From positions 1 to 64,000 of the forward strand of contig NZ_JSYN01000023.1 in NCBI RefSeq assembly GCF_000812965.1: a stretch of DNA of 64,000 nt, written 5' to 3'. The translations under genes were made by a program, and so were the position numbers. This DNA comes from Pedobacter kyungheensis. Lineage in GTDB: Bacteria; Bacteroidota; Bacteroidia; Sphingobacteriales; Sphingobacteriaceae. Of the stretch, positions 1 to 64,000 are shown piece by piece; within the stretch, counting starts at the first letter, position 1, and every line of letters begins with the position of its first letter. The notes below the pieces were generated by a model that ran no database searches, was not told the origin of the DNA, and saw nothing but the letters and a program-made list of their open reading frames with translations.

Positions 1-25
1 TGCTGAACTTGTTTCAGCATCTCTT
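1..25. repeat. Palindromic intergenic repeat (TGCTGAA / TTCAGCA family)
   Basis: The first bases form an inverted repeat with TGCTGAA and TTCAGCA arms around a short centre, followed by TCTC. The same element, in the other orientation, lies at 39281-39306 just before the GH28 gene. It sits directly after the stop codon of the minus-strand HPF-like gene, so it may also act as that gene's terminator. The left edge is cut by the window. Confidence 0.6.
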
Positions 26-39
26 TGGAAGTAAATGCA

Positions 40-357
40 TTAATGGCTTTTCATCTTGCCAGCCACTTTTTCAAGGGTACTTTTTAGTTTGGTTAAAGCA
101 CCTGTAATTGCCAAATCATAAGTATTACCTAAGTTAGTTACCGCAACAGGCTCTTTGCCGCTAATTCTGGCTTCAAGCAAGCATCTTTTATCTTCCAGTC
201 CTTCTTTACTGCCATTCTCATCAGATAAATGAACCTCAAGGCGTGTAATTAAATCACTATATCTGTTCAGTCCTTCGTTTAACTGGTTATGGATTTTTTC
301 TTCGTATTCCTGGTGTATGGTTAGGTTTTTGTCGGTGTTCAGTTGAATCGTCATCAT
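40..357 (-). CDS. HPF/RaiA-like ribosome-associated protein
   Basis: A 105-residue protein with the size and pattern of the sigma-54 modulation/ribosome hibernation (HPF/YfiA, RaiA) family: an early beta strand (MTIQLNTDKNLTI), a helix with paired acidic and basic residues, a strand with ITRLEVHLSDENG, and a C-terminal helix (ALTKLKSTLEKVAGKM). Family members bind the small ribosomal subunit in stationary phase. The loop carrying ARISGKEPVAVT replaces the more usual DKYVAEI-like strand, so this may be a divergent HPF-like protein and not the main factor. Two ATG codons in tandem (MM) make the exact start ambiguous by one residue. It is divergent from mutS. Confidence 0.65.
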   Translation of the reverse strand: MMTIQLNTDKNLTIHQEYEEKIHNQLNEGLNRYSDLITRLEVHLSDENGSKEGLEDKRCLLEARISGKEPVAVTNLGNTYDLAITGALTKLKSTLEKVAGKMKSH

Positions 358-671
358 ATAATATTTATCTTTTTTAGCTTAACACTTAAGCTTACTTATT
401 TGTTTCAAGGTGGGCTTAACTGCCTTTTATTTTTAAACCTGATAGGAGCAGGCACGATCCCGATTTTTGATCGGGAGAAGTAAAGCGGATAGCAGGACTG
501 AACTTTCCGAAAGGTACAGAACCCTTCATTTTCAAATATGGTTAATTGTTTAAACTGTATAAACTGGTTAACTGTGTTTGACCTTGCTAACAATCTTTCA
601 ACTTTTCAACAAAACAACCGCAGAATGCATATTCGTGCTATCTTTATGGCTTTTGCAAATTAATTTCAGTT
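358..671. other. Divergent intergenic region with hairpin repeat
   Basis: This 314-base gap holds the promoters of the HPF-like gene and mutS. It contains a hairpin with 7-base arms, TCCCGAT (458-464) and ATCGGGA (470-476), followed by a GC-richer stretch (AAAGCGGATAGCAGG) unlike the surrounding AT-rich sequence. This looks like one of the palindromic intergenic repeats seen elsewhere in the window. The open frame on the minus strand across it (405-593) has no protein-like features and is not called. Confidence 0.45.
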
Positions 672-3284
672 TTGGCTAAAGACACGAATAAAGAAACCCC
701 GTTAATGCAGCAATACAACGCGATAAAAGCGAAGTATCCGGGCGCATTGTTATTATTTAGGGTAGGCGATTTTTACGAAACCTTTGGCGAAGACGCCGTA
801 AAAACAGCACAAATATTAGGTATTGTTTTAACCCGCAGAGGAACAGGGCCCAATGGCGGCGCCCTCGAACTGGCCGGTTTTCCGCACCACTCGTTAGATA
901 ACTATTTATCGAAACTGGTACGTGCCGGGCAGCGTGTAGCTATATGCGATCAGCTGGAAGACCCCAAAACAACCAAAACAATTGTAAAACGTGGTGTAAC
1001 AGAGCTGGTTACGCCAGGCGTAGCTTATGGCGATAATATTGTAAACCAGAAATCGAACAACTTCCTGGCTTGCGTTTACTTTGATAAAACACAACTGGGA
1101 GTTTCATTTTTAGATATCTCGACCGGCGAATTTTTAATTGCGCAGGGTAACAGCGATTATATTGACAAACTTTTACAGGGTTTTAAACCTACAGAGGTTA
1201 TTTTTCAGAAATCGAAACGGCAAGCCTTTACCGAAAATTTTGGCGACCGTTTTTATACTTTCGGTTTAGATGAATGGCCTTTTACCAGCGATTATGGTAA
1301 CGAAACGCTGATGAAGCATTTCGAAGTAAGCTCTTTAAAAGGTTTCGGTGTAGACCGTTTGCAAAGCGGAATTGTAGCTGCCGGAGTGATTTTGCACTAC
1401 CTGGGCGAGACCGAACACCGCAACCTGCAGCATATTACTTCGATTAGTCGCATTGAGGAAGACCGTTATATGTGGCTCGATCGTTTTACCATCCGCAATC
1501 TGGAGCTGGTAAATTCTGCCAATGATAATGCCGTAACCTTATTCGATATCCTCGATCATACCTGCACGCCGATGGGCGCGCGTTTGCTCCAGAAATGGAT
1601 CATCATGCCGCTAAAAGAGCTGAAGCCTATTCAGGAGCGCCTGGGCATGGTAGAATATTTTGTGGCCAACGCAACTTTACAGGAGGAATTTTTAGCGCAC
1701 ATTAAGCAAATTGGCGATTTAGAACGTTTGATTTCTAAAGTAGGTTTGCAACGCGTTGGTCCGCGTGAGTTGGTGGCTTTAAAGCGTGCTTTATACCATA
1801 TCGAGTCGGTTAAAAAACTGGCTGCAGAATCTAAAAATCAGTTTTTAATCAAAATCGCCGATCAGTTAAACCCTTGCCTGGCTATTCGCGAGCGTATTGA
1901 ACGCGAATTACAAGCCGATCCGCCAGCTTTACTGGTGAAAGGAAATGTAATTGCCGATGGTATTGACGAGGAACTTGACCGCTTACGCAAAATCGCTTTT
2001 GGCGGAAAGGATTACCTGGTACAAATCCAGAAACGTGAAGCAGAAGCTACCGGCATTCCATCCTTAAAAATTGCTTTTAATAACGTATTTGGTTATTATT
2101 TAGAAGTAACCCATACCCATAAAGATAAAGTACCCGAAGGCTGGATCCGTAAACAGACTTTGGTAAATGCCGAAAGGTACATTACGCCTGAGCTGAAAGA
2201 ATACGAAGACCAGATTTTAGGCGCAGAAGAGAAGATACAGGCCATTGAAGTACGTTTGTACAATGAATTGATGTACGAAACAGCAGGTTATATCAAACCT
2301 ATCCAGCTCGATTCGTTTTTGATTGCTCAATTGGATTGTTTGCTTTGCTTCGCGCAACTGGCCACTAAAAACCATTACAACAAGCCGAAAGTTACACCTG
2401 ACAAAGTACTCGACATTAAAGGCGGGCGCCACCCGGTAATTGAAAAACAATTGCCAGTGGGACAGGAGTATATCACCAATGATGTATACCTCGATACCGA
2501 AAGTCAGCAGATTATTATGATTACCGGTCCCAACATGGCCGGTAAGTCGGCTATTTTACGCCAAACCGCATTAATTGTGCTGATGGCGCAAATGGGCTCG
2601 TTTGTACCGGCGAAAGATGCCGAAGTAGGTATTGTAGATAAGATTTTTACCCGTGTAGGTGCATCTGATAATATCTCATCCGGCGAAAGTACATTCATGG
2701 TCGAAATGAACGAAACGGCCAGTATTCTGAATAACATTTCGGATAACAGCTTAATTTTATTAGATGAAATTGGCCGTGGAACAAGTACTTATGATGGTAT
2801 TTCGATCGCCTGGGCTATTGCAGAGTTTCTGCATCAACACCCAACCTCACGGCCAAAAACGCTTTTTGCCACCCACTATCACGAGCTAAACGAGCTCGCC
2901 AATACCATGCCGCGCATTAAAAATTTTAATGTTTCGGTTAAGGAAATGACCAATAAGGTGATTTTCCTGCGGAAACTTGTTCCGGGTGGAAGTGAGCATA
3001 GTTTTGGTATTCATGTGGCCAAAATGGCTGGTATGCCGCCGAAACTGATTGGCCGTGCAAACGAAATCTTGAAAAAGCTGGAGATTGACCGCACAGAAGG
3101 TCAAAGCATTAAAGACAGCATCAAAAAAGTACAAAATCAGGCTTACCAATTGCAAATGTTCGCCATTGACGACCCGATTCTGGTAAAAATAAGGGATACA
3201 TTGAACAACTTAGATGTAAATGCCTTAACACCTGTTGAAGCTTTACTGAAACTGGATGAAATACAACGTTTAATTAAGAATTAA
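672..3284 (+). CDS. mutS: DNA mismatch repair protein MutS
   Basis: An 870-residue MutS that recognises mismatches and small loops and recruits MutL in an ATP-dependent way. The N-terminal mismatch-recognition domain has the F-Y-E motif (residues 34-36, in [11 protein letters not shown]). Connector, lever and clamp domains follow. The ATPase core carries Walker A GPNMAGKS (about residue 619) and Walker [17 protein letters not shown] (about residue 694), then the ATHYHEL motif. Length is normal for the family. The start is a TTG at 672: it gives [15 protein letters not shown], the expected MutS N terminus, and no in-frame ATG lies upstream. An imperfect hairpin at 3293-3325 follows the stop codon. 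Confidence 0.97.
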
Positions 3285-3292
3285 GCCGATAA

Positions 3293-3325
3293 AGATTCAG
3301 GTTGTAACCTTTACAGCCTGAATCT
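3293..3325 (+). terminator. Hairpin after mutS
   Basis: Inverted repeat with AGATTCAGG (3293-3301) and CCTGAATCT (3317-3325) arms and additional inner pairing (GTAA/TTAC). It begins 8 bases after the mutS stop. There is no clear T-run, so it could be an intergenic palindromic repeat acting as an mRNA end. Confidence 0.5.
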
Positions 3326-3343
3326 GAATAATATTTTAAACCT

Positions 3344-3844
3344 ATGCATACTACCTTTAAACCTTACGCTTTCTATTTAGTTGCTTTAGTGCTCTTCCTA
3401 TCGTCGTGTGGTACGCGTAAATACACCGTTAAAAGTGATACCAAAGGTGCAAAAGCTGCCGATGCGATGAGTAATCTAAAAAGCAAACCACTTTATCGCT
3501 TTATTACCGACTGGACGGGTGTGCGTTACCGTTTTGGTGGCCTGGATAAAGGAGGGATTGATTGTTCTGGTTTTGCATATTTACTGGAAAAGGAAATTTA
3601 CGGTGTAACCCTGCCACGCATTTCCCGCGATCAGGCCAATGTAATCCGTAAGAAAGATATCGATAACTTAAAAGAAGGCGACCTGGTGTTTTTCTCTTTT
3701 GGCGGCAACGATGTAGATCATGTTGGAGTATATCTCAACAATGGCTTTTTTGTACATGCCAGCACTACCAGAGGGGTTATTGTTGATGATTTAACCTTGC
3801 CAGCCTATCAAAAGGTGTTTGTTAAATCTGGCTCGGTAAATTAA
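3344..3844 (+). CDS. NlpC/P60 family peptidoglycan hydrolase, lipoprotein
   Basis: A 166-residue cell-wall endopeptidase of the NlpC/P60 (C40) family, expected to cut peptide stems of peptidoglycan from the periplasmic face. A hydrophobic N terminus ends in the lipobox LSSC with Cys22 as the lipidated residue. The catalytic domain covers about residues 50-160: Cys74 in GIDCSGFAY, His126 in DVDHVGVY and a third polar residue His138 in FFVHAS. Short for the family because only one catalytic domain is present. It lies 60 bases after mutS in the same direction, but hairpins on both sides suggest its own transcript. Confidence 0.93.
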   Translation: MHTTFKPYAFYLVALVLFLSSCGTRKYTVKSDTKGAKAADAMSNLKSKPLYRFITDWTGVRYRFGGLDKGGIDCSGFAYLLEKEIYGVTLPRISRDQANVIRKKDIDNLKEGDLVFFSFGGNDVDHVGVYLNNGFFVHASTTRGVIVDDLTLPAYQKVFVKSGSVN

Positions 3845-3847
3845 TTC

Positions 3848-3875
3848 GTTGCCTTGGGTTTAAACCCAAGGCAAC
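3848..3875. repeat. Perfect 28-base palindrome
   Basis: Arms GTTGCCTTGGGTTT and AAACCCAAGGCAAC meet with no spacer. It is immediately after the NlpC/P60 stop codon and directly abuts an ATG at 3876, the first possible but unlikely start of the next gene. It may terminate transcription or be a palindromic intergenic repeat like those at 8667 and 29660-30370. Confidence 0.75.
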
Positions 3876-3923
3876 ATGCAATTGCTTAGCAAAACTTATT
3901 GCCAATATTTGCGTTATATCATT

Positions 3924-4391
3924 ATGCGTACCTTTCTTTTAATCTGCTTATCTTTAATTAGTTATTCGCTAAGTGCACAGGTAAAACTGCTTACACTTGA
4001 TGAACTGGATAAACGCATGGCTGCCGGAAAAGACACCACTTATGTAGTTAATTTCTGGGCAACCTGGTGTGCGCCTTGTGTAGCCGAACTGCCTAACTTT
4101 GAAAAACTGCGCGTAGCGAACTTAAAAAAGCCTGTTAAGGTGATATTAATCAGTGTAGATTTTAAGTCGAAACTACAAAAAGAGGTCATTCCTTTCGTGG
4201 TTAAAAACCAGATCAAAGCTGAGGTGTTTCTGTTAAATGAAACCGACCAGCAAAAATACATTGAAAGGGTAGATCCAAAATGGACGGGTGCTATACCTGC
4301 AACCTTATTTGTAAAACAGAAAATCCGCCGGTTTTACGAGCAGGAATTTACAGAAAAACAACTCAAAAATACTTTGTTAAACTTAAAATAA
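3924..4391 (+). CDS. TlpA-like thioredoxin-fold periplasmic protein
   Basis: From the ATG at 3924 this is a 155-residue exported thioredoxin-fold protein: signal peptide MRTFLLICLSLISYSLSAQ, then the redox motif WATWCAPC with Cys49 and Cys52, and a cis-proline region (GAIPATLF). Such TlpA/ResA-type proteins reduce or exchange disulfides in the periplasm. An upstream in-frame ATG at 3876 abuts the palindrome at 3848-3875 and would put 16 residues before the signal peptide, so the later start is chosen. It is 6 bases upstream of the next thioredoxin-fold gene and probably shares its transcript. Confidence 0.88.
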   Translation: MRTFLLICLSLISYSLSAQVKLLTLDELDKRMAAGKDTTYVVNFWATWCAPCVAELPNFEKLRVANLKKPVKVILISVDFKSKLQKEVIPFVVKNQIKAEVFLLNETDQQKYIERVDPKWTGAIPATLFVKQKIRRFYEQEFTEKQLKNTLLNLK

Positions 4392-4397
4392 TTGGTT

Positions 4398-5003
4398 ATG
4401 AAAAAGTTATTGCTAATGGGTTTGGTGTTAATTTCGCTGGGTGCATGCGCACAAACCGGAGGGTATAAAGTTGGCGATGTAGTTAAAGATTTCGCCTTAA
4501 AAAACATCGACAATAAAACGGTTTCGATGGCAGATTACAAAGATGCCAAAGGTTTCATTGTAGTTTTTACCTGTAATACTTGTCCGGTAGCCCAGGCTTA
4601 TCAGGACCGGGTAGCCGAACTAAATAACAGTTTTGCGGCAAAAGGATATCCGGTTATTGCCATTAACCCCAACGATGCGGAAGCCGTTCCGGCCGAAAGT
4701 TTTGAAAAAATGCAGGCTGAAGCTAAAGGAAAGAATTTTAATTATCCTTATCTGCTCGATCCTGATCATGTGGTTACGAAACAATTTGGTGCCAGCAGAA
4801 CACCACACGTTTTTATCGTAAATAAAACCGATAAAGGAAACACGGTTGAATATATTGGCGCAATAGATAATGATCCTGAAGGCGTAAATGCCACAAAAGA
4901 AGATTATGTGAAGAATGCCATCAATAATTTAAGCAGTGGCAAAAAGCCAGTAGTTACTTCAACCAAAGCGGTTGGCTGTAGCATTAAATGGAAAAAGGGT
5001 TAA
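4398..5003 (+). CDS. Thioredoxin-fold redoxin family protein (CNTCP motif)
   Basis: A 201-residue exported redoxin. The N terminus has a hydrophobic stretch ending LGACAQ, which could be a lipobox (Cys17) or an ordinary signal cleavage site. The AhpC/TSA-like core begins KVGDVVKDFALKNIDN and has CNTCP (Cys59, Cys62), a variant in which the usual peroxiredoxin Thr/Cys centre is replaced by a CxxCP redox pair. This subgroup is often annotated as thioredoxin family protein. The start is the ATG at 4398; a TTG two codons earlier is less likely. It follows the TlpA-like gene by 6 bases, and its stop overlaps the convergent DUF1624 gene by 3 bases. Confidence 0.85.
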   Translation: MKKLLLMGLVLISLGACAQTGGYKVGDVVKDFALKNIDNKTVSMADYKDAKGFIVVFTCNTCPVAQAYQDRVAELNNSFAAKGYPVIAINPNDAEAVPAESFEKMQAEAKGKNFNYPYLLDPDHVVTKQFGASRTPHVFIVNKTDKGNTVEYIGAIDNDPEGVNATKEDYVKNAINNLSSGKKPVVTSTKAVGCSIKWKKG

Positions 5004-6190
5004 ACATACCTTAACCACCATTGCCGGTGTGTTTCTTTATAATGTTTAAACCACCTGCAGGGTAAATAGAGCGATGCCACCACAGCCATCCATATGAAAT
5101 AAACAATTGGTAAACCAAAACCAAATGCTACTGGCCTGAACATAAAGGGAACCTGAACAATTTCTTTACTGCTGTGGCCTGTTGCAAAAAATACAATTAC
5201 CAGTAAAATGTGCAAGAGGTAAAAGTGCAGTACGTAATAAAAAAACGGAACAGCACCATATACAGCAGTTATTCTGGTAAACCAATTGCTTACCTTTTCG
5301 ATAACGGCCAAAAAGAGCATCGCCGGACCTAAAGTCATAGCAATATATTGCAGCGATGGCGGGTATTTGTTCACGTTAAAAAAACTAAGCAGGTCTTTAA
5401 ACAGATCGTCATATTCTTTACGTGGAACCGGATCGCCGTATACATTAATTAACCGCAGTGCCACAAAGATAAATACGGTTAAAAAGCCCATCATTAATAA
5501 ATTGCGGCGCCTGCGTTCGGCGTCATAGCCCTTTCTGTACCAGGACCCTACGCCGTAGCCTACAAACATGACGCCTGTCCAGAGGAGGATAGCATAAAAC
5601 ACCCCCACAAAATGATTGGCAGATAGCGGTACAACTGTGCCTGAAGCCGTAAAAAATACTTTCAGCAGCATTCCGGCAGCTGGATCTTTTGGCGCAGGGA
5701 ATAGGTTGAAAAGGTTATGTCCGAAAACCAAAAGCAACCCAATAAGCAATATTACTTTATAGGATAGCACGCGACTAAAGATAGCCAGAAAGATCATACT
5801 CGCACCTATTGCCCAGATAACCTGCAGGATAATAAAATTGTAGCCCGGGTTAAAGGTTAAGCCGAAAGTGATTATGGCTAACTCTATAAAAATGAGCCAA
5901 AGGCCGCGCTTCAATAAAAAGGCACTGGCGAGACCAGGTGATTTGCCCTGGGCCGATAAATAGGCCGATAATCCGGAGAGAAAAACGAAAGTCGGTGCGC
6001 AAAAATGGGTAATCCAGCGGGTAAAGAAGAGCATTCCGGTAGTGGTATCCGGATTTAGGGGATCGCCCGTCATGGCGCCTATATGGAAAAAATCGCGTGT
6101 ATGGTCTAAAGCCATGATGATCATGACCAATCCGCGGAGTATATCGATGGATAAAATGCGTTTTGAAAGCGTAGTTTGTGCTGCATCCAT
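5000..6190 (-). CDS. DUF1624/heparan-alpha-glucosaminide N-acetyltransferase-like membrane protein
   Basis: A 396-residue polytopic membrane protein. The N-terminal pattern RILSIDILRGLVMIIMALDHTRDFF is the hallmark of the COG3503/DUF1624 group, related to heparan-alpha-glucosaminide N-acetyltransferase and more loosely to acyltransferase 3. Around ten hydrophobic segments can be counted. Family knowledge suggests acyl transfer across the inner membrane to a sugar or polymer, but no substrate is known. It converges on the redoxin gene with a 3-base overlap. Confidence 0.8.
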   Translation of the reverse strand: MDAAQTTLSKRILSIDILRGLVMIIMALDHTRDFFHIGAMTGDPLNPDTTTGMLFFTRWITHFCAPTFVFLSGLSAYLSAQGKSPGLASAFLLKRGLWLIFIELAIITFGLTFNPGYNFIILQVIWAIGASMIFLAIFSRVLSYKVILLIGLLLVFGHNLFNLFPAPKDPAAGMLLKVFFTASGTVVPLSANHFVGVFYAILLWTGVMFVGYGVGSWYRKGYDAERRRRNLLMMGFLTVFIFVALRLINVYGDPVPRKEYDDLFKDLLSFFNVNKYPPSLQYIAMTLGPAMLFLAVIEKVSNWFTRITAVYGAVPFFYYVLHFYLLHILLVIVFFATGHSSKEIVQVPFMFRPVAFGFGLPIVYFIWMAVVASLYLPCRWFKHYKETHRQWWLRYV

Positions 6191-6208
6191 AGCAATAAGT
6201 TTGGTTAC

Positions 6209-6403
6209 TTAAAGATACGAATTCATACGGTTTCTGATCTTCTCCGAAACATTGTAATACCGGTGTTTTAGCGATGGGTTTAAGCTAAACTGGAAAATCG
6301 ATTTAGGAGTGCCTGAATTGGCAATTTGAATTTTGATCTTCGGAAAATTATCATAATATTTGTTAAACGCTAACCGAATAAACCTATCATTAAAACAGAT
6401 CAT
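6209..6403 (-). CDS. Possible small protein, unrecognised
   Basis: A 64-codon open frame in the otherwise empty 6190-6464 gap, in the direction of the DUF1624 gene and ending 18 bases before its start. The composition is protein-like (KYYDNFPKIKIQIANSG, then a basic C terminus ending NVSEKIRNRMNSYL), but no domain, signal or membrane segment is recognisable. It may be a remnant of a longer gene or a chance frame. The GH125 promoter must also lie in this gap. Confidence 0.25.
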   Translation of the reverse strand: MICFNDRFIRLAFNKYYDNFPKIKIQIANSGTPKSIFQFSLNPSLKHRYYNVSEKIRNRMNSYL

Positions 6404-6463
6404 ACATCAACGATAGCCGAACCTCGTTTAGGCAAAACTAAAAAAAGACCATCACACATCATA

Positions 6464-7888
6464 ATGAAAAGAAGAACATTTATACAAAACACAGGTTTGC
6501 TGGGAGCAGGCGTAGTAGCTTCCAAATTCTCTTTTGCAGCTAATTTAGCCCCCGAATTTCCTGTTGTACGTGTAGCATCGGCGAAAAGACATTTCCAAAG
6601 CAAAGCAGTAGATAATGCCATTAAAACCTTCCAGGCAAACGTTAAAAACCCTGAACTGGCCTGGTTGTTCGAAAACTGTTTCCCAAATACTTTAGATACT
6701 ACCGTTTATCATAGCGAAAAAGATGGCAGACCGGATACTTATATCATTACGGGCGATATTGATGCCATGTGGTTGCGCGATAGTTCAGCACAGGTTTGGC
6801 CTTACCTGCAATTTGTTAATGAAGATGAACCACTAAAAAAACTGATTGCCGGCGTAATTATCCACCAAACCAAGTGTATTTTAAAAGATCCTTATGCCAA
6901 TGCTTTTTATGGCGATGCCACCAAAGTAGGCGAGTGGAAAACCGATAAAACAGCCATGCAGCCGGGTATACACGAACGTAAATGGGAAATCGACTCGTTA
7001 TGTTATCCTATTCGTTTAGCTTACCATTACTGGAAAAAAACGGGTGATAAAAGCCCATTCGATGCTAATTGGAAAAAAGGAATTGAAGCTACTTTAAAAA
7101 CCTTTAAAGAGCAACAACGTAAAGCAGATAAAGGTCCTTACCATTTCCAGCGGGAAACAACCACGCCAACCGATTCGTTGCCAATGGCTGGTTATGGTTT
7201 CCCGGTTAACCCGGTAGGTTTAATTTGTTCGGCTTTCCGCCCGAGTGATGATGCCACTATTTTCCCTTTCTTGGTACCTTCTAATTTCTTTGCCGTATCG
7301 AGCTTAAAACAAGCTGCCGAAATGATTAAGGCTTTAAACAGCGATGCGGCACTTGAAAGCAGTTTATTAAATCTTGCCGATGAGGTAAATGCTGCCCTTC
7401 AAAAACATGCTATTGTAAACCATCCAAAATATGGTAAAATTTATGCTTTTGAGGTGGATGGTTTTGGTAGTTCGTATTTAATGGATGATTCGAACGTGCC
7501 TAGTTTATTGGGTTTACCATATTTAGGTGCCATGAAAGTAAGCGATCCGATCTATCAGAATACCCGGAAGTTTGCTTTATCAAAAGATAACCCTTACTTT
7601 TTTAAAGGTACAGCTGCAGAAGGTATCGGTGGCCCGCACGCCGGACAGGATATGATCTGGCCAATGAGTATTACCATGCGGGCATTAACCTCTACCGATG
7701 ATACCGAAATTAAAAACTGTATAGAAAGTTTACGTAAAACACATGCTGGTAAAGGCTTTATGCACGAGTCGTTTCATAAAGATAATCCGGCCAACTTTAC
7801 CAGAGCCTGGTTTGCCTGGTCTAACACTTTATTTGGCGAGTTGCTTTGGAAAACTTACCATGAGAAACCAGCTTTACTAAAACCATAA
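6464..7888 (+). CDS. Glycoside hydrolase family 125 exo-alpha-mannosidase
   Basis: A 474-residue enzyme of the GH125 (formerly DUF1237) family, metal-independent exo-acting alpha-mannosidases with an (alpha/alpha)6 barrel. Family marks are the early segment DIDAMWLRDSSAQVWPY and the later HESFHKDNPANFTRAWFAWSN. The N terminus MKRRTFIQNTGLLGAG resembles a twin-arginine signal (RRTFIQ), so the protein is probably exported folded. Length is normal. It stands alone, without SusC/D neighbours, and is followed by a long hairpin at 7895-7954. Alpha-1,6-mannose trimming is the family's known activity; the natural substrate is not shown here. Confidence 0.9.
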   Translation: MKRRTFIQNTGLLGAGVVASKFSFAANLAPEFPVVRVASAKRHFQSKAVDNAIKTFQANVKNPELAWLFENCFPNTLDTTVYHSEKDGRPDTYIITGDIDAMWLRDSSAQVWPYLQFVNEDEPLKKLIAGVIIHQTKCILKDPYANAFYGDATKVGEWKTDKTAMQPGIHERKWEIDSLCYPIRLAYHYWKKTGDKSPFDANWKKGIEATLKTFKEQQRKADKGPYHFQRETTTPTDSLPMAGYGFPVNPVGLICSAFRPSDDATIFPFLVPSNFFAVSSLKQAAEMIKALNSDAALESSLLNLADEVNAALQKHAIVNHPKYGKIYAFEVDGFGSSYLMDDSNVPSLLGLPYLGAMKVSDPIYQNTRKFALSKDNPYFFKGTAAEGIGGPHAGQDMIWPMSITMRALTSTDDTEIKNCIESLRKTHAGKGFMHESFHKDNPANFTRAWFAWSNTLFGELLWKTYHEKPALLKP

Positions 7889-7894
7889 TTATTA

Positions 7895-7954
7895 AAAACC
7901 GTGCTTGTGTTTATCGTCTTGTTTTTAAGCAGGCGATGATATAAGTACGGTTTT
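7895..7954 (+). terminator. Long imperfect hairpin terminator after GH125
   Basis: Arms AAAACCGTGCTTGTG... and the facing ...TATAAGTACGGTTTT pair over about 25 bases with a few mismatches, then TTTTCTTTT. It starts 6 bases after the GH125 stop codon. Confidence 0.75.
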
Positions 7955-8020
7955 CTTTTGCTTAAAACCTGTTAAAATTGCTGCTCAATCTGTAACTTGT
8001 ACAGTTTTATCCGCATTTAT

Positions 8021-8221
8021 ATGACCAACATTTTTGTACACGATAAACTGCCCACTTCAACGCTCCTGGAACTGAAGGTTGGTGATGCAATCAGCAACAA
8101 TCACGATCTATCTGGTAACATCGAAAAGATTGAAATCAGCGAAACAGATGAGTTTTTAATGTTCCGTTTTGTATTGCCCGCTGGAGAAATAATAGTAAGA
8201 AAGCTTAAACAGGTTTGCTAA
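8021..8221 (+). CDS. Small conserved-looking protein, function unknown
   Basis: A 66-residue soluble protein from the ATG at 8021 (MTNIFVHDKLP). A TTG eight codons earlier extends the frame but looks less likely. It alternates strands and charged turns (EIKVGD-like LELKVGDAIS, IEKIEISETDEFLMFRF, GEIIVRKLKQ), suggesting a small beta barrel or SH3-like fold. No family is recognised. Its stop codon immediately abuts that of the convergent NTF2-like gene. Confidence 0.5.
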   Translation: MTNIFVHDKLPTSTLLELKVGDAISNNHDLSGNIEKIEISETDEFLMFRFVLPAGEIIVRKLKQVC

Positions 8222-8575
8222 TTATAACACAGGCCTGGGATCAAATATCACTTCGAACGACTTAATTTTTTCGTCTTCAAGCTTATACCAGCTGGCACAA
8301 AAGATGGTTTTTCCGCCCATGTTGATGTCGTACCACACAGAAACCTCTTCATTATCAGTAAATACCTTTTTAATATCGTATTTGAATTTCATTTTCTGCA
8401 TATCGGCAATGTAATTGTCGGCGCCATCACGTTCGCCCATTACACCTTTAAAGTGCATATCATCATGCAATTGCTGCCTGGCCAGCTCAAAATCTTCTGC
8501 GTTTAAAGCATTTAAGAAATCCTGTACGACCACCTTTGCGTTATGTTCGGCTAATAATTTATTGGAAGTATTCAT
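8222..8575 (-). CDS. NTF2/SnoaL-like protein
   Basis: A 117-residue protein with the cone-shaped NTF2/SnoaL-like pattern: an N-terminal helix (HNAKVVVQDFLNALNAEDFELARQQL), then HDDMHFKG, and strands ending FCASWYKLEDEKIKSFEVIFDPRP. Members act as small hydrolases, isomerases or stress-linked binding proteins; nothing here fixes the role. It has no signal peptide, so it is cytoplasmic. It converges with the small gene at 8021 and lies downstream of the molybdenum hydroxylase operon, separated by a palindrome. Confidence 0.75.
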   Translation of the reverse strand: MNTSNKLLAEHNAKVVVQDFLNALNAEDFELARQQLHDDMHFKGVMGERDGADNYIADMQKMKFKYDIKKVFTDNEEVSVWYDINMGGKTIFCASWYKLEDEKIKSFEVIFDPRPVL

Positions 8576-8666
8576 GATAATGTTTTTAAAATAAAACGCA
8601 TATCAGGATAAAAATGTTTGCGAATTATTTGGTGGAAGTACGCTGAATGAGCAAAGCCCTGTAAAG

Positions 8667-8693
8667 ACTACTGCGGTTTTAAACCGCAGTAGT
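8667..8693. repeat. Perfect palindrome between NTF2-like gene and molybdopterin subunit
   Basis: Arms ACTACTGCGGTTT and AAACCGCAGTAGT around a single T. It lies 6 bases past the stop of the minus-strand molybdopterin subunit, where a terminator is expected, but it has no strong T-run and looks like the other GC-rich palindromes of this genome. Confidence 0.7.
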
Positions 8694-8699
8694 TCAAGA

Positions 8700-10853
8700 T
8701 TAGCCTTCGGTTTTAAGATCAAAAGGCATTTTTCTAAAACGGGTTCCGCTGGCAGCAAAAATGGCATTGGCAAGGGCAGGGGCAAAGGGTGGTAGACCGG
8801 GTTCGCCAACCCCTTTTACTTTTCCGCCATCGGCCAGTATGTGCACTTCAACAACCGGTGCTTCGTTAATGCGTACCATTGGGTTGTCGTAAAAGTTTTG
8901 TTCAACTGTTTTACCGTCTTTGAAAGTGATACCGGGTTTTGTTGCCGCCCCCAGCGCCATAATGATAGCGCCTTCAACCTGGTTTTTGACATTATCTTCG
9001 TTAACTACCGCGCCAAGATCAATCACAGCAATTACCTTATCAATGCTGATGGTTTTATCGGGATGGTGGCTTACTTCTACAATTTGTCCGGCAAGCCCTG
9101 CAAAGAAATCCCAAACGGCTACTCCGCGACCTTTTCCCTGAGGCAGTTTCTGCTCCCAATTGGATACTTCTTTGAGTTTAAGCAACACTTTTTTAGTATC
9201 TGAGGGTTTACTAAGCAACTCAAGCCTGAATTCCATCGGATCTTTTTTGGCTTTATAGGCCAGCTCATCTATAAAGCCCTCGTGCGCAAATGCAAGTGTA
9301 GAACTGGTAACTGAACGCCATGCCGCAACAGGAATATGAAGATCGGCCCTTACATAAGTAGTTTTTAAGTTCGGGATTTCATAAGCCTGCTCAGCAATGC
9401 CTTCCATCATAATGGTATCTACTTTTGTACGGTCGTAATTGGCCTGCATCGACTCGAAATAGGACGGACTAATTACCTTATGCTGAAAGGTACTCAGTTT
9501 TCCATCAGTAGAAAAGCCTGCAGAAAGCTTTGAAAAAGTCATTGGTCTGAAAGGTCCCTGTGTTGTAGTATCTTCTCTCGACCAGATCAGTTTTACCGGA
9601 ACATCGACCAGTTTGGCTACATTCACAGCTTCAACAATGTAATCGAAGTACAACCTGCGGCCAAAACCACCACCAATAAACTGATTATTTAACTTCACAT
9701 TTTCGGGCGCAAAGCCTACCTGTTTAGGTAAATCGTTAGGCCCGCTTCCAGTCATGGCGCTGGCCACCTGGGTAGATGTCCAGATTTCGAGTTTATCGCC
9801 TTTTACATGTGCAGTACAATTCATGGGTTCGAGTGGATGATGTGCCACTACAGGTGTTTCGTAAAAAGCCTCGAAAGTATTTTCAGGTGAAATCTGCATG
9901 GTTTCTACCGAACCGATATTTTTACCGGTTATGCCAGGTTCAGCAGCGAGCTTACGTAAATGGTTTTCGTAATCAACCGTGTTAAATGTTTCATGACCGT
10001 TGTTTTCCCAAACCACTTTCAGTTTCTTCCGTGCCTGACTCACGGTCCAGTAGCTGTTGCCGATAATGGCTATGCCGGTATATTTGTATTTTCCAACAAT
10101 ACGTTCAATTGGCCCGACTTTTTTAATGCCTGCAATTTTCAATACCGCAGTGGCATCGTAACTCTTTAAAGTAGCCCCAAAAACAGGACTTCTTTCTACA
10201 ACAGCATAGAGCATACCCGGTACTTTTACATCAATACCAAAACCTGCCGTTCCGTTGGTTTTAAGTGGAATATCCTGCCTTTTGGTTGTTTTACCTAATA
10301 TTTTAAAATCTTTAGGGTCTTTTAATTTGGGGTTTTTGGGCAGTTCTATTTTTGAAGCTTCTTCAATCAGTTTACCGTACGGAAGCATTTTTTTACTGGC
10401 TCTGTGGATCACCGTTCCATTTTCGGCATAACATTCGGCTGCATCAACGCCCCAGATTTTGGCAGCAGCCAGGATGAGTACTTCTTTTGCTGCTGCACCA
10501 ACTTTACGCATGGGCAGGTAATTGGTCCGGATAGAAGCACTTCCACCTGCACTTTGTCCGCCACCAAATGCCTTTTCACCGTTTGATTGTTTAATGATCA
10601 CCTGATCCATAGAAACTTCCAGCTCTTCGGCAATTAATGCCGGGAACGACTGCAGTGTACCCTGACCCATTTCAGGCTTGGTATTAAAAATGGTAATCTT
10701 TCCGCTGGCTTCAATGAGTATGTAAGGACTAAAATTGGCTGAGGCAATATCCATTGCCATTAATGGATTTCCTTTTGCCGATAAACCCAACCAAATGGCA
10801 AAGCCAGCAGTACCTGCACTTTTAATGAAATGGCGTCTCGAAATTTCTTCCAT
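8700..10853 (-). CDS. Molybdopterin-binding aldehyde/xanthine-type oxidoreductase subunit (isoquinoline 1-oxidoreductase beta-like)
   Basis: The 717-residue catalytic subunit of a periplasmic molybdenum hydroxylase. A twin-arginine signal (SRRHFIKSAGTAGFAIWLG) opens the protein. Family marks include KPEMGQGTLQSFPALIAEEL, FGGGQSAGGSAS, the glycine-rich GGGFGRR near residue 400 and GVGEPGLPPFAPALANAI near the end, where the Glu of VGEPGLPP is the usual catalytic base. This subgroup (IorB-like) hydroxylates aromatic heterocycles or oxidises aldehydes and works without a FAD subunit. It is the last gene of a five-gene operon with a 2Fe-2S subunit, cytochrome c and two maturation proteins. The substrate cannot be read from the sequence. 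Confidence 0.9.
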   Translation of the reverse strand: MEEISRRHFIKSAGTAGFAIWLGLSAKGNPLMAMDIASANFSPYILIEASGKITIFNTKPEMGQGTLQSFPALIAEELEVSMDQVIIKQSNGEKAFGGGQSAGGSASIRTNYLPMRKVGAAAKEVLILAAAKIWGVDAAECYAENGTVIHRASKKMLPYGKLIEEASKIELPKNPKLKDPKDFKILGKTTKRQDIPLKTNGTAGFGIDVKVPGMLYAVVERSPVFGATLKSYDATAVLKIAGIKKVGPIERIVGKYKYTGIAIIGNSYWTVSQARKKLKVVWENNGHETFNTVDYENHLRKLAAEPGITGKNIGSVETMQISPENTFEAFYETPVVAHHPLEPMNCTAHVKGDKLEIWTSTQVASAMTGSGPNDLPKQVGFAPENVKLNNQFIGGGFGRRLYFDYIVEAVNVAKLVDVPVKLIWSREDTTTQGPFRPMTFSKLSAGFSTDGKLSTFQHKVISPSYFESMQANYDRTKVDTIMMEGIAEQAYEIPNLKTTYVRADLHIPVAAWRSVTSSTLAFAHEGFIDELAYKAKKDPMEFRLELLSKPSDTKKVLLKLKEVSNWEQKLPQGKGRGVAVWDFFAGLAGQIVEVSHHPDKTISIDKVIAVIDLGAVVNEDNVKNQVEGAIIMALGAATKPGITFKDGKTVEQNFYDNPMVRINEAPVVEVHILADGGKVKGVGEPGLPPFAPALANAIFAASGTRFRKMPFDLKTEG

Positions 10854-10878
10854 AATTGTATGTTTTATTTTTTCCTTT

Positions 10879-11463
10879 TCAGGTGTATTGTTCAGTTAAA
10901 TTGATATAATCGGCCATGGTGTCGATATCTATATGCCCCATTTCAAAAGCTATTGTAGCTACATCATTGGGGTTATTGTTAATTATCGCTTTTGCGCCAC
11001 GGTTACCACTTAAAGCTAAAAGCTGTTTAAAATATTTTTGCGTAAAAAGCACGGGGGTACCAATCGTATCTGTATACCGACTGGCCACAATTCCCTTTTG
11101 GCTGATTTGCTGATTTTCAAAAAGTTCCTTAAATACAGCTACGCTAATGAAAGGCTGATCGGACACCGTTAGGATTACCTGATCTAAATCCGGATCGCTT
11201 TGAAGCAAGGCGCTAAGTCCGGTAACTATGCTGCCTGACAGCCCTGATTCCCAGTCACTGTTGATGATAAAATCTGTTTTCAATATTTCTGCAAGCTGAT
11301 CTGCATATCCTCCCAGTACTGTTAATACCGGCGAAAAACCACTCGCTATAGCGGCTTCGGTTACAATATCCAGCAAAGCTTTGCCATTATAAGTAAGCAG
11401 CTGTTTAGGTTGCCCAAGTCTGCCCGAATTTCCTCCTGCCAGAATAATCATTCCTGTTTTCAT
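10879..11463 (-). CDS. MobA-like NTP transferase (molybdenum cofactor cytidylyl/guanylyltransferase)
   Basis: A 194-residue nucleotidyltransferase with the signature ILAGGNSGRLGQPKQLL at the N terminus, then QVILTVSDQPF for metal and nucleotide binding and a GVPAL-like segment (IGTPVLF). MocA/MobA-type proteins attach CMP or GMP to molybdopterin; next to XdhC and a molybdenum hydroxylase, the likely product is the cytosine dinucleotide form. Its start overlaps the XdhC stop by 4 bases (ATGA), indicating translational coupling. Confidence 0.88.
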   Translation of the reverse strand: MKTGMIILAGGNSGRLGQPKQLLTYNGKALLDIVTEAAIASGFSPVLTVLGGYADQLAEILKTDFIINSDWESGLSGSIVTGLSALLQSDPDLDQVILTVSDQPFISVAVFKELFENQQISQKGIVASRYTDTIGTPVLFTQKYFKQLLALSGNRGAKAIINNNPNDVATIAFEMGHIDIDTMADYINLTEQYT

Positions 11464-12566
11464 AAGCCAACGTGTTGATGAATAGGAAGGACTTTATCTT
11501 TTAAGGGCTCTTTTGCTGCTCCGGCAAAGAATGCTTTAATTTCGGCTACAATTGAAACGGCAATTTCTGCCGCTGTTTCTGCTCCAATGTCGAGTCCGAT
11601 GGGGCCGTGTACCCTTTGTCTGTTCGGTTCTGTATCTAAACCCAGCTCATCGAGCATTTTAAGCAGTTTCTTTTTTGGTCCGAGCGAACCGATATAAGGT
11701 GTATTGGTGGTCAGCAGCCTGCCCAGCAGTTCTACGTCGTAATTGTAATTGTGGGTCATCAGTACAAATGCGGTGTGGGCATCACTTTTTATGAGATCTA
11801 CCTCACGCGCTTTAGCCACCAGTACATCATCGGCTGTTGGGAAACGTTGTTTCGTTGCTTGTGCAGGCCTTCCATCTACAACGGTAACCTGCCAGCCGAG
11901 TAAATGGCACATTTGCGCAAGCGGCTGCGCATCATTGCCCGCACCTGCAATAACAACAGCAATAGGAGCACTTATAAATTCCAGAAATGCTGTAACCGGC
12001 TGGTTATGGCATGTATAAGATTTAAATACAGATGTTTGGGTTAAGATTACTTCCCGAAGGTCTGCTTCAATGTTGCTGTTAAAGAAGCTGGGTATATTTT
12101 TAAATTGGTTCTTTGACTTTAAAAGGAACTTCGTACCGGTATGTTGCTGTCCACCTAACGAAAACAGCACTGCAATGGCGGCATCCTCACGCTTGCCAGC
12201 CACCTCGCTGAGTATGGCAATAGGATTATTTTCATTTTCGGGCTTTAAGGGCTCAAAAAGTATGTATACAATACCATTGCAACCCAGTTGTATGCCGAGT
12301 TTAGCATCATCCTCGTCGGTAGTATCGTAAGTAACGAGGCGATTTTCCTGCAGATGTATAGCCGTTAATGCTTTTCTTAGTGCGTCTCCTTCTAAACAGC
12401 CTCCGCTAATGGCACCGGTAAGCTGTCCGGTTTCGGTAACCAGCATTCTGGCACCCGGCCTGCGGTAAGAAGAACCCTCAACCTTTACTACTGTAGCCAG
12501 GGCCGTTCTGATATTGGCTTTGCTGGCCTTCTTATAGGCATCAAGGATCTCATTAATTTCATTCAT
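11460..12566 (-). CDS. XdhC/CoxI family molybdenum hydroxylase maturation protein
   Basis: A 368-residue XdhC/CoxI family protein. The N-terminal domain has the family pattern GSSYRRPGARMLVTETGQLTGAISGGCLEGD, and the C-terminal Rossmann-like domain has VVIAGAGNDAQPLAQMCHLLGW, then THNYNYDVELL and YIGSLGPKKK. Members bind and help insert the sulfurated cofactor into xanthine dehydrogenase-type enzymes. It is the third gene of the operon and overlaps the MobA-like gene by 4 bases. Confidence 0.92.
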   Translation of the reverse strand: MNEINEILDAYKKASKANIRTALATVVKVEGSSYRRPGARMLVTETGQLTGAISGGCLEGDALRKALTAIHLQENRLVTYDTTDEDDAKLGIQLGCNGIVYILFEPLKPENENNPIAILSEVAGKREDAAIAVLFSLGGQQHTGTKFLLKSKNQFKNIPSFFNSNIEADLREVILTQTSVFKSYTCHNQPVTAFLEFISAPIAVVIAGAGNDAQPLAQMCHLLGWQVTVVDGRPAQATKQRFPTADDVLVAKAREVDLIKSDAHTAFVLMTHNYNYDVELLGRLLTTNTPYIGSLGPKKKLLKMLDELGLDTEPNRQRVHGPIGLDIGAETAAEIAVSIVAEIKAFFAGAAKEPLKDKVLPIHQHVGL

Positions 12567-12604
12567 ATCACCAAAGTTTATGGGTTGATGCTATAGCGAT
12601 TACA

Positions 12605-13243
12605 TTATTTAGCAGGAGCGTAGGCACCGGTTTTCAACCAAATTGTCCATTGTTTTTTAAATTCGGCATGACTCAAAGGAGGTAGTGTACGCCCTTCTCC
12701 CGGATTCCATCCTGACAACACGAGGCCATCATCGGCGTGCTCAAGCAGTTTTTTCAGGTCTTTATTGCCATTTTGTTTTGGATTTATCAGTTGTTTGGCC
12801 AGTTGATGGGCCGAACGTCCCTGAAAGATCATCTTCATGTTTGCAGGTGGCAAATGCCAGTCGGGGTTACCAGGTGGCGTATGTTTTCCCGCTGTATTGG
12901 TCGGTTGATGGCAGTTGGCACATTTCATGGCGTACACACCTTTCCCATCTGCGCCACGGCGCGGCGCCATGGTATGCAAATGGCTGTCATCGCCCTGCAA
13001 AGGAATATCGCCACTGGGGTGGCAGTTCATACAGCGCGGGCTCATCAATACCTTGTACACCTTTTTAAAGGCTGCAACAGAGGCAACACTGTCTTTCACT
13101 ACAACCAGTGTTGCTGCTGGTTTAGGATCATGATGGAGTGTAAAAGCCATGAGTATAACCAAAGAGCCGATTACCCCCATTACGGCAACCATGCGCAAAG
13201 CACCTGCATGCCCCTTGGTAAATTTTAAAAACCTGCCTGTCAT
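12605..13243 (-). CDS. Membrane-anchored diheme cytochrome c-like protein
   Basis: A 212-residue protein from the ATG at 13243 ([14 protein letters not shown]). One N-terminal membrane segment ([19 protein letters not shown]) is followed by a periplasmic domain with two CxxCH heme motifs, CMNCH and CANCH, separated by about 36 residues. Met residues in the domain could be axial ligands. Chosen over a longer frame because this start overlaps the stop of the upstream 2Fe-2S subunit as ATGA. In the operon it probably takes electrons from the molybdenum enzyme into the respiratory chain, replacing the FAD subunit of cytosolic relatives. Confidence 0.82.
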
Positions 13244-13713
13244 CCTTTGGTTTCTCCCTTCTTTTGCAATTCGGCCGCCAGATGGATCGCTTTTCTGATC
13301 CGTAAATAAGTACCGCACCTGCAAATATTACCGGCCATAGCCTGATCAATATCTGCATCGCTGGGGTTAGGGTTTTCGCGTAAGAGTACAGCCGCCGACA
13401 TTAACTGGCCCGAATGGCAATAACCGCACTGCGGAACATTGACCTCGTTCCAAGCGAGTTGCAAGGGATGGTCGTTATTTTTAGATAAACCTTCAATGGT
13501 TCTTATTTTTTGCCCCCGGGCACGGCTAACTTTGGTAATGCACGACCTTACTGCTTCGCCATTGAGGTGTACTACACAGGCGCCGCATTGCGCCACCCCA
13601 CAGCCATATTTCGTGCCGGTTAAACCAACCAAATCGCGAATGGCCCAAAGTAAGGGCATATCAGGATCGGCATCAATGTCGAAATTCTGGTCATTAACGT
13701 TTAATGAAATCAT
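13240..13713 (-). CDS. (2Fe-2S)-binding subunit of molybdenum hydroxylase (IorA-like)
   Basis: A 157-residue iron-sulfur subunit. The plant-type ferredoxin domain has [15 protein letters not shown] and a fourth Cys in RSC; the helical domain has [11 protein letters not shown] and GNICRCGTY. These eight cysteines hold two 2Fe-2S clusters that carry electrons from the molybdenum site. It has no signal peptide and presumably travels with the twin-arginine signal of the large subunit. It is the first gene of the operon and overlaps the cytochrome gene by 4 bases. Confidence 0.94.
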
Positions 13714-13755
13714 GAGATTCAGTTTATGTTTTGTTAATTATTGCAGTTGTAGTGC

Positions 13756-13799
13756 CGCTTAACTACGCCTGGATGTGGCGCCAACAGTTAAGCGTAGTT
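13756..13799. repeat. Overlapping inverted repeats upstream of the molybdenum hydroxylase operon
   Basis: CGCTTAAC (13756-13763) pairs with GTTAAGCG (13787-13794), and AACTACGC (13761-13768) pairs with GCGTAGTT (13792-13799). The two 8-base stems share bases and cannot form together. It lies 43-86 bases before the first gene of the minus-strand operon, in the promoter or leader. Confidence 0.6.
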
Positions 13800-13903
13800 C
13801 AATACCCTAATTTACAATTTTGTACGGCAAAAGTTTACTGAACAGTAATTTTGGTAGGAAATGAGGAATAAAGGTAAGTAGTAACGTACGGCTTTATCCG
13901 CAG

Positions 13904-13930
13904 AAAAGGCATCGCTGAGGATGCCTTTTT
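13904..13930. terminator. Hairpin terminator after acyltransferase
   Basis: Perfect 10-base arms AAAAGGCATC and GATGCCTTTT around GCTGAG, with A and T runs on both sides, so it could work in either direction. It lies downstream of the minus-strand acyltransferase gene. Confidence 0.75.
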
Positions 13931-13971
13931 AATATATTGCTCTATTTTAACTGAAAAATGTAACGGAGAAT

Positions 13972-15084
13972 TTACCCCCATTTCTTCCTCAGCCATTTGC
14001 GTATCGGTTCATCATACCATTTCAAAGCAACGTAAGCCAGAATAATGCTGCCAATCAAAATCAGCAGGGCATAAGGCCAGGCCTGCACAATTGTAGTGCC
14101 TTTATTGTTACTGATCCAGGCCACATAAAAATATACCAGCGGATAATGCACCAGGTAAAGCGGATAGGAGATATCGCCCAGAAATTTACAGATTTTACTT
14201 TCTGTCTGGCTATCCACCATACCACTCGCCCCCATATACACAATAAGCGGAAAAACAATGATGATACACACCGACTCATAGATACCGTTCATCCAAACAT
14301 GATCGGCACCACCAATGCGTGGCATATATAAAACGATGGCCACCAACATGCTGCACCATAAAAAGGCATTTTTAATGTGCTTTGGTTTGGCTATTCGGGA
14401 GAGTAGTAAACCAGCAAAGAACGGATACATGGTGCGGGTAATACCTACGCGGAGTTGTTCAGCATTAAGTGTCCATCCGCCGCTCACATCGCCATTAGGG
14501 CTGGTTATAGCCAAATGCCCTAAGGCTATAGCGGCAATTAACACCAGGATACTCAATGCGGTTTTAGAAAATTTTCTGATGCCAATGGCGTACAGGATAT
14601 TGGCAATATATTCGAAAAATAACGACCATCCTACACTGTTTAACGGATGCATTTCCTGCCAGCCGCGTATATCCATTGATAAAGGGATAGGCAAAATGGT
14701 GTAACCAATCAGCAACACTAATAGCATTTTCCAAAGGGGAATGGTATGGATAAGTGGCCAGATGGTCGAATCGGTAAAATAGAAACCTATGGCTCCGAGG
14801 GTCATCCCCAGTATCACCATGGGTTGCAGTCGCTCAATCCGGCGTTTAAAGAAAGTACCCACCGTCATTTTTTGCCAGCGATCGTCATACGCATAGCCGA
14901 TTACAAAACCCGATAACAGGAAGAAAAAATCGACAGCCAGGTAGCCATGGTTTACCAGGATATCGAGGTGTCCGGTGCCCAAAGGCTCTGTAAGGTGAAA
15001 GGTTACAACGATAATGGCCGCTACGCCACGTAATCCGTCTAATATGGGGTAATGTGGCTTTGCAGCAAGGCTGGTCTCAGGCAT
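13972..15084 (-). CDS. Acyltransferase 3 family membrane protein (OafA/YrhL-like)
   Basis: A 370-residue inner-membrane acyltransferase 3 protein: PILDGLRGVAAIIVVTFHL at the N terminus with the conserved His, then a second cluster GYLAVDFFFLLSGFVI, and about ten membrane segments ending in a basic tail (KWYDEPIRKWLRKKWG). The family transfers acyl groups to cell-surface sugars such as O-antigen. No SGNH domain is fused. No glycan biosynthesis genes flank it, so the acceptor is unknown. Confidence 0.9.
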   Translation of the reverse strand: MPETSLAAKPHYPILDGLRGVAAIIVVTFHLTEPLGTGHLDILVNHGYLAVDFFFLLSGFVIGYAYDDRWQKMTVGTFFKRRIERLQPMVILGMTLGAIGFYFTDSTIWPLIHTIPLWKMLLVLLIGYTILPIPLSMDIRGWQEMHPLNSVGWSLFFEYIANILYAIGIRKFSKTALSILVLIAAIALGHLAITSPNGDVSGGWTLNAEQLRVGITRTMYPFFAGLLLSRIAKPKHIKNAFLWCSMLVAIVLYMPRIGGADHVWMNGIYESVCIIIVFPLIVYMGASGMVDSQTESKICKFLGDISYPLYLVHYPLVYFYVAWISNNKGTTIVQAWPYALLILIGSIILAYVALKWYDEPIRKWLRKKWG

Positions 15085-15204
15085 TGTTTTGTTTAGGTTT
15101 TCGCTTATAAATGGTTATTTTGTTGAATTTGTAAAATTAAATAAATCCATATTTTGCTTTCCACTTATTGTATCAAAATACCTGCAAATAGTCTCATTTT
15201 GTAT

Positions 15205-15236
15205 GGCCACGGAAGCACAGAAGGCACGGATTTAAG
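15205..15236. repeat. Dispersed intergenic repeat (CCACGGAAGCACAG type)
   Basis: GGCCACGGAAGCACAGAAGGCACGG-type sequence in the gap between acyltransferase and transporter. A close relative (GCCACGGATGCACAGATAAG) occurs at 29755-29780 in the repeat mosaic, on the same strand, showing that it is dispersed. Confidence 0.55.
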
Positions 15237-15283
15237 AAGGTATTTTTAAGCTATAACACTCCTGCCAGGATAAAAACCCGATT

Positions 15284-16030
15284 TTACTTAAAAGCCACAC
15301 TATTGGCAATTAACAAGATTCCCAGGCCAAGTAGCACGAGGTAACTATAGCTAAAAAACTGATCGTCCTTCATCCGGGTATTTATCAATCTACCCAACAA
15401 TATAGCTGGTATTAGCGCAGGTAGTGACCAGAGATAATAGCGGAATAAAACCCAGGTAAACAAACCGCTTATTCCATATCCGATTAACCCAACCATACTG
15501 GCGATTAAAAAATAAGCTTGCAGTGTTGCCCTGAAGTGTTGCGCGCTCCATCTGCGTTTGGCACCATAAACCACAAGTGGCGGACCATTTATCCCATAAG
15601 CTCCACCTAGAACACCTGAAAGGAAACCACAACCCAAAAGCCAGCGTTGGTCATCGTTCTTCAACTCCGTTAGTTTTTTGCCGGTTAACAAATAAATTGC
15701 GAACAAAATAATAACCAATCCTAAAATCAACTTTACCAGCGATTCTTCTACATGCACCAATAACCATAATCCGGCGGGTATACCCATAACTGCGTAGACC
15801 GTGAGGTTACCAGCGCTTTTAAAGTGTATTTTTTTATGATCCTGAACAACCACAAACCCCGCAATGGTAACCGAAACAAGCACTGAAAGTGGCACAGCCA
15901 GGTCAATCGGCATAAAAAGCGCCAGCAATGGAACGGCCACAAGCGACTCACCAAAGCCAAAAGCCGAACGGAACACAGTTGCAAGAAAAATAATAAGGGA
16001 AACAGCGAAGATGACAGGACTGGCAGACAT
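15284..16030 (-). CDS. TSUP family transporter (TauE/SafE-like)
   Basis: A 248-residue membrane protein with about eight hydrophobic segments in two related halves, each with the TSUP pattern: FRSAFGFGESLVAVPLLALF in the first and GCGFLSGVLGGAYGINGPPLVVYG in the second. Relatives export or import sulfite, sulfonates or organic anions. The ATG at 16030 is chosen over a TTG two codons upstream. No sulfur-metabolism genes are nearby. Confidence 0.88.
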   Translation of the reverse strand: MSASPVIFAVSLIIFLATVFRSAFGFGESLVAVPLLALFMPIDLAVPLSVLVSVTIAGFVVVQDHKKIHFKSAGNLTVYAVMGIPAGLWLLVHVEESLVKLILGLVIILFAIYLLTGKKLTELKNDDQRWLLGCGFLSGVLGGAYGINGPPLVVYGAKRRWSAQHFRATLQAYFLIASMVGLIGYGISGLFTWVLFRYYLWSLPALIPAILLGRLINTRMKDDQFFSYSYLVLLGLGILLIANSVAFK

Positions 16031-16996
16031 GACCAAAGATACGAATCAGGGCTTGTTTTCACCAATAATCTGCCTGTTAATTGGTGTGCTAAATGCGGGT
16101 GCTATTGAGTTTAACCAAATATTATTTTATGAGACTTATGGTATAATAAAGTTTTAGAGAGACAAAAAGAGGGGAGAATAATTGAAGCTGTTTAGTCTAA
16201 CAGAAATATAAAAAGCCCACTACAAAATCAATTTCATTTTTCGTTCATCGAAGAATATTGGCCATTCACAGAGCAATAATATCTATCTGGCGAGTCTATA
16301 TTGATAAATAATTCAACGACGATTAGATTTACATGAGATGTAATGAATAAACTTCCAAGATCTTAGTCAAAAAATAGTGATCATAGCGCAATGTCGATAC
16401 ACAGATCGTTGGTACAGGAATAAGTTACATTCAACTATAAGCTTTTTTACCTATGAATTAAAAAACCGATAAAAGTGAATTAGATCCAAAATTTAATTCC
16501 TGGAGGGCCGATCACCGGATTATCCATATTGGTTACACAAAATTATACCTGCCAGCAGCAACACAGAGACTCAGAAATTGTTTTGTCGAAAACAGCTTCC
16601 AAAACATTAGATACCATTACGTAAAAGGAAAAATTTATACCAGAAATTACCGGAGGTAAAACGTAGCATAAATTTTAACGCTTCTCTTTCTGATCAGCTA
16701 TTAGATAAAACTTATTTGCAAGGCGGTTAATGCCGGTTGCAATTTTAAAGCTGGCAGGATAATCATAACAGCTAATAAATAACCAAATATGACCAAACCT
16801 AAATGAGATCTATGACGAAAAAGTACAAAAACTAAAACATCGGTAAATACAAAAAACGGTAATATCTACGGTATTGCCAGCTCAATTATTCAGCCTTATT
16901 AATGCTTTCCAAGAGCATTTACTGTAACCGCCAGGAGGTTGAAAAGGGCTGTCTTACCAGTTGAGAATCAAATGAACCATTAACCAAATAAAAATT
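16031..16996. other. Long AT-rich gap with no recognisable gene
   Basis: Nearly 970 bases without a convincing gene. One stop-free stretch without a start codon runs from 16462 to 16659 (about 65 codons), but its translation has no recognisable motif. No tRNA, riboswitch or strong terminator was seen. The last part must hold the promoter of susC, and ACCAAATAAA just before the ATG at 16997 recalls the element in front of the later susC genes. Sigma/anti-sigma (FecI/FecR) genes expected next to an STN-containing SusC are absent, and this gap could be where they decayed. Confidence 0.5.
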
Positions 16997-19900
16997 ATGA
17001 AATTCAAACCGAACCTCATAACCATAATAAAGATTACATTTTTACAATTGGCATTAATGCTATTAATGATAGGAAGTGCAGTTGCAAATGACGGAAGGAC
17101 ACAAGTTATATTAAAAACCAAAGTCTCTTTATCCGACAGAAATGTATCGCTAAAAACTGTGATTAAAGATATTGAATCCAGATACCACATCAGTTTTGTT
17201 TTTAGTCAGGCGCTTATAAAAAGTGACCAAAAAATCTCTGCCTCGTTTACTGCTAAACCATTGGGAGCTGTTTTAAGTGCGGTTTTTGAACCACTTAACA
17301 TGGCTTACCAGGCTTCAGGGGATGTAATTGTGATCAGTGCCGTTAAACCAGAAACCCATCAACGCAAAGCCGGTTTGGACATGTCGGTAAGCCCGATAAC
17401 AGGTAGGGTATTAGATGATAAAGGCGGTCCGGCCGTGGGCATTAACGTGGTTGTAAAAGGAACGAAAACAGGTACTGTTACCGATGCAAACGGAAATTTT
17501 TCATTAAATGCCAGCCCCGGAGCCATATTAACATTCAGCTCTGTGGGATTCGATCCATTAGAACTTCCGGCAACTGCCGAACCGATGAAAGTAATCCTAA
17601 AATCATCCAGCAGCGCCCTTACAGAAATTGTTGTGGTCGGCGCTACTTTCAAAAAAGGCGATCTCACCGGTTCGGTAAGTAATGTAGATTCAAAAACTTT
17701 GCAAGACAGGCCTGTTACCAATGTAAACAGTGCACTTCAGGGGCGTGTTGCAGGGGTATTTATTGGAGGTGGATCAAAACCGAGTGATGATGCAGTTATT
17801 AAAATTCGGGGAACGAATACGATTAATTCTGGCTCAACGCCTATTTATGTAGTGGATGGTTTAATCATGGAAAATAATCTTGGCGGGTTTAATTCGATCA
17901 ACATGAACGACGTTGCCTCTGTCGCTATTTTGAAGGATGCATCCGCCACAGCACTCTACGGATCACGTGGTGCAAATGGGGTTGTTGTAATTACGACGAA
18001 AAAAGGCAAAAAAACAGGCGGCGATGGTACAATTAGCTATGATGGCTGGGCCGGCTTTTCAAATATCGCAAAAATGCCGGAGACCATGAATGCCGGGCAG
18101 TTGTTTCAGCTTCGCCTTGATGCTTACGCCAACGGATACCTAAAAGACAATCCAAACGCAAACCGACAAGACTATATCAATAACACCTTACTAAAAACAA
18201 ATGTTGCCTTCTCTCAACAGGAATTTAACACTTACAACAGCGGTAAAACCTACAATTGGCTGGATCAGATCAAACAAACGGGGTATCAACAAAACCACGC
18301 TTTAAGCTTTACAGGTGGAACAGACAAAAGTTCTTTCTATTTAAGTTTAGGTTATGCAGGCAATAGCGGTATTATACAACAGGTAAATCAAAATAAATAC
18401 ACAGGCCGTTTCAATGCAGATTATGCGGTAAAGAAATGGTTGAAAATAGGAACAAATACCGGGTACACCCGTACCGATGATCGCCAGGTCGATGATGACG
18501 TCTATAATCAGGCACTGAATGCAAATCCCTTGTTGGATTATGCTCCATATCAGGCAGATGATACAAGGTATACCGCCAATTACCTGACTATTTATTACCG
18601 TGCGCTTGGCCAGAACAGCAACAATAACTTTAATCCGTTTAACGCCATGGAAATTGTCAGGAGGCAAAACCGAAATCGATTGGTAACCTCTAATTTTATT
18701 AACGTTAATCCGATTCCCGGGCTCGATATCCGCTCTACTTTTTCGGTTGATTATGGCCAGCAGTCTTATTTTACTTTTACCCCAAACAATATCCAGGAAG
18801 CTATACGCAATTATAACGGCGATGCGAGGGCTAAAGCGGAGCGGTGGAACGATCTGTATTGGCAATGGGATAATACTGCCACTTATAACAGAACCTTTCA
18901 AGGAAAACACCGGATAACTGCACTTTTGGGAACCAGCGCAAGTAAACACACCTCTGACTATACTTTAGCGCAGGGAGACCGTTTTGCAAGCAATGACCTT
19001 TCTTATTTTAATCTGGGTGGCGCTGCGGCACAGGATAAAACTACAATAGGATCTAATTTCTATGCCTATTCGATGTTTTCAGTAATCGCACGTTTCACTT
19101 ATAGTTATGACGATAAATACTATGTCACCGCTACTGCCCGTGATGACGGATCATCAAGATTTGCTCCTGGGCATCAGTATGGTATTTTCCCTTCCGGATC
19201 AGTGAGATGGGAGATCAGTAAAGAGGACTTCTTAAAAAACCAGAAAGTATTTAATCAGTTAAGCTTAAGGGCAGGTTATGGCGTGGTTGGTAATCAGGAT
19301 ATTACCAATTATGCATTCCAGACGCTGTACGGCTCAAAGGTTAATAACAACAATGCATTACTCGCCAACGATGGGTTAAAAGGTAATCCTGACCTGACCT
19401 GGGAACGTCAGAAACAAGCCAACCTTGGTTTGGATATGGCCTTCCTTAACAATAGGTTATCTGCTACTGCCGAGGCCTTTTACATCAATAACGATAACCT
19501 TTTGCTTGATCGTGGCTTAGCGCTTACCACAGGTTATAGCCACCAATTACAGAATATCGGGCGGGTAAACAATAAAGGTATCGAGCTTTCATTAAGCGGA
19601 CAAATCATTAAAAACAGTGATTGGAACTGGACTGTAGCAGGAAACATCTCATTTGCAAAAAATGCTGTAAAACAATTGTATGGAAATGCGACTGTGATTT
19701 ACAGCTCTTCAGGCGACAGTCGCGAAAACAATTTGTTTGTTGGACAGCCCCTGCATAGCATTTACACCCTTCGTTCAGGAGGTATAGCGCAAGAATCAAA
19801 CCGTGCTGAATGGCAGGGATTAAATTACAACGGCAAAACAGTAGGACTTGGTGACCTTTTTGCACTTGATGTTTCAGGTCCTAACGGTGTAAAAGATGGG

Positions 19901-20413
19901 ATAGTAAACCAATACGACAGGGTTATTGTGGGGAAAGAGGATCCGAAATATTACGGCGGTTTTTCAACTAACCTGACTTACAAAGGCCTTGATCTGAATG
20001 CAGTTTTCGTTTATTCGCATGGCGCAAAAAAAATAAGCAGTTACTACGAGGGTTTAATCAACAGTGTTGGGTCGAGTATGGCTTCGATCGATTTGCTTAA
20101 TCGCTGGACCCCAACAAATACGGATACCAATATTCCGAAAGTAATTGACAATACGAGCTATAACAGGTTTGCCCCATCTGATTTAGACTATGCCGTACAG
20201 GATGCTTCCTATCTCCGGCTTTCAGCACTTACTTTGGGTTACAATTTATCGCAAAAGTTGCTGGATAAGTGGCATGCAAGCCGGGTACGTATCTACGCCA
20301 CCGGCTCCAACTTATTCTTAATCACAAAGTATAAGGGGCTCGATCCCGAAACCGGTGATTATGGTTATCCACCTGTACGAACATTTGTAGTGGGTGTAAA
20401 CTTTGGGTTTTAA
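16997..20413 (+). CDS. SusC/RagA family TonB-linked outer membrane protein with STN domain
   Basis: A 1138-residue TonB-dependent porin for glycan import. Signal sequence, then an STN (secretin/TonB N-terminal) domain at about residues 35-110, a carboxypeptidase-like regulatory domain at about 130-205 (GRVLDDKGGPAVGINVVVKG), the plug domain with VVVGATFKKGDLTGSVSNVD and IYVVDGLI, and the SusC marker DASATALYGSRGANGVVVITTKKG. The barrel ends FVVGVNFGF with the terminal Phe. The STN domain normally passes a ligand signal to a FecR-type anti-sigma factor, but none is present nearby. It is translated with the SusD gene that begins about 6 bases downstream. Confidence 0.95.
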   Translation: MKFKPNLITIIKITFLQLALMLLMIGSAVANDGRTQVILKTKVSLSDRNVSLKTVIKDIESRYHISFVFSQALIKSDQKISASFTAKPLGAVLSAVFEPLNMAYQASGDVIVISAVKPETHQRKAGLDMSVSPITGRVLDDKGGPAVGINVVVKGTKTGTVTDANGNFSLNASPGAILTFSSVGFDPLELPATAEPMKVILKSSSSALTEIVVVGATFKKGDLTGSVSNVDSKTLQDRPVTNVNSALQGRVAGVFIGGGSKPSDDAVIKIRGTNTINSGSTPIYVVDGLIMENNLGGFNSINMNDVASVAILKDASATALYGSRGANGVVVITTKKGKKTGGDGTISYDGWAGFSNIAKMPETMNAGQLFQLRLDAYANGYLKDNPNANRQDYINNTLLKTNVAFSQQEFNTYNSGKTYNWLDQIKQTGYQQNHALSFTGGTDKSSFYLSLGYAGNSGIIQQVNQNKYTGRFNADYAVKKWLKIGTNTGYTRTDDRQVDDDVYNQALNANPLLDYAPYQADDTRYTANYLTIYYRALGQNSNNNFNPFNAMEIVRRQNRNRLVTSNFINVNPIPGLDIRSTFSVDYGQQSYFTFTPNNIQEAIRNYNGDARAKAERWNDLYWQWDNTATYNRTFQGKHRITALLGTSASKHTSDYTLAQGDRFASNDLSYFNLGGAAAQDKTTIGSNFYAYSMFSVIARFTYSYDDKYYVTATARDDGSSRFAPGHQYGIFPSGSVRWEISKEDFLKNQKVFNQLSLRAGYGVVGNQDITNYAFQTLYGSKVNNNNALLANDGLKGNPDLTWERQKQANLGLDMAFLNNRLSATAEAFYINNDNLLLDRGLALTTGYSHQLQNIGRVNNKGIELSLSGQIIKNSDWNWTVAGNISFAKNAVKQLYGNATVIYSSSGDSRENNLFVGQPLHSIYTLRSGGIAQESNRAEWQGLNYNGKTVGLGDLFALDVSGPNGVKDGIVNQYDRVIVGKEDPKYYGGFSTNLTYKGLDLNAVFVYSHGAKKISSYYEGLINSVGSSMASIDLLNRWTPTNTDTNIPKVIDNTSYNRFAPSDLDYAVQDASYLRLSALTLGYNLSQKLLDKWHASRVRIYATGSNLFLITKYKGLDPETGDYGYPPVRTFVVGVNFGF

Positions 20414-20419
20414 TTTTTG

Positions 20420-21994
20420 ATGCAGAAAATTATGAAAAAATTTATTCTAAAAGTATTTATTGTAAGCGCGTTTATAGGTTTAGCGTCTTGCAAAAAGCTA
20501 TTGCAACAGGATAGTTTAACCAAACTTGACGAAAGCGCTGTTTATTCTGATGTTAATTTAGTACAAACCAGTTTAAAAGGCATTTATGCCAACTGGTTAA
20601 ATTGCCGTGTAGACGAACAGGGCACCGTGTTAATGATGGGAACAGATGAAACCCAACAAGGGGCTTTTCAGATGAAAACTGATGCATCCAAAGGAGGCCT
20701 TGATCGTTACGACGGGAACCTGAATTCACTTCAGGGTCAGATCACGACGCAATGGAACCTGCGTTGGCCCCTGGTTAATGAGGCAGCGAAAATCATTAAT
20801 GGACTGGATAAGCCAGGATTGGTACCGGGCTCTAAAGCAGCAGGTGTTGTGGGCGAAGCCAGTTTTATAAGGGGTTTTATAGATTTTGAACTGGCCATGT
20901 ATTGGGGATCTATTCCAATAAGAGACCTGAGCCGGGAAAATACGCTGGGGCTAAAGCGCCAACCCCTAAAGGATGTATGGGCCTTTATTATTTCAGATCT
21001 CATTAAGGCTTCAACGCTATGCCCCCAAACTAATGCACCGGGCAGAGCAACCAGCGGAGCTGCACTGGCCATGCTGGGTAAGGCCTATATGTCGGCACCT
21101 GAATCAACCGGTCTGCGTGATTTTGACAAGGCCAGAAATTGCTTTGAGCAAATGATGGGCAGGTATACCTTGGTTCCTTATCAGAATTTGTTCGATTACA
21201 CTAAACCCAATACCGTTGAGGCAATTTTAGAGTTCCAGTACAGCCCGGTATCGCCCAATAATAATAAAGTTCAATTTCAGATTGGATCGCGTGCGGTACA
21301 AAATACCTTCGGTGATGGTTGCTATTTTTCGGGATATGACAAAATTGTTCCGACAATTCATGCCTATGAAACAGTAGCGAACGGTGGGGTTTGGGAAGAT
21401 GGCGACCTTCGCCGTGATCAGAGTATCCGTTATGATTTTTCATATTACGGCGTAACCCCAACCTATGATATCATTTCGTGGGAAGGCCTTGGTGCAAATC
21501 ATGATGAATTAAATCCTCACATTAAAAAATACGAGGATTTTCGCACGGATTCGCATAGCGGTTTAGGATACAATAACATGTACAATTCAGGTAAGGATAT
21601 GCCGGTTTTAAGACTTGGCGATATTAAGCTATGTTACGCAGAATGCCTGAACGAGCTCGGCAAAACCGGCGATGCCGTTGCTGTTGTTAACGAGGTTAGA
21701 ACCAGAGCATGGGGCGGAACACTTCCGGCTGATAGAGCATGGACCGCTATGTCGCAAGACGATTTCCGTACAAAAATTATGGATGAACGCATTCGTGAGC
21801 TTTTTGCAGAAAATTGGCGTAAAATCGATTTGATCAGGACCGGAAAGTTCGTCGATCTGGTTAAAAAATACAACAAATGGGCGGCGCAATCCGGAACTAT
21901 TCAGGCTTTTAACAGCTTGTTGCCGATTCCTGACTCGGAAATGAAACTGAATGATCAAATTACACCAAACGATCAGAACCCTGGTTACAAATAA
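20420..21994 (+). CDS. SusD/RagB family nutrient-binding outer membrane lipoprotein
   Basis: A 524-residue surface lipoprotein that caps the SusC porin. Signal peptide with lipobox GLASC, then the SusD helical TPR scaffold, with GVVGEASFIRGFIDFELAMYWG in the first half and LCYAECLNELGKTGDAVAVVNEVRTRA and IMDERIRELFAENWRKIDLIRTGKF in the second. The ATG at 20420 is given; the ATG at 20432 would also leave a complete signal peptide. A strong terminator at 22022-22054 closes the susCD transcript. Confidence 0.94.
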   Translation: MQKIMKKFILKVFIVSAFIGLASCKKLLQQDSLTKLDESAVYSDVNLVQTSLKGIYANWLNCRVDEQGTVLMMGTDETQQGAFQMKTDASKGGLDRYDGNLNSLQGQITTQWNLRWPLVNEAAKIINGLDKPGLVPGSKAAGVVGEASFIRGFIDFELAMYWGSIPIRDLSRENTLGLKRQPLKDVWAFIISDLIKASTLCPQTNAPGRATSGAALAMLGKAYMSAPESTGLRDFDKARNCFEQMMGRYTLVPYQNLFDYTKPNTVEAILEFQYSPVSPNNNKVQFQIGSRAVQNTFGDGCYFSGYDKIVPTIHAYETVANGGVWEDGDLRRDQSIRYDFSYYGVTPTYDIISWEGLGANHDELNPHIKKYEDFRTDSHSGLGYNNMYNSGKDMPVLRLGDIKLCYAECLNELGKTGDAVAVVNEVRTRAWGGTLPADRAWTAMSQDDFRTKIMDERIRELFAENWRKIDLIRTGKFVDLVKKYNKWAAQSGTIQAFNSLLPIPDSEMKLNDQITPNDQNPGYK

Positions 21995-22021
21995 AACAAA
22001 CAATTAATCTATAACTATCTT

Positions 22022-22054
22022 AAAGCCGCCCCTGCATAAAGGGCGGCTTTTTTG
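22022..22054 (+). terminator. Rho-independent terminator after susCD
   Basis: Perfect arms AAAGCCGCCC and GGGCGGCTTT with loop CTGCATAAA and a T-run; it lies 27 bases after the SusD stop codon. Confidence 0.92.
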
Positions 22055-22293
22055 ATTCTTAAAACACCAATTTTCATTCCTTGCAACGGGAGCGACAAAA
22101 GCCTGCATAACAAGTAAATACGCTAATGCTGTTTCCCTATTGATGCTTTATAGAGCGATTTGCAGCATCCATGGAGCGTTTGTGCCTTTCTGTCGATCAT
22201 CTGTTTTATATTACACGAATGCAGCTTAACTTAGTATATTGTATGATGATAAAGATTACCAATTAACTAAACATCAACCTAAAAGCAAAAACA

Positions 22294-23112
22294 ATGAACA
22301 AACAATTATTACACTCCATTTCTGGCTGCGCAGCAGCAGCCATGCTTTTTTTTACAGTATCCTGCAAAAAAGCAAATAATACAGTTCAGCCTGTTTCAGA
22401 AAAAAACGCTACCGCCAGAGCAGCGACCGTAGCTGGTGACACCATTTTAAATGCTACTTACGAAAATAATTCTCTTAACTCCGGCTATCCATTGATAACC
22501 CCCACCGAAGCAAGCGCTGCCGATGCAGTTTATATGGTGTCGCCAGGAGCTACCGGCAATTACGCGGTGGCGCATAAAGTAGTGGCTGGTGATTCGAGCT
22601 ATTTTTCTGCCGGAAACTGGAGAAGCGAAAGCGCTCTTATGAAGCCTGGGCCGGCACGTTTCTCGCCTGGTCAGGAACGCCGTTACGAATTTAGCATGCT
22701 ACTCAAAGACTTTCCGGTATCGCAAGCGGAAAAATCAGAACAATTTACTTTATTTCAGCTGAAAAATTCGGCCGAAGGAGGGGCGCTGAGGATTATAAGA
22801 AAGGGCAATACTATTCAAACTGCCAGAGCCGGTAATACATTCCATGATCTATTGGTAAGTAATTTTGCACCCTATGTTAATCAATGGATGCATTTTCGTA
22901 TAGATGTAAAATGGGCGGAGGATAATACCGGGTACATGAAAATATATACCAAATTGCCAGGACAAACAACCTACACTATGGTACTAGACGCAGAAAATTG
23001 CAAGACCTATTTTGGCGGGATTGGCTATCTGAAATGGGGAGTATATAACCCACCCTTGGGCAGTACCCGTATTGTTTATCATGATGATATCCGAATAATT
23101 GCGCTAAATTAA
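22294..23112 (+). CDS. Polysaccharide lyase-like (PL20/heparin lyase I-type jelly roll) lipoprotein
   Basis: A 272-residue lipoprotein with lipobox TVSC. The rest has the beta-jelly-roll pattern of the Polysacc_lyase (PF14099)/PL20 group: NWRSESALMKPGPARFSPGQERRYEF near residue 110, then MHFRIDVKWAEDNTGYMKIY and the ending YLKWGVYNPP...RIVYHDDIRI. PL20 relatives cleave glucuronan or related uronate polymers. It is the only enzyme candidate beside the susCD pair, from which it is separated by a terminator, so it could be co-regulated or independent. Active-site residues could not be assigned with certainty. Confidence 0.65.
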   Translation: MNKQLLHSISGCAAAAMLFFTVSCKKANNTVQPVSEKNATARAATVAGDTILNATYENNSLNSGYPLITPTEASAADAVYMVSPGATGNYAVAHKVVAGDSSYFSAGNWRSESALMKPGPARFSPGQERRYEFSMLLKDFPVSQAEKSEQFTLFQLKNSAEGGALRIIRKGNTIQTARAGNTFHDLLVSNFAPYVNQWMHFRIDVKWAEDNTGYMKIYTKLPGQTTYTMVLDAENCKTYFGGIGYLKWGVYNPPLGSTRIVYHDDIRIIALN

Positions 23113-23203
23113 TTTTACAAAAGGAAAATGGTATATGGAAGATCAAACAAGATAGATTAATTTCAATTACAGATTTCTCATGAAAAACGAAGCAAATCAT
23201 CAG

Positions 23204-23233
23204 AAAAAAGCGGTGTCAGCTCCGCTTTTTTTT
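23204..23233 (+). terminator. Rho-independent terminator after PL20-like gene
   Basis: Arms AAAAAAGCGG and CCGCTTTTTT around TGTCAGCT with further T residues. Confidence 0.9.
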
Positions 23234-23248
23234 CTTTATCGAGCTTAA

Positions 23249-23446
23249 GGTATTATATGGTTCCATACCATCCAGCGCCATGCATGGGCTTTCCTGTCTT
23301 TGATAAGCTCACCCCTGAACATTAACGAAGACACTCTGAAGCACAAGAAAGATACTCTATACCTTGACGAAGTGAGTAAAAAACAGGGGATTGCTTACCA
23401 GATTCAGACTCCAAAACATAAAAGCACAGTTAGATATAAATTTTAA
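23249..23446 (+). pseudogene. Possible 3' remnant of a surface or outer-membrane protein gene
   Basis: In the 428-base gap between the PL20-like gene and the LytTR regulator, one forward frame is open from 23249 to the TAA at 23444-23446 and has no plausible start. The last 44 codons (from 23315) are protein-like and hydrophilic: LNINEDTLKHKKDTLYLDEV, then KKQGIAYQIQTPKH and a final RYKF. An aromatic C-terminal Phe after alternating residues fits the last strand of an outer-membrane barrel. Upstream residues look random, so this would be a truncated 3' end. It could also be chance. Confidence 0.3.
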
Positions 23447-23539
23447 AGATACGTCTAACAACATAAATAAGACTAAGCTGGCGCAAGGCTCTTTCTTAAC
23501 GCCAGATTCTAGGTTAATTCTAGATATATGTCATGTCTT

Positions 23540-24235
23540 CTATACTTCTGACCCAAGATCTTGCAGAAGCTGGTCTCTATAAAATTTAGACAATGGAATC
23601 TTATTCCCCGCTACAGTTACCTGATGCTTCTCAATCCGCTCAATTTTCTGTCTGGAAATTATAAATGATTTATGTATCCTCAAAAACTGATCCGCAGGAA
23701 GTTTTGATTGCAATTCAGTTAATGTAATCCGCGTAAGCGTATGTTTACCTGTTTCATGTAAATCCACATAATTATCTTCGGCTTTTGCATAAACCAGGTT
23801 ATTAAACTTTATTTGCACCCAGTCATGGCCGTCTTTTACAAATAAAGCCTGTTCTTTGTTCCTTTTTTTACCTTCATGCACTTGAAGCCTCTTTTCGGCA
23901 AGCTGACAGGCCTTTAAAAAACGCGTAAAATTGATAGGCTTTAATAAATAGTCTGTAGCAGCCAACTCAAAACCTTTTAATGCATATTCCGGATAAGCGG
24001 TAGTAAAAATGACTTGAATTTCAGCGTTTATCATAGTGGCAAACTCAATACCCGACAGATCAGGCATCGCAATATCGAGGAACACCAAATCTACACGTTC
24101 ATTTTTAATGTAAACCAATGCATCTGTAGCACTCAAAAACGTGGCATCAAGCGAAATAAAAGGTATCTTTTCTGCATGGGTACGAATAATATCATGCGCT
24201 ACAGGTTCATCGTCAACTGCAATTACTTTGATCAT
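23540..24235 (-). CDS. LytTR family response regulator
   Basis: A 231-residue response regulator: receiver domain at residues 1-115 with DDE (8-10), phosphoacceptor Asp54 in VFLDIAMPD, Thr in FTTAY and Lys in LLKPI; then a LytTR DNA-binding domain at about 130-231 (YAKAEDNYVDLHETGKHTLTR, FLRIHKSFII). It is the partner of the LytS-like kinase encoded at the 5' end of the same operon. Its start overlaps the end of the disrupted TlpA-like gene by 4 bases (ATGA). Confidence 0.95.
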   Translation of the reverse strand: MIKVIAVDDEPVAHDIIRTHAEKIPFISLDATFLSATDALVYIKNERVDLVFLDIAMPDLSGIEFATMINAEIQVIFTTAYPEYALKGFELAATDYLLKPINFTRFLKACQLAEKRLQVHEGKKRNKEQALFVKDGHDWVQIKFNNLVYAKAEDNYVDLHETGKHTLTRITLTELQSKLPADQFLRIHKSFIISRQKIERIEKHQVTVAGNKIPLSKFYRDQLLQDLGSEV

Positions 24236-25376
24236 TTTATCGGTAATACTTGTTTAAGCTTCTCCATTAATTCTGTCGCTTCAATATCTTTTGCTATAAT
24301 TACACCTTGAGGATCAATCAGAAAGCTCTGTGGAATTTTCCTGATACTATAAAGCTTTCCCACTTCATTTTTCCAATGCTTCAAATCCGAAACCTGGGGC
24401 CAGCTTAATCCATCATCCTTTATTGCTTTTAACCATGCATCCTTTCCATCTGCACCATCAAGTGAAACACCCAAGATAGTAAAATTTCTATCTTTAAATT
24501 TATTGTAGATTTTAACAAGTTCAGGATTGGCATCTCTACAAGGTCCACACCACGAGGCCCAGAAATCAATCAAAACATATTTCCCTCTAAAGGAGGCTAA
24601 ATTTACAGGATTACTGCAGTATCATTTTGAATAAAAACAGGAGCTGTTTTACCGGGATTAAGGTCATGCTGGTTTGATAGAAATTTCCGAAACTGTATAC
24701 CTGATGGTGTATTCTGCAATTTTACCGAAAGCCGGTTTAACATTGGCTCAATAACAGCAATATCCGGCGAGATTCCTGCATAGTCATCCAATGCACTCAG
24801 AGCAATAAAACTATCTGGATTATCAATAATAAATTTCAGACGAATGGCCTGTTTAACCGCGCTTAAACTATCTAATTTCTTGTTCAATGCTGAGGTGCCT
24901 GGCTCATGGTGAGTTTCCCTCAGATTAATTTTGTCGATCTCTTCATAAATAGGGTTAAGCAATTTTTCTAACTTAATATGATCATAATTGATACCCCTGC
25001 CAGCAAAGGTTGCGTCAGCAATTGAAGGGCTAGAGGTCTTCAGCGCTACATGCCCCGGATAAATATACATTCGCAATAAATCTGGTTTATCATATTGTTT
25101 TTTTATCATTCCTGATAAACCAATATTTGTGGTATCGCAAACAAGAGTACTATATTTTGGCTCATCTATTTTACCTTTAAAAACGAATAAGCCATTAGTC
25201 TGCACTGCAGAATCAATTATTTTTTTACCCTCCTCTTGGTATAACAGGTAAATTTTAGCCCTTGAAGGCATTTTTGGTGCAGTTATTTTAACAGTGAACA
25301 ATGAATCTTTAGTCTGACATACAGACATAAGAGGAACTGCTGCTCCCCAAAGCAGTAACATTACTTTTTTAATCAT
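24232..25376 (-). pseudogene. DUF4369-TlpA disulfide reductase gene split by a frameshift
   Basis: Two frames make up one recognisable gene. The 5' part (25376-24603, 257 codons) has a signal peptide and a DUF4369-like beta domain, and ends KTAPVFIQNDTAVIL then stop. The 3' part (to 24232) is read in another frame and begins, with no start codon of its own, NLASFRGKYVLIDFWASWCGPC, the thioredoxin domain with its CxxC pair. One extra base between about 24611 and 24617 would join them as DTAGNPVNLASFRG, the normal wording for this family. The defect is therefore a one-base deletion or a sequencing error. The intact protein would be a periplasmic thiol-disulfide reductase of about 380 residues. 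It lies between the genes of a kinase and a response regulator and overlaps the latter by 4 bases. Confidence 0.88.
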
Positions 25377-25400
25377 GATTAAGAAAATTGAATGATGTAT

Positions 25401-26447
25401 TTAAGAACTGAGTTTCAACCAAAATGAAACTTTATAATCTAAACCGGTGTTCTTATGATCCAACCGGTAACTATCTGGATAAAGAAGATCCAGACGCTTA
25501 ATCGTATTTTTTATTCCTGTATTATTTCCGCCAACTTCTGCCCGGTTCTGAACAATGGTATTAAACACTTCCATCTGGAGCTCATTTTCTACCACAACAA
25601 TTTTTATCTGAACTTCGCACTGCGCATCCATACTGATCCCGTATTTAAAAGCATTTTCTATAAACGGCAGGAGCAAAAGCGGCGCTATTTTTTGTTTATG
25701 ATCATCTGAAACAATTTGTTTGTTAATTTTGATACTTTCCTTCGCAGGCAAACGCACCTGCTGAAGTCGCAGATAGTTCTCCATAAATTTAAGTTCATCC
25801 TGGAGTTGAACAAAATTCTCATGCATTCCATGAATAGTATAGCGCATCATATCAGACATGATGTCAATCCCATGAGCAGTGTCAGGTGCATTTTCTTTTA
25901 AAGCAGTACCGTAAAGATAATTTAAGGCATTAAATAGAAAATGTGGGTTTAGCTGTGCCTTTAAAGCATGTAATTCGTTCTCCGACTGCTGGATCCTATA
26001 TAGCTTTCTATTTTTATATTGAAGGTAATAATCCCTCACTATTACGTAAATAAAAGCATAAACGGCTATATATAAAATAGGTTCAATAGCAGAAAGTTTA
26101 CCTTGTTGCTTGAAAACATTTGGGCGTAAATAAATAATTCCTGCGCAGGAAATCATTCCAGTCAATAAACATCCCCCAATAAAAACAATGAAATGATATT
26201 TTTTAAACAGAAATATTCTTACAGCTTCAGTCAACAAGATACAAAGAGCAACAACAAATAAATCACTACGTAAATTGGTGGCGTACTGCCAACCTGAAAC
26301 TGGTGTACCATCGGTATTTACGATGTAATTACCCCACATATGTACATGATAAAGATAGGGAATAAGTGTAAATGCAGTAATTGCAATCCACATCATTACA
26401 AAATGGGCAATCCAGTTTATTAGTAATTTTTTAAGACCTGTTAACAT
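25401..26447 (-). CDS. LytS-like sensor histidine kinase (His_kinase family)
   Basis: From the ATG at 26447 a 348-residue kinase: four membrane segments in the first 140 residues with a short extracytoplasmic loop between the first two, a coiled linker (YRIQQSENELHALKAQ), the His_kinase box LNPHFLFNALNYL with the phosphorylated His, and an HATPase region (PLLLLPFIENAFKYG; GNNTGIKNTIKRLDLLYP). It lacks a DHp domain of the classical type, as usual for kinases paired with LytTR regulators. It is the first gene of the operon, 24 bases before the TlpA-like gene. Eleven codons upstream (26480) is an alternative but weaker start. Confidence 0.93.
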   Translation of the reverse strand: MLTGLKKLLINWIAHFVMMWIAITAFTLIPYLYHVHMWGNYIVNTDGTPVSGWQYATNLRSDLFVVALCILLTEAVRIFLFKKYHFIVFIGGCLLTGMISCAGIIYLRPNVFKQQGKLSAIEPILYIAVYAFIYVIVRDYYLQYKNRKLYRIQQSENELHALKAQLNPHFLFNALNYLYGTALKENAPDTAHGIDIMSDMMRYTIHGMHENFVQLQDELKFMENYLRLQQVRLPAKESIKINKQIVSDDHKQKIAPLLLLPFIENAFKYGISMDAQCEVQIKIVVVENELQMEVFNTIVQNRAEVGGNNTGIKNTIKRLDLLYPDSYRLDHKNTGLDYKVSFWLKLSS

Positions 26448-26620
26448 AGTATTTCTTTTGATTGAGAGCAAAGGAAGCAAACTAAAGGAATATTATTTAA
26501 TTAATGTGGCAAGTACACTCAAATATGTGGTGAAATGACTGGGCTTAGTATTATTATAGAGCTTTCAACAATCCAATCGAAATCTGCAAGCCTACCACTG
26601 TAGAAAATATCTATTTATGC

Positions 26621-26648
26621 AAAAAGCCCCACATTTCTGTGAGGCTTT
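26621..26648 (-). terminator. Terminator downstream of tRNA-Lys
   Basis: On the minus strand AAAGCCTCACA and TGTGGGGCTTTTT form a hairpin with a T-run, starting just after the tRNA 3' end. Confidence 0.85.
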
Positions 26649-26651
26649 CTG

Positions 26652-26724
26652 TGATCCCGCTGGGATTCGAACCCAGGACCACTACATTAAAAGTGTAATG
26701 CTCTACCAGCTGAGCTACGGAATC
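26652..26724 (-). tRNA. tRNA-Lys (anticodon TTT)
   Basis: A 73-base cloverleaf on the minus strand. The acceptor arm GATTCCG pairs with CGGGATC, discriminator A; the D arm is GCTCAGCTGGTAGAGC, the anticodon arm TTACA-CTTTTAA-TGTAG with anticodon TTT, and the T arm CTGGGTTCGAATCCCAG. CCA is not encoded. A terminator follows at 26621-26648. Confidence 0.96.
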
Positions 26725-26931
26725 ATTTTCCCTTTGTTTAAGGAGGTGCAAATATAGAGATTAATCCTTTCTTTGCAAATGTTTTTATAAAATGTTTTTG
26801 GTCTTTAACGTTAAAATTAGGTTATCTGTTTGTAACCTCTTGATTTTAAAAAGGCTAAGTGAGAAAATAATTTTCATCTTTTTTTAAATAAAAATTAACC
26901 CGGAGGAAACAGGCCGTTAATTACCCGGTTC

Positions 26932-27630
26932 TTATTTAGCCGCCTTCGGTATAAAGTTTAAAAACGATTGAAACTGCGCTTTGTGTTTGTTTTTATCGAG
27001 CTTAAAATAGAAAGCACCACGGCGCGAGCTCGATTTATCTTTATCGGTTTGTTTAATCAGCAAACCACTGGCCGTTATTTTACGAATAAAGTTGCGGTTA
27101 TCAATCGGGGCATCGTACACCTGCTCATATAAAGCTTGTAATTGCGGAATGGTAAAACGTTTTGGCAATAACTCAAATAAAACAGGGTGGAGGGCTGCCT
27201 GATAACGGATTTTATCCATTGCTGCCTTTACCATAATGTTGTGGTCGAAAATCAGTTCCGGCACCTCTTTAAGTTTAAACCACTCGGCATGGTATTGGTC
27301 GTTAATTTGTTTACTGTATTTATTGATATCGATCAGGGCAAAGTACACAACTGATACCGTACGCTCAATCGGGTCACGATCGGGGCTACCGTAAGCGTGC
27401 AGCTGCTCTAAATACACATCGTGCAAGCCCGTAAGTTCTAAAAGAATACGTTTGGCTGCGCCATCGAGGTTTTCATTTTCGCCAATAAAACCACCCATCA
27501 AACTCCATTGATCTTTTACGGGCTCAATGGCCCTTTTAATCACCAAGAGTTTCAGTTCTTCGCCGTCGTAACCAAAAATAATACAGTCAACAGCAACCAG
27601 TACAGGTTTTTGATTTAAATATTTTCCCAT
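26932..27630 (-). CDS. NUDIX-domain transcriptional regulator (AraR/NrtR-like)
   Basis: A 232-residue protein with an N-terminal NUDIX domain (residues about 8-145) and a C-terminal winged-helix domain (about 155-225: FTIPQLQALYEQVYDAPIDNRNFIRKI, then RRGAFYFKLD). The NUDIX box reads G-F-I-G-E-N-E then seven residues, R-I-L-L-E-L-T-G-L; Glu is missing at two of the catalytic positions (REUxEE becomes RILLEL). This fits the NrtR/AraR group, where the domain senses a sugar or nucleotide ligand and does not hydrolyse it. It is 3 bases downstream of the HAD gene, and together they are divergent from an aldose epimerase. Confidence 0.85.
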   Translation of the reverse strand: MGKYLNQKPVLVAVDCIIFGYDGEELKLLVIKRAIEPVKDQWSLMGGFIGENENLDGAAKRILLELTGLHDVYLEQLHAYGSPDRDPIERTVSVVYFALIDINKYSKQINDQYHAEWFKLKEVPELIFDHNIMVKAAMDKIRYQAALHPVLFELLPKRFTIPQLQALYEQVYDAPIDNRNFIRKITASGLLIKQTDKDKSSSRRGAFYFKLDKNKHKAQFQSFLNFIPKAAK

Positions 27631-27633
27631 GTT

Positions 27634-28305
27634 TTAAAAAAGCATATTTAATTTAGTCTCGTTGTAATCGGTAATATAGCCCAAAATATTCGGATAACCG
27701 TCAAATTCTTCGATGGTATGTGTAGTGGTAAGCACCAGGCAGGGCATACCCGCGTTCAGGGCAGATTCTACGCCTTTAGGTGCATCTTCAAACACCAGGC
27801 AATCGGCCGGGGCAATGCCGAGTGCAGCTGCAGCCTTTAAAAAGGTTTCGGGATCGGGTTTACTCGTTTGTACATCATCGGCACTCACAATCGCATCCAG
27901 GTAATGGCGGATGTTTAAACCATCTACCACGAAATCGATGTTGAAAGGAATGGCAGCTGAGCCAATGGCCATCGGGATTTGTGCGGCCTTTGCCCGCTCC
28001 AAAAACTGATCCAGACCAGCTATTAAAGCCAGATGTGGTAAATAACCCGATTGGTAACGCTTTTCCTTATCAACTGAAAGGCGTTCTATTTCTGCAGGGC
28101 TAAACTTGCCTTTACCAAAAACGCGCTCCAGTACTTCGTGGTTTTTACCATACATTTCTTTTTTTACACTTGCATAATCCAGTTTTGCACCTAAATCTTC
28201 GGTCATAATACTATACCAGGCCAGCGTATGGTATTCCATATCGTTAATCATGGTGCCGTTTAAATCGAAAAGAAAAGCTTTAGGCCTGAAATTAAAATCG
28301 TGCAT
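27634..28305 (-). CDS. HAD superfamily hydrolase (beta-phosphoglucomutase-like)
   Basis: A 223-residue HAD protein with a helical cap of subclass I. Motif I is FLFDLNGTMI, in which the second acidic residue of the usual DxD is Asn; motif II is MAIGSAA, motif III Lys in TSKPDPETF, and motif IV VFEDAPKGVESALNAGM. The arrangement is that of beta-phosphoglucomutase and sugar-phosphate phosphatases. Loss of the general acid/base Asp suggests a phosphatase with altered chemistry. It is first in a two-gene unit with the NUDIX regulator. Confidence 0.85.
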   Translation of the reverse strand: MHDFNFRPKAFLFDLNGTMINDMEYHTLAWYSIMTEDLGAKLDYASVKKEMYGKNHEVLERVFGKGKFSPAEIERLSVDKEKRYQSGYLPHLALIAGLDQFLERAKAAQIPMAIGSAAIPFNIDFVVDGLNIRHYLDAIVSADDVQTSKPDPETFLKAAAALGIAPADCLVFEDAPKGVESALNAGMPCLVLTTTHTIEEFDGYPNILGYITDYNETKLNMLF

Positions 28306-28379
28306 ATTCTTGCTAAATTATGTGATTTTTTTTGATGTAGGGAAATGATGGTCAATATTAAGCGAAATAATATTATAAT

Positions 28380-28392
28380 CGTCACTTTGACG
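28380..28392. promoter_or_regulatory. Candidate operator palindrome CGTCANNNTGACG
   Basis: CGTCA-CTT-TGACG, a perfect 5-base inverted repeat with 3-base centre, in the divergent region between the HAD/NUDIX-regulator unit and the aldose epimerase gene. It overlaps the TTTG that could be the -33 box of the epimerase promoter. It is a natural candidate site for the adjacent NUDIX regulator; this link is inference. Confidence 0.4.
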
Positions 28393-28415
28393 TTAATTAT
28401 TTTTTACTACTTTAG
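28386..28415 (+). promoter_or_regulatory. Candidate Bacteroidota promoter for the aldose epimerase gene
   Basis: TTTG (28386-28389) is followed after 18 bases by TACTTTAG (28408-28415), close to the Bacteroidota sigma-ABfr pattern TTTG-N17-23-TAnnTTTG. The start codon lies 89 bases downstream. Confidence 0.35.
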
Positions 28416-28503
28416 CTGTAACCAAAAATAAATCTGTATGCAAGCATCAGGGGTTTTGCCCGGTAAAATCACGATTGCTTCATCAAATAAAAACCCATAA
28501 CTG

Positions 28504-29655
28504 ATGAAAAAACCACTTCTTAAGGCCTTACCATTGGCTACCTTATGTTTAGCCCTTGCTTTCAGCGCGTGCAACCCGAAAACGGATAAAAGAGCAGCAG
28601 CCAGTACCCAAACCGATTCGTTAAAATACAGCAGCACCATTGATGGTAAAGCGGTTAAATTATATACCCTGAAGAACAAACAAGGTGCTTCGGTATCGAT
28701 TACCAATTACGGTGGCCGCGTAGTTTCGCTGCTGGTGCCCGATAAAGACAACAAACTAACCGATGTAGTATTGGGTTATGATAGTGTGGGTGCTTACCGT
28801 AAAAAAGGCGAACCGTTTTTTGGGGCCTTAATTGGTCGTTACGGAAACCGCATTGGTAAAGGCAAATTTACTTTAGATGGCAAGGAATACCAGTTACAAC
28901 TGAACGACGGCGTAAACACTTTACATGGTGGTACCGATGGCTTTTTCGGCAAAGTGTGGGATGCGAAACAAATAGATAGCACAAAGCTGGAATTAAGCTA
29001 CGTTTCTAAGGATGGCGAAGCCGGTTATCCGGGTAAACTGGATGTGAAAGTGACTTATACTTTAACGGATGACAATGCGCTGCAAATTGATTATGCAGCT
29101 ACTACCGATAAAACTACAATTGTAAACTTAACCAACCATGCTTATTTTAACTTAAACGGCGAAGGCGACAGCACCATTTTAGACCATGAATTAATGATTG
29201 ATGCCAGCGCTTATACGCCAGTTGATTCGACTTTGATTCCAACCGGTAAATTACAACCTGTTGCAGGTACGGCTTTTGATTTTAACAAAGCGAAACTAAT
29301 TGGTAAACAGATTGGCGATAACGATGAGCAGTTAAAATTTGGTAAAGGTTACGATCATAACTTTGCTTTAACGCACCACGATGGTAAAACCCCGGTAGCC
29401 GTGGTTAAAAGTACTAAAACAGGCATTGTCTTATCGGTAATTACTACCGAGCCTGGTTTGCAGTTTTATAGTGGTAATTTCTTAACCGGAGCAGATAAAG
29501 ATGGTAAAGGTGGTAAATCGTACCCACACCGTTCGGCTTTTTGTTTAGAAACGCAACATTTCCCTGATGCACCGAATCACCCGAATTTTGCTTCGACCGT
29601 GCTTAAACCAGGCGAAACGTATAAAACGAGTACGACTTATAAGTTTTCGAAATAA
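28504..29655 (+). CDS. Aldose 1-epimerase (galactose mutarotase), lipoprotein
   Basis: A 383-residue mutarotase interconverting alpha and beta anomers of aldoses. A signal peptide with lipobox FSAC directs it to the periplasm or outer membrane, unlike cytosolic GalM. Family motifs: GRYGNRIGKGKFTLDG, NTLHGGTDGF with its catalytic-region His, VNLTNHAYFNLNG with the second His, the Asp of GKGYDHNF and the base Glu in CLETQHFPD. Divergent from a NUDIX regulator and HAD protein, an arrangement suggesting arabinose- or galactose-linked control. The palindrome at 29699-29731 is its likely terminator. Confidence 0.94.
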   Translation: MKKPLLKALPLATLCLALAFSACNPKTDKRAAASTQTDSLKYSSTIDGKAVKLYTLKNKQGASVSITNYGGRVVSLLVPDKDNKLTDVVLGYDSVGAYRKKGEPFFGALIGRYGNRIGKGKFTLDGKEYQLQLNDGVNTLHGGTDGFFGKVWDAKQIDSTKLELSYVSKDGEAGYPGKLDVKVTYTLTDDNALQIDYAATTDKTTIVNLTNHAYFNLNGEGDSTILDHELMIDASAYTPVDSTLIPTGKLQPVAGTAFDFNKAKLIGKQIGDNDEQLKFGKGYDHNFALTHHDGKTPVAVVKSTKTGIVLSVITTEPGLQFYSGNFLTGADKDGKGGKSYPHRSAFCLETQHFPDAPNHPNFASTVLKPGETYKTSTTYKFSK

Positions 29656-30383
29656 GCTTCATCTATCGGTCGGTGTCTCACCGACCGAAACATTGGATAG
29701 CCCTCACAGGTTCTAAAAACCTGTGAGGGCTTTTTATTATGCGTAAGGCTTTTTGCCACGGATGCACAGATAAGCACGGAAGAGCATGATTCTTATAGCT
29801 AATCAGGTTAGCACATCTCGGCCCCCTTTGAAGGGGGCAGGGGGATGAACTGGAGCTGATCATGCGAAAATGCTATGAGCCGGTTGGTGCGACACCAACC
29901 AGTAGATAGTATACGATAGACCTCGCAGGTTTTTTAAACCTGCGAGGTCTTTTTTTGTTCGTCTCTCGGTTGGTGTCTCACCGACCGAAAAAGTAGATAA
30001 TCAATTTAACCTATCTCGTTCCCCTTTTGAAGGGGGCAGGGGGATGAACTAGCGCTCATCATGCGAAAATGTATGAAAGGAGCTGGTTGGTGTGACAGCA
30101 ACCAGTAGATAATCGTCATTTCGACTGGAGCCGGCCGGTTTTTCACCGGTGGCGCAATGGAGAAATCTATTGAAATAGATTTCGAGCGGAGTAGAAGCTG
30201 GTTGGTGTGACACCAACCAGTAAGAAAGGCTACACTAAGTGTTTGAGCTGGTCCTTCGACAAGCTCAGGATGACAAGTCTATATGATTACATCCGGATGA
30301 AATTACAATAACCGAAACACTTAGGCAGCCAATAATGATAAATAGAGCTGGTTGGTGCGACACCAACCAGTAGATAAGTTAAA
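29656..30383. repeat. Mosaic of palindromic intergenic repeats
   Basis: A 728-base gene-free stretch built from repeats. GGTTGGTG/CACCAACC-type hairpins occur at 29667-29687, 29882-29900, 29967-29987, 30083-30105, 30198-30220 and 30348-30370; a further copy is at 50051-50073. CCTCGCAGG/CCTGCGAGG hairpins lie at 29918-29950 (copy at 50007-50039), with a CCCTCACAGG variant at 29699-29731. CCCTTTTGAAGGGGGCAGGG-type elements occur at about 29822 and 30021, each followed by GATGAACT and ATCATGCGAAAATG, so a unit of roughly 200 bases is duplicated imperfectly. Other dispersed-looking elements are CGTCATTTCGACTGGAGC (30117) and GGTCCTTCGACAAGCTCAGG (30249). The mosaic separates the convergent aldose epimerase and lactate-oxidase-like genes. 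Confidence 0.88.
29699..29735 (+). terminator. Hairpin with T-run after aldose epimerase
   Basis: Perfect 12-base arms AGCCCTCACAGG and CCTGTGAGGGCT followed by TTTTT. Although part of the repeat mosaic, it has the full structure of a terminator for the plus-strand gene. Confidence 0.75.
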
Positions 30384-31547
30384 TTACAATAACCGATCAG
30401 GGAATTGCGAAATATTCTCTATCGTAAGCTGCTGCATAATCTGGTACAAATGAGTTTTAAACATATTGATGGTATGCTCGCCGCCTTCATTACCCAATGC
30501 ACCAACACCATACATAAACGGGCGGCCCATAAAGTTAAATTCGGAACCTACGGCGTGCGCCCTGGCCAAATCAACTCCCGAACGAATTCCACCATCCAGC
30601 ATGATCTTGAGTTTTGATTTATAGGCATCATTTCCGGCAAGTTTAATTAAAGAATTGATCGATGATTCACCTGCATCAATTTGTCGCCCACCATGATTCG
30701 AAACAATTACCCCGTCAACACCAATCTGTATAGCTGCCTGCATATCTTCATCAGTAGCAATGCCTTTTAATACCAATGGGCCTTTCCAGATTTCGCGGAT
30801 AGCCGAAACTTTTTCGATATCGACTTTGCCGGTAAAAGTTCTGTTCATAAATTGTCCCAGCTGCGACATATCCATTCCTTTTTCCATGTACGGTTTTAAC
30901 GTAGCAAAAGAGGGGATACCATGCTGTAGAGTTTTAATGCCCCACAACGGCCTTGCAAATGCCTGCAAAATATTATTTACCGACATTTTAGGTGGTATAG
31001 AAAGACCACTCTTAATTTCCTTATACCTTAACCCAAAGGCAGGCACATCTACCAGTACCACCAAAACCGGGCATTCAACTGCTTTCAAACGCGATAAAAT
31101 ATCATCCCTCAGTTTGTTTTCGGTAGGATGATACAACTGAAACCAGGCTTTACCTTCCGAAACTTCAGCAATGCGCTCGATACTGCTGGTAGATACCGTA
31201 CTCAGCGTATAAGGGATATCATGTTTGGCTGCCGCTTTGGCCAGAATTTCGGGCGCATTGGGCCACATCAAGCCTTGTAATCCAATAGGAGAAATACCAA
31301 AAGGCGCACTATATTTACGGCCAAAAAGCTCAACCGACATGTCGATATCTCCACCCACGCGTAAATAGTTTGGTTTTAGATAGATATCATCGAAATCTGA
31401 TTCGTTACGGGCAAGATTTAGCCCTTCGTTACAGCCTCCTTCTAAATAATCGAATGCAAATTTTGGTATTCTTCTTTTTGCTTTACTTCTAAGGTCAGCT
31501 ACCGAAGGATATTGACTGTGATAAGGAAAGGTAATTTTTTTACTCAT
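30384..31547 (-). CDS. FMN-dependent alpha-hydroxy-acid oxidase/L-lactate dehydrogenase-like
   Basis: A 387-residue flavoprotein of the LldD/glycolate oxidase family, oxidising L-2-hydroxy acids such as L-lactate. Marks are the N-terminal RRIPKFAFDYLEGGCNEG, FQLYHP, the FMN-binding Lys in PLVLKGIATDED, the active-site SNHGGRQ with catalytic His and Arg, and the phosphate loop LDGGIRSGVDLARAHAVGSEF. As the last gene of an operon that should release L-lactate from a deoxyhexose, L-lactate to pyruvate is the most economical reading. It lies 151 bases after the amidohydrolase gene. Confidence 0.9.
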   Translation of the reverse strand: MSKKITFPYHSQYPSVADLRSKAKRRIPKFAFDYLEGGCNEGLNLARNESDFDDIYLKPNYLRVGGDIDMSVELFGRKYSAPFGISPIGLQGLMWPNAPEILAKAAAKHDIPYTLSTVSTSSIERIAEVSEGKAWFQLYHPTENKLRDDILSRLKAVECPVLVVLVDVPAFGLRYKEIKSGLSIPPKMSVNNILQAFARPLWGIKTLQHGIPSFATLKPYMEKGMDMSQLGQFMNRTFTGKVDIEKVSAIREIWKGPLVLKGIATDEDMQAAIQIGVDGVIVSNHGGRQIDAGESSINSLIKLAGNDAYKSKLKIMLDGGIRSGVDLARAHAVGSEFNFMGRPFMYGVGALGNEGGEHTINMFKTHLYQIMQQLTIENISQFPDRLL

Positions 31548-31698
31548 TATTTTATTTATTGTCTTGGCCGCAGGGGTGTTAAAAAGCCGAAAACTAACAC
31601 AATATAATGTAATCTCCGTCCTGCACTATCGGCCATATTTGGTTTCTTTGAAGCATTGCGTTGCCAGGTATTAGCCGCTGCAACACCAAAAACAGCTA

Positions 31699-32520
31699 TT
31701 AAAGTTTGTAAAACTGCTTTGCATTATCAGAAAAAATCATTCTCCTTTCTGCAACTGTAAAACGTTCTGTGTATTTATTTACTACATTAAACCAATCCTG
31801 ATAAGGCCTGCTTAATAACATTACCGGCCAATCGCTGCCATACATTACGCGTTCCGGACTAAACTGCTCGAATATTACATCAAAGCAATTAAACAAATCC
31901 TGTTCGGTCCAGTTTTGCCAGTCGGCTTCTGTTAAAAGGCCCGATACTTTGCACAATACGTTAGGGTTTGCGGCCAGGGTTTTAATGTTTGCTGTCCAGG
32001 CTTTCAAATCCCCACTTTTTACATCGGGCTTGCCACAATGATCCAATACAAATGGCTGATCGGGAATTTGATCAACCATTTGTATAATATTTTCCAACTG
32101 ATTGTGATAACACAATAAATCGTAAGTATAGTTGTATTTTTTTAATTGCTTAACACCTGCAATAAAAGCCGGATTTAAGATAAAATCGCGGTTTTCAGCC
32201 TGCAGGATATGTCGCCAGCCTTTAATGATTTGATGATTTTGCCAGAAGCTTAAACGTTCATCCAGATTGGGGTCTAGTAAATCAACCCAGCCCACAATAC
32301 CTTTGATGATTTCACTCTCTTCCGCCAGTTTCAGGAGAAAATGATTTTCTTCTTCCGACTGACTGGCCTGTACCGCAACACATCCGGTAATATTGAGATC
32401 GCTATACACATCCAAAAGATTCTCCGGAGAAAAATCTTTGCGGATAATTTGCATATCATCGTTAATCCAGTTATCTCTCACCGGGTCGAAATTCCAAAAA
32501 TGTACGTGGGTATCAATCAT
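31699..32520 (-). CDS. Amidohydrolase, L-fuconolactonase-like (COG3618)
   Basis: A 273-residue metal-dependent hydrolase with an amidohydrolase barrel. MIDTHVHFW supplies the HxH pair, VLDHCGKP another His, and MYGSDWPV the C-terminal Asp. This COG3618 pattern covers L-fuconolactonase, L-rhamnono-lactonase and related sugar-lactone hydrolases, which open the lactone formed by sugar 1-dehydrogenases. It is preceded by a mutarotase gene 12 bases upstream, which supports sugar-lactone chemistry. Confidence 0.88.
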   Translation of the reverse strand: MIDTHVHFWNFDPVRDNWINDDMQIIRKDFSPENLLDVYSDLNITGCVAVQASQSEEENHFLLKLAEESEIIKGIVGWVDLLDPNLDERLSFWQNHQIIKGWRHILQAENRDFILNPAFIAGVKQLKKYNYTYDLLCYHNQLENIIQMVDQIPDQPFVLDHCGKPDVKSGDLKAWTANIKTLAANPNVLCKVSGLLTEADWQNWTEQDLFNCFDVIFEQFSPERVMYGSDWPVMLLSRPYQDWFNVVNKYTERFTVAERRMIFSDNAKQFYKL

Positions 32521-32532
32521 ATTATAAAAGCA

Positions 32533-32862
32533 CTAAAGTGTAAATATCTGATCCATTAAGATCCATTTTTCGCCAGGTTTGGCTCCCGGTAAAGCCTGCT
32601 GGAACTTCCACATCAAAGTTTCCCATTCCTGCACTTTCGGGTTGGCTAAATCGGCTGCTCCTTTGGCTTCAAAAGAAAAGCTATCATTCACCTCCATAAT
32701 CATAAACAGGCGGTTACCAGTGAGGTATATCTCCAGGTTTTCGATACCAGACGAGCTGATACTTTCTTTAATTTCGGGCCAAACCGATTGGTGGTATTGC
32801 TTATATTCTTCAATAAGCTTTATATCATCAACCAGATCGAGTGCCAGGCAATATCTTTTCAT
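32533..32862 (-). CDS. L-rhamnose mutarotase family protein
   Basis: A 109-residue dimeric ferredoxin-like-fold protein of the RhaM (DUF718) family. Matches to the family include the Tyr and His in YKQYHQSVWPEIKESI, LEIYLTGNRLFMIMEV and the C-terminal WETLMWKFQQALPGA. It interconverts anomers of L-rhamnose or L-fucose before oxidation. It lies between the FAH-like gene (1 base apart) and the lactonase gene in a compact operon. Confidence 0.9.
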   Translation of the reverse strand: MKRYCLALDLVDDIKLIEEYKQYHQSVWPEIKESISSSGIENLEIYLTGNRLFMIMEVNDSFSFEAKGAADLANPKVQEWETLMWKFQQALPGAKPGEKWILMDQIFTL

Positions 32863-32863
32863 A

Positions 32864-33718
32864 TTAATTTTCGCCGTAAGCTTTAACAGTTTGTTTGCTG
32901 GTGCCTAAACCATCAATACCCAACTCAACTACATCGCCAGGTTTTAAATACCAAGGCTCAGGTTTTTGGCCTAAACCAACACCTGCAGGTGTACCTGTAG
33001 TAATTACATCGCCCGGTAAAAGGGTCATAAACTGGCTGATATAGGAAACCATAAACGGCACATTAAAAATCAGGTTCGAGGTGTTTCCATCCTGCAAAGT
33101 TTTGCCGTTAACAGTTAACCAAAGACGCAGGTTGTGCACATCGGCAATTTCATCCTGTGTGGCAATAAATGGCCCGATTGGCGCAAAAGTATCGGCACTT
33201 TTTCCTTTAACCCATTGTCCGTTACGCTCTAACTGGAATTCGCGCTCGCTGTAATCGTTATGCAATACATAACCCGCAATATGATCTAAAGCATTTTCTT
33301 CAGTTACATAGCTGGCTTTTTTACCAATAACAATGGCTAATTCTACTTCCCAATCTGTTTTTTTACTGTTTTTAGGGATAATCAAATCGTCATTCGGTCC
33401 TACAATAGCGGTAGTAGCTTTGAAGAATAAAATTGGCTCGGTTGGAATAGGGGCATTGGTTTCGGCTGCGTGGTCTTTGTAGTTTAAGCCTACACAGATA
33501 ATTTTTGAAGGGCGCGCCAAAGCCGGACCAAGGCGAACACCTTTATCAACCTGTGGCAAATCGGCAGATGCGATAGCTGATTTTAGTTTTTCCAAACCAT
33601 CGCCACCAAAAAATGCTTCGTTATAATCGCTAACCAATGCAGATACATCATAATAATTATCTCCGATAATTACGCCTGGTTTTTCTGCTCCTGCTTCGCC
33701 AAATCTTATTAATTTCAT
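32864..33718 (-). CDS. Fumarylacetoacetate hydrolase family protein (2,4-diketo-3-deoxy-sugar acid hydrolase candidate)
   Basis: A 284-residue FAH-family hydrolase: KIICVGLNYKDHAAE, FFKATTAIVGPND, the acidic metal ligands in DWEVELAIVIGK and YVLHNDYSEREFQ, then DVITTGTPAGVGLGQKP. Members include the 2,4-diketo-3-deoxy-L-fuconate and -rhamnonate hydrolases, which split the substrate to pyruvate and L-lactate. Its neighbours (SDR, mutarotase, lactonase, lactate oxidase) support that role over aromatic degradation. Confidence 0.88.
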   Translation of the reverse strand: MKLIRFGEAGAEKPGVIIGDNYYDVSALVSDYNEAFFGGDGLEKLKSAIASADLPQVDKGVRLGPALARPSKIICVGLNYKDHAAETNAPIPTEPILFFKATTAIVGPNDDLIIPKNSKKTDWEVELAIVIGKKASYVTEENALDHIAGYVLHNDYSEREFQLERNGQWVKGKSADTFAPIGPFIATQDEIADVHNLRLWLTVNGKTLQDGNTSNLIFNVPFMVSYISQFMTLLPGDVITTGTPAGVGLGQKPEPWYLKPGDVVELGIDGLGTSKQTVKAYGEN

Positions 33719-33751
33719 GTTATATTTTCTTTATTGTATTTAAAAAGGATA

Positions 33752-34516
33752 TTAATTGTTTAAAGTAGTAAATCCACCGTCAATCGGGTAATCGCAACCA
33801 GTGATAAACGAAGCTTCGTCGCTACATAAATATAAAGCCAGTGCACCAATTTCTTCGGGTTTAGCCATACGGCCAATCGGCTGGGTTTTAGATAACTTCT
33901 CGAACATTTCAGGGATGTTATCCGGATAGTTTTTCTGTAAAAAGCCATCAACAAATGGGGTATGTACCCTTGCCGGAGAAATAGAATTACACCTGATGTT
34001 TTCGCCAATGTAATCTTTGGCCACACTCATGGTCATGGCTTTTACCGCACCTTTTGCTGTACTGTAGGCAAAACGGTCTGGCAAGCCAATTAATGCTGCA
34101 ATAGAAGCCATATTGATGATTACACCTCCGCCAGCTAAACGGATTTGCGGAATAGCAGCGTACAGGCAGTTGTAAACACCTTTAACGTTAACACGCATCA
34201 CTCTGTCGAAATCGCTTTCTTCAGTAGTATCGGCCTTGCCAATGTGTGCGATACCGGCATTGTTTACTAAGATATTGATGCTTCCAATTTGTTCAAAAAC
34301 AGCTTTAACAGCATTGTGGTCTGAAACATCGCAGGCATAGCTAAAAGCCTGCTTACCCGCTGCTTTAATTTCATCCAATGTATCTTGTGCCTGCTCGATA
34401 CCCAGTTCAATGATGTGCACTTCGGCATCCTGTTTAGCTAAAATAGTTGCTATAGCCCTGCCAATTCCACTTCCGCCACCTGTAACTACTGCTTTTTTAT
34501 TTTTGAGTGAAAACAT
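33752..34516 (-). CDS. SDR family oxidoreductase (L-fucose or 2-keto-3-deoxy-fuconate dehydrogenase candidate)
   Basis: A 254-residue classical short-chain dehydrogenase: cofactor motif TGGGSGIG (residues about 12-19) followed by an acidic residue at the end of beta 2 (HIIELG) that favours NAD, NNAGIA, catalytic Ser in NMASIA and YSTAKGA with Tyr and Lys. It leads the minus-strand sugar-acid operon. It could oxidise the sugar at C1, or 2-keto-3-deoxy-fuconate at C4; only one SDR is present, and the operon lacks a second dehydrogenase, so its step is uncertain. Divergent from the hydrolase cluster. Confidence 0.9.
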   Translation of the reverse strand: MFSLKNKKAVVTGGGSGIGRAIATILAKQDAEVHIIELGIEQAQDTLDEIKAAGKQAFSYACDVSDHNAVKAVFEQIGSINILVNNAGIAHIGKADTTEESDFDRVMRVNVKGVYNCLYAAIPQIRLAGGGVIINMASIAALIGLPDRFAYSTAKGAVKAMTMSVAKDYIGENIRCNSISPARVHTPFVDGFLQKNYPDNIPEMFEKLSKTQPIGRMAKPEEIGALALYLCSDEASFITGCDYPIDGGFTTLNN

Positions 34517-34783
34517 GTTTGTTGTTTAAATTGATTGATGATGTAATATACGTATTTTGATTTCGCATCCTTAATATTATAGGTTTATCTTGCTAAGCCG
34601 AAAAAACGGCATAATGTTATAATTGATTAGAATACGACTACAAATAAAATAAATATTGTTGATTAAAAATTTTATCTTCTTGTCTAAATATTAACAGATA
34701 TTGTCATACCCGCCACAAGCCTTTATAAGCGCTTTACCTTGCATAAATATTACAAAAGCGAAAGGCTAATTTACTTATATTTG

Positions 34784-34811
34784 AATATTATTTTTATATT
34801 TAAATAATATT
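34784..34811. promoter_or_regulatory. Shared AT-rich element, copy A (perfect inverted repeat)
   Basis: AATATTATTT and AAATAATATT form perfect 10-base arms around TTATATTT, 60 bases before the GH67/GH20-like gene and within the 354-base region divergent to the deoxyhexose operon. The pattern AATATT-N3-TTTATAT recurs at 51144, 53553 and 60417, each time upstream of a gene of this locus. It is a candidate operator. Confidence 0.5.
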
Positions 34812-34870
34812 ACAACCAAATATCATACAAAAGCCTAATTTTTAAGGCTTTGTTATAAGAGCCAAATTGA

Positions 34871-37606
34871 ATGAGAAAATTTCTGATTTTTATTTCCTGT
34901 TATTTTTTATCGATCTCGTTTTCAAGTGCTGCCAACCGCACGGATAAAAACATTTTAATATCTCCAGCTGCGCATGTAAGGGTAAAGTTTGGTGCAGACC
35001 AGGTTTTAAAAGCCTTGAACAAAATTGGTTATCAGACTAAAATAATACAACAGACAAAATCAGGAGCGGGCAAACCGGGCATTGTAATCGGCGTATTTTC
35101 TGATGCGGTTATGGCTGGAAAACTTCCGGCAGCCGTAAAAACCAAGGTAGCCGCCGCTAAAAAAGAAGCCTACACCATTTATACCGATAAAAACGGAACC
35201 ATTTATATAGCGGGTCATGATGCATCGGGCACTTTATATGGCTGCATCGAACTTGCCGACCAGATTAAAGACACTGGCAAGTTACCTGCGGCCTTATCGC
35301 TTACCGATCAGCCTGAAATGGTGTTACGTGGCACTTGTATCGGTTTGCAAAAGCCTGATTATTTACCCGGACACGATGTTTATGAATATCCGTATACTCC
35401 TGAAACTTTTCCCTGGCTTTACGATAAAGCTTTATGGATTAAGTACCTGGATATGATGGTGGAAAACCGCTACAACTCGCTTTACTTATGGAACGGTCAC
35501 CCGTTTTCTTCTTTATTGCGATTGAAAGCCTATCCTTATGCCGTAGAAGTAGACGATGCTACCCTCAAAAAGAACGAGGAAATTTTCAGGTTTTTAACAC
35601 ACGAAGCCGATAAACGTGGTATTTGGGTAATCCAGATGTTTTACAATATCATTATCCCTAAACCTTTTGCCGATAAACATGGCTTAAAAACGCAAGACCG
35701 TAACCGCCCGATTATCCCTTTAATTGCCGATTACACCCAAAAATCAATTGCAGCTTTTGTAGAAAAATACCCGAACGTAGGTTTAATGGTAGCTTTAGGC
35801 GAAGCCATGGAAGGAGTTGGGCAGGATGATATCGACTGGTTTACCAAAACAATTATCCCCGGCGTAAAGGATGGCTTAAAAGCTGCCGGTATAAAAGAAG
35901 AGCCGCCTATTGTATTGCGCGCACACGATACCGATGCGCCCAGCGTAATGAAAGCCGCTTTACCACTTTATAAAAACCTCTATACCGAGAATAAATTTAA
36001 TGGCGAAGCTTTAACTACTTACACGCCTCGAGGGGCCTGGGCAGAACTGAACCGTAAACTGGCTGCTATTGGCACGGTAAATATCTCAAACGTACACATC
36101 CTGGCCAATCTGGAACCTTTCAGATATGGATCTGCTGATTTTATCCAAAAATCGGTGCAAGCCATGAACAAGATTTATGGTGCCAAGGGTTTACACCTCT
36201 ACCCGCAAGCCAGCTATTGGGATTGGCCTTATGCTGCAGACCATGTAAAAGGCCGCTTGTTAGAAGTAGACCGCGACTGGATCTGGTACAAGGAATGGGC
36301 CCGGTATTCGTGGAATTCGCAAAGAGACCGCACGCAGGAAATAAACTATTGGGGCAAAGCATTGGCCGATAAATACGGCACCAGCTTAACTGGTGGCAAG
36401 GCCATTCTGAATGCTTACGAAGAATCGGGAGAAATTTCGCCCAAACTCCTGCGCCGGTATGGTATAACCGATGGCAACCGTCAAACTTTAACACTGGGCA
36501 TGTTAATGACGCAGCTGATTAATCCTTTCCGTTATGGCGTATTTACCTTAATGTACGAATCGGAAGCGCCAGAAGGAGAGATGATTATCGATTACGCCGA
36601 GAAAGAATGGAAAAAGCAAGGCCATATTGGCGAAACACCTGTGCAAATTGCCAAAGAGGTTGTAGCACATGGTCAGAAAGCTTTAGCCGCTATACAAAAC
36701 GCCGCCCCAACCGTAACCAAAGATACGGCAGAATTTAACAGGCTTAAAAACGACATGTATTGTTATGATGCCATGGCCAATTTTTATGCTGAAAAGGTAA
36801 AAGCAGCCCTTTGGATCTTACGCTATAAATACTCAAACCAAGTGGCCGATCTTGATCAGGCATTGCCTTTTCTTGAAAAAAGTGTAGCACACTATGCCAA
36901 CCTGGTTAAATACACCGAAAAAACTTATCTGTATGCCAACAGCATGCAAACCAAGCAGCGTAAAATCCCAATGCGTGGGGTGGATAAAACGTTTATTCAC
37001 TGGCGCGAAATGCTACCGGTTTTCACGAAGGAGCTTAATCATTTTAAACACAGTATCGATTCTTTAAAATCGGTTAAACAAGGAGAAACGGCTAAAATTA
37101 TTAATTACAAAGCTGCATCAGTGCAAGTTTTAAATCATACAGCCAGTTATACAATTGCTAAAGATGCTGTAGTTTTTAGCGATACTACCATTAAAATTAA
37201 AGAGGTTGCCGACGTGTTGCTGGGTTTAAAGGGCATTCAACTTTCCAAAACCAGCCAAATTAAAACCGGAACAGAAATTAAGTTTACTACCACGCAGCCC
37301 GTTAAATTGTTGATTGGCTTTTTTAACCAGAAAAACGCTGAATATCTGGCGCCACCACAACTGGAAACAGATGCAAGTGCCAATAATTATGGTCAATCGG
37401 AAATTAAGATATCGAATGCGCTGGTTGCAACAGGTTTTCCGCCGGTAAACGTACATGCTTACGCTTTCGCGGCAGGTACGCATACCTTAAATTTAGGCAA
37501 AGGAGCTTGTTTGGTACTGGGTTTTATTGATGACAAACAGGAACTGCGGATTTTCAACGCAGGTTTGGACGGACACGGAAAAGATATAGATTGGTTATTT
37601 GAATAA
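34871..37606 (+). CDS. Exported glycoside hydrolase-like protein (GH67/GH20-type N-terminal domain plus barrel)
   Basis: A 911-residue exported protein with signal peptide MRKFLIFISCYFLSISFSSA. Residues about 25-150 form an alpha/beta domain like those before the barrel in GH20, GH67 and GH115 enzymes (VIGVFSDAVM, YTIYTDKNGTIYIAGHDASGTLYGCIELADQ). A TIM-barrel-like region follows (LRGTCIGLQKP, DMMVENRYNSLYLWNG, VALGEAMEGVGQDDI, ILANLEPFRYG, LHLYPQASYWDWPYA), with Glu in ALGEAME and NLEPF as possible catalytic residues. A beta-rich C-terminal domain of about 150 residues closes the protein. Family and substrate are not certain; alpha-glucuronidase-like or a distinct family are both possible. 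The next gene starts within its stop codon (TAATG). Confidence 0.6.
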   Translation: MRKFLIFISCYFLSISFSSAANRTDKNILISPAAHVRVKFGADQVLKALNKIGYQTKIIQQTKSGAGKPGIVIGVFSDAVMAGKLPAAVKTKVAAAKKEAYTIYTDKNGTIYIAGHDASGTLYGCIELADQIKDTGKLPAALSLTDQPEMVLRGTCIGLQKPDYLPGHDVYEYPYTPETFPWLYDKALWIKYLDMMVENRYNSLYLWNGHPFSSLLRLKAYPYAVEVDDATLKKNEEIFRFLTHEADKRGIWVIQMFYNIIIPKPFADKHGLKTQDRNRPIIPLIADYTQKSIAAFVEKYPNVGLMVALGEAMEGVGQDDIDWFTKTIIPGVKDGLKAAGIKEEPPIVLRAHDTDAPSVMKAALPLYKNLYTENKFNGEALTTYTPRGAWAELNRKLAAIGTVNISNVHILANLEPFRYGSADFIQKSVQAMNKIYGAKGLHLYPQASYWDWPYAADHVKGRLLEVDRDWIWYKEWARYSWNSQRDRTQEINYWGKALADKYGTSLTGGKAILNAYEESGEISPKLLRRYGITDGNRQTLTLGMLMTQLINPFRYGVFTLMYESEAPEGEMIIDYAEKEWKKQGHIGETPVQIAKEVVAHGQKALAAIQNAAPTVTKDTAEFNRLKNDMYCYDAMANFYAEKVKAALWILRYKYSNQVADLDQALPFLEKSVAHYANLVKYTEKTYLYANSMQTKQRKIPMRGVDKTFIHWREMLPVFTKELNHFKHSIDSLKSVKQGETAKIINYKAASVQVLNHTASYTIAKDAVVFSDTTIKIKEVADVLLGLKGIQLSKTSQIKTGTEIKFTTTQPVKLLIGFFNQKNAEYLAPPQLETDASANNYGQSEIKISNALVATGFPPVNVHAYAFAAGTHTLNLGKGACLVLGFIDDKQELRIFNAGLDGHGKDIDWLFE

Positions 37607-39159
37607 TGATAAACACAAGAAATTTTATAGCCACAGCGGCATTATCGCTATGTGCTTTTACAGGCTTTACGCAGCAAAAAACGGTTATCGGAACAGATAA
37701 ACTGAAAAAGTATGTCACATACTTTAACTCTATTGATACTGAGGCTGTAAAAAACTACGTACCCAATGCCGAAGCCTTTACCTGGCTTTCGGGGCAGATT
37801 CCTTTATTCGAATGCCCGGACGAGGTGCTGGAGCAAAACTATTATTACCGCTGGTGGACTTACCGCAAGCATCTGGTAAAAACACCGGAGGGTTTCATTT
37901 TTACCGAATTTATAGAACCCGTAAAACATGCAGGTAAATACAATTCAATTAGCTGCGCTTTAGGTCACCATCTTTACGAAGGCAGGTGGTTAAAAGACAA
38001 TAGCTATTTGCAGGACTATGTGAAATTTTGGCTCTATCATGCTGATGTAGGTCAAACTAAGCAACGTTTTCACCAGTTTAGCAGCTGGGTTGATGATGCC
38101 GTATATCAAAACAGCCTGGTAAAACCCGATCAACAGTTCCTAAAAGAGATATTACCTGCATTGGATAAAGATTATGTGAAATGGGAATCGGAGCGGAAGC
38201 TTAAAAACGGTTTGTTCTGGCAAAACGATGTGAAAGACGGAATGGAGGAATCGATTAGCGGATCGAGGAAGGATCAAAACCAAAGACCGACCATTAACAG
38301 CTACATGTATGGCAATGCTATTGCTTTAAGTAAGCTCGGTAAAATGTTTGGCAACAATAGCTTAGTAACTAAATATAACCTTAAGGCCGATTCGATTAAA
38401 AAACTCGTACAGGATAGTCTTTGGAATCCAGCTTCAGCTTTTTTCGAGACCAGAAAGGCAAAAGGCGGACATGCTGAAGTTCGCGAAGCCATTGGTTTTA
38501 TTCCATGGGATTTCAATCTGCCAGACGATAAAGCCAGCTATGCAAAAGCCTGGGATCAGTTAGTGGATACCGCGGGCTTTAATGCACCCTGGGGCTTAAC
38601 AACCGCCGAACGCAGAAACCCAACATTCAGAACGCGCGGTACAGGGCACAGTTGCGAATGGGATGGTGCACTTTGGCCATTTGCCAGCTCGCAAACACTC
38701 AAAGGATTGGCCAATCTGCTTACCAATTATAAACAGCATGGTAAAATGAGCGCAGCCGTGTTCTATAAAGAATTACATAAATTCGCTGCATCGCATACCA
38801 AAAATGGCAAACCATATATCGGCGAATATCAGGACGAGAAGAATGGCGAATGGTTAAAAGGCGATAATCCGAGAAGCAGTTTTTATAATCACTCTACTTT
38901 TTGCGATTTGATTATCAACGATCTGGTTGGTATCAAACCACGTGAAGACAATACATTGGAAATTTACCCACTGATTCCCAAAAATCAATGGAATTGGTTT
39001 ATCCTCGATAATGTTTCTTATCACAACAAAACTTTAACGGTATTGTGGGATAAAACCGGAAACAAATACCACAAAGGCAAAGGGTTTTTAGTGTTTGCAG
39101 ATGGTAAAATGATTTTTAAAGGCAAAGATTTGAAACCTTTAAAAGTAGTGATGAATTAA
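37606..39159 (+). CDS. MGH1-like (alpha/alpha)6-barrel glycoside hydrolase
   Basis: A 517-residue exported protein (signal ending TGFTQQ) with the (alpha/alpha)6 toroid pattern of the MGH1-like/GH63-related group: YYYRWWTYRKHLVKTPEGF near the start, ALGHHLYEGRWL, SYMYGNAIALSKLG, then EAIGFIPWDF and the cluster GHSCEWDGALWPFASSQT, where acidic and Trp residues fit an active site. A short beta domain closes it (TVLWDKTGNKYHKGKGF). Its substrate within the pectin-like locus is unknown. It overlaps the preceding gene by one base, so the two products probably act together. The gap after it carries palindromic repeats. Confidence 0.65.
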   Translation: MINTRNFIATAALSLCAFTGFTQQKTVIGTDKLKKYVTYFNSIDTEAVKNYVPNAEAFTWLSGQIPLFECPDEVLEQNYYYRWWTYRKHLVKTPEGFIFTEFIEPVKHAGKYNSISCALGHHLYEGRWLKDNSYLQDYVKFWLYHADVGQTKQRFHQFSSWVDDAVYQNSLVKPDQQFLKEILPALDKDYVKWESERKLKNGLFWQNDVKDGMEESISGSRKDQNQRPTINSYMYGNAIALSKLGKMFGNNSLVTKYNLKADSIKKLVQDSLWNPASAFFETRKAKGGHAEVREAIGFIPWDFNLPDDKASYAKAWDQLVDTAGFNAPWGLTTAERRNPTFRTRGTGHSCEWDGALWPFASSQTLKGLANLLTNYKQHGKMSAAVFYKELHKFAASHTKNGKPYIGEYQDEKNGEWLKGDNPRSSFYNHSTFCDLIINDLVGIKPREDNTLEIYPLIPKNQWNWFILDNVSYHNKTLTVLWDKTGNKYHKGKGFLVFADGKMIFKGKDLKPLKVVMN

Positions 39160-39182
39160 GGCGATAATGCTGCCTAAGCCTG

Positions 39183-39306
39183 GGTTCGTGTCTACACGAA
39201 TCTAAACAATAATTATAATTAGCGATACAATCGCTTGACTCGCTCATCCTCGTTACAAACGAGGACGATTTAAAATAATTGAGAGATGCTGAAATAAATT
39301 CAGCAT
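39183..39306. repeat. Cluster of palindromic repeats between MGH1-like and GH28 genes
   Basis: Three elements stand in line: a TTCGTGT/ACACGAA hairpin (39185-39200, related to the one at 43797-43822), CTCGTT/AACGAG (39251-39265) and GATGCTGAA/TTCAGCATGACG (39286-39309, related to window position 1). The last supplies the ATG at 39305 that opens the longest GH28 frame. They may end or pause transcription inside the hydrolase operon. Confidence 0.65.
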
Positions 39307-39328
39307 GACGAAACTTTTAATAAAGCAG

Positions 39329-40906
39329 ATGAAATATTTAATCAGGACTTTAATTTTTGCAATAGCCTTAACAGGTTACCTCAGTGTTAATGCACAGGAA
39401 TACTACAATGTTATCAAATATGGGGCGAAAAACGACAGTAGTAAGCTGGCTACTACAGCCATTAAAAATGCCATCGATGCCGCTTCAAAAGCTGGTGGAG
39501 GTACCATTTATTTCCCTGCAGGTAAATATTTAACAGGTCCAATCCATTTAAAAAGCAATATTACCATTTTGATTGATGCCGGAGCAGAACTGCATTTTAG
39601 CGATAACTTCGATGATTACCTTCCGATGGTTAAAAGCCGCTACGAAGGGGTAGATGTAACCAGTTTTTCGCCTTTGTTTTATGCCTATAAAGCCGAAAAT
39701 ATCTCGATTATTGGCCGTGGTATTATTGATGGTCATGGCAAAAAATGGTGGGATTTTGTTGAAGGTTATAAAGAAGGTCAGCCAATCTCCAAATGGCAAA
39801 CCACCTTTGCCAGTCTGAATAAGGATATCATTTTACCTGATGATCCCAAACAAATGAAACGTGGCTTTTTACGTCCGCCGTTTATTCAGCCTATGTTTTG
39901 CAAAAACGTGCTGATAGATGGCATTACCATTCGCAATTCACCATTCTGGACAATTAATCCGGAGTTTTGCGAGAATGTGAAAGTTCATGCGGTAACAATA
40001 AACAATCCGCATTCGCCAAATACCGACGGTATTAACCCCGAATCGTGTAAAAACGTTCATATTTCCGATTGCCACATCAGCGTGGGAGACGATTGTATCA
40101 CCATTAAATCGGGTAAAGATGCGCCAGGCAGGAAAATGGCAGCTCCGGCCGAAAACTATGTAATTACCAATTGTACCATGCTCTCAGGTCATGGCGGTGT
40201 GGTAATTGGCAGTGAAATGTCGGGCGATGTACGCAAAATAACCATTTCCAATTGCGTGTTCGATGGAACCGATCGGGGTATCCGCATTAAAACCGCACGC
40301 GGAAGGGGTGGTGTAGTGGAGGAAATCAGGGTGAGTAATATCATCATGAAAAATATCCGCGAGCAAGCCATTGTACTCGATATGCAATACGCTAAAACCA
40401 ACGTTGAACCTGTGTCAGCACGTACACCCGCATTCCGGAATATTCATTTCGCCAATATTACCGGGCAGGTAAACCAGGCAGCCTATTTAAACGGGCTGGA
40501 AGAAATGCCCATCAGCAACATTACTTTTAACGACATCAACCTTGATGCGAAAAGCGGTTTTTCGATTGGAAATGCTACGGATATCGAACTACACAATGTA
40601 ACCGTTAATACGCAAATTGGCCCTGCAGTAAAAGCCACTCAAGTAAGCAACCTGATTATAGATGCTTTAAAAAGTTACAAAGTGCCTGCAAACGCCGCTG
40701 TAATTGATTTAACCAATGTTTCTGACCTATTTTTATACAATGCTTTTCCTGCAGCCGAAATAAATACTTACCTGAAATTGAGTGGTGCTGAAACCAAAAA
40801 CATATTTTTAGGCAACAATAATTTCAGAAGGGTGAAAATGCCTGTTAAAAAAGAAAAAGAAGTAACGGCCACCGTTGAAATTATTTCAGGCGACAAAGGA
40901 CAATAA
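39329..40906 (+). CDS. Glycoside hydrolase family 28 (polygalacturonase-like)
   Basis: From the ATG at 39329 a 525-residue exported GH28 enzyme with signal peptide MKYLIRTLIFAIALTGYLSVNAQ. The right-handed beta-helix core carries all signature motifs: NTDGINPESCKNV, the two catalytic Asp in SVGDDCITIKSG, GHGGVVIGSEM and RGIRIKTARGRGG. GH28 enzymes hydrolyse alpha-galacturonide or, in some members, rhamnogalacturonan links, so pectin is the expected target. The longer frame from 39305 starts inside a dispersed palindromic repeat and puts eight residues before the signal peptide, so it is rejected as the start. Confidence 0.94.
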   Translation: MKYLIRTLIFAIALTGYLSVNAQEYYNVIKYGAKNDSSKLATTAIKNAIDAASKAGGGTIYFPAGKYLTGPIHLKSNITILIDAGAELHFSDNFDDYLPMVKSRYEGVDVTSFSPLFYAYKAENISIIGRGIIDGHGKKWWDFVEGYKEGQPISKWQTTFASLNKDIILPDDPKQMKRGFLRPPFIQPMFCKNVLIDGITIRNSPFWTINPEFCENVKVHAVTINNPHSPNTDGINPESCKNVHISDCHISVGDDCITIKSGKDAPGRKMAAPAENYVITNCTMLSGHGGVVIGSEMSGDVRKITISNCVFDGTDRGIRIKTARGRGGVVEEIRVSNIIMKNIREQAIVLDMQYAKTNVEPVSARTPAFRNIHFANITGQVNQAAYLNGLEEMPISNITFNDINLDAKSGFSIGNATDIELHNVTVNTQIGPAVKATQVSNLIIDALKSYKVPANAAVIDLTNVSDLFLYNAFPAAEINTYLKLSGAETKNIFLGNNNFRRVKMPVKKEKEVTATVEIISGDKGQ

Positions 40907-40907
40907 C

Positions 40908-43724
40908 ATGAAATTTAAATTTTTACTTGGCACTTTAATTTTAGGAGTAACCATTCACTCGAATGGATGGGCACAAGAAAACAACCATACTTTGTGGTAC
41001 AATAAACCTGCAGAAAAATGGACAGATGCATTACCGATTGGTAATGGTCGCATTGGCGCGATGCTTTTTGCTGGTACTATGGTTGATCATATCCAGTTTA
41101 ACGAAGAAACGCTGTGGACCGGAAAGCCAAGAGATTACAACCGCAAAGGTGCCTATAAATATTTAAACGATATTAGAGAACTGCTTTTTGAAGGGAAACA
41201 AAAAGAAGCCGAAACGCTTGCACAAGCACAGTTTATGGGCCTACAAAGCGAAGCCGGAGACAAAAATACCTGGGTAAACGAGATGAAAGCTGGTAAAGGC
41301 TTAACTGGTAATCCGGCATTGGCTAATTTCGATGACAAAAACTGGAAAACCCTTCAGGTACCTGCTTTTGATGGCTGGGAAACGGTTGGATTAGCCAATT
41401 TAGATGGAGCAGTTTGGCTGAGAACTACTTTCAATGTGCCCGCAAACTGGAGTGGAAAAGATTTGGTGCTCGATCTTAACCGTGTTCGCGATCAGGATTT
41501 TACCTACATTAATGGCACACTGGTAGGCAATACCGATAATACCGAACCGAGAAAATATACCATCCCGGCAAAACTGATTAAAACAGGCAGCAATAGCATC
41601 GCGATTCAGGTGCTTAACTATGCCGATAAAGGCGGATTGGTTGGTTATAAAGATACCAGCAAGAAAATTGGTATTTATCCGGTAGGATCAGATATTACGC
41701 AAGGAGTTTCACTGGAGAAAGCATGGAAATATAAAATACAAGATGAAAATCCACCTGCTATACCACAATACCAGGGCAGCTATCAACCCTTCGGCGATTT
41801 AAACCTATACTTTAAACTTACTAAATCGCTGGTACGCAATTACAAGCGATCGCTTGATATCAGCACAGCGGTTGCTAAAACTACCTTCACCAGCAATGGG
41901 GTAAACTATCAGCGCGAATATTTGGCCAGTCAGCCCAACCAGGCCATAGTTATTCAATTAACTGCCGATAAACCTAAAGCTATCAGTTTCGATGCCGAAT
42001 TATCAAGCCCGCACCGTAAATCGTCGATAAAGGTACTTGATAAACAAACGCTGGCGCTAAGTGTACAGGTAAAAGATGGTGCATTAAAAGGAGAAAGCAG
42101 GTTAACAGCTATTGTTAAAAAAGGCAGTTTAAAATTTGTAAACGGAAAAATCACTGTAAATCAGGCCGATGAAGTAACACTTTATTTAACTGCAGGCACC
42201 AATTTTATTAACGCGCAGGATGTTTCGGGCTCACCAGCTACCGCCAATGTTAAGGCATTAAACAGCCTGAAAGGGAAAACCTATGCTGAAATTAAGCAGA
42301 ACCACATTAAAGAATATCAGCAATACTACAACACGTTTGAGGTTAGTTTTGGTCGTTCGGAGAATGAAAAATTACCCACTGATGAACGCCTGGAAAAATT
42401 CGCAAGCGCTAACGATGCTGCCTTTGCAGCTTTGTACATGCAGTATGGCCGTTATTTGTTAATCTCGAGCTCAAGGCCCGGCACCCAGCCAGCCAACCTG
42501 CAAGGTATCTGGAACGATTTATTAACCCCACCATGGGGCAGTAAATACACCACCAACATTAACCTGGAAATGAATTATTGGCCAACAGAAGTTTTAAACT
42601 TATCGGCTTTAAACGAGCCTCTATTCCAGAAAATTAAAGGCTTAACCAAAACTGGTAGCGAAACAGCCAAAACATATTACAACGCAAGGGGATGGGTACT
42701 ACACCATAATACCGATTTATGGAACGGAACTGCTGCTATAAATGCCTCTAATCATGGCATCTGGATGAGCGGTGCGGCCTGGTTAAGTCAGCATTTATGG
42801 GAACATTACCAGTTTAGCCAGGACAAGAAATTCCTCGAAACAGAAGCTTACCCTTCGATGAAACAGGCAGCCTTGTTCTTTGTAGATTTTTTGGTAAAAG
42901 ATCCTAAAACAGGTTGGCTAATCAGTACGCCATCTAACTCACCCGAAAATGGAGGTTTGGTAGCCGGACCAAATATGGATCACCAAATTATCCGCTCACT
43001 TTTTAAAAATTGTATTGCGGCTGCCGATGTACTCCATATTGATGCAGATTTCAAAAAAACGCTACAGGAAAAGCTAAAACAACTGGCTCCTAACCAGATT
43101 GGTAAATATGGCCAGTTGCAGGAGTGGCTAACTGACAAAGACGATACGACCAATAAACACCGTCACGTTTCGCATTTGTGGGGTGTTTATCCGGGCAACG
43201 ACATTACCTGGGATGGTGATGCTAAAATGATGCGGGCGGCAAAGCAATCGCTTTTGTATCGCGGAGATGACGCCACCGGCTGGAGTTTAGCCTGGAAAAT
43301 AAATTTCTGGGCACGCTTTAAAGATGGCGATCATGCCATGAAACTGGTGAAAATGTTAATGAAACCAGCCAATAACGGGGCCGGATCTTACGTAAATCTT
43401 TTCGATGCGCATCCACCGTTTCAAATTGATGGCAATTTTGGCGGATCAGCCGGGATAGCCGAAATGATTATGCAAAGCCATCAGGGCTATCTTGATATTT
43501 TACCCGCTTTGCCAACGGCGATGCCTACGGGTAACATCAAAGGTTTACAAGCCAGAGGCGGTTTTGAGGTAGATTTAACCTGGGATAAAGGTACATTAAC
43601 TTCATTTACCCTTAAATCTAAAACCAGTGGAGATTGCAGGTTGCATTATAAAAATTTAGTGGTAGAACTGCATACCAAAGCAGGCGAAGCCTATAAACTG
43701 AACGGAGATTTGAAATTGCTTTAA
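40908..43724 (+). CDS. Glycoside hydrolase family 95 with an inserted jelly-roll domain
   Basis: A 938-residue exported GH95 enzyme (alpha-L-fucosidase/alpha-L-galactosidase family). The N-terminal beta domain has LWYNKPAEKWTDALPIGNGRIGAMLFAG; the (alpha/alpha)6 catalytic region has QPANLQGIWNDLLTPPWG, TNINLEMNYWP (N-x-N), TPSNSPENGG with the probable general acid Glu, HRHVSHLWGVYPG and QIDGNFGGSAGIAEMI with Asp. Between residues about 130 and 270 lies an extra domain (FDDKNWKTLQVP, WLRTTFNVPANW, YTIPAKLIKTGSNSIAIQVLNYADKGGLVG) like the jelly roll of GH2 or sialate O-acetylesterase proteins, which most GH95 members lack. Start chosen at 40908 because the longer frame begins inside GH28. Confidence 0.93.
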   Translation: MKFKFLLGTLILGVTIHSNGWAQENNHTLWYNKPAEKWTDALPIGNGRIGAMLFAGTMVDHIQFNEETLWTGKPRDYNRKGAYKYLNDIRELLFEGKQKEAETLAQAQFMGLQSEAGDKNTWVNEMKAGKGLTGNPALANFDDKNWKTLQVPAFDGWETVGLANLDGAVWLRTTFNVPANWSGKDLVLDLNRVRDQDFTYINGTLVGNTDNTEPRKYTIPAKLIKTGSNSIAIQVLNYADKGGLVGYKDTSKKIGIYPVGSDITQGVSLEKAWKYKIQDENPPAIPQYQGSYQPFGDLNLYFKLTKSLVRNYKRSLDISTAVAKTTFTSNGVNYQREYLASQPNQAIVIQLTADKPKAISFDAELSSPHRKSSIKVLDKQTLALSVQVKDGALKGESRLTAIVKKGSLKFVNGKITVNQADEVTLYLTAGTNFINAQDVSGSPATANVKALNSLKGKTYAEIKQNHIKEYQQYYNTFEVSFGRSENEKLPTDERLEKFASANDAAFAALYMQYGRYLLISSSRPGTQPANLQGIWNDLLTPPWGSKYTTNINLEMNYWPTEVLNLSALNEPLFQKIKGLTKTGSETAKTYYNARGWVLHHNTDLWNGTAAINASNHGIWMSGAAWLSQHLWEHYQFSQDKKFLETEAYPSMKQAALFFVDFLVKDPKTGWLISTPSNSPENGGLVAGPNMDHQIIRSLFKNCIAAADVLHIDADFKKTLQEKLKQLAPNQIGKYGQLQEWLTDKDDTTNKHRHVSHLWGVYPGNDITWDGDAKMMRAAKQSLLYRGDDATGWSLAWKINFWARFKDGDHAMKLVKMLMKPANNGAGSYVNLFDAHPPFQIDGNFGGSAGIAEMIMQSHQGYLDILPALPTAMPTGNIKGLQARGGFEVDLTWDKGTLTSFTLKSKTSGDCRLHYKNLVVELHTKAGEAYKLNGDLKLL

Positions 43725-43727
43725 AAC

Positions 43728-46700
43728 ATGAATAATAAAATCGTCATTGCGAGGAGGAACGACGAAGCAATCTCCTGTAACAGATACTTCAAACGCTTAG
43801 GTTCGTGTCAACACGAACCTAATTATAGCAAATACCTAATTGTTGTGCTGCTGTCTTTATGCAGCATAAATTTCGTTAAAGCACAAAATCCAATCCGCAA
43901 AACGATTTCCTTAAACGCCGGCTGGCTTACTGTTGCCGATGAAAAAAACATAAATGCTTTTGAGGGTTTTCAGGCAGCCGCTTTTAACACAAAAAACTGG
44001 AAAAATGTAAATGTACCCCACAACTGGGATCAATATGAGGGCTATCAGCGCAAGCTACATGGCAACAAACATGGTTATGCCTGGTACCTCAAAAGTTTTA
44101 AAACAAATGAAATTAAGGCAGGAAAACGCTTCTTTTTATATTTTGAAGGCGTGGGCTCTTATGCAACTGTTTGGTTAAATGGTAAAAAGGTGGGTTACCA
44201 CGCAGGTGGCAGAACGACCTTTACGCTCGATGTTACAGCAGCCATTAAACTTAACAATGCAGAAAATGTACTGGCGGTGAGGGCCGATCATCCGGCTAAC
44301 ATCCAGGATTTACCATGGGTTGACGGCGGTTGCTCTACGGAACGTGGTTTTTCAGAGGGATCACAACCAATGGGTATCTTCAGACCTGTACACCTGATTG
44401 TGACCAATGAAGTTCGGGTAGAACCTTTTGGTATTCACATCTGGAACGACAATAAAATTTCGGAAAAGGCTGCTGTTTTAAATTTCACTACAAACCTTAA
44501 AAACTATGGTTCAAAAAGTAGGTCGCTTAGCCTGATCAATCAGTTAACAGAAGCGAATGGAAAAGTGGTACAAACCTTAAAGAGTACCATTCATCTTGCT
44601 CCAGGGAGAGAAATTGATGTGGCACAAAAAACGGCAACCATAGCAAACCCGAAATTGTGGTCGCTGGAAAGTCCTTATCTCTATACCCTTAAAACCACCC
44701 TTATTGAAAATGGCAAGGTGGTAGATGAACAGCAAACACCTTACGGTATCCGCTGGATTAGCTGGCCAATAGGCGATCAGGCCAATCAGAAAGTATTTCT
44801 CTTAAACGGAAAACCTGTATTTATTAATGGGATTGCCGAATACGAACATTTAATCGGTCAAAGTCATGCTTTTAGCAATGAGCAAATCCGATCACGCGTA
44901 ATGCAGATTAAAGCTGCAGGTTTTAATGCTTTCCGCGATGCACATCAACCACACAACTTGCTATATTCTGATTATTGGGATAAAGAAGGGATTTTATGCT
45001 GGACACAAATGGCAGCACACATTTGGTATGATACGCCGGAGTTTAGAAAAAATTTCAAAACACTTTTAACCGACTGGGTAAAAGAAAGACGGAACAGCCC
45101 TGCTGTGGTTTTATGGGGGTTGGAAAACGAAAGTACCTTGCCTGAGGATTTCGCGCGAGAATGCACCGAATTAATCCGTAAACTCGATCCAACCGCATCC
45201 TCGCAAAGAAAAGTAACCACTTGTAATGGCGGTAAAGGTACCGATTGGGATGTACCCCAAAACTGGACAGGCACCTATGGGGGCAATCCCTTAACTTATG
45301 GCGAAGATCTGCAAAGACAGGTTTTGGTAGGCGAGTATGGCGCCTGGAGAACCATCGATTTGCATGATGTTGATGCAGCTGGCAAAGGTTATACGGAAAA
45401 CAAAATGACCGCTTTAATGGAAACTAAGGTGCGCCTGGCCGAAACGATAAAAGATAAAACAGCAGGTCATTTCTTCTGGCTGTATAGCTCGCATGATAAT
45501 CCGGGACGTGTTCAGGGTGGCGAAGGGCTTCGGGATTTAGACCGTATTGGCCCTGTAAATTACAAAGGTATGTTTACGCCATGGGAAGAGCCTACCGATG
45601 TTTTTTACATGTTCAGGGCCAACTATGCGCCAAAAACAACACAACCGATGGTGTATATCGTATCGCATACCTGGCCAAACCGCTGGAGCACGCCTGGCAT
45701 AAAAGATAGCGTGGTGGTATATTCTAATTGCGATGAAGTTGAGCTTTTTAACGACATTAACGGACAATCTTTGGGCAAAAAGAAGCGAGGGGTAATCGGC
45801 ACCCATTTTCAGTGGGACAAGCCTGATATTAAGTATAATGTATTGTATGCGATAGGTTACGTTAATGGAAAGGCTGTCGCTAAAGATCAACTCGTTTTAC
45901 AAAATCTGCCACAAAGCCCTGATTTTAATCAACTTGTTTCTGATAAAAAAATAATGGCTCCCGAAAAAAACTACCACTATGTTTATCGTTTAAACTGTGG
46001 GGGCGATGATTATATTGACGCCAACGGCAACCAATGGTCGGCAGATAGGAACTTAACGGCGAACGATTGTTTTGGCTCAAGCTCCTGGACTAAAGATTTT
46101 CCCGGCGTACCTGTTTTTTTCGCCAGTCAGCGCCGTACTTTTCAACCCATTGCAGACACAGCCGACTGGAAACTATTCCAGACTTTCAGATATGGCCGGG
46201 ATCAATTGAAGTACCACTTTCCCTTACCAGATGGCGAATATTTAGTAGAACTTTATTTTATAGAACCCTGGTTAGGAATAGGCGGCGGTTTAGATGCGAA
46301 AGGTATGCGCTTATTCGATGTGGCTTTTAATGGCAAAACGGTCATTAAAGATTTAGATATCTGGAAAGAAGCGGGAAGTAATACACTGTTGAAGAAAACC
46401 ATTAAAACAACCGTTAAAGGTGGTGCTTTAACGATTCATTTTCCGGAAATAAAAGTTGGGCAGGCAGTAATATCGGCCATAGCCATTGCCAGCTTAAATC
46501 AAAACATTAAGCCTGCACCAGCAAGCCAATCGCTTTTAACCAAAATTAAAAATGCAGAGCTGCATAACTGGCTGGATATCGGAGAGGCACAATTTACCAA
46601 TGAAAAAACAAATTTTACCAGTTTACCTTCCAACTTATACGGTGCCGAATGGCTGAAAGCTTCGCGCGGGCAGGAGGGTATCGAATTTACCGCGACCGAT

Positions 46701-47300
46701 ACAGTAGATACCTTTGTGGCACTAAACCCCAACGGCAGTGTGCCAGCGGGGTTTGAGGATACTAAAACTGCCCTGATCAACAGTAAAGCTGAAAGCTTTC
46801 AACTTTACCGTAAAAGACTTAATCCAAACGAGCAGATCATTTTTGATAGCCGCACTGCAACTATTTTCGTTTTACCGGTTACACATTTACAACCTGCTTA
46901 CGATTTAAAAAATACCACTACTTACAAAGCTACCGATGCCACTTTAAAAGGCAACAACATTGCGAAAGAAGAATTGATGGGTAAGGAGCGCGTTACTTTT
47001 AAAGCCAATACCGATGCTGTTTTAACCTGGAATATCGCCGTAGGTGTTGCCGATACTTATTCTTTAACCATTAAATATCATAACCCTTTTGAACAAAGCC
47101 TTAAAGCTAAACTCGAGTTTTTGTCGGCCGATGGTACTTTAATGAAAACAGAACAGGCAGAATTTGCGCCAACCAAGGCCGGTAAATGGAACTATTTCAG
47201 TACCAATACCGGTAGTATGATTAACGCAGGTGCCTATCAGTTAAGAATTACTGCGAACGAAACCAAAGGTTTAAGTATTGACGCTTTGGATGTTCAATAA
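43728..47300 (+). CDS. Glycoside hydrolase family 2 protein with malectin domain; 5' end altered by repeats
   Basis: A 1190-residue exported GH2 enzyme, beta-galactosidase/beta-glucuronidase type. N-terminal sugar-binding domain (VNVPHNWDQYEGYQ, LYFEGVGSYATVWLNGKKVGYHAGG), immunoglobulin-like domain, and catalytic barrel with acid/base Glu in VVLWGLENEST and nucleophile Glu in VLVGEYGAWR. A malectin-like domain follows at about residues 745-900 (YRLNCGGDDYIDANGN...), then a C-terminal beta domain. The first about 40 codons are unusual: after MNNK the frame runs through two dispersed palindromic repeats (43741-43773, 43797-43822) before the signal peptide YLIVVLLSLCSINFVKA. An internal GTG at the signal peptide is an alternative start. 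Co-transcribed with GH95, 4 bases apart. Confidence 0.9.
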   Translation: MNNKIVIARRNDEAISCNRYFKRLGSCQHEPNYSKYLIVVLLSLCSINFVKAQNPIRKTISLNAGWLTVADEKNINAFEGFQAAAFNTKNWKNVNVPHNWDQYEGYQRKLHGNKHGYAWYLKSFKTNEIKAGKRFFLYFEGVGSYATVWLNGKKVGYHAGGRTTFTLDVTAAIKLNNAENVLAVRADHPANIQDLPWVDGGCSTERGFSEGSQPMGIFRPVHLIVTNEVRVEPFGIHIWNDNKISEKAAVLNFTTNLKNYGSKSRSLSLINQLTEANGKVVQTLKSTIHLAPGREIDVAQKTATIANPKLWSLESPYLYTLKTTLIENGKVVDEQQTPYGIRWISWPIGDQANQKVFLLNGKPVFINGIAEYEHLIGQSHAFSNEQIRSRVMQIKAAGFNAFRDAHQPHNLLYSDYWDKEGILCWTQMAAHIWYDTPEFRKNFKTLLTDWVKERRNSPAVVLWGLENESTLPEDFARECTELIRKLDPTASSQRKVTTCNGGKGTDWDVPQNWTGTYGGNPLTYGEDLQRQVLVGEYGAWRTIDLHDVDAAGKGYTENKMTALMETKVRLAETIKDKTAGHFFWLYSSHDNPGRVQGGEGLRDLDRIGPVNYKGMFTPWEEPTDVFYMFRANYAPKTTQPMVYIVSHTWPNRWSTPGIKDSVVVYSNCDEVELFNDINGQSLGKKKRGVIGTHFQWDKPDIKYNVLYAIGYVNGKAVAKDQLVLQNLPQSPDFNQLVSDKKIMAPEKNYHYVYRLNCGGDDYIDANGNQWSADRNLTANDCFGSSSWTKDFPGVPVFFASQRRTFQPIADTADWKLFQTFRYGRDQLKYHFPLPDGEYLVELYFIEPWLGIGGGLDAKGMRLFDVAFNGKTVIKDLDIWKEAGSNTLLKKTIKTTVKGGALTIHFPEIKVGQAVISAIAIASLNQNIKPAPASQSLLTKIKNAELHNWLDIGEAQFTNEKTNFTSLPSNLYGAEWLKASRGQEGIEFTATDTVDTFVALNPNGSVPAGFEDTKTALINSKAESFQLYRKRLNPNEQIIFDSRTATIFVLPVTHLQPAYDLKNTTTYKATDATLKGNNIAKEELMGKERVTFKANTDAVLTWNIAVGVADTYSLTIKYHNPFEQSLKAKLEFLSADGTLMKTEQAEFAPTKAGKWNYFSTNTGSMINAGAYQLRITANETKGLSIDALDVQ
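43741..43822. repeat. Two palindromic repeats inside the 5' end of the GH2 gene
   Basis: CGTCATTGCGAGGAGGAACG (43742 on), followed by GACGAAGCAATCT, is typical of a dispersed Bacteroidota intergenic repeat and here is read as IVIARRNDEAIS. Next, TTAGGTTCGTGT (43797-43808) and ACACGAACCTAA (43811-43822) form a 12-base hairpin related to 39185-39200. Both lie between the GH2 start codon and its signal peptide. Confidence 0.75.
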
Positions 47301-47398
47301 GATAAGATGGTACAATATGTAGCCAAAATCTTATATGAAAACTGTTTTTTAGAGATGCATATTTGTTTTAACCAAATTAATAAACGAGCCAACCAATA

Positions 47399-48967
47399 AT
47401 GAAGGGTCTGCCTATATTCGATCTTGCGATTATCGCCATTTACCTGGTTGGAATGATATTAGTTGGTGTTTATTTTTCGCGGAAAAATAAAAATTCCGAG
47501 CAATTTACAAAAGCTTCGGGCCTCATTCCCGGATGGGCAATAGGTTTATCTATTTATGCAACGTTTTTAAGCAGCAATACCTTTTTAGGCGTACCCGGAA
47601 AAGCTTTTGGTGGCAACTGGAATGCCTTTGTATTCAGTATTTCGATGCCGTTGGCCGCATGGGTAGCTTCTAAATATTTTGTACCATTTTACAGAAACAC
47701 AGGCGAAATATCGGCCTATACCCATCTCGAAAAGCGCTTTGGTGCCTGGGCAAGGGTATATGCAGTGGTTTGTTTTCTGCTGACGCAATTGGCAAGGATG
47801 GGCTCTATATTTTTCGGCATCGCCTTGAGTTTACAGGCTTTAACCGGCTATTCTATGCAAATGATTATGGTTGTAATGGGCATTTGTATCATCGTTTATA
47901 CCGTTTTAGGAGGAATTGAAGCGGTAATCTGGACAGAAGTGGTGCAAGCCATCGTAAAGACCTTTGGTGCTTTACTCATTCTTTATCTCGTGATCAGCAA
48001 TATGCCTGGTGGGGTAGCGAAAATAGTAGAGATTGGTAAAACCGCCGATAAGTTTAGCCTGGGAAGCTTTAAACCTGACTTTATCAGTTCGTCGTTTTGG
48101 GTGGTACTGCTTTACGGTTTTTTCATCAACCTGAACAATTTCGGTATGGATCAGAATTATATCCAGCGCTACCACACAGCTTCATCAAGCCGGGCGGCTT
48201 CGAAATCAATCTGGCTATGTGTATGGTTGTATATTCCGGCATCCTTACTATTTTTTATTATAGGATCTTGCTTGTTTGCCTACTATGAAATTAACCCCGA
48301 GCTGGTACAATCGATCAAACATCAGGTAGCCGTAGAGCGCTTGCCATTACATGCTTCTGCAACTGAGATTTTAAAAGTGCAAAACGCTTTGCAACCGGCA
48401 GATTACGGCGATAAAATTATGCCGCATTTTATGGTGACTAAAATACCAGTAGGATTAGTAGGGCTGATAGTTTCGGCGATATTATCAGCAGCCATGAGTA
48501 CCATCAGTTCAGGAATGAATGCTTCGGCAACCGTTTTTTCGGTTGATATTTACAAAAGGTATTTTAAACCTGAGATCAGTGAAAAACAGAATTTATCATT
48601 GCTACACATCGCAACTGTAGCCTTTGGTTTATTGGGCATGATTGCCGGCATAGCCATGATTGGGGTAAAAAGTATATTGGATGTATGGTGGGAGCTTTCG
48701 GGCATCTTCGCCGCTGGTATGCTGGGTTTGTTTTTATTGGGCATTATAAGCCGGCAAACCAAAAACCACGAAGCCATAACCGCAACTATTATCGGCATTG
48801 CCGTAATTATATGGATGACATTTTCTTCTCTTCTTCCTCCGGAATATGAAGCTTTTAGAAATCCGCTGCATAAAAACATGATTATCGTAACTGGTACTTT
48901 AACCATTTTTTTAGCAGGGCTTTTCCTGACGAAAATTAAAAACAGAAAAATCAAGACTGCTAGTTAA
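47399..48967 (+). CDS. Sodium/solute symporter family (SSS) sugar transporter
   Basis: A 522-residue inner-membrane symporter of the SSS family with about 14 hydrophobic segments. Typical parts are FDLAIIAIYLVGMILVGVYFSRK, FTKASGLIPGWAIGLSIYATFLSSNTFLGVPGKAFGGNW, VYTVLGGIEAVIWTEVVQ and the Na-binding region VSAILSAAMSTISSGMNASATVFSVDIYKR. It would import the monosaccharide or sugar acid released in the periplasm by the hydrolases encoded before it. It is 98 bases after GH2 and 57 bases before the DHDPS-family gene. Confidence 0.92.
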   Translation: MKGLPIFDLAIIAIYLVGMILVGVYFSRKNKNSEQFTKASGLIPGWAIGLSIYATFLSSNTFLGVPGKAFGGNWNAFVFSISMPLAAWVASKYFVPFYRNTGEISAYTHLEKRFGAWARVYAVVCFLLTQLARMGSIFFGIALSLQALTGYSMQMIMVVMGICIIVYTVLGGIEAVIWTEVVQAIVKTFGALLILYLVISNMPGGVAKIVEIGKTADKFSLGSFKPDFISSSFWVVLLYGFFINLNNFGMDQNYIQRYHTASSSRAASKSIWLCVWLYIPASLLFFIIGSCLFAYYEINPELVQSIKHQVAVERLPLHASATEILKVQNALQPADYGDKIMPHFMVTKIPVGLVGLIVSAILSAAMSTISSGMNASATVFSVDIYKRYFKPEISEKQNLSLLHIATVAFGLLGMIAGIAMIGVKSILDVWWELSGIFAAGMLGLFLLGIISRQTKNHEAITATIIGIAVIIWMTFSSLLPPEYEAFRNPLHKNMIIVTGTLTIFLAGLFLTKIKNRKIKTAS

Positions 48968-49024
48968 AATCCGGAAGGTTAAATCGGGCAATTATTTAGG
49001 ACAATTTTATCACATCAGAATACA

Positions 49025-49957
49025 ATGGAAAACTCACAAAAAGGGTTCATCCCGGTTATGCTTACGCCTTTTTTAAGCAACGGAAATATCGATTATCCCG
49101 CACTTACCCAGCTTACAGAGATTTATTTGCAGGCCGGATCATCGGGTTTATTTGCCAACTGCCTTTCGAGCGAAATGTTCGAACTAAGCGATAAAGAACG
49201 AATTGAAGCCATAAAACACATCGTTAAAGTAGTAAATGGGGCAGTACCCGTTATGGCTACCGGAACCTTTGGCGGGGCCATTTCCAAACAGGCCGATTTT
49301 GTAAAAGCAGTGAGCGATACCGGTGTTGAAGCTGTTATTGCCATAACCAGCTTACTCGCCGATGAAAAAGAAGATGATCAGATTTTTAGTGAGCGCGTTT
49401 TCGACTTGCTAAAACAAACAGATGATATCCCTTTAGGCTTTTACGAATGCCCCGTGCCTTATAAAAGAGTGATAAAACCCGAGCAACTGGCAGAATTTGT
49501 GGCTACCGGTCGTGTAATTTACCATAAAGATACCTCGCTGGATCTTGCCGCCATTAAACAAAAATTAAAACTGACCGAAGGCCATGCTTTTGGTTTGTAC
49601 GACGCTTACGTAGTTCATGCTGTAGAATCACTAAAGGCCGGTTCGGCTGGTTTATCCTGCATTCAGGGCAATTATTTCCCAGAATTGATTGTCTGGCTGT
49701 GCGACCACTATAACGATAACCATTTAAAGGATGAAGTGGCAGTTGTGCAACAATTCCTGATTGATAATATGGATGTAATGCATAATGTTTACCCGGTAGT
49801 CTCTAAATATTTCCTGCAAAAACGCGGTTTAAACATTTCGACCTTTACCCGTAGAAATGTGGGCGCATTTACACCAAATGTAGTTAAAGAAGTAGAAAAA
49901 TTGTTTGATGATTATACCGCTTTACGAAGCGATTTAAATATCGAAGTGTTTATATAA
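49025..49957 (+). CDS. Dihydrodipicolinate synthase family aldolase/lyase
   Basis: A 310-residue class I aldolase of the DapA/NanA family: MLTPFLSNGNIDYPALTQL, the pyruvate-binding region LFANCLSSEMFELS, Tyr in LGFYECPVPYKR and the Schiff-base Lys in VIYHKDTSLDL. Members split or form 2-keto-3-deoxy sugar acids (KDG, sialic acid, 2-keto-3-deoxy-fuconate). Next to a sugar transporter and near a deoxyhexose oxidation operon, an aldolase for a 2-keto-3-deoxy acid is most likely, giving a second exit besides the FAH-type hydrolase. It is last in the plus-strand operon; a hairpin with T-run follows. Confidence 0.85.
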   Translation: MENSQKGFIPVMLTPFLSNGNIDYPALTQLTEIYLQAGSSGLFANCLSSEMFELSDKERIEAIKHIVKVVNGAVPVMATGTFGGAISKQADFVKAVSDTGVEAVIAITSLLADEKEDDQIFSERVFDLLKQTDDIPLGFYECPVPYKRVIKPEQLAEFVATGRVIYHKDTSLDLAAIKQKLKLTEGHAFGLYDAYVVHAVESLKAGSAGLSCIQGNYFPELIVWLCDHYNDNHLKDEVAVVQQFLIDNMDVMHNVYPVVSKYFLQKRGLNISTFTRRNVGAFTPNVVKEVEKLFDDYTALRSDLNIEVFI

Positions 49958-49974
49958 TTTTTACTTTGTTGTGG

Positions 49975-50000
49975 TGTCAGATGTAACCATCTGACATTTT
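49975..50000 (+). terminator. Hairpin terminator after DHDPS-family gene
   Basis: Perfect 9-base arms TGTCAGATG and CATCTGACA around TAAC, then TTTT. Confidence 0.8.
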
Positions 50001-50006
50001 CCAACC

Positions 50007-50073
50007 AGACCTCGCAGATTTTTAAAACCTGCGAGGTCTGACGCTATCTACTGGTTGGTGCCTCACCAACCAG
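50007..50073. repeat. Two palindromic repeats of the 29656-30383 families
   Basis: AGACCTCGCAG/CTGCGAGGTCT arms at 50007-50039 and CTGGTTGGTG/CACCAACCAG arms at 50051-50073, matching elements at 29918 and 30348. They lie between convergent genes. Confidence 0.85.
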
Positions 50074-50086
50074 CTTCCAGATAACC

Positions 50087-50956
50087 TTAATTCAAATACT
50101 TCCGCTTATAATCCAGCGGAGTCATCCCGGTAACCTTTTTAAAATGCCTGTAGAAGTTTGAAACATTGTTAAAGCCACAATCAAAGCAGATCATCTCAGT
50201 AGGTAATTTGTTTTCGATTAAGAAGCGGCAGGCATGACTTACCCTGATTTCGATCAGAAAATCGTAGAACGTCTTCTTCGTCATCAGCTTAAAGTAGCGG
50301 CAAAAAGAAGTGACACTCAAATTGCTTAACGAAGCCACTTCTTCTAAAGTGATATCCTTTTTATAATTGCTTAAAGTATAATTGCAAATTTTATTAATGC
50401 GTAGCGTTTCAGATTCATTGCTCTGATAAAAAGTATTTTTGCTTGTTACAATGGTCGAATATTCATCTGTTTCTGCCAATGTTTTTAAAATCGAGAGTAG
50501 AATAATAATCCGGTCCAGGTTGGTGGCATCAACAGCAGCACGCATTAAATCAATCAGTTTATCTTTGGCTTTACCCTTAATCACCATGCCGCTTTTTGCC
50601 TTTTCAAATAACTTCGGAATCAGGTAAGCCTCCGGTAAAGTGAGCATGTATTTCCCCAAACAATCCGGCAGGAAGTGAATCACCATGGCCTCGGTAGTTA
50701 AATCGGGGTTGCCCTGAAAATACTCATCTTTACAACGCCAGGTATGCGGCAGGTTTTCGCCCAGTAAAACCATTTCATCAGGCACAAAATTACTGATGTT
50801 ATCGCCGATAAACCGTACACCTTCACCTTTAATTACATAGTGCAATTCAAGCTCCGGATGGTAATGCCAGATATTGCCGAAATCGGGCTTAATATCGTGA
50901 CGGATACTAAAAGAACTTTGCAGGGTAATGGGGACTTTATGAAAATGAGGTTTCAT
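50087..50956 (-). CDS. AraC family transcriptional regulator
   Basis: A 289-residue regulator: an N-terminal cupin-like sensing domain (residues about 20-110, WHYHPELELHYVIKGEGVRFIGDNI) and a C-terminal pair of helix-turn-helix motifs (about 190-289: ITLEEVASLSNLSVTSFCRYFKLMTKKTFYDFLIEIRVSHA, then FDCGFNNVSNFYRHFKKVTGMTPLDYKRKY). The cupin presumably binds a sugar or sugar acid. It is divergent from the FucI-like gene and is the only DNA-binding regulator encoded within the 30384-64000 locus, so it is the first candidate to bind the shared AT-rich elements. Confidence 0.93.
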   Translation of the reverse strand: MKPHFHKVPITLQSSFSIRHDIKPDFGNIWHYHPELELHYVIKGEGVRFIGDNISNFVPDEMVLLGENLPHTWRCKDEYFQGNPDLTTEAMVIHFLPDCLGKYMLTLPEAYLIPKLFEKAKSGMVIKGKAKDKLIDLMRAAVDATNLDRIIILLSILKTLAETDEYSTIVTSKNTFYQSNESETLRINKICNYTLSNYKKDITLEEVASLSNLSVTSFCRYFKLMTKKTFYDFLIEIRVSHACRFLIENKLPTEMICFDCGFNNVSNFYRHFKKVTGMTPLDYKRKYLN

Positions 50957-51143
50957 GATTTTAATAAAAACATTTGGTTAGGATTGCCTTTCAATGTTGG
51001 TGAGCGCATTAATTGCAACAGCCTAATTTAGGTACTAAAATGATAATATCCTATATTAATTTGATAAAAAACATTATAAAATGGTGTATTTCATTACAGA
51101 TTTTTGTATAGAGGCCGTATGGCATAACCAAATTAACAAATAG

Positions 51144-51169
51144 CATATTATTTTTATATAAATTATATG
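51144..51169. promoter_or_regulatory. Shared AT-rich element, copy B (near-perfect inverted repeat)
   Basis: CATATTATTT and AAATTATATG arms with one mismatch around TTATAT. ATATTATTTTTATAT is identical to copy A over 15 bases. It ends 14 bases before the FucI-like start codon and lies in the divergent AraC/FucI region. Confidence 0.5.
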
Positions 51170-51183
51170 TTCATTAATAAAAT

Positions 51184-52821
51184 ATGAGACCCGATAAACC
51201 AAGCGAAATCCTTATCGTTTCCAGTGGAGATTTACGCCTTTCAGCAAACCAGAGTTGCTGGGCCGCGCAAGCCGAAATGGAGCAAAAATTAACTGCTGCA
51301 ATTGAGAAATTTGGCTGGACGGTTAAACGGGCACATCCTTATGATCCGGACAAAAAACACGGCTTCATCGATTCGCAAAGAATGGGTATGGATATCTTCA
51401 GGAGTATTGACCCCGAGCAGCCATTAATCGTTGCAGAAAGCGTTTGGCAGTATTCTCATCATGTGCTGGCCGGATTAACCACACATCGTGGCCCCATATT
51501 AACTGTCGCCAACTGGAGTGGGCAGTGGCCTGGTTTGGTAGGTATGCTAAATCTCAACGGTTGTTTAACTAAAGCACAAATTCCTTACAGTACCCTGTGG
51601 AGCGAAAATTTTACTGACGATTTTTTTATTGACGGATTGCAGGAATGGCTCTCTACCGGTAAAATTAGTTATGATCAAAGTCACGTTAAAAGTTTTGCCT
51701 TAAATAAAATTCCTTTAAGTGATGATAAAAAAGGTCGCGATTTTGCCAGAAGCCTGAAAGAACGAAAAGTGATTATGGGCGTTTTTGATGAAGGATGTAT
51801 GGGTATGTACAATGCTATCATTCCTGATGAGCTACTACACCGTACAGGTTTCTTTAAAGAGCGACTTAGCCAGTCAGCTTTATACGCCGCTATGTTACAG
51901 GTAACTGATGCAGAAGCTGAAGGGGTTTTAGAATGGTTATTGCAAAAAGGAATGACTTTTAACTGGGGCACCGACGAGGCTACACAGTTAACCAAAAGAC
52001 AAACGCTTGAACAATGCCGCATGTATATTGCTGCGCTACGCATTGCTGATGAATTTAGTTGCGATACCATTGGTATTCAATACCAGCAAGGTTTAAAAGA
52101 TTTAACCGTGGCCAGCGATTTGGTAGAAGGCCTGTTAAATAACGAAGACCGTCCACCGGTTTATGCCATAAACGGTGAAGAACTGTATGTCAAAAAGGCT
52201 TTGCCACATTTTAACGAAGTTGATGAATGCGCCGGTTTGGATGCTTTACTAACTTACCAACTTTGGAATGAGCTCGGCATGACAGGCGAAAATACGCTGC
52301 ATGATATCCGTTGGGGTGAACATTATAAAGGTGGCGAAATTGATGGCTTTGTTTGGCTCTTTCTGATTTCAGGCGCTGCGCCGGCGGCACATTTCATCAA
52401 TGGTTATGCAGGTGCAAGCAGCGACAGGCAGCCCGCGATGTATTTCCGATTGGGTGGTGGATCTTTAAAAGGCATCAGTAAACCCGGTTTTATTGTTTGG
52501 AGCCGCGTATATATAAAGAATAACGAATTACACTGCGATTTAGGTGTTGGCGAAGTGGTATCTTTACCAGAAGCCGAAACCAAAAGGAGATGGGAGGGAA
52601 CCACGCCCGAGTGGCCTATAATGCAGGCCATTTTAAAAGGGGTAAGCCGCGATCAGTTAATGGCGCGCCACCAGGCCAACCATATCCAGGTAGTTTATAC
52701 CAATTACGAAGCCGCTGCACATGAAGCCTGTAGAATTAAAGCCGCTGCTATGGACGAACTGGGCATAAAAGTGCACTTTTGTGGTGATGTAAATCTTGGA
52801 AAAAAAAGAAATGCTAATTAA
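51184..52821 (+). CDS. L-fucose isomerase-like protein
   Basis: A 545-residue cytosolic protein with the FucI/AraA-like three-domain layout. It starts [23 protein letters not shown], has [33 protein letters not shown] in domain 1-2, [20 protein letters not shown] in the middle and [12 protein letters not shown] further on. It is shorter than classical FucI (about 590). FucI-type enzymes turn L-fucose to L-fuculose, but no fuculokinase or aldolase gene is nearby, so this may be a paralogue acting on another deoxy or uronic sugar. Divergent from the AraC regulator and followed by a DUF3826 gene. Confidence 0.75.
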
Positions 52822-52834
52822 AAAATATAAAGAA

Positions 52835-53503
52835 ATGAAATCACAAATTTTAGCCCTGTTCTTAATGTTCTCCGTTACAACGGTAGTTTTTGCTCAAAAT
52901 AATGCCGTTGCAGATAAGGCTGCCTATACCAAAACCATTACCGAGCGTGCCGCTAAAATTGTAAATACCCTGGGTATCAACGACAGCAAAAAGGCTGAAA
53001 AGGTTACCAATATCATTAGAGATCAGTACAGCAACCTGAACGATATTTATACTGCCAGAGATCTTGAAGCGAAAGACATCAAAGAGAAAAACAAAGATAA
53101 TAAGGTATTGCGCGATTCGGCTTTGGCTAAACAAAACCGCGCAGTAGATGCGTCGCTGGCTAAGCTCCACAAAAAATACATTAACAAATTGGCTGACCAG
53201 TTAAACAATGAGCAAGTTGAGGGCGTAAAAAATGGTATGACTTACGGTGTACTACCACTTACCTATAAAGCTTACCAGGAAGAAATACTGACTTTAACTG
53301 AAGAGCAGAAAAAGCAAATCCTGGTTTGGTTAACTGAAGCACGCGAACGTGCCATGGATGCAGAATCATCGGATAAAAAACATGCCTGGTTCGGCAAGTA
53401 CAAAGGCCGCATCAACAATTACCTTTCTGCTGCTGGTTACGACCTGAAAAAAGAAGGCATAGAATGGGAAAAAAGGCGCAAAGCAAAGGCTCAGGGCAAT
53501 TAA
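52835..53503 (+). CDS. DUF3826 family exported protein
   Basis: From the ATG at 52835 a 222-residue protein with signal peptide MKSQILALFLMFSVTTVVFAQ. The mature part is highly helical and charged (KAAYTKTITERAAKIVNTLGI, VDASLAKLHKKYINKLADQLN, LTEEQKKQILVWLTEARERAMD), matching the DUF3826 family found in Bacteroidota pectin and rhamnogalacturonan loci. Function is unknown. The longer frame from 52796 overlaps the FucI-like gene and puts 13 residues before the signal peptide. It is 13 bases from the FucI-like gene, in one transcript. Confidence 0.75.
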   Translation: MKSQILALFLMFSVTTVVFAQNNAVADKAAYTKTITERAAKIVNTLGINDSKKAEKVTNIIRDQYSNLNDIYTARDLEAKDIKEKNKDNKVLRDSALAKQNRAVDASLAKLHKKYINKLADQLNNEQVEGVKNGMTYGVLPLTYKAYQEEILTLTEEQKKQILVWLTEARERAMDAESSDKKHAWFGKYKGRINNYLSAAGYDLKKEGIEWEKRRKAKAQGN

Positions 53504-53552
53504 TTCCTATTGGTTGTAATGCCCTAAAATTTTTTACCATTTTTTATTTAAG

Positions 53553-53580
53553 AATATTTCATTTATATATGAATTTATTT
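53553..53580. promoter_or_regulatory. Shared AT-rich element, copy C, 445 bases before susC
   Basis: AATATTTCATTTATATATGA followed by AT-rich sequence, with the internal inverted repeat TTCAT-TTATAT-ATGAA. ATTTATATATGAAT is identical to copy D at 60425-60438. TATCTTGTATCAG a few bases on may be the -7 box; it recurs as TAACTTGTACTCAG after copy D. Confidence 0.5.
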
Positions 53581-53594
53581 ATATCTTGTATCAG

Positions 53595-53997
53595 TAAATA
53601 ATAAAGTAAATAACTTGAAGCGAGGAGCTTAGTATGATACCGGTAAAATGGTTTAACAGGTTATCGCTTTAAGTTTAAAATAACAGATACACCTTCATAT
53701 TAAGGTGTATTTCTAACCAGATTTTTAACGCAAACAACAAGAATTATGAGCCAATTCTACAAAAACTCAAATTAGGAAGGTCTATTTTAACGCAATCGAA
53801 AACCTTTGCCTAACTAGCAGGCTGTAAAAAGCAAAAACAAACATCCCTCTTTAACCGGAAAACATTATTAATTAAACATTAGCTAAGCATATTCAGATCA
53901 TGCCTGGCCCAAATTGTAACTACCCATAAAGTGTTGCGTGCCTGCACGTGCCATCGCATGGACATAATTAATATTAAAAACTAACCAAATAACTAAT
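53595..53997 (+). other. Long leader region of the second susC
   Basis: About 400 bases without a gene between the presumed promoter and the susC start. It contains a perfect 9-base hairpin, ATACACCTT (53687-53695) and AAGGTGTAT (53702-53710), a small CGTGC/GCACG stem near 53938, and ends with TAAAAACTAACCAAATAACT just before the ATG. The third susC has a leader of similar length with the same ending. Confidence 0.45.
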
Positions 53998-56900
53998 ATG
54001 AACTTAAAATTTCTACGTAAATTATCCTGGGTTTTGTTGCTCCTGACGATGATCAGTACCACGTTGTTGGCTCAGCAACGGCAAATTACGGGTAAGGTTG
54101 TCGATAAGAAAGACGGTCAGCCTGTTCCCGGCGTTACCGTTGGTATACGCGGCAAAACCAATAATGTAAGTACCAATGATAAAGGTGAATTTGCATTGGT
54201 AGCCGATCCCTCAACCGATGCATTGGTTTTCTCTTATGTAGGTTACACCAGACAGGTGATTCCGCTGGCCGGCAAAACCAATATTACGGTAAGCTTTGTT
54301 GAAGATTCCAAAAATTTGGATGAAGATGCTGTTGTGGTAATTGGTTACACCACCAAAAAAAAATCAGAAATTCTTGGTGCTGTAGCAACTATAAGTGGTG
54401 CTGAAATTCAGGATGTTCCAGCTCCGAATTTGGCAGGCGCATTAAGAAATAGAGTAGCCGGTGTTGGTGTAAGTCAAACTTCCGGACGTCCGGGTTCGCC
54501 AATTACTTTAAACATTAGGAATTCTACAACCACCACTGCAGCAGCCGGTACTACTGACGAGCCGCTTTACGTGGTAGATAATATTACAGTAACCAGAGAT
54601 GCTTTCGACAATATCGATGCTTCTATGATAGAGAACCTAACCTTTTTAAAGGATGCTTCAGCTGCAATTTATGGGGCCGCCGGTGCAAAAGGTGTTATCT
54701 TAGTCACTACAAAAAAAGGCAGGATTGGTAAACCAAGTATAACCTACAACGGTTATTTAGGTATTTCTGATGCGATTAAGGTACCCAAAATGTTATCTGC
54801 TTATGAGCATGCCTCATTACTAAATGATACTTACCGTTCGCAAGGTGCAGCAGCATCAGAATACTTCGCTCCTGAAGATTTAGAATACATTAAAACGCTT
54901 GATTATAAAAGCTGGTACGATGAAGTTTGGCAGGCAGCTACCACACAGAGACATAATATAGGTATTTCTGGTGGCAGTGATAAAATTACCTTTTTTGCCG
55001 GAGGAAGTTATCAGGGTGAAAATGGAAACTATGCCGGAATGAAATTTAATAAATATTCGTTCAGAAGTGGTGTGGTGGCAACAGTAGCCAATGGCTTAAA
55101 AGCCGATGTTAACTTTAACGTTGATTATGGCACTAAAGAACTACATCATAATGCTCAAGATAATGATGCACCTTTTTTTGAAAGACTGATAACCATTCCA
55201 AGATGGGTTCCAATTAGTATTGATGGAAAATATGTGAACTATAACGTAAACGGAGTAAACACTGCCAATATCAATCCTTTAGCTATTTCCGAATCTGGTT
55301 ATTACAATAATGGTTCAAATAAATCATACCGCATCAATGCTTCATTAACTTATGAGCCAACTTTTCTGAAAGGGCTTGTACTTAAGGGCCAGATTTCGCA
55401 ATCAAGCGGCTCGTCAAAAAACACGCAATACGTTCCACCTTTTACCTTATATAACTTTGTTAAGCGAGGTAATAACCAGGAATTGTTTACCAATCAGTTA
55501 CCAACTGCTACAGCGCCTACTTTTCAGCCAACTACAGCAACAAGTGCAAACTTTACACCTGGATTAAGCGATAATAACAGCTACCAGTTTTTCTTAACAC
55601 TTCAATACAATAAAACCATTGCTAAACACAGCTTTAGTGTTTTAGCCGGTGCTGAGCAAAGCGAAGGTAATTCACAAAATTCTGCTGTCCGTTATACCAA
55701 TCAACTTATTCCGGGGGTAGATCAGTATTTTGCTTTTGATGTCAACACTTTGGTGGCATCAAATTTAGATCGAACAGCAGTTTCCAAACGTTCAGGTTTT
55801 GCCCGCTTTAGTTATGATTTTGATAAGAAATACCTGGTTGAAGGTATTGCCCGTATCGACGCGTCATCTAACTTCGCTTTAGGTAACCGCTGGGGCGTAT
55901 CACCTAATATCGGTATTGGATGGGTAGTAAGTCAGGAAAAGTTCTTTAAAAACAGTAACGCCCTTAGTTTTATCAATTTCTTAAAATTAAAAGCAAATGT
56001 TGGTATTACCGGTGACGACAGGGTTGGTGTTCGTTTATGGCAGGATCGTTTCCAGATTGATGTAACCAATGGATACATATTCGGGAATACCAATGGAAAT
56101 AGTTTGAACCGTTCGCGCCTGGCTAACCCTGATATTACCTGGGAAAAGAAGAGAACAATTAACGTGGGTTTAGAAACTTCGATGTTTAACAACAAATTAG
56201 ATATCAGTATTGAGGCATTCCAGAACTATACTTACGATGGTTTCGAACTAGGCGCAAATAATCAATACCCACAATATTTCGGTACTCAGGCGCCCGTGTT
56301 AAATTACAGACAACTTTATAACTGGGGCTCCGAATTTACTATTGGTTATAAAGCAAAACTTGCAACAGATTGGAACCTTAGTGCCAGCATGAATTTCTCT
56401 TATGGTAATTCAGTTACCGACAGAATACTTTACACACCGGGTAACTTAATTAACAATACCTTTCCTAACTTACAATTGTTCGGAACCGATCCACGCAAGT
56501 ACAATACCAGCAACTATGGATTGAAAAATCTAGGTATGTTCAGAACACAAGGCGAAGTTGATGCCTGGATGGCGAAATATCCGAACTACAGGATCTACGA
56601 TAAAATTCCTCAACCGGGATGGCTTTACTACGAAGACACTAATGCTGATGGGGTAATTTCTGATAGTGATTTGGCTCCGATGTATAATAATACCAATCCA
56701 TTTTTGTCTACTGGTATCTCATTAAACTTAAGCTATAAAAACTTCAGTTTAAACACGAATATCAATGCCAGGTTTGGTGGTAAAATTTTCTATGACAGCA
56801 GAGCCAGAACAGCTCCATCAAAAACCAGAAACACCCTGACTATCTGGCAAGACCGTTGGACAATAGATAATCCAATGGAGGGTAAATATCCTAGATTCGA

Positions 56901-57159
56901 TGATCCGTCATTAGGAATAAACTCAGATTTCTGGGCAGTTGACGGAACCATGATTCGTATCAATACCATGACGTTGAGTTATAAAGCACCTACTGCTTTT
57001 GCAAACAAACTAGGAATCAATGGTGCCCGCATATTATTAACAGGAAATAATCTTTGGACGATTGTAAATCCTTTGCCTTACAAAGATCCATATACTTCAA
57101 GTGCGTGGGATTACCCAATGTTGAGGACGATCTCTTTAGGATTAAGTGTTAACCTATAA
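53998..57159 (+). CDS. SusC/RagA family TonB-linked outer membrane protein
   Basis: A 1053-residue porin without an STN domain. Signal peptide (to LLAQ), carboxypeptidase-like regulatory domain at about residues 27-110 (ITGKVVDKKDGQPVPGVTVGIRG), TonB-box-like VVVIGYTTKKKSEILGAVATI, plug domain with LYVVDNITV and the SusC marker DASAAIYGAAGAKGVILVTTKKG, then a 22-strand barrel region ending LRTISLGLSVNL. It imports oligosaccharides with its SusD partner 10 bases downstream. The absence of an STN domain means control is not through a FecR anti-sigma factor, in line with the shared AT-rich element upstream. Confidence 0.95.
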   Translation: MNLKFLRKLSWVLLLLTMISTTLLAQQRQITGKVVDKKDGQPVPGVTVGIRGKTNNVSTNDKGEFALVADPSTDALVFSYVGYTRQVIPLAGKTNITVSFVEDSKNLDEDAVVVIGYTTKKKSEILGAVATISGAEIQDVPAPNLAGALRNRVAGVGVSQTSGRPGSPITLNIRNSTTTTAAAGTTDEPLYVVDNITVTRDAFDNIDASMIENLTFLKDASAAIYGAAGAKGVILVTTKKGRIGKPSITYNGYLGISDAIKVPKMLSAYEHASLLNDTYRSQGAAASEYFAPEDLEYIKTLDYKSWYDEVWQAATTQRHNIGISGGSDKITFFAGGSYQGENGNYAGMKFNKYSFRSGVVATVANGLKADVNFNVDYGTKELHHNAQDNDAPFFERLITIPRWVPISIDGKYVNYNVNGVNTANINPLAISESGYYNNGSNKSYRINASLTYEPTFLKGLVLKGQISQSSGSSKNTQYVPPFTLYNFVKRGNNQELFTNQLPTATAPTFQPTTATSANFTPGLSDNNSYQFFLTLQYNKTIAKHSFSVLAGAEQSEGNSQNSAVRYTNQLIPGVDQYFAFDVNTLVASNLDRTAVSKRSGFARFSYDFDKKYLVEGIARIDASSNFALGNRWGVSPNIGIGWVVSQEKFFKNSNALSFINFLKLKANVGITGDDRVGVRLWQDRFQIDVTNGYIFGNTNGNSLNRSRLANPDITWEKKRTINVGLETSMFNNKLDISIEAFQNYTYDGFELGANNQYPQYFGTQAPVLNYRQLYNWGSEFTIGYKAKLATDWNLSASMNFSYGNSVTDRILYTPGNLINNTFPNLQLFGTDPRKYNTSNYGLKNLGMFRTQGEVDAWMAKYPNYRIYDKIPQPGWLYYEDTNADGVISDSDLAPMYNNTNPFLSTGISLNLSYKNFSLNTNINARFGGKIFYDSRARTAPSKTRNTLTIWQDRWTIDNPMEGKYPRFDDPSLGINSDFWAVDGTMIRINTMTLSYKAPTAFANKLGINGARILLTGNNLWTIVNPLPYKDPYTSSAWDYPMLRTISLGLSVNL

Positions 57160-57169
57160 TTTTTGAGCA

Positions 57170-59056
57170 ATGTTTAAGCAAATAAAAAACAATATAAAAA
57201 AGGCTGTAGCTATCTTAAGTTTAGCAGCACTTTTGCCGGCTTGTGTAAATAAAGATGAATTTTTCTTATTGCCAGATACCGGAGGTATCGATCAGGCCAT
57301 CTGGGATAACGAAGGTTCTGTACAACTACACCTGAACAGGGTTTACGATGTAGCCATGTATCAATTCCCTTTGCAGCTAACACCAGATCGTTATGGTGTT
57401 CATTATGCCAGCGATGAAAACTATTTTCCGGATGGTGATGCCAATGCAAAAGCTGCCCTTGGCTTACAGGGTGTATTGGGAAATAACGATGTGAGATATA
57501 CCGGAAATACCTATGGCGGTAATCCTGGCAATAATAAGTACTGGGATATTGCCAGATGTAATGATGCTATTGCCAATCTTCCGAACAGTACGATGGCAAC
57601 CCCTAAGAAAAATGAACTGCTTGGACAGTACTATGCATTGAGGGCAATTACCTATTTCGAATTGGTTAAAGTTTATGGAGGTGTTCCGCTTCCACTAACA
57701 CCACAGGGAGCCGACAGTATTTATGATGAAGGTAGAAGGCCTGCCAAAGAATGTTTTGCGGCGATATTGAGTGATTTGAACAACGCAATTGCTTTATTGG
57801 ACGGTTTTGCACCAGATGATAATAGCGGAAGAGGTAAAATTACCAAGCTAATTGCCACTTGTTTAAAAGCAAAAGTGTTGTTCTATTGGGCTAGTCCTCA
57901 ATTCAATCCGACCAATGATGCCAAGCATCCTTATCAGGCATCGAGATGGACTGATGCTTTAACCGTTAATAAGGAAGCTTACGATATGTGCGTTTCGGCA
58001 GGGAAAAAATTAATGCCAAATTATCTGGATATTTTTCGGGTAGAAGGTACCAACAACACTGAGGCAATTCTCGTTAGGACTTATTCAAATACGGTACCCA
58101 ATAGAGGTAATGGAACAGAACAGCGTGTTAGACCAACATCTGAAGGTGGAAGCCCTAACACCTATTTTATGCCCACAACAAAAATGTTGGATGCCTACCC
58201 GATGAAAGATGGAAAACCACTAAATACTTCTACTGCTTTTCCGTATGATGCGACCATGTTCTGGCAAAATAGGGATCCGAGGTTTGAAGCAACTTTTGCT
58301 ACAAACGGATCAGTGTATCCTTTGAGTGGAAATACAAATAGAAAACAATGGAATTATAACTTAGCAGTTGGTGAGAGTAATGGAAATGCGGTGTATGTTA
58401 AACGTTTTTCTACACCTACCTTAACAGCAAGTGCTTCTGTTTACAATAGCTCAGTAGGTGGAGGAAGTGGTATGGATTGGATTGAACTTAGGTTTGCAGA
58501 GGTAATGTTAAATTATGCCGATTGTTTGAATGAAACCGGAAATATAGCAGGTGCAAAAGATTTGGTGAGACAAATTCGCGTTAGAGCAGGAGTGGTAGCA
58601 GGCGATGCCGATTACGGACTTGCGCTGGCAGGAAGTACCCCTCAACTACGCAACTTAATTCTTAATGAAAGACAAATTGAATTCGCTTTCGAAAATAAAC
58701 GTAATTCAGACTTGAGAAGATCGCGCACCATGCACTTGCTAACAGGGAATATGTCTAAACTGGAAATTCAATTAGTGAACCCTCCTGTAGGAGCAGACCT
58801 GAAAGATAAAAAGGTATTGGAAGATCCAACAGTTCCCGGAGGTACAACCGCTTTTAGAGAAACTTTAAACATTAACGATAAGGCTACTTATACCAAATAT
58901 TTTAAGAACGTTGTAATTACTAATACCACTTATTTACCATATAACGTACCTGAGTTTCACTATTTCTATACCTTCCATAATGATTTTGTAAGTTTTGGTA
59001 ATAAAATTTTGCCAACAATTGGATGGGCCGGAGGTACATTTGACCCCCTTGATTAG
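57170..59056 (+). CDS. SusD/RagB family nutrient-binding lipoprotein
   Basis: A 628-residue SusD with lipobox ALLPAC. Family marks are NKYWDIARCNDAIANLP, LLGQYYALRAITYFELVKVYGGVPL with its TPR helices, WIELRFAEVMLNYADCLNETGN and LILNERQIEFAFENKRNSDLRRS. It is longer than the first SusD (524 residues), mainly in loops, suggesting a larger or more branched ligand. Co-transcribed with susC and followed after 42 bases by another lipoprotein gene. Confidence 0.95.
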   Translation: MFKQIKNNIKKAVAILSLAALLPACVNKDEFFLLPDTGGIDQAIWDNEGSVQLHLNRVYDVAMYQFPLQLTPDRYGVHYASDENYFPDGDANAKAALGLQGVLGNNDVRYTGNTYGGNPGNNKYWDIARCNDAIANLPNSTMATPKKNELLGQYYALRAITYFELVKVYGGVPLPLTPQGADSIYDEGRRPAKECFAAILSDLNNAIALLDGFAPDDNSGRGKITKLIATCLKAKVLFYWASPQFNPTNDAKHPYQASRWTDALTVNKEAYDMCVSAGKKLMPNYLDIFRVEGTNNTEAILVRTYSNTVPNRGNGTEQRVRPTSEGGSPNTYFMPTTKMLDAYPMKDGKPLNTSTAFPYDATMFWQNRDPRFEATFATNGSVYPLSGNTNRKQWNYNLAVGESNGNAVYVKRFSTPTLTASASVYNSSVGGGSGMDWIELRFAEVMLNYADCLNETGNIAGAKDLVRQIRVRAGVVAGDADYGLALAGSTPQLRNLILNERQIEFAFENKRNSDLRRSRTMHLLTGNMSKLEIQLVNPPVGADLKDKKVLEDPTVPGGTTAFRETLNINDKATYTKYFKNVVITNTTYLPYNVPEFHYFYTFHNDFVSFGNKILPTIGWAGGTFDPLD

Positions 59057-59098
59057 TCTTTAAAGAACAGATGTTTCAGTTGATTAAAAATTAAAATA

Positions 59099-60085
59099 AT
59101 GAAAACTAGATATATTAATAAGTTACTCATCGGGTTGTGTGTGATTCTTTTTGCATCATGTAAAAAGGAATCGGCAAACATATTTAACATGTTCGAAGAT
59201 GTTACTGTAACTTTCAACAATAGCGATCCGCGTTGTGTTACCGATTATAAAGTAATTAACGACAAAGAAGAGGTATGGATTGATTTTACCATTAACTCTG
59301 CTAAAGAAGATATGTACTCTTACATATTTGAAGTTTCTGCAGGTACAGCGCAAGCAACTCGTTATACAGTTGCAATTACCGATCCTACCCAGCGCAGAAA
59401 TTTTTCATCAATTATAAAACTTCCTAATAGTGCTTTCCCGGCAGCAGCGCTTCGTGATGGCAAACAAAGCTATCGGATTTGTGCCTTGAATGAAAAGGGA
59501 ATATATATTGGCGATGGTTACAAAAAAGTAACTGTTGATGTAAATCCAAGTTTTATGATTTATGCCAACAGGGATATTTATTTACCAGATACTGTGGGTA
59601 AAAGTTTACCAAGCTTTTTCTCACTTACTGATGCAACAGGTTTTAGTTATACAAACGCAGCAGCTAATGCAGCGAAGATAGATTTTGGGATCTATAGAAA
59701 ACCTGGTTCCAATACTACTGTACAAACACCAACCTGGGTAGTTAATTTATACTCCCCAAGTGTAGCTACTAATCCATTAACAGTTTATGATATTAGTGGT
59801 TTTAGCCCAAAGAGAACCACTAAGTTTAGCCAGCCAGTTACCGGACAAGCAAATGCATTTCTGACAACAGCAATTTCAGGCTCTTCAATAGAGACTTTAG
59901 CGAAAGCAAGGGTAATTACTTTTAACGAAACTACCCAAGCTGCTCCGGCTAATGGGTTGGCAGCAGGTAACGCAGTGTTTTTCCTTACTCCTGAAGGCAA
60001 GTATGGTATGCTGTATATTAATGCGGTTACTTCTGATTTACAGAAGCGGCCTTTCATTAACGTGAGCATAAAAGTACAACGCTAA
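59099..60085 (+). CDS. Surface lipoprotein downstream of SusD, unrecognised family
   Basis: A 328-residue lipoprotein with lipobox LFASC. The mature part is beta-rich: an N-terminal Ig-like section (VTVTFNNSDPRCVTDYKVIND, VWIDFTINSAKEDMYSYIFEVSAG), a middle part with PDTVGKSLPSFFSLTDATGF and a C-terminal part ending YGMLYINAVTSDLQKRPFINVSIKV. Position after susD matches the surface glycan-binding proteins (SusE/SusF-like) that help capture polysaccharide. No known domain could be named. A strong terminator follows at 60141-60176. Confidence 0.6.
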   Translation: MKTRYINKLLIGLCVILFASCKKESANIFNMFEDVTVTFNNSDPRCVTDYKVINDKEEVWIDFTINSAKEDMYSYIFEVSAGTAQATRYTVAITDPTQRRNFSSIIKLPNSAFPAAALRDGKQSYRICALNEKGIYIGDGYKKVTVDVNPSFMIYANRDIYLPDTVGKSLPSFFSLTDATGFSYTNAAANAAKIDFGIYRKPGSNTTVQTPTWVVNLYSPSVATNPLTVYDISGFSPKRTTKFSQPVTGQANAFLTTAISGSSIETLAKARVITFNETTQAAPANGLAAGNAVFFLTPEGKYGMLYINAVTSDLQKRPFINVSIKVQR

Positions 60086-60140
60086 TTAAAGCATCACCCG
60101 GCGGGTAACACCGCCACAATTTTATATATTTGGTTAGAAG

Positions 60141-60176
60141 AAAAAGGGAGCAGCGAGTGCTCTCTTTTTTTGTTTT
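60141..60176 (+). terminator. Rho-independent terminator after susCD-lipoprotein operon
   Basis: AAAAAGGGAGCA and TGCTCTCTTTTT arms (one wobble pair) around GCGAG, then TTGTTTTT. Confidence 0.9.
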
Positions 60177-60416
60177 TACACTACACTAAATACAAAATCT
60201 GACCAAAACATTCCCTTTGTGCAGCTATAATTCTCCATTAGCAACCTCTCTTCTATACCAAAACTCCCGTATTTAAGCTTGAATCTTAAAATAGTTATAA
60301 AAATACCTGTTTTACTTTTGTAATTCTTTCTTTACCAAAGTCTCCAAATAAACGTCTAAACAACGTTTTAAATAGCTCAAATGTTAAATTTTAAAACTTT
60401 AACACTTTTTTATTTA

Positions 60417-60444
60417 AATATTGTATTTATATATGAATATAATA
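60417..60444. promoter_or_regulatory. Shared AT-rich element, copy D, 425 bases before the third susC
   Basis: AATATTGTATTTATATATGA with AT-rich continuation; the same TTTTTATTTAA precedes it and CTTGTA follows it as at copy C, so the similarity spans about 55 bases between the two susC promoters. Confidence 0.5.
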
Positions 60445-60841
60445 CTTAACTTGTACTCAGCATTTAACATTGCATAATACAGATTATTATATCATTGAAA
60501 GTTGGATAATATCTTATACTAATTAGATAACATCTTGTTTAAAATAAACATAATCTGTCGGCAAATTTGAATTAATATACTTTCTAACCAAAAAAATAAA
60601 TACTGAGACCAATACAAAACAGGAGCCAAGTCATCAATTCTATTTTAGGCCTTTTTACCTGAAATAAAAAACAGACCATTTTTCCTGCTTTGTTAAAAAT
60701 CAAAATTAGACAAGAAAACAAACCTTATTTTCTCTATCTCAGATTAGCGCACTCCAATTAACAAGCAAAATAAAAGAAGAAATACACGATGCGTTCACGG
60801 CAACAAATCGCGTAAGCATTAAAAACTAACCAAATAATAAG
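60445..60841 (+). other. Long leader region of the third susC
   Basis: About 390 bases of AT-rich sequence without a gene, from the presumed promoter to the start codon. It ends in TTAAAAACTAACCAAATAAT just before the ATG, nearly identical to the end of the second susC leader. No riboswitch could be recognised. Confidence 0.45.
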
Positions 60842-63800
60842 ATGAACTTAAAATTTTTGCAAAAAATTTCTTTGTCCATGCTGTTTATGCTTCTTGCAAG
60901 CACCATTCTCTATGCCCAGGACCGTAAGGTTACCGGTAAAGTGGTAGATCAGGCAGACGGACAGGGGATACCCGGCGTAAACGTAAGTTTAAAAGGGGTT
61001 CCGAGCAATGTGAGCACCAATTCAGATGGCGTTTTTACCATTCAGATAAAATCAAACAGCGATGTGTTGGTTTTCTCGTACATTGGCTATGTACGCCAAC
61101 AAATTACCGTGGGCAGCCAAAGCAACATTACCGTTAAACTGGTATCGGATAATAAAGAGCTTGACGATGTTGTAATTGTGGGTTACGGTACGCAAAAGAA
61201 AGCCTCTTTAACAGCAGCTATCGCACAGCCCGATCTTAAAAAGGTGGAAGATGTACCCGCATTGAGTTTAAGTGCTGTATTACGCGGTACTATGCCAGGC
61301 GTAACTGTTTCTGGCGGTGTACAACGTCCCGGACAAACTGCCAGCATTACCGTTAGAAATCCATCTGTGCTTTCAAAAGATAGTCAGCAAGGTACAAATC
61401 CCATTTATGTAATTGATGATGTGGTGCGTACACAACAGGATTTCGAGCAACTCGATCAAAGCATGGTAGAAAGTATCTCTGTATTGAAAGATGCCGAAGC
61501 GGCTATTTTCGGGGTTTCAGGCTCAAATGGTGTGGTTTTAGTCAGAACAAAACGAGGCAGAATTGGTACGCCACGTATCAATTTCAGTTCTACAGTAGGC
61601 TTTTCCAATGCAACCAAACTTCCTGAACTGATGTCGGGATTAGACTTGGGTAACTACGTTAATGATTACCTGAATGCATCTGTATATGCACAAACTGCAT
61701 CAGGTGTTCCCAATACCAATTATATCAATACCGATGGTTATCGTGTAATTAACGGGGTGGCCGATCTTACGCGCCAAACACAATGGTACACACCAGATGA
61801 GTTGCAGTATTTTGCCAATAACAATCACAACTGGTTAAAAGAAGCTTTCCAAACTTCAACACTGCTGCGCAATGCGCTTAATATTAGTGGTGGTACCGAT
61901 AAGGTAAACTATTTCATTGGGGGCGATTATGTAACACAGAACTCCAATTTTAAAGGAATCAATTCTGATAAATATGGTTTGAGGGCATCTATTGAAGCTA
62001 AATTATCCAAACGCTTAACCGTATCAGGATCTATCAGCGGCGATGTTAACTCTACAAAAAGTTATTTCTACAAACTAAACAGCACATCAGAAAGTTTAGA
62101 TAACGATGTGGCCAGCTTACAAAACGTTAACCCCTGGTCTGAATATTACATTGATGGAAATCCGGTAATTCTTGGTTCAAGCAATACCGGTGGTTTAGAT
62201 AACGTAAACTTCTTTTTGGTACAAAATTCAGATAACTTTACCGGTGGTAAACGTTATACCATGAACTTCTTAGGTAAGTTAACCTACGATATCCCGGGGA
62301 TAAAAGGCCTTCAGGCTACTTTTACAGGTAATAAAAACATCAATTCATCCAACTCTAAACAATTCGGAACCACCTTTACTTACTATAAATATGCCGGACA
62401 GGGTTTAAACAGCCACATTCCGGGTGGAGCTTTATTGGGTACTTATACCATTAAAAATGGCGACCGTGTACGTTTGAACCCAATTTTCGCTGAAAACTAT
62501 CAGTTAAATGCAGGTTTTAACTACAACAGGAGTTTTGGAAAACACAATATCTCGGCGCTTGCCCTGGTAGAGCAAAGAGAAAGTAGCTCTGAAGGTGTTG
62601 CAGCCATGACCGAGGGCGTTGTAGCGGGTGGTTTACCATACCAAACATTTACAGTGGGTACCCAAACCTCTACACAATCTTCGCAAATAAGCCAGGATGG
62701 TTTTCAATCTTTCATTTCAAGAATTAACTACGATTACGACAATAAATACCTGTTGCAATTGGTATATCGTAGAGACGGTAGCGCCAAGTTTAGTCCGGGT
62801 AACAACTGGGGTAATTTCCCGGCCGCATCGGTAGGATGGGTAATCTCGCAGGAGAACTTCTTTAAAAATAATGTTAAATGGATCGACTTCTTAAAACTAA
62901 GGGCCAATGTAGGCTTAACCGGTACCGACGCAACCAAAGCTTACCAATATTTAAGCTCTTACAATTTAGGTACAGGTAGTTCGGGCGGTGCAGTATTTAA
63001 TGAAGGCGATAGAAGCATTGCCATTAAAACCAACGTGGCTATTCCTAATGGCGCAGTAGTTTGGGACCATGCTTTAAAAACCAATTACGGTTTTGATATG
63101 CAGCTGTTAAAAGGAAAATTAAGCTTATCAGGCGATTATTTCTGGAACCACAACTACGATATGCTGGCAACCTTGCAATCGTCGGTTTCATTCCTGATTG
63201 GTGCTGCGGTACCAACCGAAAATTATGGTTCGCTCAATAATTTTGGTTACGAATTTTCAGCTACCTGGAAAGATAAAATTGGCGATAAATTCACTTATAG
63301 TTTTAGTCCTTTCTACACCTGGAATGACAATAAAATCATCAAATACGATTTGGCCTCAGGAAAAGTAGGTACCATTGAAGATTTAACCGGAAAATCAAGC
63401 GATGCAGGTTATTTCGGATACAAATCTTTGGGTATCATCAGAACTCAGGCAGATGCCGATGCCATTATCGCCCAGCGTGCAAACGCAGCCGGTGGTATCA
63501 ATAAAGTTAAAATCCTCGATAACTTCCTGCAGCCGGGTATGATCAATTACGAAGATGTAAACGGCGATGGTTTAATTACAGTGGCCGATAAACAATTTAT
63601 CACCAAACGTCAGAATAACCACAACAATTTAGGTTTAAACTTTAGCGTCGGTTACGAAGGGATTAACCTCAATGTAATTGCAGGTTTATCATGGGGCGGA
63701 TATACATCAGTAGGCGGGTTAAAAGCAAGTGGAACCGGTGCAACCGTTTACAACAACCGTGCTTCTTACTGGGCCGATCACTGGACCCCAACCAATACAG

Positions 63801-64000
63801 GTGCTGCATATCCAAATCCTTATTTTACAAGTGCGCTCGAAGACAGCGATTTTTGGCTCGTTTCAGCTACGCAACTGGGTATTACCAATGCTAACCTAAG
63901 TTATAGTATTCCAAGTAAAGTAACTGGTAAAATCGGTATCAACAGCATCAGGGTATTTGTTCAGGCAACCAACCCAGTACAGTTCATCAATCCCTTTCCA
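60842..64000 (+). CDS. SusC/RagA family TonB-linked outer membrane protein (cut by window end)
   Basis: An open frame of 1053 codons from the ATG at 60842 to the last base with no stop. Its N terminus MNLKFLQKISLSMLFMLLAS parallels the second SusC (MNLKFLRKLSWVLLLL), pointing to a duplicated pair. It has a regulatory domain (VTGKVVDQADGQGIPGVNVSLKG), TonB box region VVIVGYGTQKKASLTAAIA, plug with IYVIDDVVRT and the SusC marker DAEAAIFGVSGSNGVVLVRTKRG, then most of the barrel. No STN domain. Only a few barrel strands are missing; a SusD gene is expected just outside the window. Confidence 0.95.
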   Translation, partial: MNLKFLQKISLSMLFMLLASTILYAQDRKVTGKVVDQADGQGIPGVNVSLKGVPSNVSTNSDGVFTIQIKSNSDVLVFSYIGYVRQQITVGSQSNITVKLVSDNKELDDVVIVGYGTQKKASLTAAIAQPDLKKVEDVPALSLSAVLRGTMPGVTVSGGVQRPGQTASITVRNPSVLSKDSQQGTNPIYVIDDVVRTQQDFEQLDQSMVESISVLKDAEAAIFGVSGSNGVVLVRTKRGRIGTPRINFSSTVGFSNATKLPELMSGLDLGNYVNDYLNASVYAQTASGVPNTNYINTDGYRVINGVADLTRQTQWYTPDELQYFANNNHNWLKEAFQTSTLLRNALNISGGTDKVNYFIGGDYVTQNSNFKGINSDKYGLRASIEAKLSKRLTVSGSISGDVNSTKSYFYKLNSTSESLDNDVASLQNVNPWSEYYIDGNPVILGSSNTGGLDNVNFFLVQNSDNFTGGKRYTMNFLGKLTYDIPGIKGLQATFTGNKNINSSNSKQFGTTFTYYKYAGQGLNSHIPGGALLGTYTIKNGDRVRLNPIFAENYQLNAGFNYNRSFGKHNISALALVEQRESSSEGVAAMTEGVVAGGLPYQTFTVGTQTSTQSSQISQDGFQSFISRINYDYDNKYLLQLVYRRDGSAKFSPGNNWGNFPAASVGWVISQENFFKNNVKWIDFLKLRANVGLTGTDATKAYQYLSSYNLGTGSSGGAVFNEGDRSIAIKTNVAIPNGAVVWDHALKTNYGFDMQLLKGKLSLSGDYFWNHNYDMLATLQSSVSFLIGAAVPTENYGSLNNFGYEFSATWKDKIGDKFTYSFSPFYTWNDNKIIKYDLASGKVGTIEDLTGKSSDAGYFGYKSLGIIRTQADADAIIAQRANAAGGINKVKILDNFLQPGMINYEDVNGDGLITVADKQFITKRQNNHNNLGLNFSVGYEGINLNVIAGLSWGGYTSVGGLKASGTGATVYNNRASYWADHWTPTNTGAAYPNPYFTSALEDSDFWLVSATQLGITNANLSYSIPSKVTGKIGINSIRVFVQATNPVQFINPFP

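Follow-up and report, generated by a model that had tools for sequence, protein, structure and literature searches.

A tandem near-palindrome in an RG-II-type locus of Pedobacter is probably the operator of an autoregulated IclR-family regulator

Introduction

Characterised polysaccharide utilization loci (PULs) are mostly described as controlled by hybrid two-component systems (HTCSs), SusR-like regulators or ECF sigma factors. The γ-proteobacterial pectin regulon is controlled differently: KdgR, an IclR-family protein, acts on pectin-degradation genes through A/T-rich palindromic operators, from which a small-molecule pectin product releases it. For the Bacteroides thetaiotaomicron rhamnogalacturonan locus BT0977-1030 the expected families are a BT_1020-like propeller, apiosidase, GH95, GH2, GH28, GH106, GH127 and a GH141 domain.

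The IclR family is described, in the part of PMC8222616 available to us, as generally autoregulated and controlling adjacent operons; among 94 orthologous groups, many regulators are predicted to bind tandem palindromes separated by 18-22 nt (usually 19-21), and A/T-rich sequence marks one group of motifs. Our literature search, with subscription journals mostly outside its coverage, found no report of IclR control of a PUL. An IclR-family gene is labelled in a figure of xylan loci including Bacteroidota (PMC12125979), with no function stated in the part of the article available. Here we describe an operator-like element in a Pedobacter kyungheensis locus that shares the tandem palindromes and the site beside iclR with the systems of PMC8222616, as far as that article could be consulted, and the regulator family, the A/T-rich palindromic operators and the pectin-degradation genes with the KdgR regulon.

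Results

A 31-bp tandem palindrome recurs in an RG-II-type locus

The window, a 64,000-nucleotide stretch of contig C16, covers part of a cluster with SusD_RagB twice, PF24067, apiosidase, GH95, GH28, GH106, GH127 and a GH141 insertion domain. Judged by its susCD pairs and enzyme families, this cluster is an RG-II-type PUL, and all of the families expected for BT0977-1030 are found in it. The presumed target of site A comprises 34871 (no Pfam match), MGH1-like/GH65C, GH28, GH95, GH2 with malectin, an SSF transporter and a DHDPS-like gene; susC 3 extends beyond the window to contig position 64084 and is followed by susD 3 (Table 1).

Table 1. Coordinates of the sites, predicted promoter boxes and genes discussed in the text (window positions unless a contig is named).
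Feature	Position	Strand	Basis or remark
Site A, tandem palindrome	34774..34804	+	upstream of hydrolase operon starting 34871
Presumed target of A, operon	34871..49957	+	Pfam; extent inferred from gene spacing
AraC-family regulator gene	50087..50956	-	Pfam HTH_18 and HTH_AraC
Separate conserved block, GATAA twice, 21-bp period	51042..51070	.	AraC-FucI gap, 13-locus alignment
Site B, tandem site	51151..51181	+	end 3 bp from FucI-like start codon (51184)
Presumed target of B: FucI-like 51184-52821, DUF3826 52796-53503	51184..53503	+	Pfam
Site C	53543..53573	+	upstream of susC 2 (53998)
Predicted -7 box TATCTTG, promoter C	53582..53588	+	gap 8 from right half-site
Presumed target of C: susC 2, susD 2, 328-aa protein without Pfam match	53998..60085	+	Pfam
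Site D	60407..60437	+	upstream of susC 3 (60842)
Predicted -7 box TAACTTG, promoter D	60447..60453	+	gap 9 from right half-site
Presumed target of D: susC 3	60842..64000	+	ORFs, Pfam
iclR, IclR-family regulator	C16:105253-106023	-	outside window, far end of RG-II-type cluster

A preliminary description of this DNA had reported the word AATATT-N3-TTTATAT in front of four transcription units, and it is there: positions 34784, 53553 and 60417 carry exact copies, and 51144 a copy with a single mismatch. The 15 bases and inverted arms common to copies A and B were also verified in the sequence, as was the ATTTATATATGAAT common to C and D, followed by CTTGTA after a spacer of 10 in C and 11 in D. 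The conserved unit is longer than the element first described: it is a 31-bp tandem palindrome, TTYATATWTRAA-N7-TTYATATWTRAA, with a 19-bp period. Copies A, C and D lie inside it in one common register. Copy B also belongs to the element, but the register originally given for it (51144) had to be replaced by 51151, seven bases away, where the conserved site begins. The TTYATATWTRAA halves are imperfect near-palindromes with a centre-to-centre distance of 19 nt, inside the 18-22 nt criterion for IclR-type sites, and the 19-bp period is found in 24 of the 24 selected sites that we aligned (31 columns, no gaps). All sites are AT-rich. In orthologous loci the 31 bp are retained while the flanking DNA diverges, which strongly supports the proposal that several transcription units share one operator.

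The short word does not serve as a motif by itself. The core word has six matches in the window at up to one mismatch, two of these at places other than the four reported (shuffles, 0.80 +/- 0.84), but across the genome its 70 matches at this stringency are about as many as the 67 of the reversed control, and we rejected it, although three of its seven exact matches genome-wide fall in the RG-II-type locus. Taken alone, it would not have survived the genome-scan refutation test set in the preliminary description. ATTTATATATGAAT occurs exactly three times in the 6.36 Mb genome, every time in this locus, the third copy (66020) lying beyond the window and not known to the preliminary description. 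In the genome scan with the 31-bp model, six of the seven best matches, E, C, D, A, F and B, are in the cluster, in a ranking for which 150 of 7663 first-look candidates were scored with a class-balanced matrix trained on the very sites it ranks.

Individual sites were rescored with their own class, or the site itself, left out. Site C (22.8 bits, rank 2 genome-wide) then scored 28.3 bits, where the null reached at most 25.3 and the AT-rich null 27.3; for site A (rank 4) the score was 26.9 bits and the corresponding null values were 22.7 (40 x 135 kb) and 27.1. Site D (20.6 bits, rank 3) scored 37.0 bits, a value that is not independent because its right half is common to C/E. Outside the window on the same contig, site E precedes a putative pectate-lyase gene (24.9 bits on leave-one-out) and site F lies between iclR and a GH78 gene; E, A and F are each narrowly exceeded by the highest single value in one of the two nulls. 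Site B is the weakest member: its leave-one-out score of 15.6 bits is within the null range (largest 22.0), although it is still the best remaining site in 135 kb, with the runner-up at 7.5 bits. With a matrix from C/D/E only, the minus strand gives B and F higher scores than the plus strand does. Among the 13 loci first compared, site B reaches at least 24 bits in 11 (exceptions G031 and G047), with B sites included in matrix training, and site A is kept with small changes in eight aligned gaps. Together the cluster sites spread over 71 kb, and a further site, G, lies in the unlinked gltB/transaldolase gap.

The site is linked to an IclR-family gene

The iclR gene, about 40 kb further along the contig, encodes a protein with HTH_IclR (PF09339, E 1.6e-9) and IclR_C (PF01614, E 4.2e-21) domains. 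In 145 congeneric genomes (tandem pattern at up to one mismatch; IclR at E up to 1e-50) tandem site and iclR are jointly present in 62, are both missing from 79 and are discordant in four (Fisher 6e-36, phylogenetic relatedness ignored). Two of the discordant genomes, G094 and G143, have IclR with no site at iclR and no strict tandem match, and carry weaker sites in the gltB/transaldolase gap (19.4 and 15.8 bits). The other two are IclR-less: G125 has sites (two matches, one of unlisted location) in a genome that is 75% complete, and G104 has a match elsewhere. When only the 65 genomes carrying the RG-II marker are considered (PF24067, leaving out G123, G138 and G140, whose matches were weaker than 1e-20), IclR predicts the site (60/0 vs 1/4, p = 7e-6). 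These co-occurrence counts are independent of the choice of our 46-genome list, from which G017, G035, G036, G042, G071, G099 and G118 had been excluded by eye as chance-like and to which G027, G028, G045, G074, G085, G091 and G124 were later added. Model matches in G093, G139 and G115 (16.6-18.7 bits) were set aside as lying within a GH28-like coding region.

The site also stays with the gene itself. It is present in 61 of 64 iclR gaps of the genus, and 49 of 51 named iclR loci, mostly from the same species as the 145-genome set and overlapping the 64 gaps, carry a site scoring 21 bits or more no further than 450 bp upstream. All 11 orthologues found in other genera (45-70% identity) have a site starting 74-314 bp upstream, and every one of these sites (21.7-38.5 bits) outscores the best of 100 shuffles of the gap in which it lies; the divergent neighbour gene varies at these loci while the site stays. 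Where a susCD pair has been inserted between iclR and GH78 (G005, G116, G131), the site is kept at both ends. In two IclR-positive RG-II clusters with diverged IclR (G110 and G037), no site apart from F was found in the 40 kb examined; G037 has one further site near araC, just past that stretch. Within the HTH domain, NEIYRML is identical in all 17 orthologues listed, with C-domain identity down to 37%.

Site G was found in 12 IclR-positive genomes, our own and 11 selected because they matched, while 79 of 81 IclR-negative genomes lack a tandem match anywhere, a figure that counts matches and not presence of the gltB/transaldolase gap (Fisher 2.9e-5, or 2.4e-4 if the unlisted G125 match is G).

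Taken together, these comparisons of gene and site make it quite likely that the element is the operator of this one IclR-family transcription factor, which would be autoregulated.

The IclR-family protein probably acts mainly as a repressor

Sites A and F overlap a TAnnTTTG-like -7 box, and C, D and E overlap the -33/spacer region. Because several sites overlap predicted promoter boxes in this way, we read the protein as probably acting mainly as a repressor, like KdgR. Activation through contact with RNA polymerase is the less probable direction, yet several features speak for it. The -7 box (TAnCTTG) follows the right half-site at a tightly held gap, 7-10 in 69 of 76 genus matches and exactly 19 in four, a 10-bp jump in one clade that keeps the helix face; by eye, C, D and E have no consensus TTTG at -33; and activators exist in the IclR family, according to the portion of PMC8222616 available. 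On the other hand, IclR has 81-84% identity in the genomes that supply the four gap-19 cases, and these cases may be a single event. At A and F the half-site includes TATATTTG (34776-34783 in the left half of A), which matches the Bacteroidota -7 consensus, and B is immediately upstream of a start codon; this variety of placement fits a repressor better than an activator.

Other candidate binders

The AraC-family protein encoded at 50087 had been proposed as the nearest candidate binder. It is in the cluster at all 13 loci first compared, at 90-100% identity and mostly above its neighbours (susC 2 has only 32-92% in the other 12 loci), and across the 145 genomes AraC (E below 1e-100) correlates with the site (both 59, AraC only 13, site only 5, neither 68). 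The sites nevertheless persist without it: G061 and G073, with no match to AraC at E 1e-60, retain A, B, C, E and F, site B even though their clusters have lost both AraC and FucI, and G006 keeps A- and F-type sites with only a 44% paralogue. Conversely, the IclR-less RG-II clusters of G100, G115 and G139 encode AraC at 69-71% identity, and no site above 12 bits was found in the 26, 32 and 40 kb examined. In the RG-II-marker genomes AraC, unlike IclR, is no predictor of the site (59/3 vs 2/1, p = 0.18). We therefore regard AraC as an improbable binder, in view of G061/G073 and of the stretches examined in G100/G115/G139. The gap next to araC has a conserved repeat of another kind, whose period is 21 bp; it is most altered in G002 and is a candidate AraC-family site. 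A search of viral contigs for AraC gave no match. The NrtR-type AraR (26932) was also considered and set aside; the Bacteroides AraR literature, in the parts available, gave no comparable consensus.

Binding by a hybrid two-component regulator encoded outside the window, the alternative offered in the preliminary description, is very improbable. In Bacteroides, HTCSs form a major class of regulators of PULs (PMC11253607, available in part), and in the available part of PMC3878776 their direct-repeat motifs, like the element here, stand as tandem sites before several units of one PUL; BT0977-1030 itself holds an HTCS, BT0981, for which no motif could be predicted, where the present locus has IclR and AraC regulators. 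However, those motifs have a period that averages 21 bp according to the same partial source, whereas the period here is 19, the half-sites are near-palindromic and the site follows a soluble IclR-family gene. Reading of the ORFs, with Pfam on part of the genes, revealed no HTCS-like gene in 135 kb of the cluster.

That the element is a sigma-factor promoter element or a set of common AT-rich promoter words with no specific regulator is least probable of all: the sites are at promoters and the A and F half-sites include a -7-like word, but the 31 bp are kept despite diverged flanks, the tandem pattern is absent from 79 of 81 IclR-less genomes, and the distance to the -7 box changes by 10 in one clade, on which ground we rejected a sigma -35 element.

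Discussion

The IclR-family protein resembles KdgR in kind but not in its operator. The KdgR entries 5y6i and 1ysp are among its 11 PDB sequence matches, with weak similarity to 5y6i (E 6.5e-9). The KdgR operator RWWGAAACGNCGTTTCAKKA given in the accessible part of PMC8222616 differs by eye from the TTYATATWTRAA half-site, and the genes here are susCD loci of Bacteroidota. We do not class the protein as a KdgR orthologue, though it may work like KdgR. Compared with the consensus sequences in the same available text, TTYATATWTRAA equals neither GKTYCRYW3-4RYGRAMC nor TGRAACAN1-2TGTTYCA (PMC8222616); compared by eye only, it resembles IclR group 1 (outer TTC..GAA) with a shorter centre. Unlike the groups described there, so far as that text could be consulted, the sites here extend over a large cluster and to an unlinked locus.

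With 19 bp between the centres of the tandem near-palindromes, two dimers (a tetramer) would occupy the same face of the DNA. One IclR protein would act on A-D, and so on the hydrolase operon, FucI/DUF3826 and two susCD operons, and the same protein on E and F, reaching an operon with the putative pectate lyase, an apiosidase and a BT_1020-like protein, and GH78. Site F adjoins iclR itself and would provide autoregulation, and site G would tie the gltB/transaldolase gap to the regulon. The signal that lifts repression may be a small molecule formed when pectin or RG-II is degraded, perhaps a rare RG-II sugar or a keto-sugar acid.

On balance we favour the broader view, suggested by these genome comparisons, that in Pedobacter and relatives one soluble, autoregulated IclR-family regulator that senses an intracellular product, and not a membrane HTCS, controls the RG-II locus together with the gltB/transaldolase gap. 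Control of an RG-II-type locus appears here to lie with a cytoplasmic IclR-family protein whose operator is readable. Through this operator gltB/transaldolase becomes a predicted target beyond the PUL, and the regulon, its extent (62 of 145 sampled genus genomes) and its inducer become directly testable. If the proposal is true, a metabolite in the cytoplasm would switch the uptake of the most complex pectin across the outer membrane.

An element shared by sites of a rhamnogalacturonan-II locus

The pattern AATATT-N3-TTTATAT, first noticed in front of four transcription units, is present at 34784, 53553 and 60417 and, with one mismatch, at 51144. This short word proved common in the genome (6.36 Mb), with 70 matches at ≤1 mismatch vs 67 for the reversed pattern. 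The longer word ATTTATATATGAAT, in contrast, has only three exact genomic copies (53561, 60425 and 66020 on this contig, C16), every one in the rhamnogalacturonan-II (RG-II)-type locus; since the window ends at C16:64000, the third, site E, lies just outside it. We found three sites additional to the original four: E, F (next to iclR) and one in the gltB/transaldolase gap. The element is a real regulatory element; site B had been placed in the wrong register and is read here in a shifted one.

Pfam matches along the cluster comprise GH28, GH95, GH2/malectin, an SSF transporter, a DHDPS-like protein, the AraC regulator, FucI-like and DUF3826, followed by two SusC/SusD pairs, DUF6298 and apiosidase, a GH43-like protein, a BT_1020-like propeller and a SASA esterase, and beyond these GH78-type rhamnosidases, a GH141 domain, GH92, GH106 and GH127. 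This is the gene set of an RG-II locus; we link it to BT0977-1030, the rhamnogalacturonan locus of Bacteroides thetaiotaomicron (PMC3878776).

Features of the locus and of other loci (C16 unless stated)
Feature	Coordinates	Strand	Remarks
NUDIX + NrtR_WHD protein	26932-27630		AraR_C match; resembles Bacteroides AraR
Site A	34774-34804	+	hydrolase operon
AraC-family gene	50087-50956	-	
Block GATAAYATCCTATATTAATTTGATAAAAA	51042-51070		strongly conserved, AraC-FucI gap; GATAA repeated at 21-bp period; candidate site for AraC protein itself
Site B	51151-51181	+	FucI-like
Site C	53543-53573	+	susC 2
susC 2 leader	53600-53720		possible hairpins AAGCGA...TCGCTT (block recurs in G070 and G031) and ACACCTT...AAGGTGT (by eye)
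SusC/SusD pairs	53998-60085		seem swapped, lost or replaced among relatives; promoter element stays put
Site D	60407-60437	+	susC 3
CTAACCAAA, five copies in the window	50981, 53981, 60137, 60584, 60826		three sit 7-16 bases upstream of a start codon; TTTGGTT is seen in front of operon-end terminators as well (by eye)
Gene 3' of E	66309		no Pfam match; putative pectate lyase, named from our reading of the sequence
IclR-family gene	105253-106023		PF09339 + PF01614; divergent from GH78, F in between
L-arabinose isomerase	L069:13037-14530		
Element-like match, then TAACTTG	G064:C29:127095-127120		on a different contig from the RG-II cluster

We scanned 145 congeneric genomes (G-numbers) for ATTTATATATGAAT-N11-CTTGTA with ≤2 mismatches and found it in 46, often as two copies separated by 5-7 kb; the reversed control produced 20 matches, all single, and seven of the 46 appear chance-like. 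Conservation among 58 distinct N11-spaced sites exceeded the search word, with TTTATTYAAGAATRTTNC on its left and TAYCTTGTA on its right; the search itself had selected for the middle 12-13 bases and for part of CTTGTA, but not for the left flank. Allowing the gap to vary gave 76 matches (reversed control, 3), with gaps of 9 (n=50), 8 (n=8), 7 (n=6), 10 (n=5) and 19 (n=4), and 15, 21 and 27 once each; in our own genome the matches were exactly C, D and E. Those with a gap of 19 come from G027, G028, G091 and G124 (IclR identity 81-84%) and may represent a single event.

With a matrix built from C/D/E sites alone (42 of 61, redundancy removed), only C, D, E and the reverse strand of E outscored A (16.3 bits) across the 135-kb cluster; F followed at 15.1 bits (minus strand; plus strand, 12.6), then B in the shifted register at 14.5 (minus strand; plus strand, -4.2), while the largest value in 20 Markov sequences of 135 kb was 10.0. 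When the classes were balanced and each was omitted in turn, A, C, E, D and F scored 26.9, 28.3, 24.9, 37.0 and 23.0, against maxima of 22.7, 25.3, 25.3, 23.8 and 21.6 in 40 x 135 kb of null sequence, which leaves E slightly under the largest value, and of 27.1, 27.3, 27.3, 24.7 and 23.1 in harder, AT-rich intergenic nulls (50 x 20 kb), where A and F fell slightly under the largest single value and C slightly over. B, left out, scored 15.6 bits, inside all nulls, yet was the top remaining site of the cluster (next, 7.5). A, B and F are better supported by conservation: A is conserved in all eight gaps aligned, B reaches at least 24 bits in 11 of 13 loci, and F is present in 61 of 64 iclR gaps. 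With 150 of 7663 candidates scored, the seven top genome-wide matches to a sequence model were E, C, D, A, F, the gltB/transaldolase-gap site (contig 37) and B.

An IclR-family protein as the predicted binder

An ungapped alignment of 24 chosen sites gave TTYATATWTRAA-N7-TTYATATWTRAA, two near-palindromes spaced 19 bp apart. This fits the IclR-family pattern reported in PMC8222616: for many of these factors the predicted targets are tandem palindromes with a spacing of 18-22 nt, most often 19-21, in agreement with tetramer binding, one motif group is A/T-rich and autoregulation is general. Hybrid two-component regulators, another suggested binder, have motifs with a mean period of 21 bp according to PMC3878776, as against 19 bp here.

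IclR was present in all 46 genomes of the element list, in which seven genomes from the variable-gap scan take the place of the seven chance-like ones; G061 and G073 are included, and AraC is in 44. The tandem pattern as such matched 64 of the 145 genomes (reversed control, 3), 62 of them among the 64 IclR-positive ones (kinship ignored); the discordant genomes were G104 (one weak site elsewhere), G125 (75% complete), G094 and G143. No tandem match occurred anywhere in 79 of the 81 IclR-negative genomes; G104 had a single one, outside the gltB/transaldolase gap, and G125 two, with a position listed for one. That gap carries a site in our genome and in 11/11 further IclR-positive genomes, fetched because they matched there. 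Among 65 genomes with the RG-II marker (PF24067, E below 1e-20), IclR predicted the site (60 with and 0 without, vs 1 and 4 when IclR was absent; kinship ignored) and AraC did not (59 and 3 vs 2 and 1).

Across 151 genomes of the family, other genera yielded 11 iclR orthologues (45-70% identity). Each of the 11 has a tandem site that begins 74-314 bp upstream, scores 21.7-38.5 bits and exceeds the highest value in 100 shuffles of its own gap; the gene across from iclR varied (SusC-like, GH78-like and others, named from reading translations). Of 51 named iclR loci, which largely overlap the genus set, 49 had a site scoring 21 bits or more; the two without one, L375 and L380, correspond to the genes of G094 and G143. 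Forty-eight of these relatives are recorded as Pedobacter, the exceptions being Hufsiella, Desertivirga and Dyadobacter; in D. koreensis, whose protein is 56% identical, the site scores lower, at 21.0 bits. Where a susCD pair has been inserted between iclR and GH78 (G005, G116, G131), a site remains at both ends, an arrangement that points to an operator belonging to iclR itself. The HTH-domain stretch NEIYRML was invariant in 17/17 orthologues compared.

Promoter context

At A and F one half-site contains TATATTTG, fitting TAnnTTTG, the -7 consensus cited in PMC7366714. At C, D and E the operator is followed closely by TAnCTTG, so that the -33 region and the spacer would be covered; B ends 3 bp before the start codon. 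That the protein acts as an activator at C, D and E, where the fixed spacing to the -7 box would fit, seems to us rather unlikely. The varied, mostly promoter-overlapping positions favour repression as the predicted mode of action; KdgR repression in Caldicellulosiruptor was argued likewise from site positions (PMC8579813).

The AraC-family regulator

The preliminary description had named the AraC protein encoded at 50087 as the nearest candidate binder. It was found in 13/13 loci first compared and is an unusually conserved local regulator (90-100% identity, vs down to 32-92% for susC 2). The G061 and G073 clusters share the loss of the SSF-DHDPS-AraC-FucI block, and no AraC match at E 1e-60 turned up in either genome; in both, the cluster still has A, B, C and E, and iclR still has F, and around C some 36 bp are identical between them while the flanks differ. 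Sites of the A and F types also persist in G006, where AraC is represented only by a 44% paralogue. Conversely, the AraC-bearing (69-71%), IclR-less RG-II clusters of G100, G115 and G139 showed no site exceeding 12 bits over the 26, 32 and 40 kb retrieved, and neither did the stretch retrieved from G093, which lacks both genes. AraC is very unlikely to be the binder.

In G012 (L167) and G125 (L282), the start of the AraC gene is preceded at 7-8 bp by a strong tandem site (34.5 bits), a position that would place araC under IclR control there.

Judged from sequence comparison, the element most likely represents a new, predicted regulon of the IclR family; systems of this kind are known, but the setting is unexpected.
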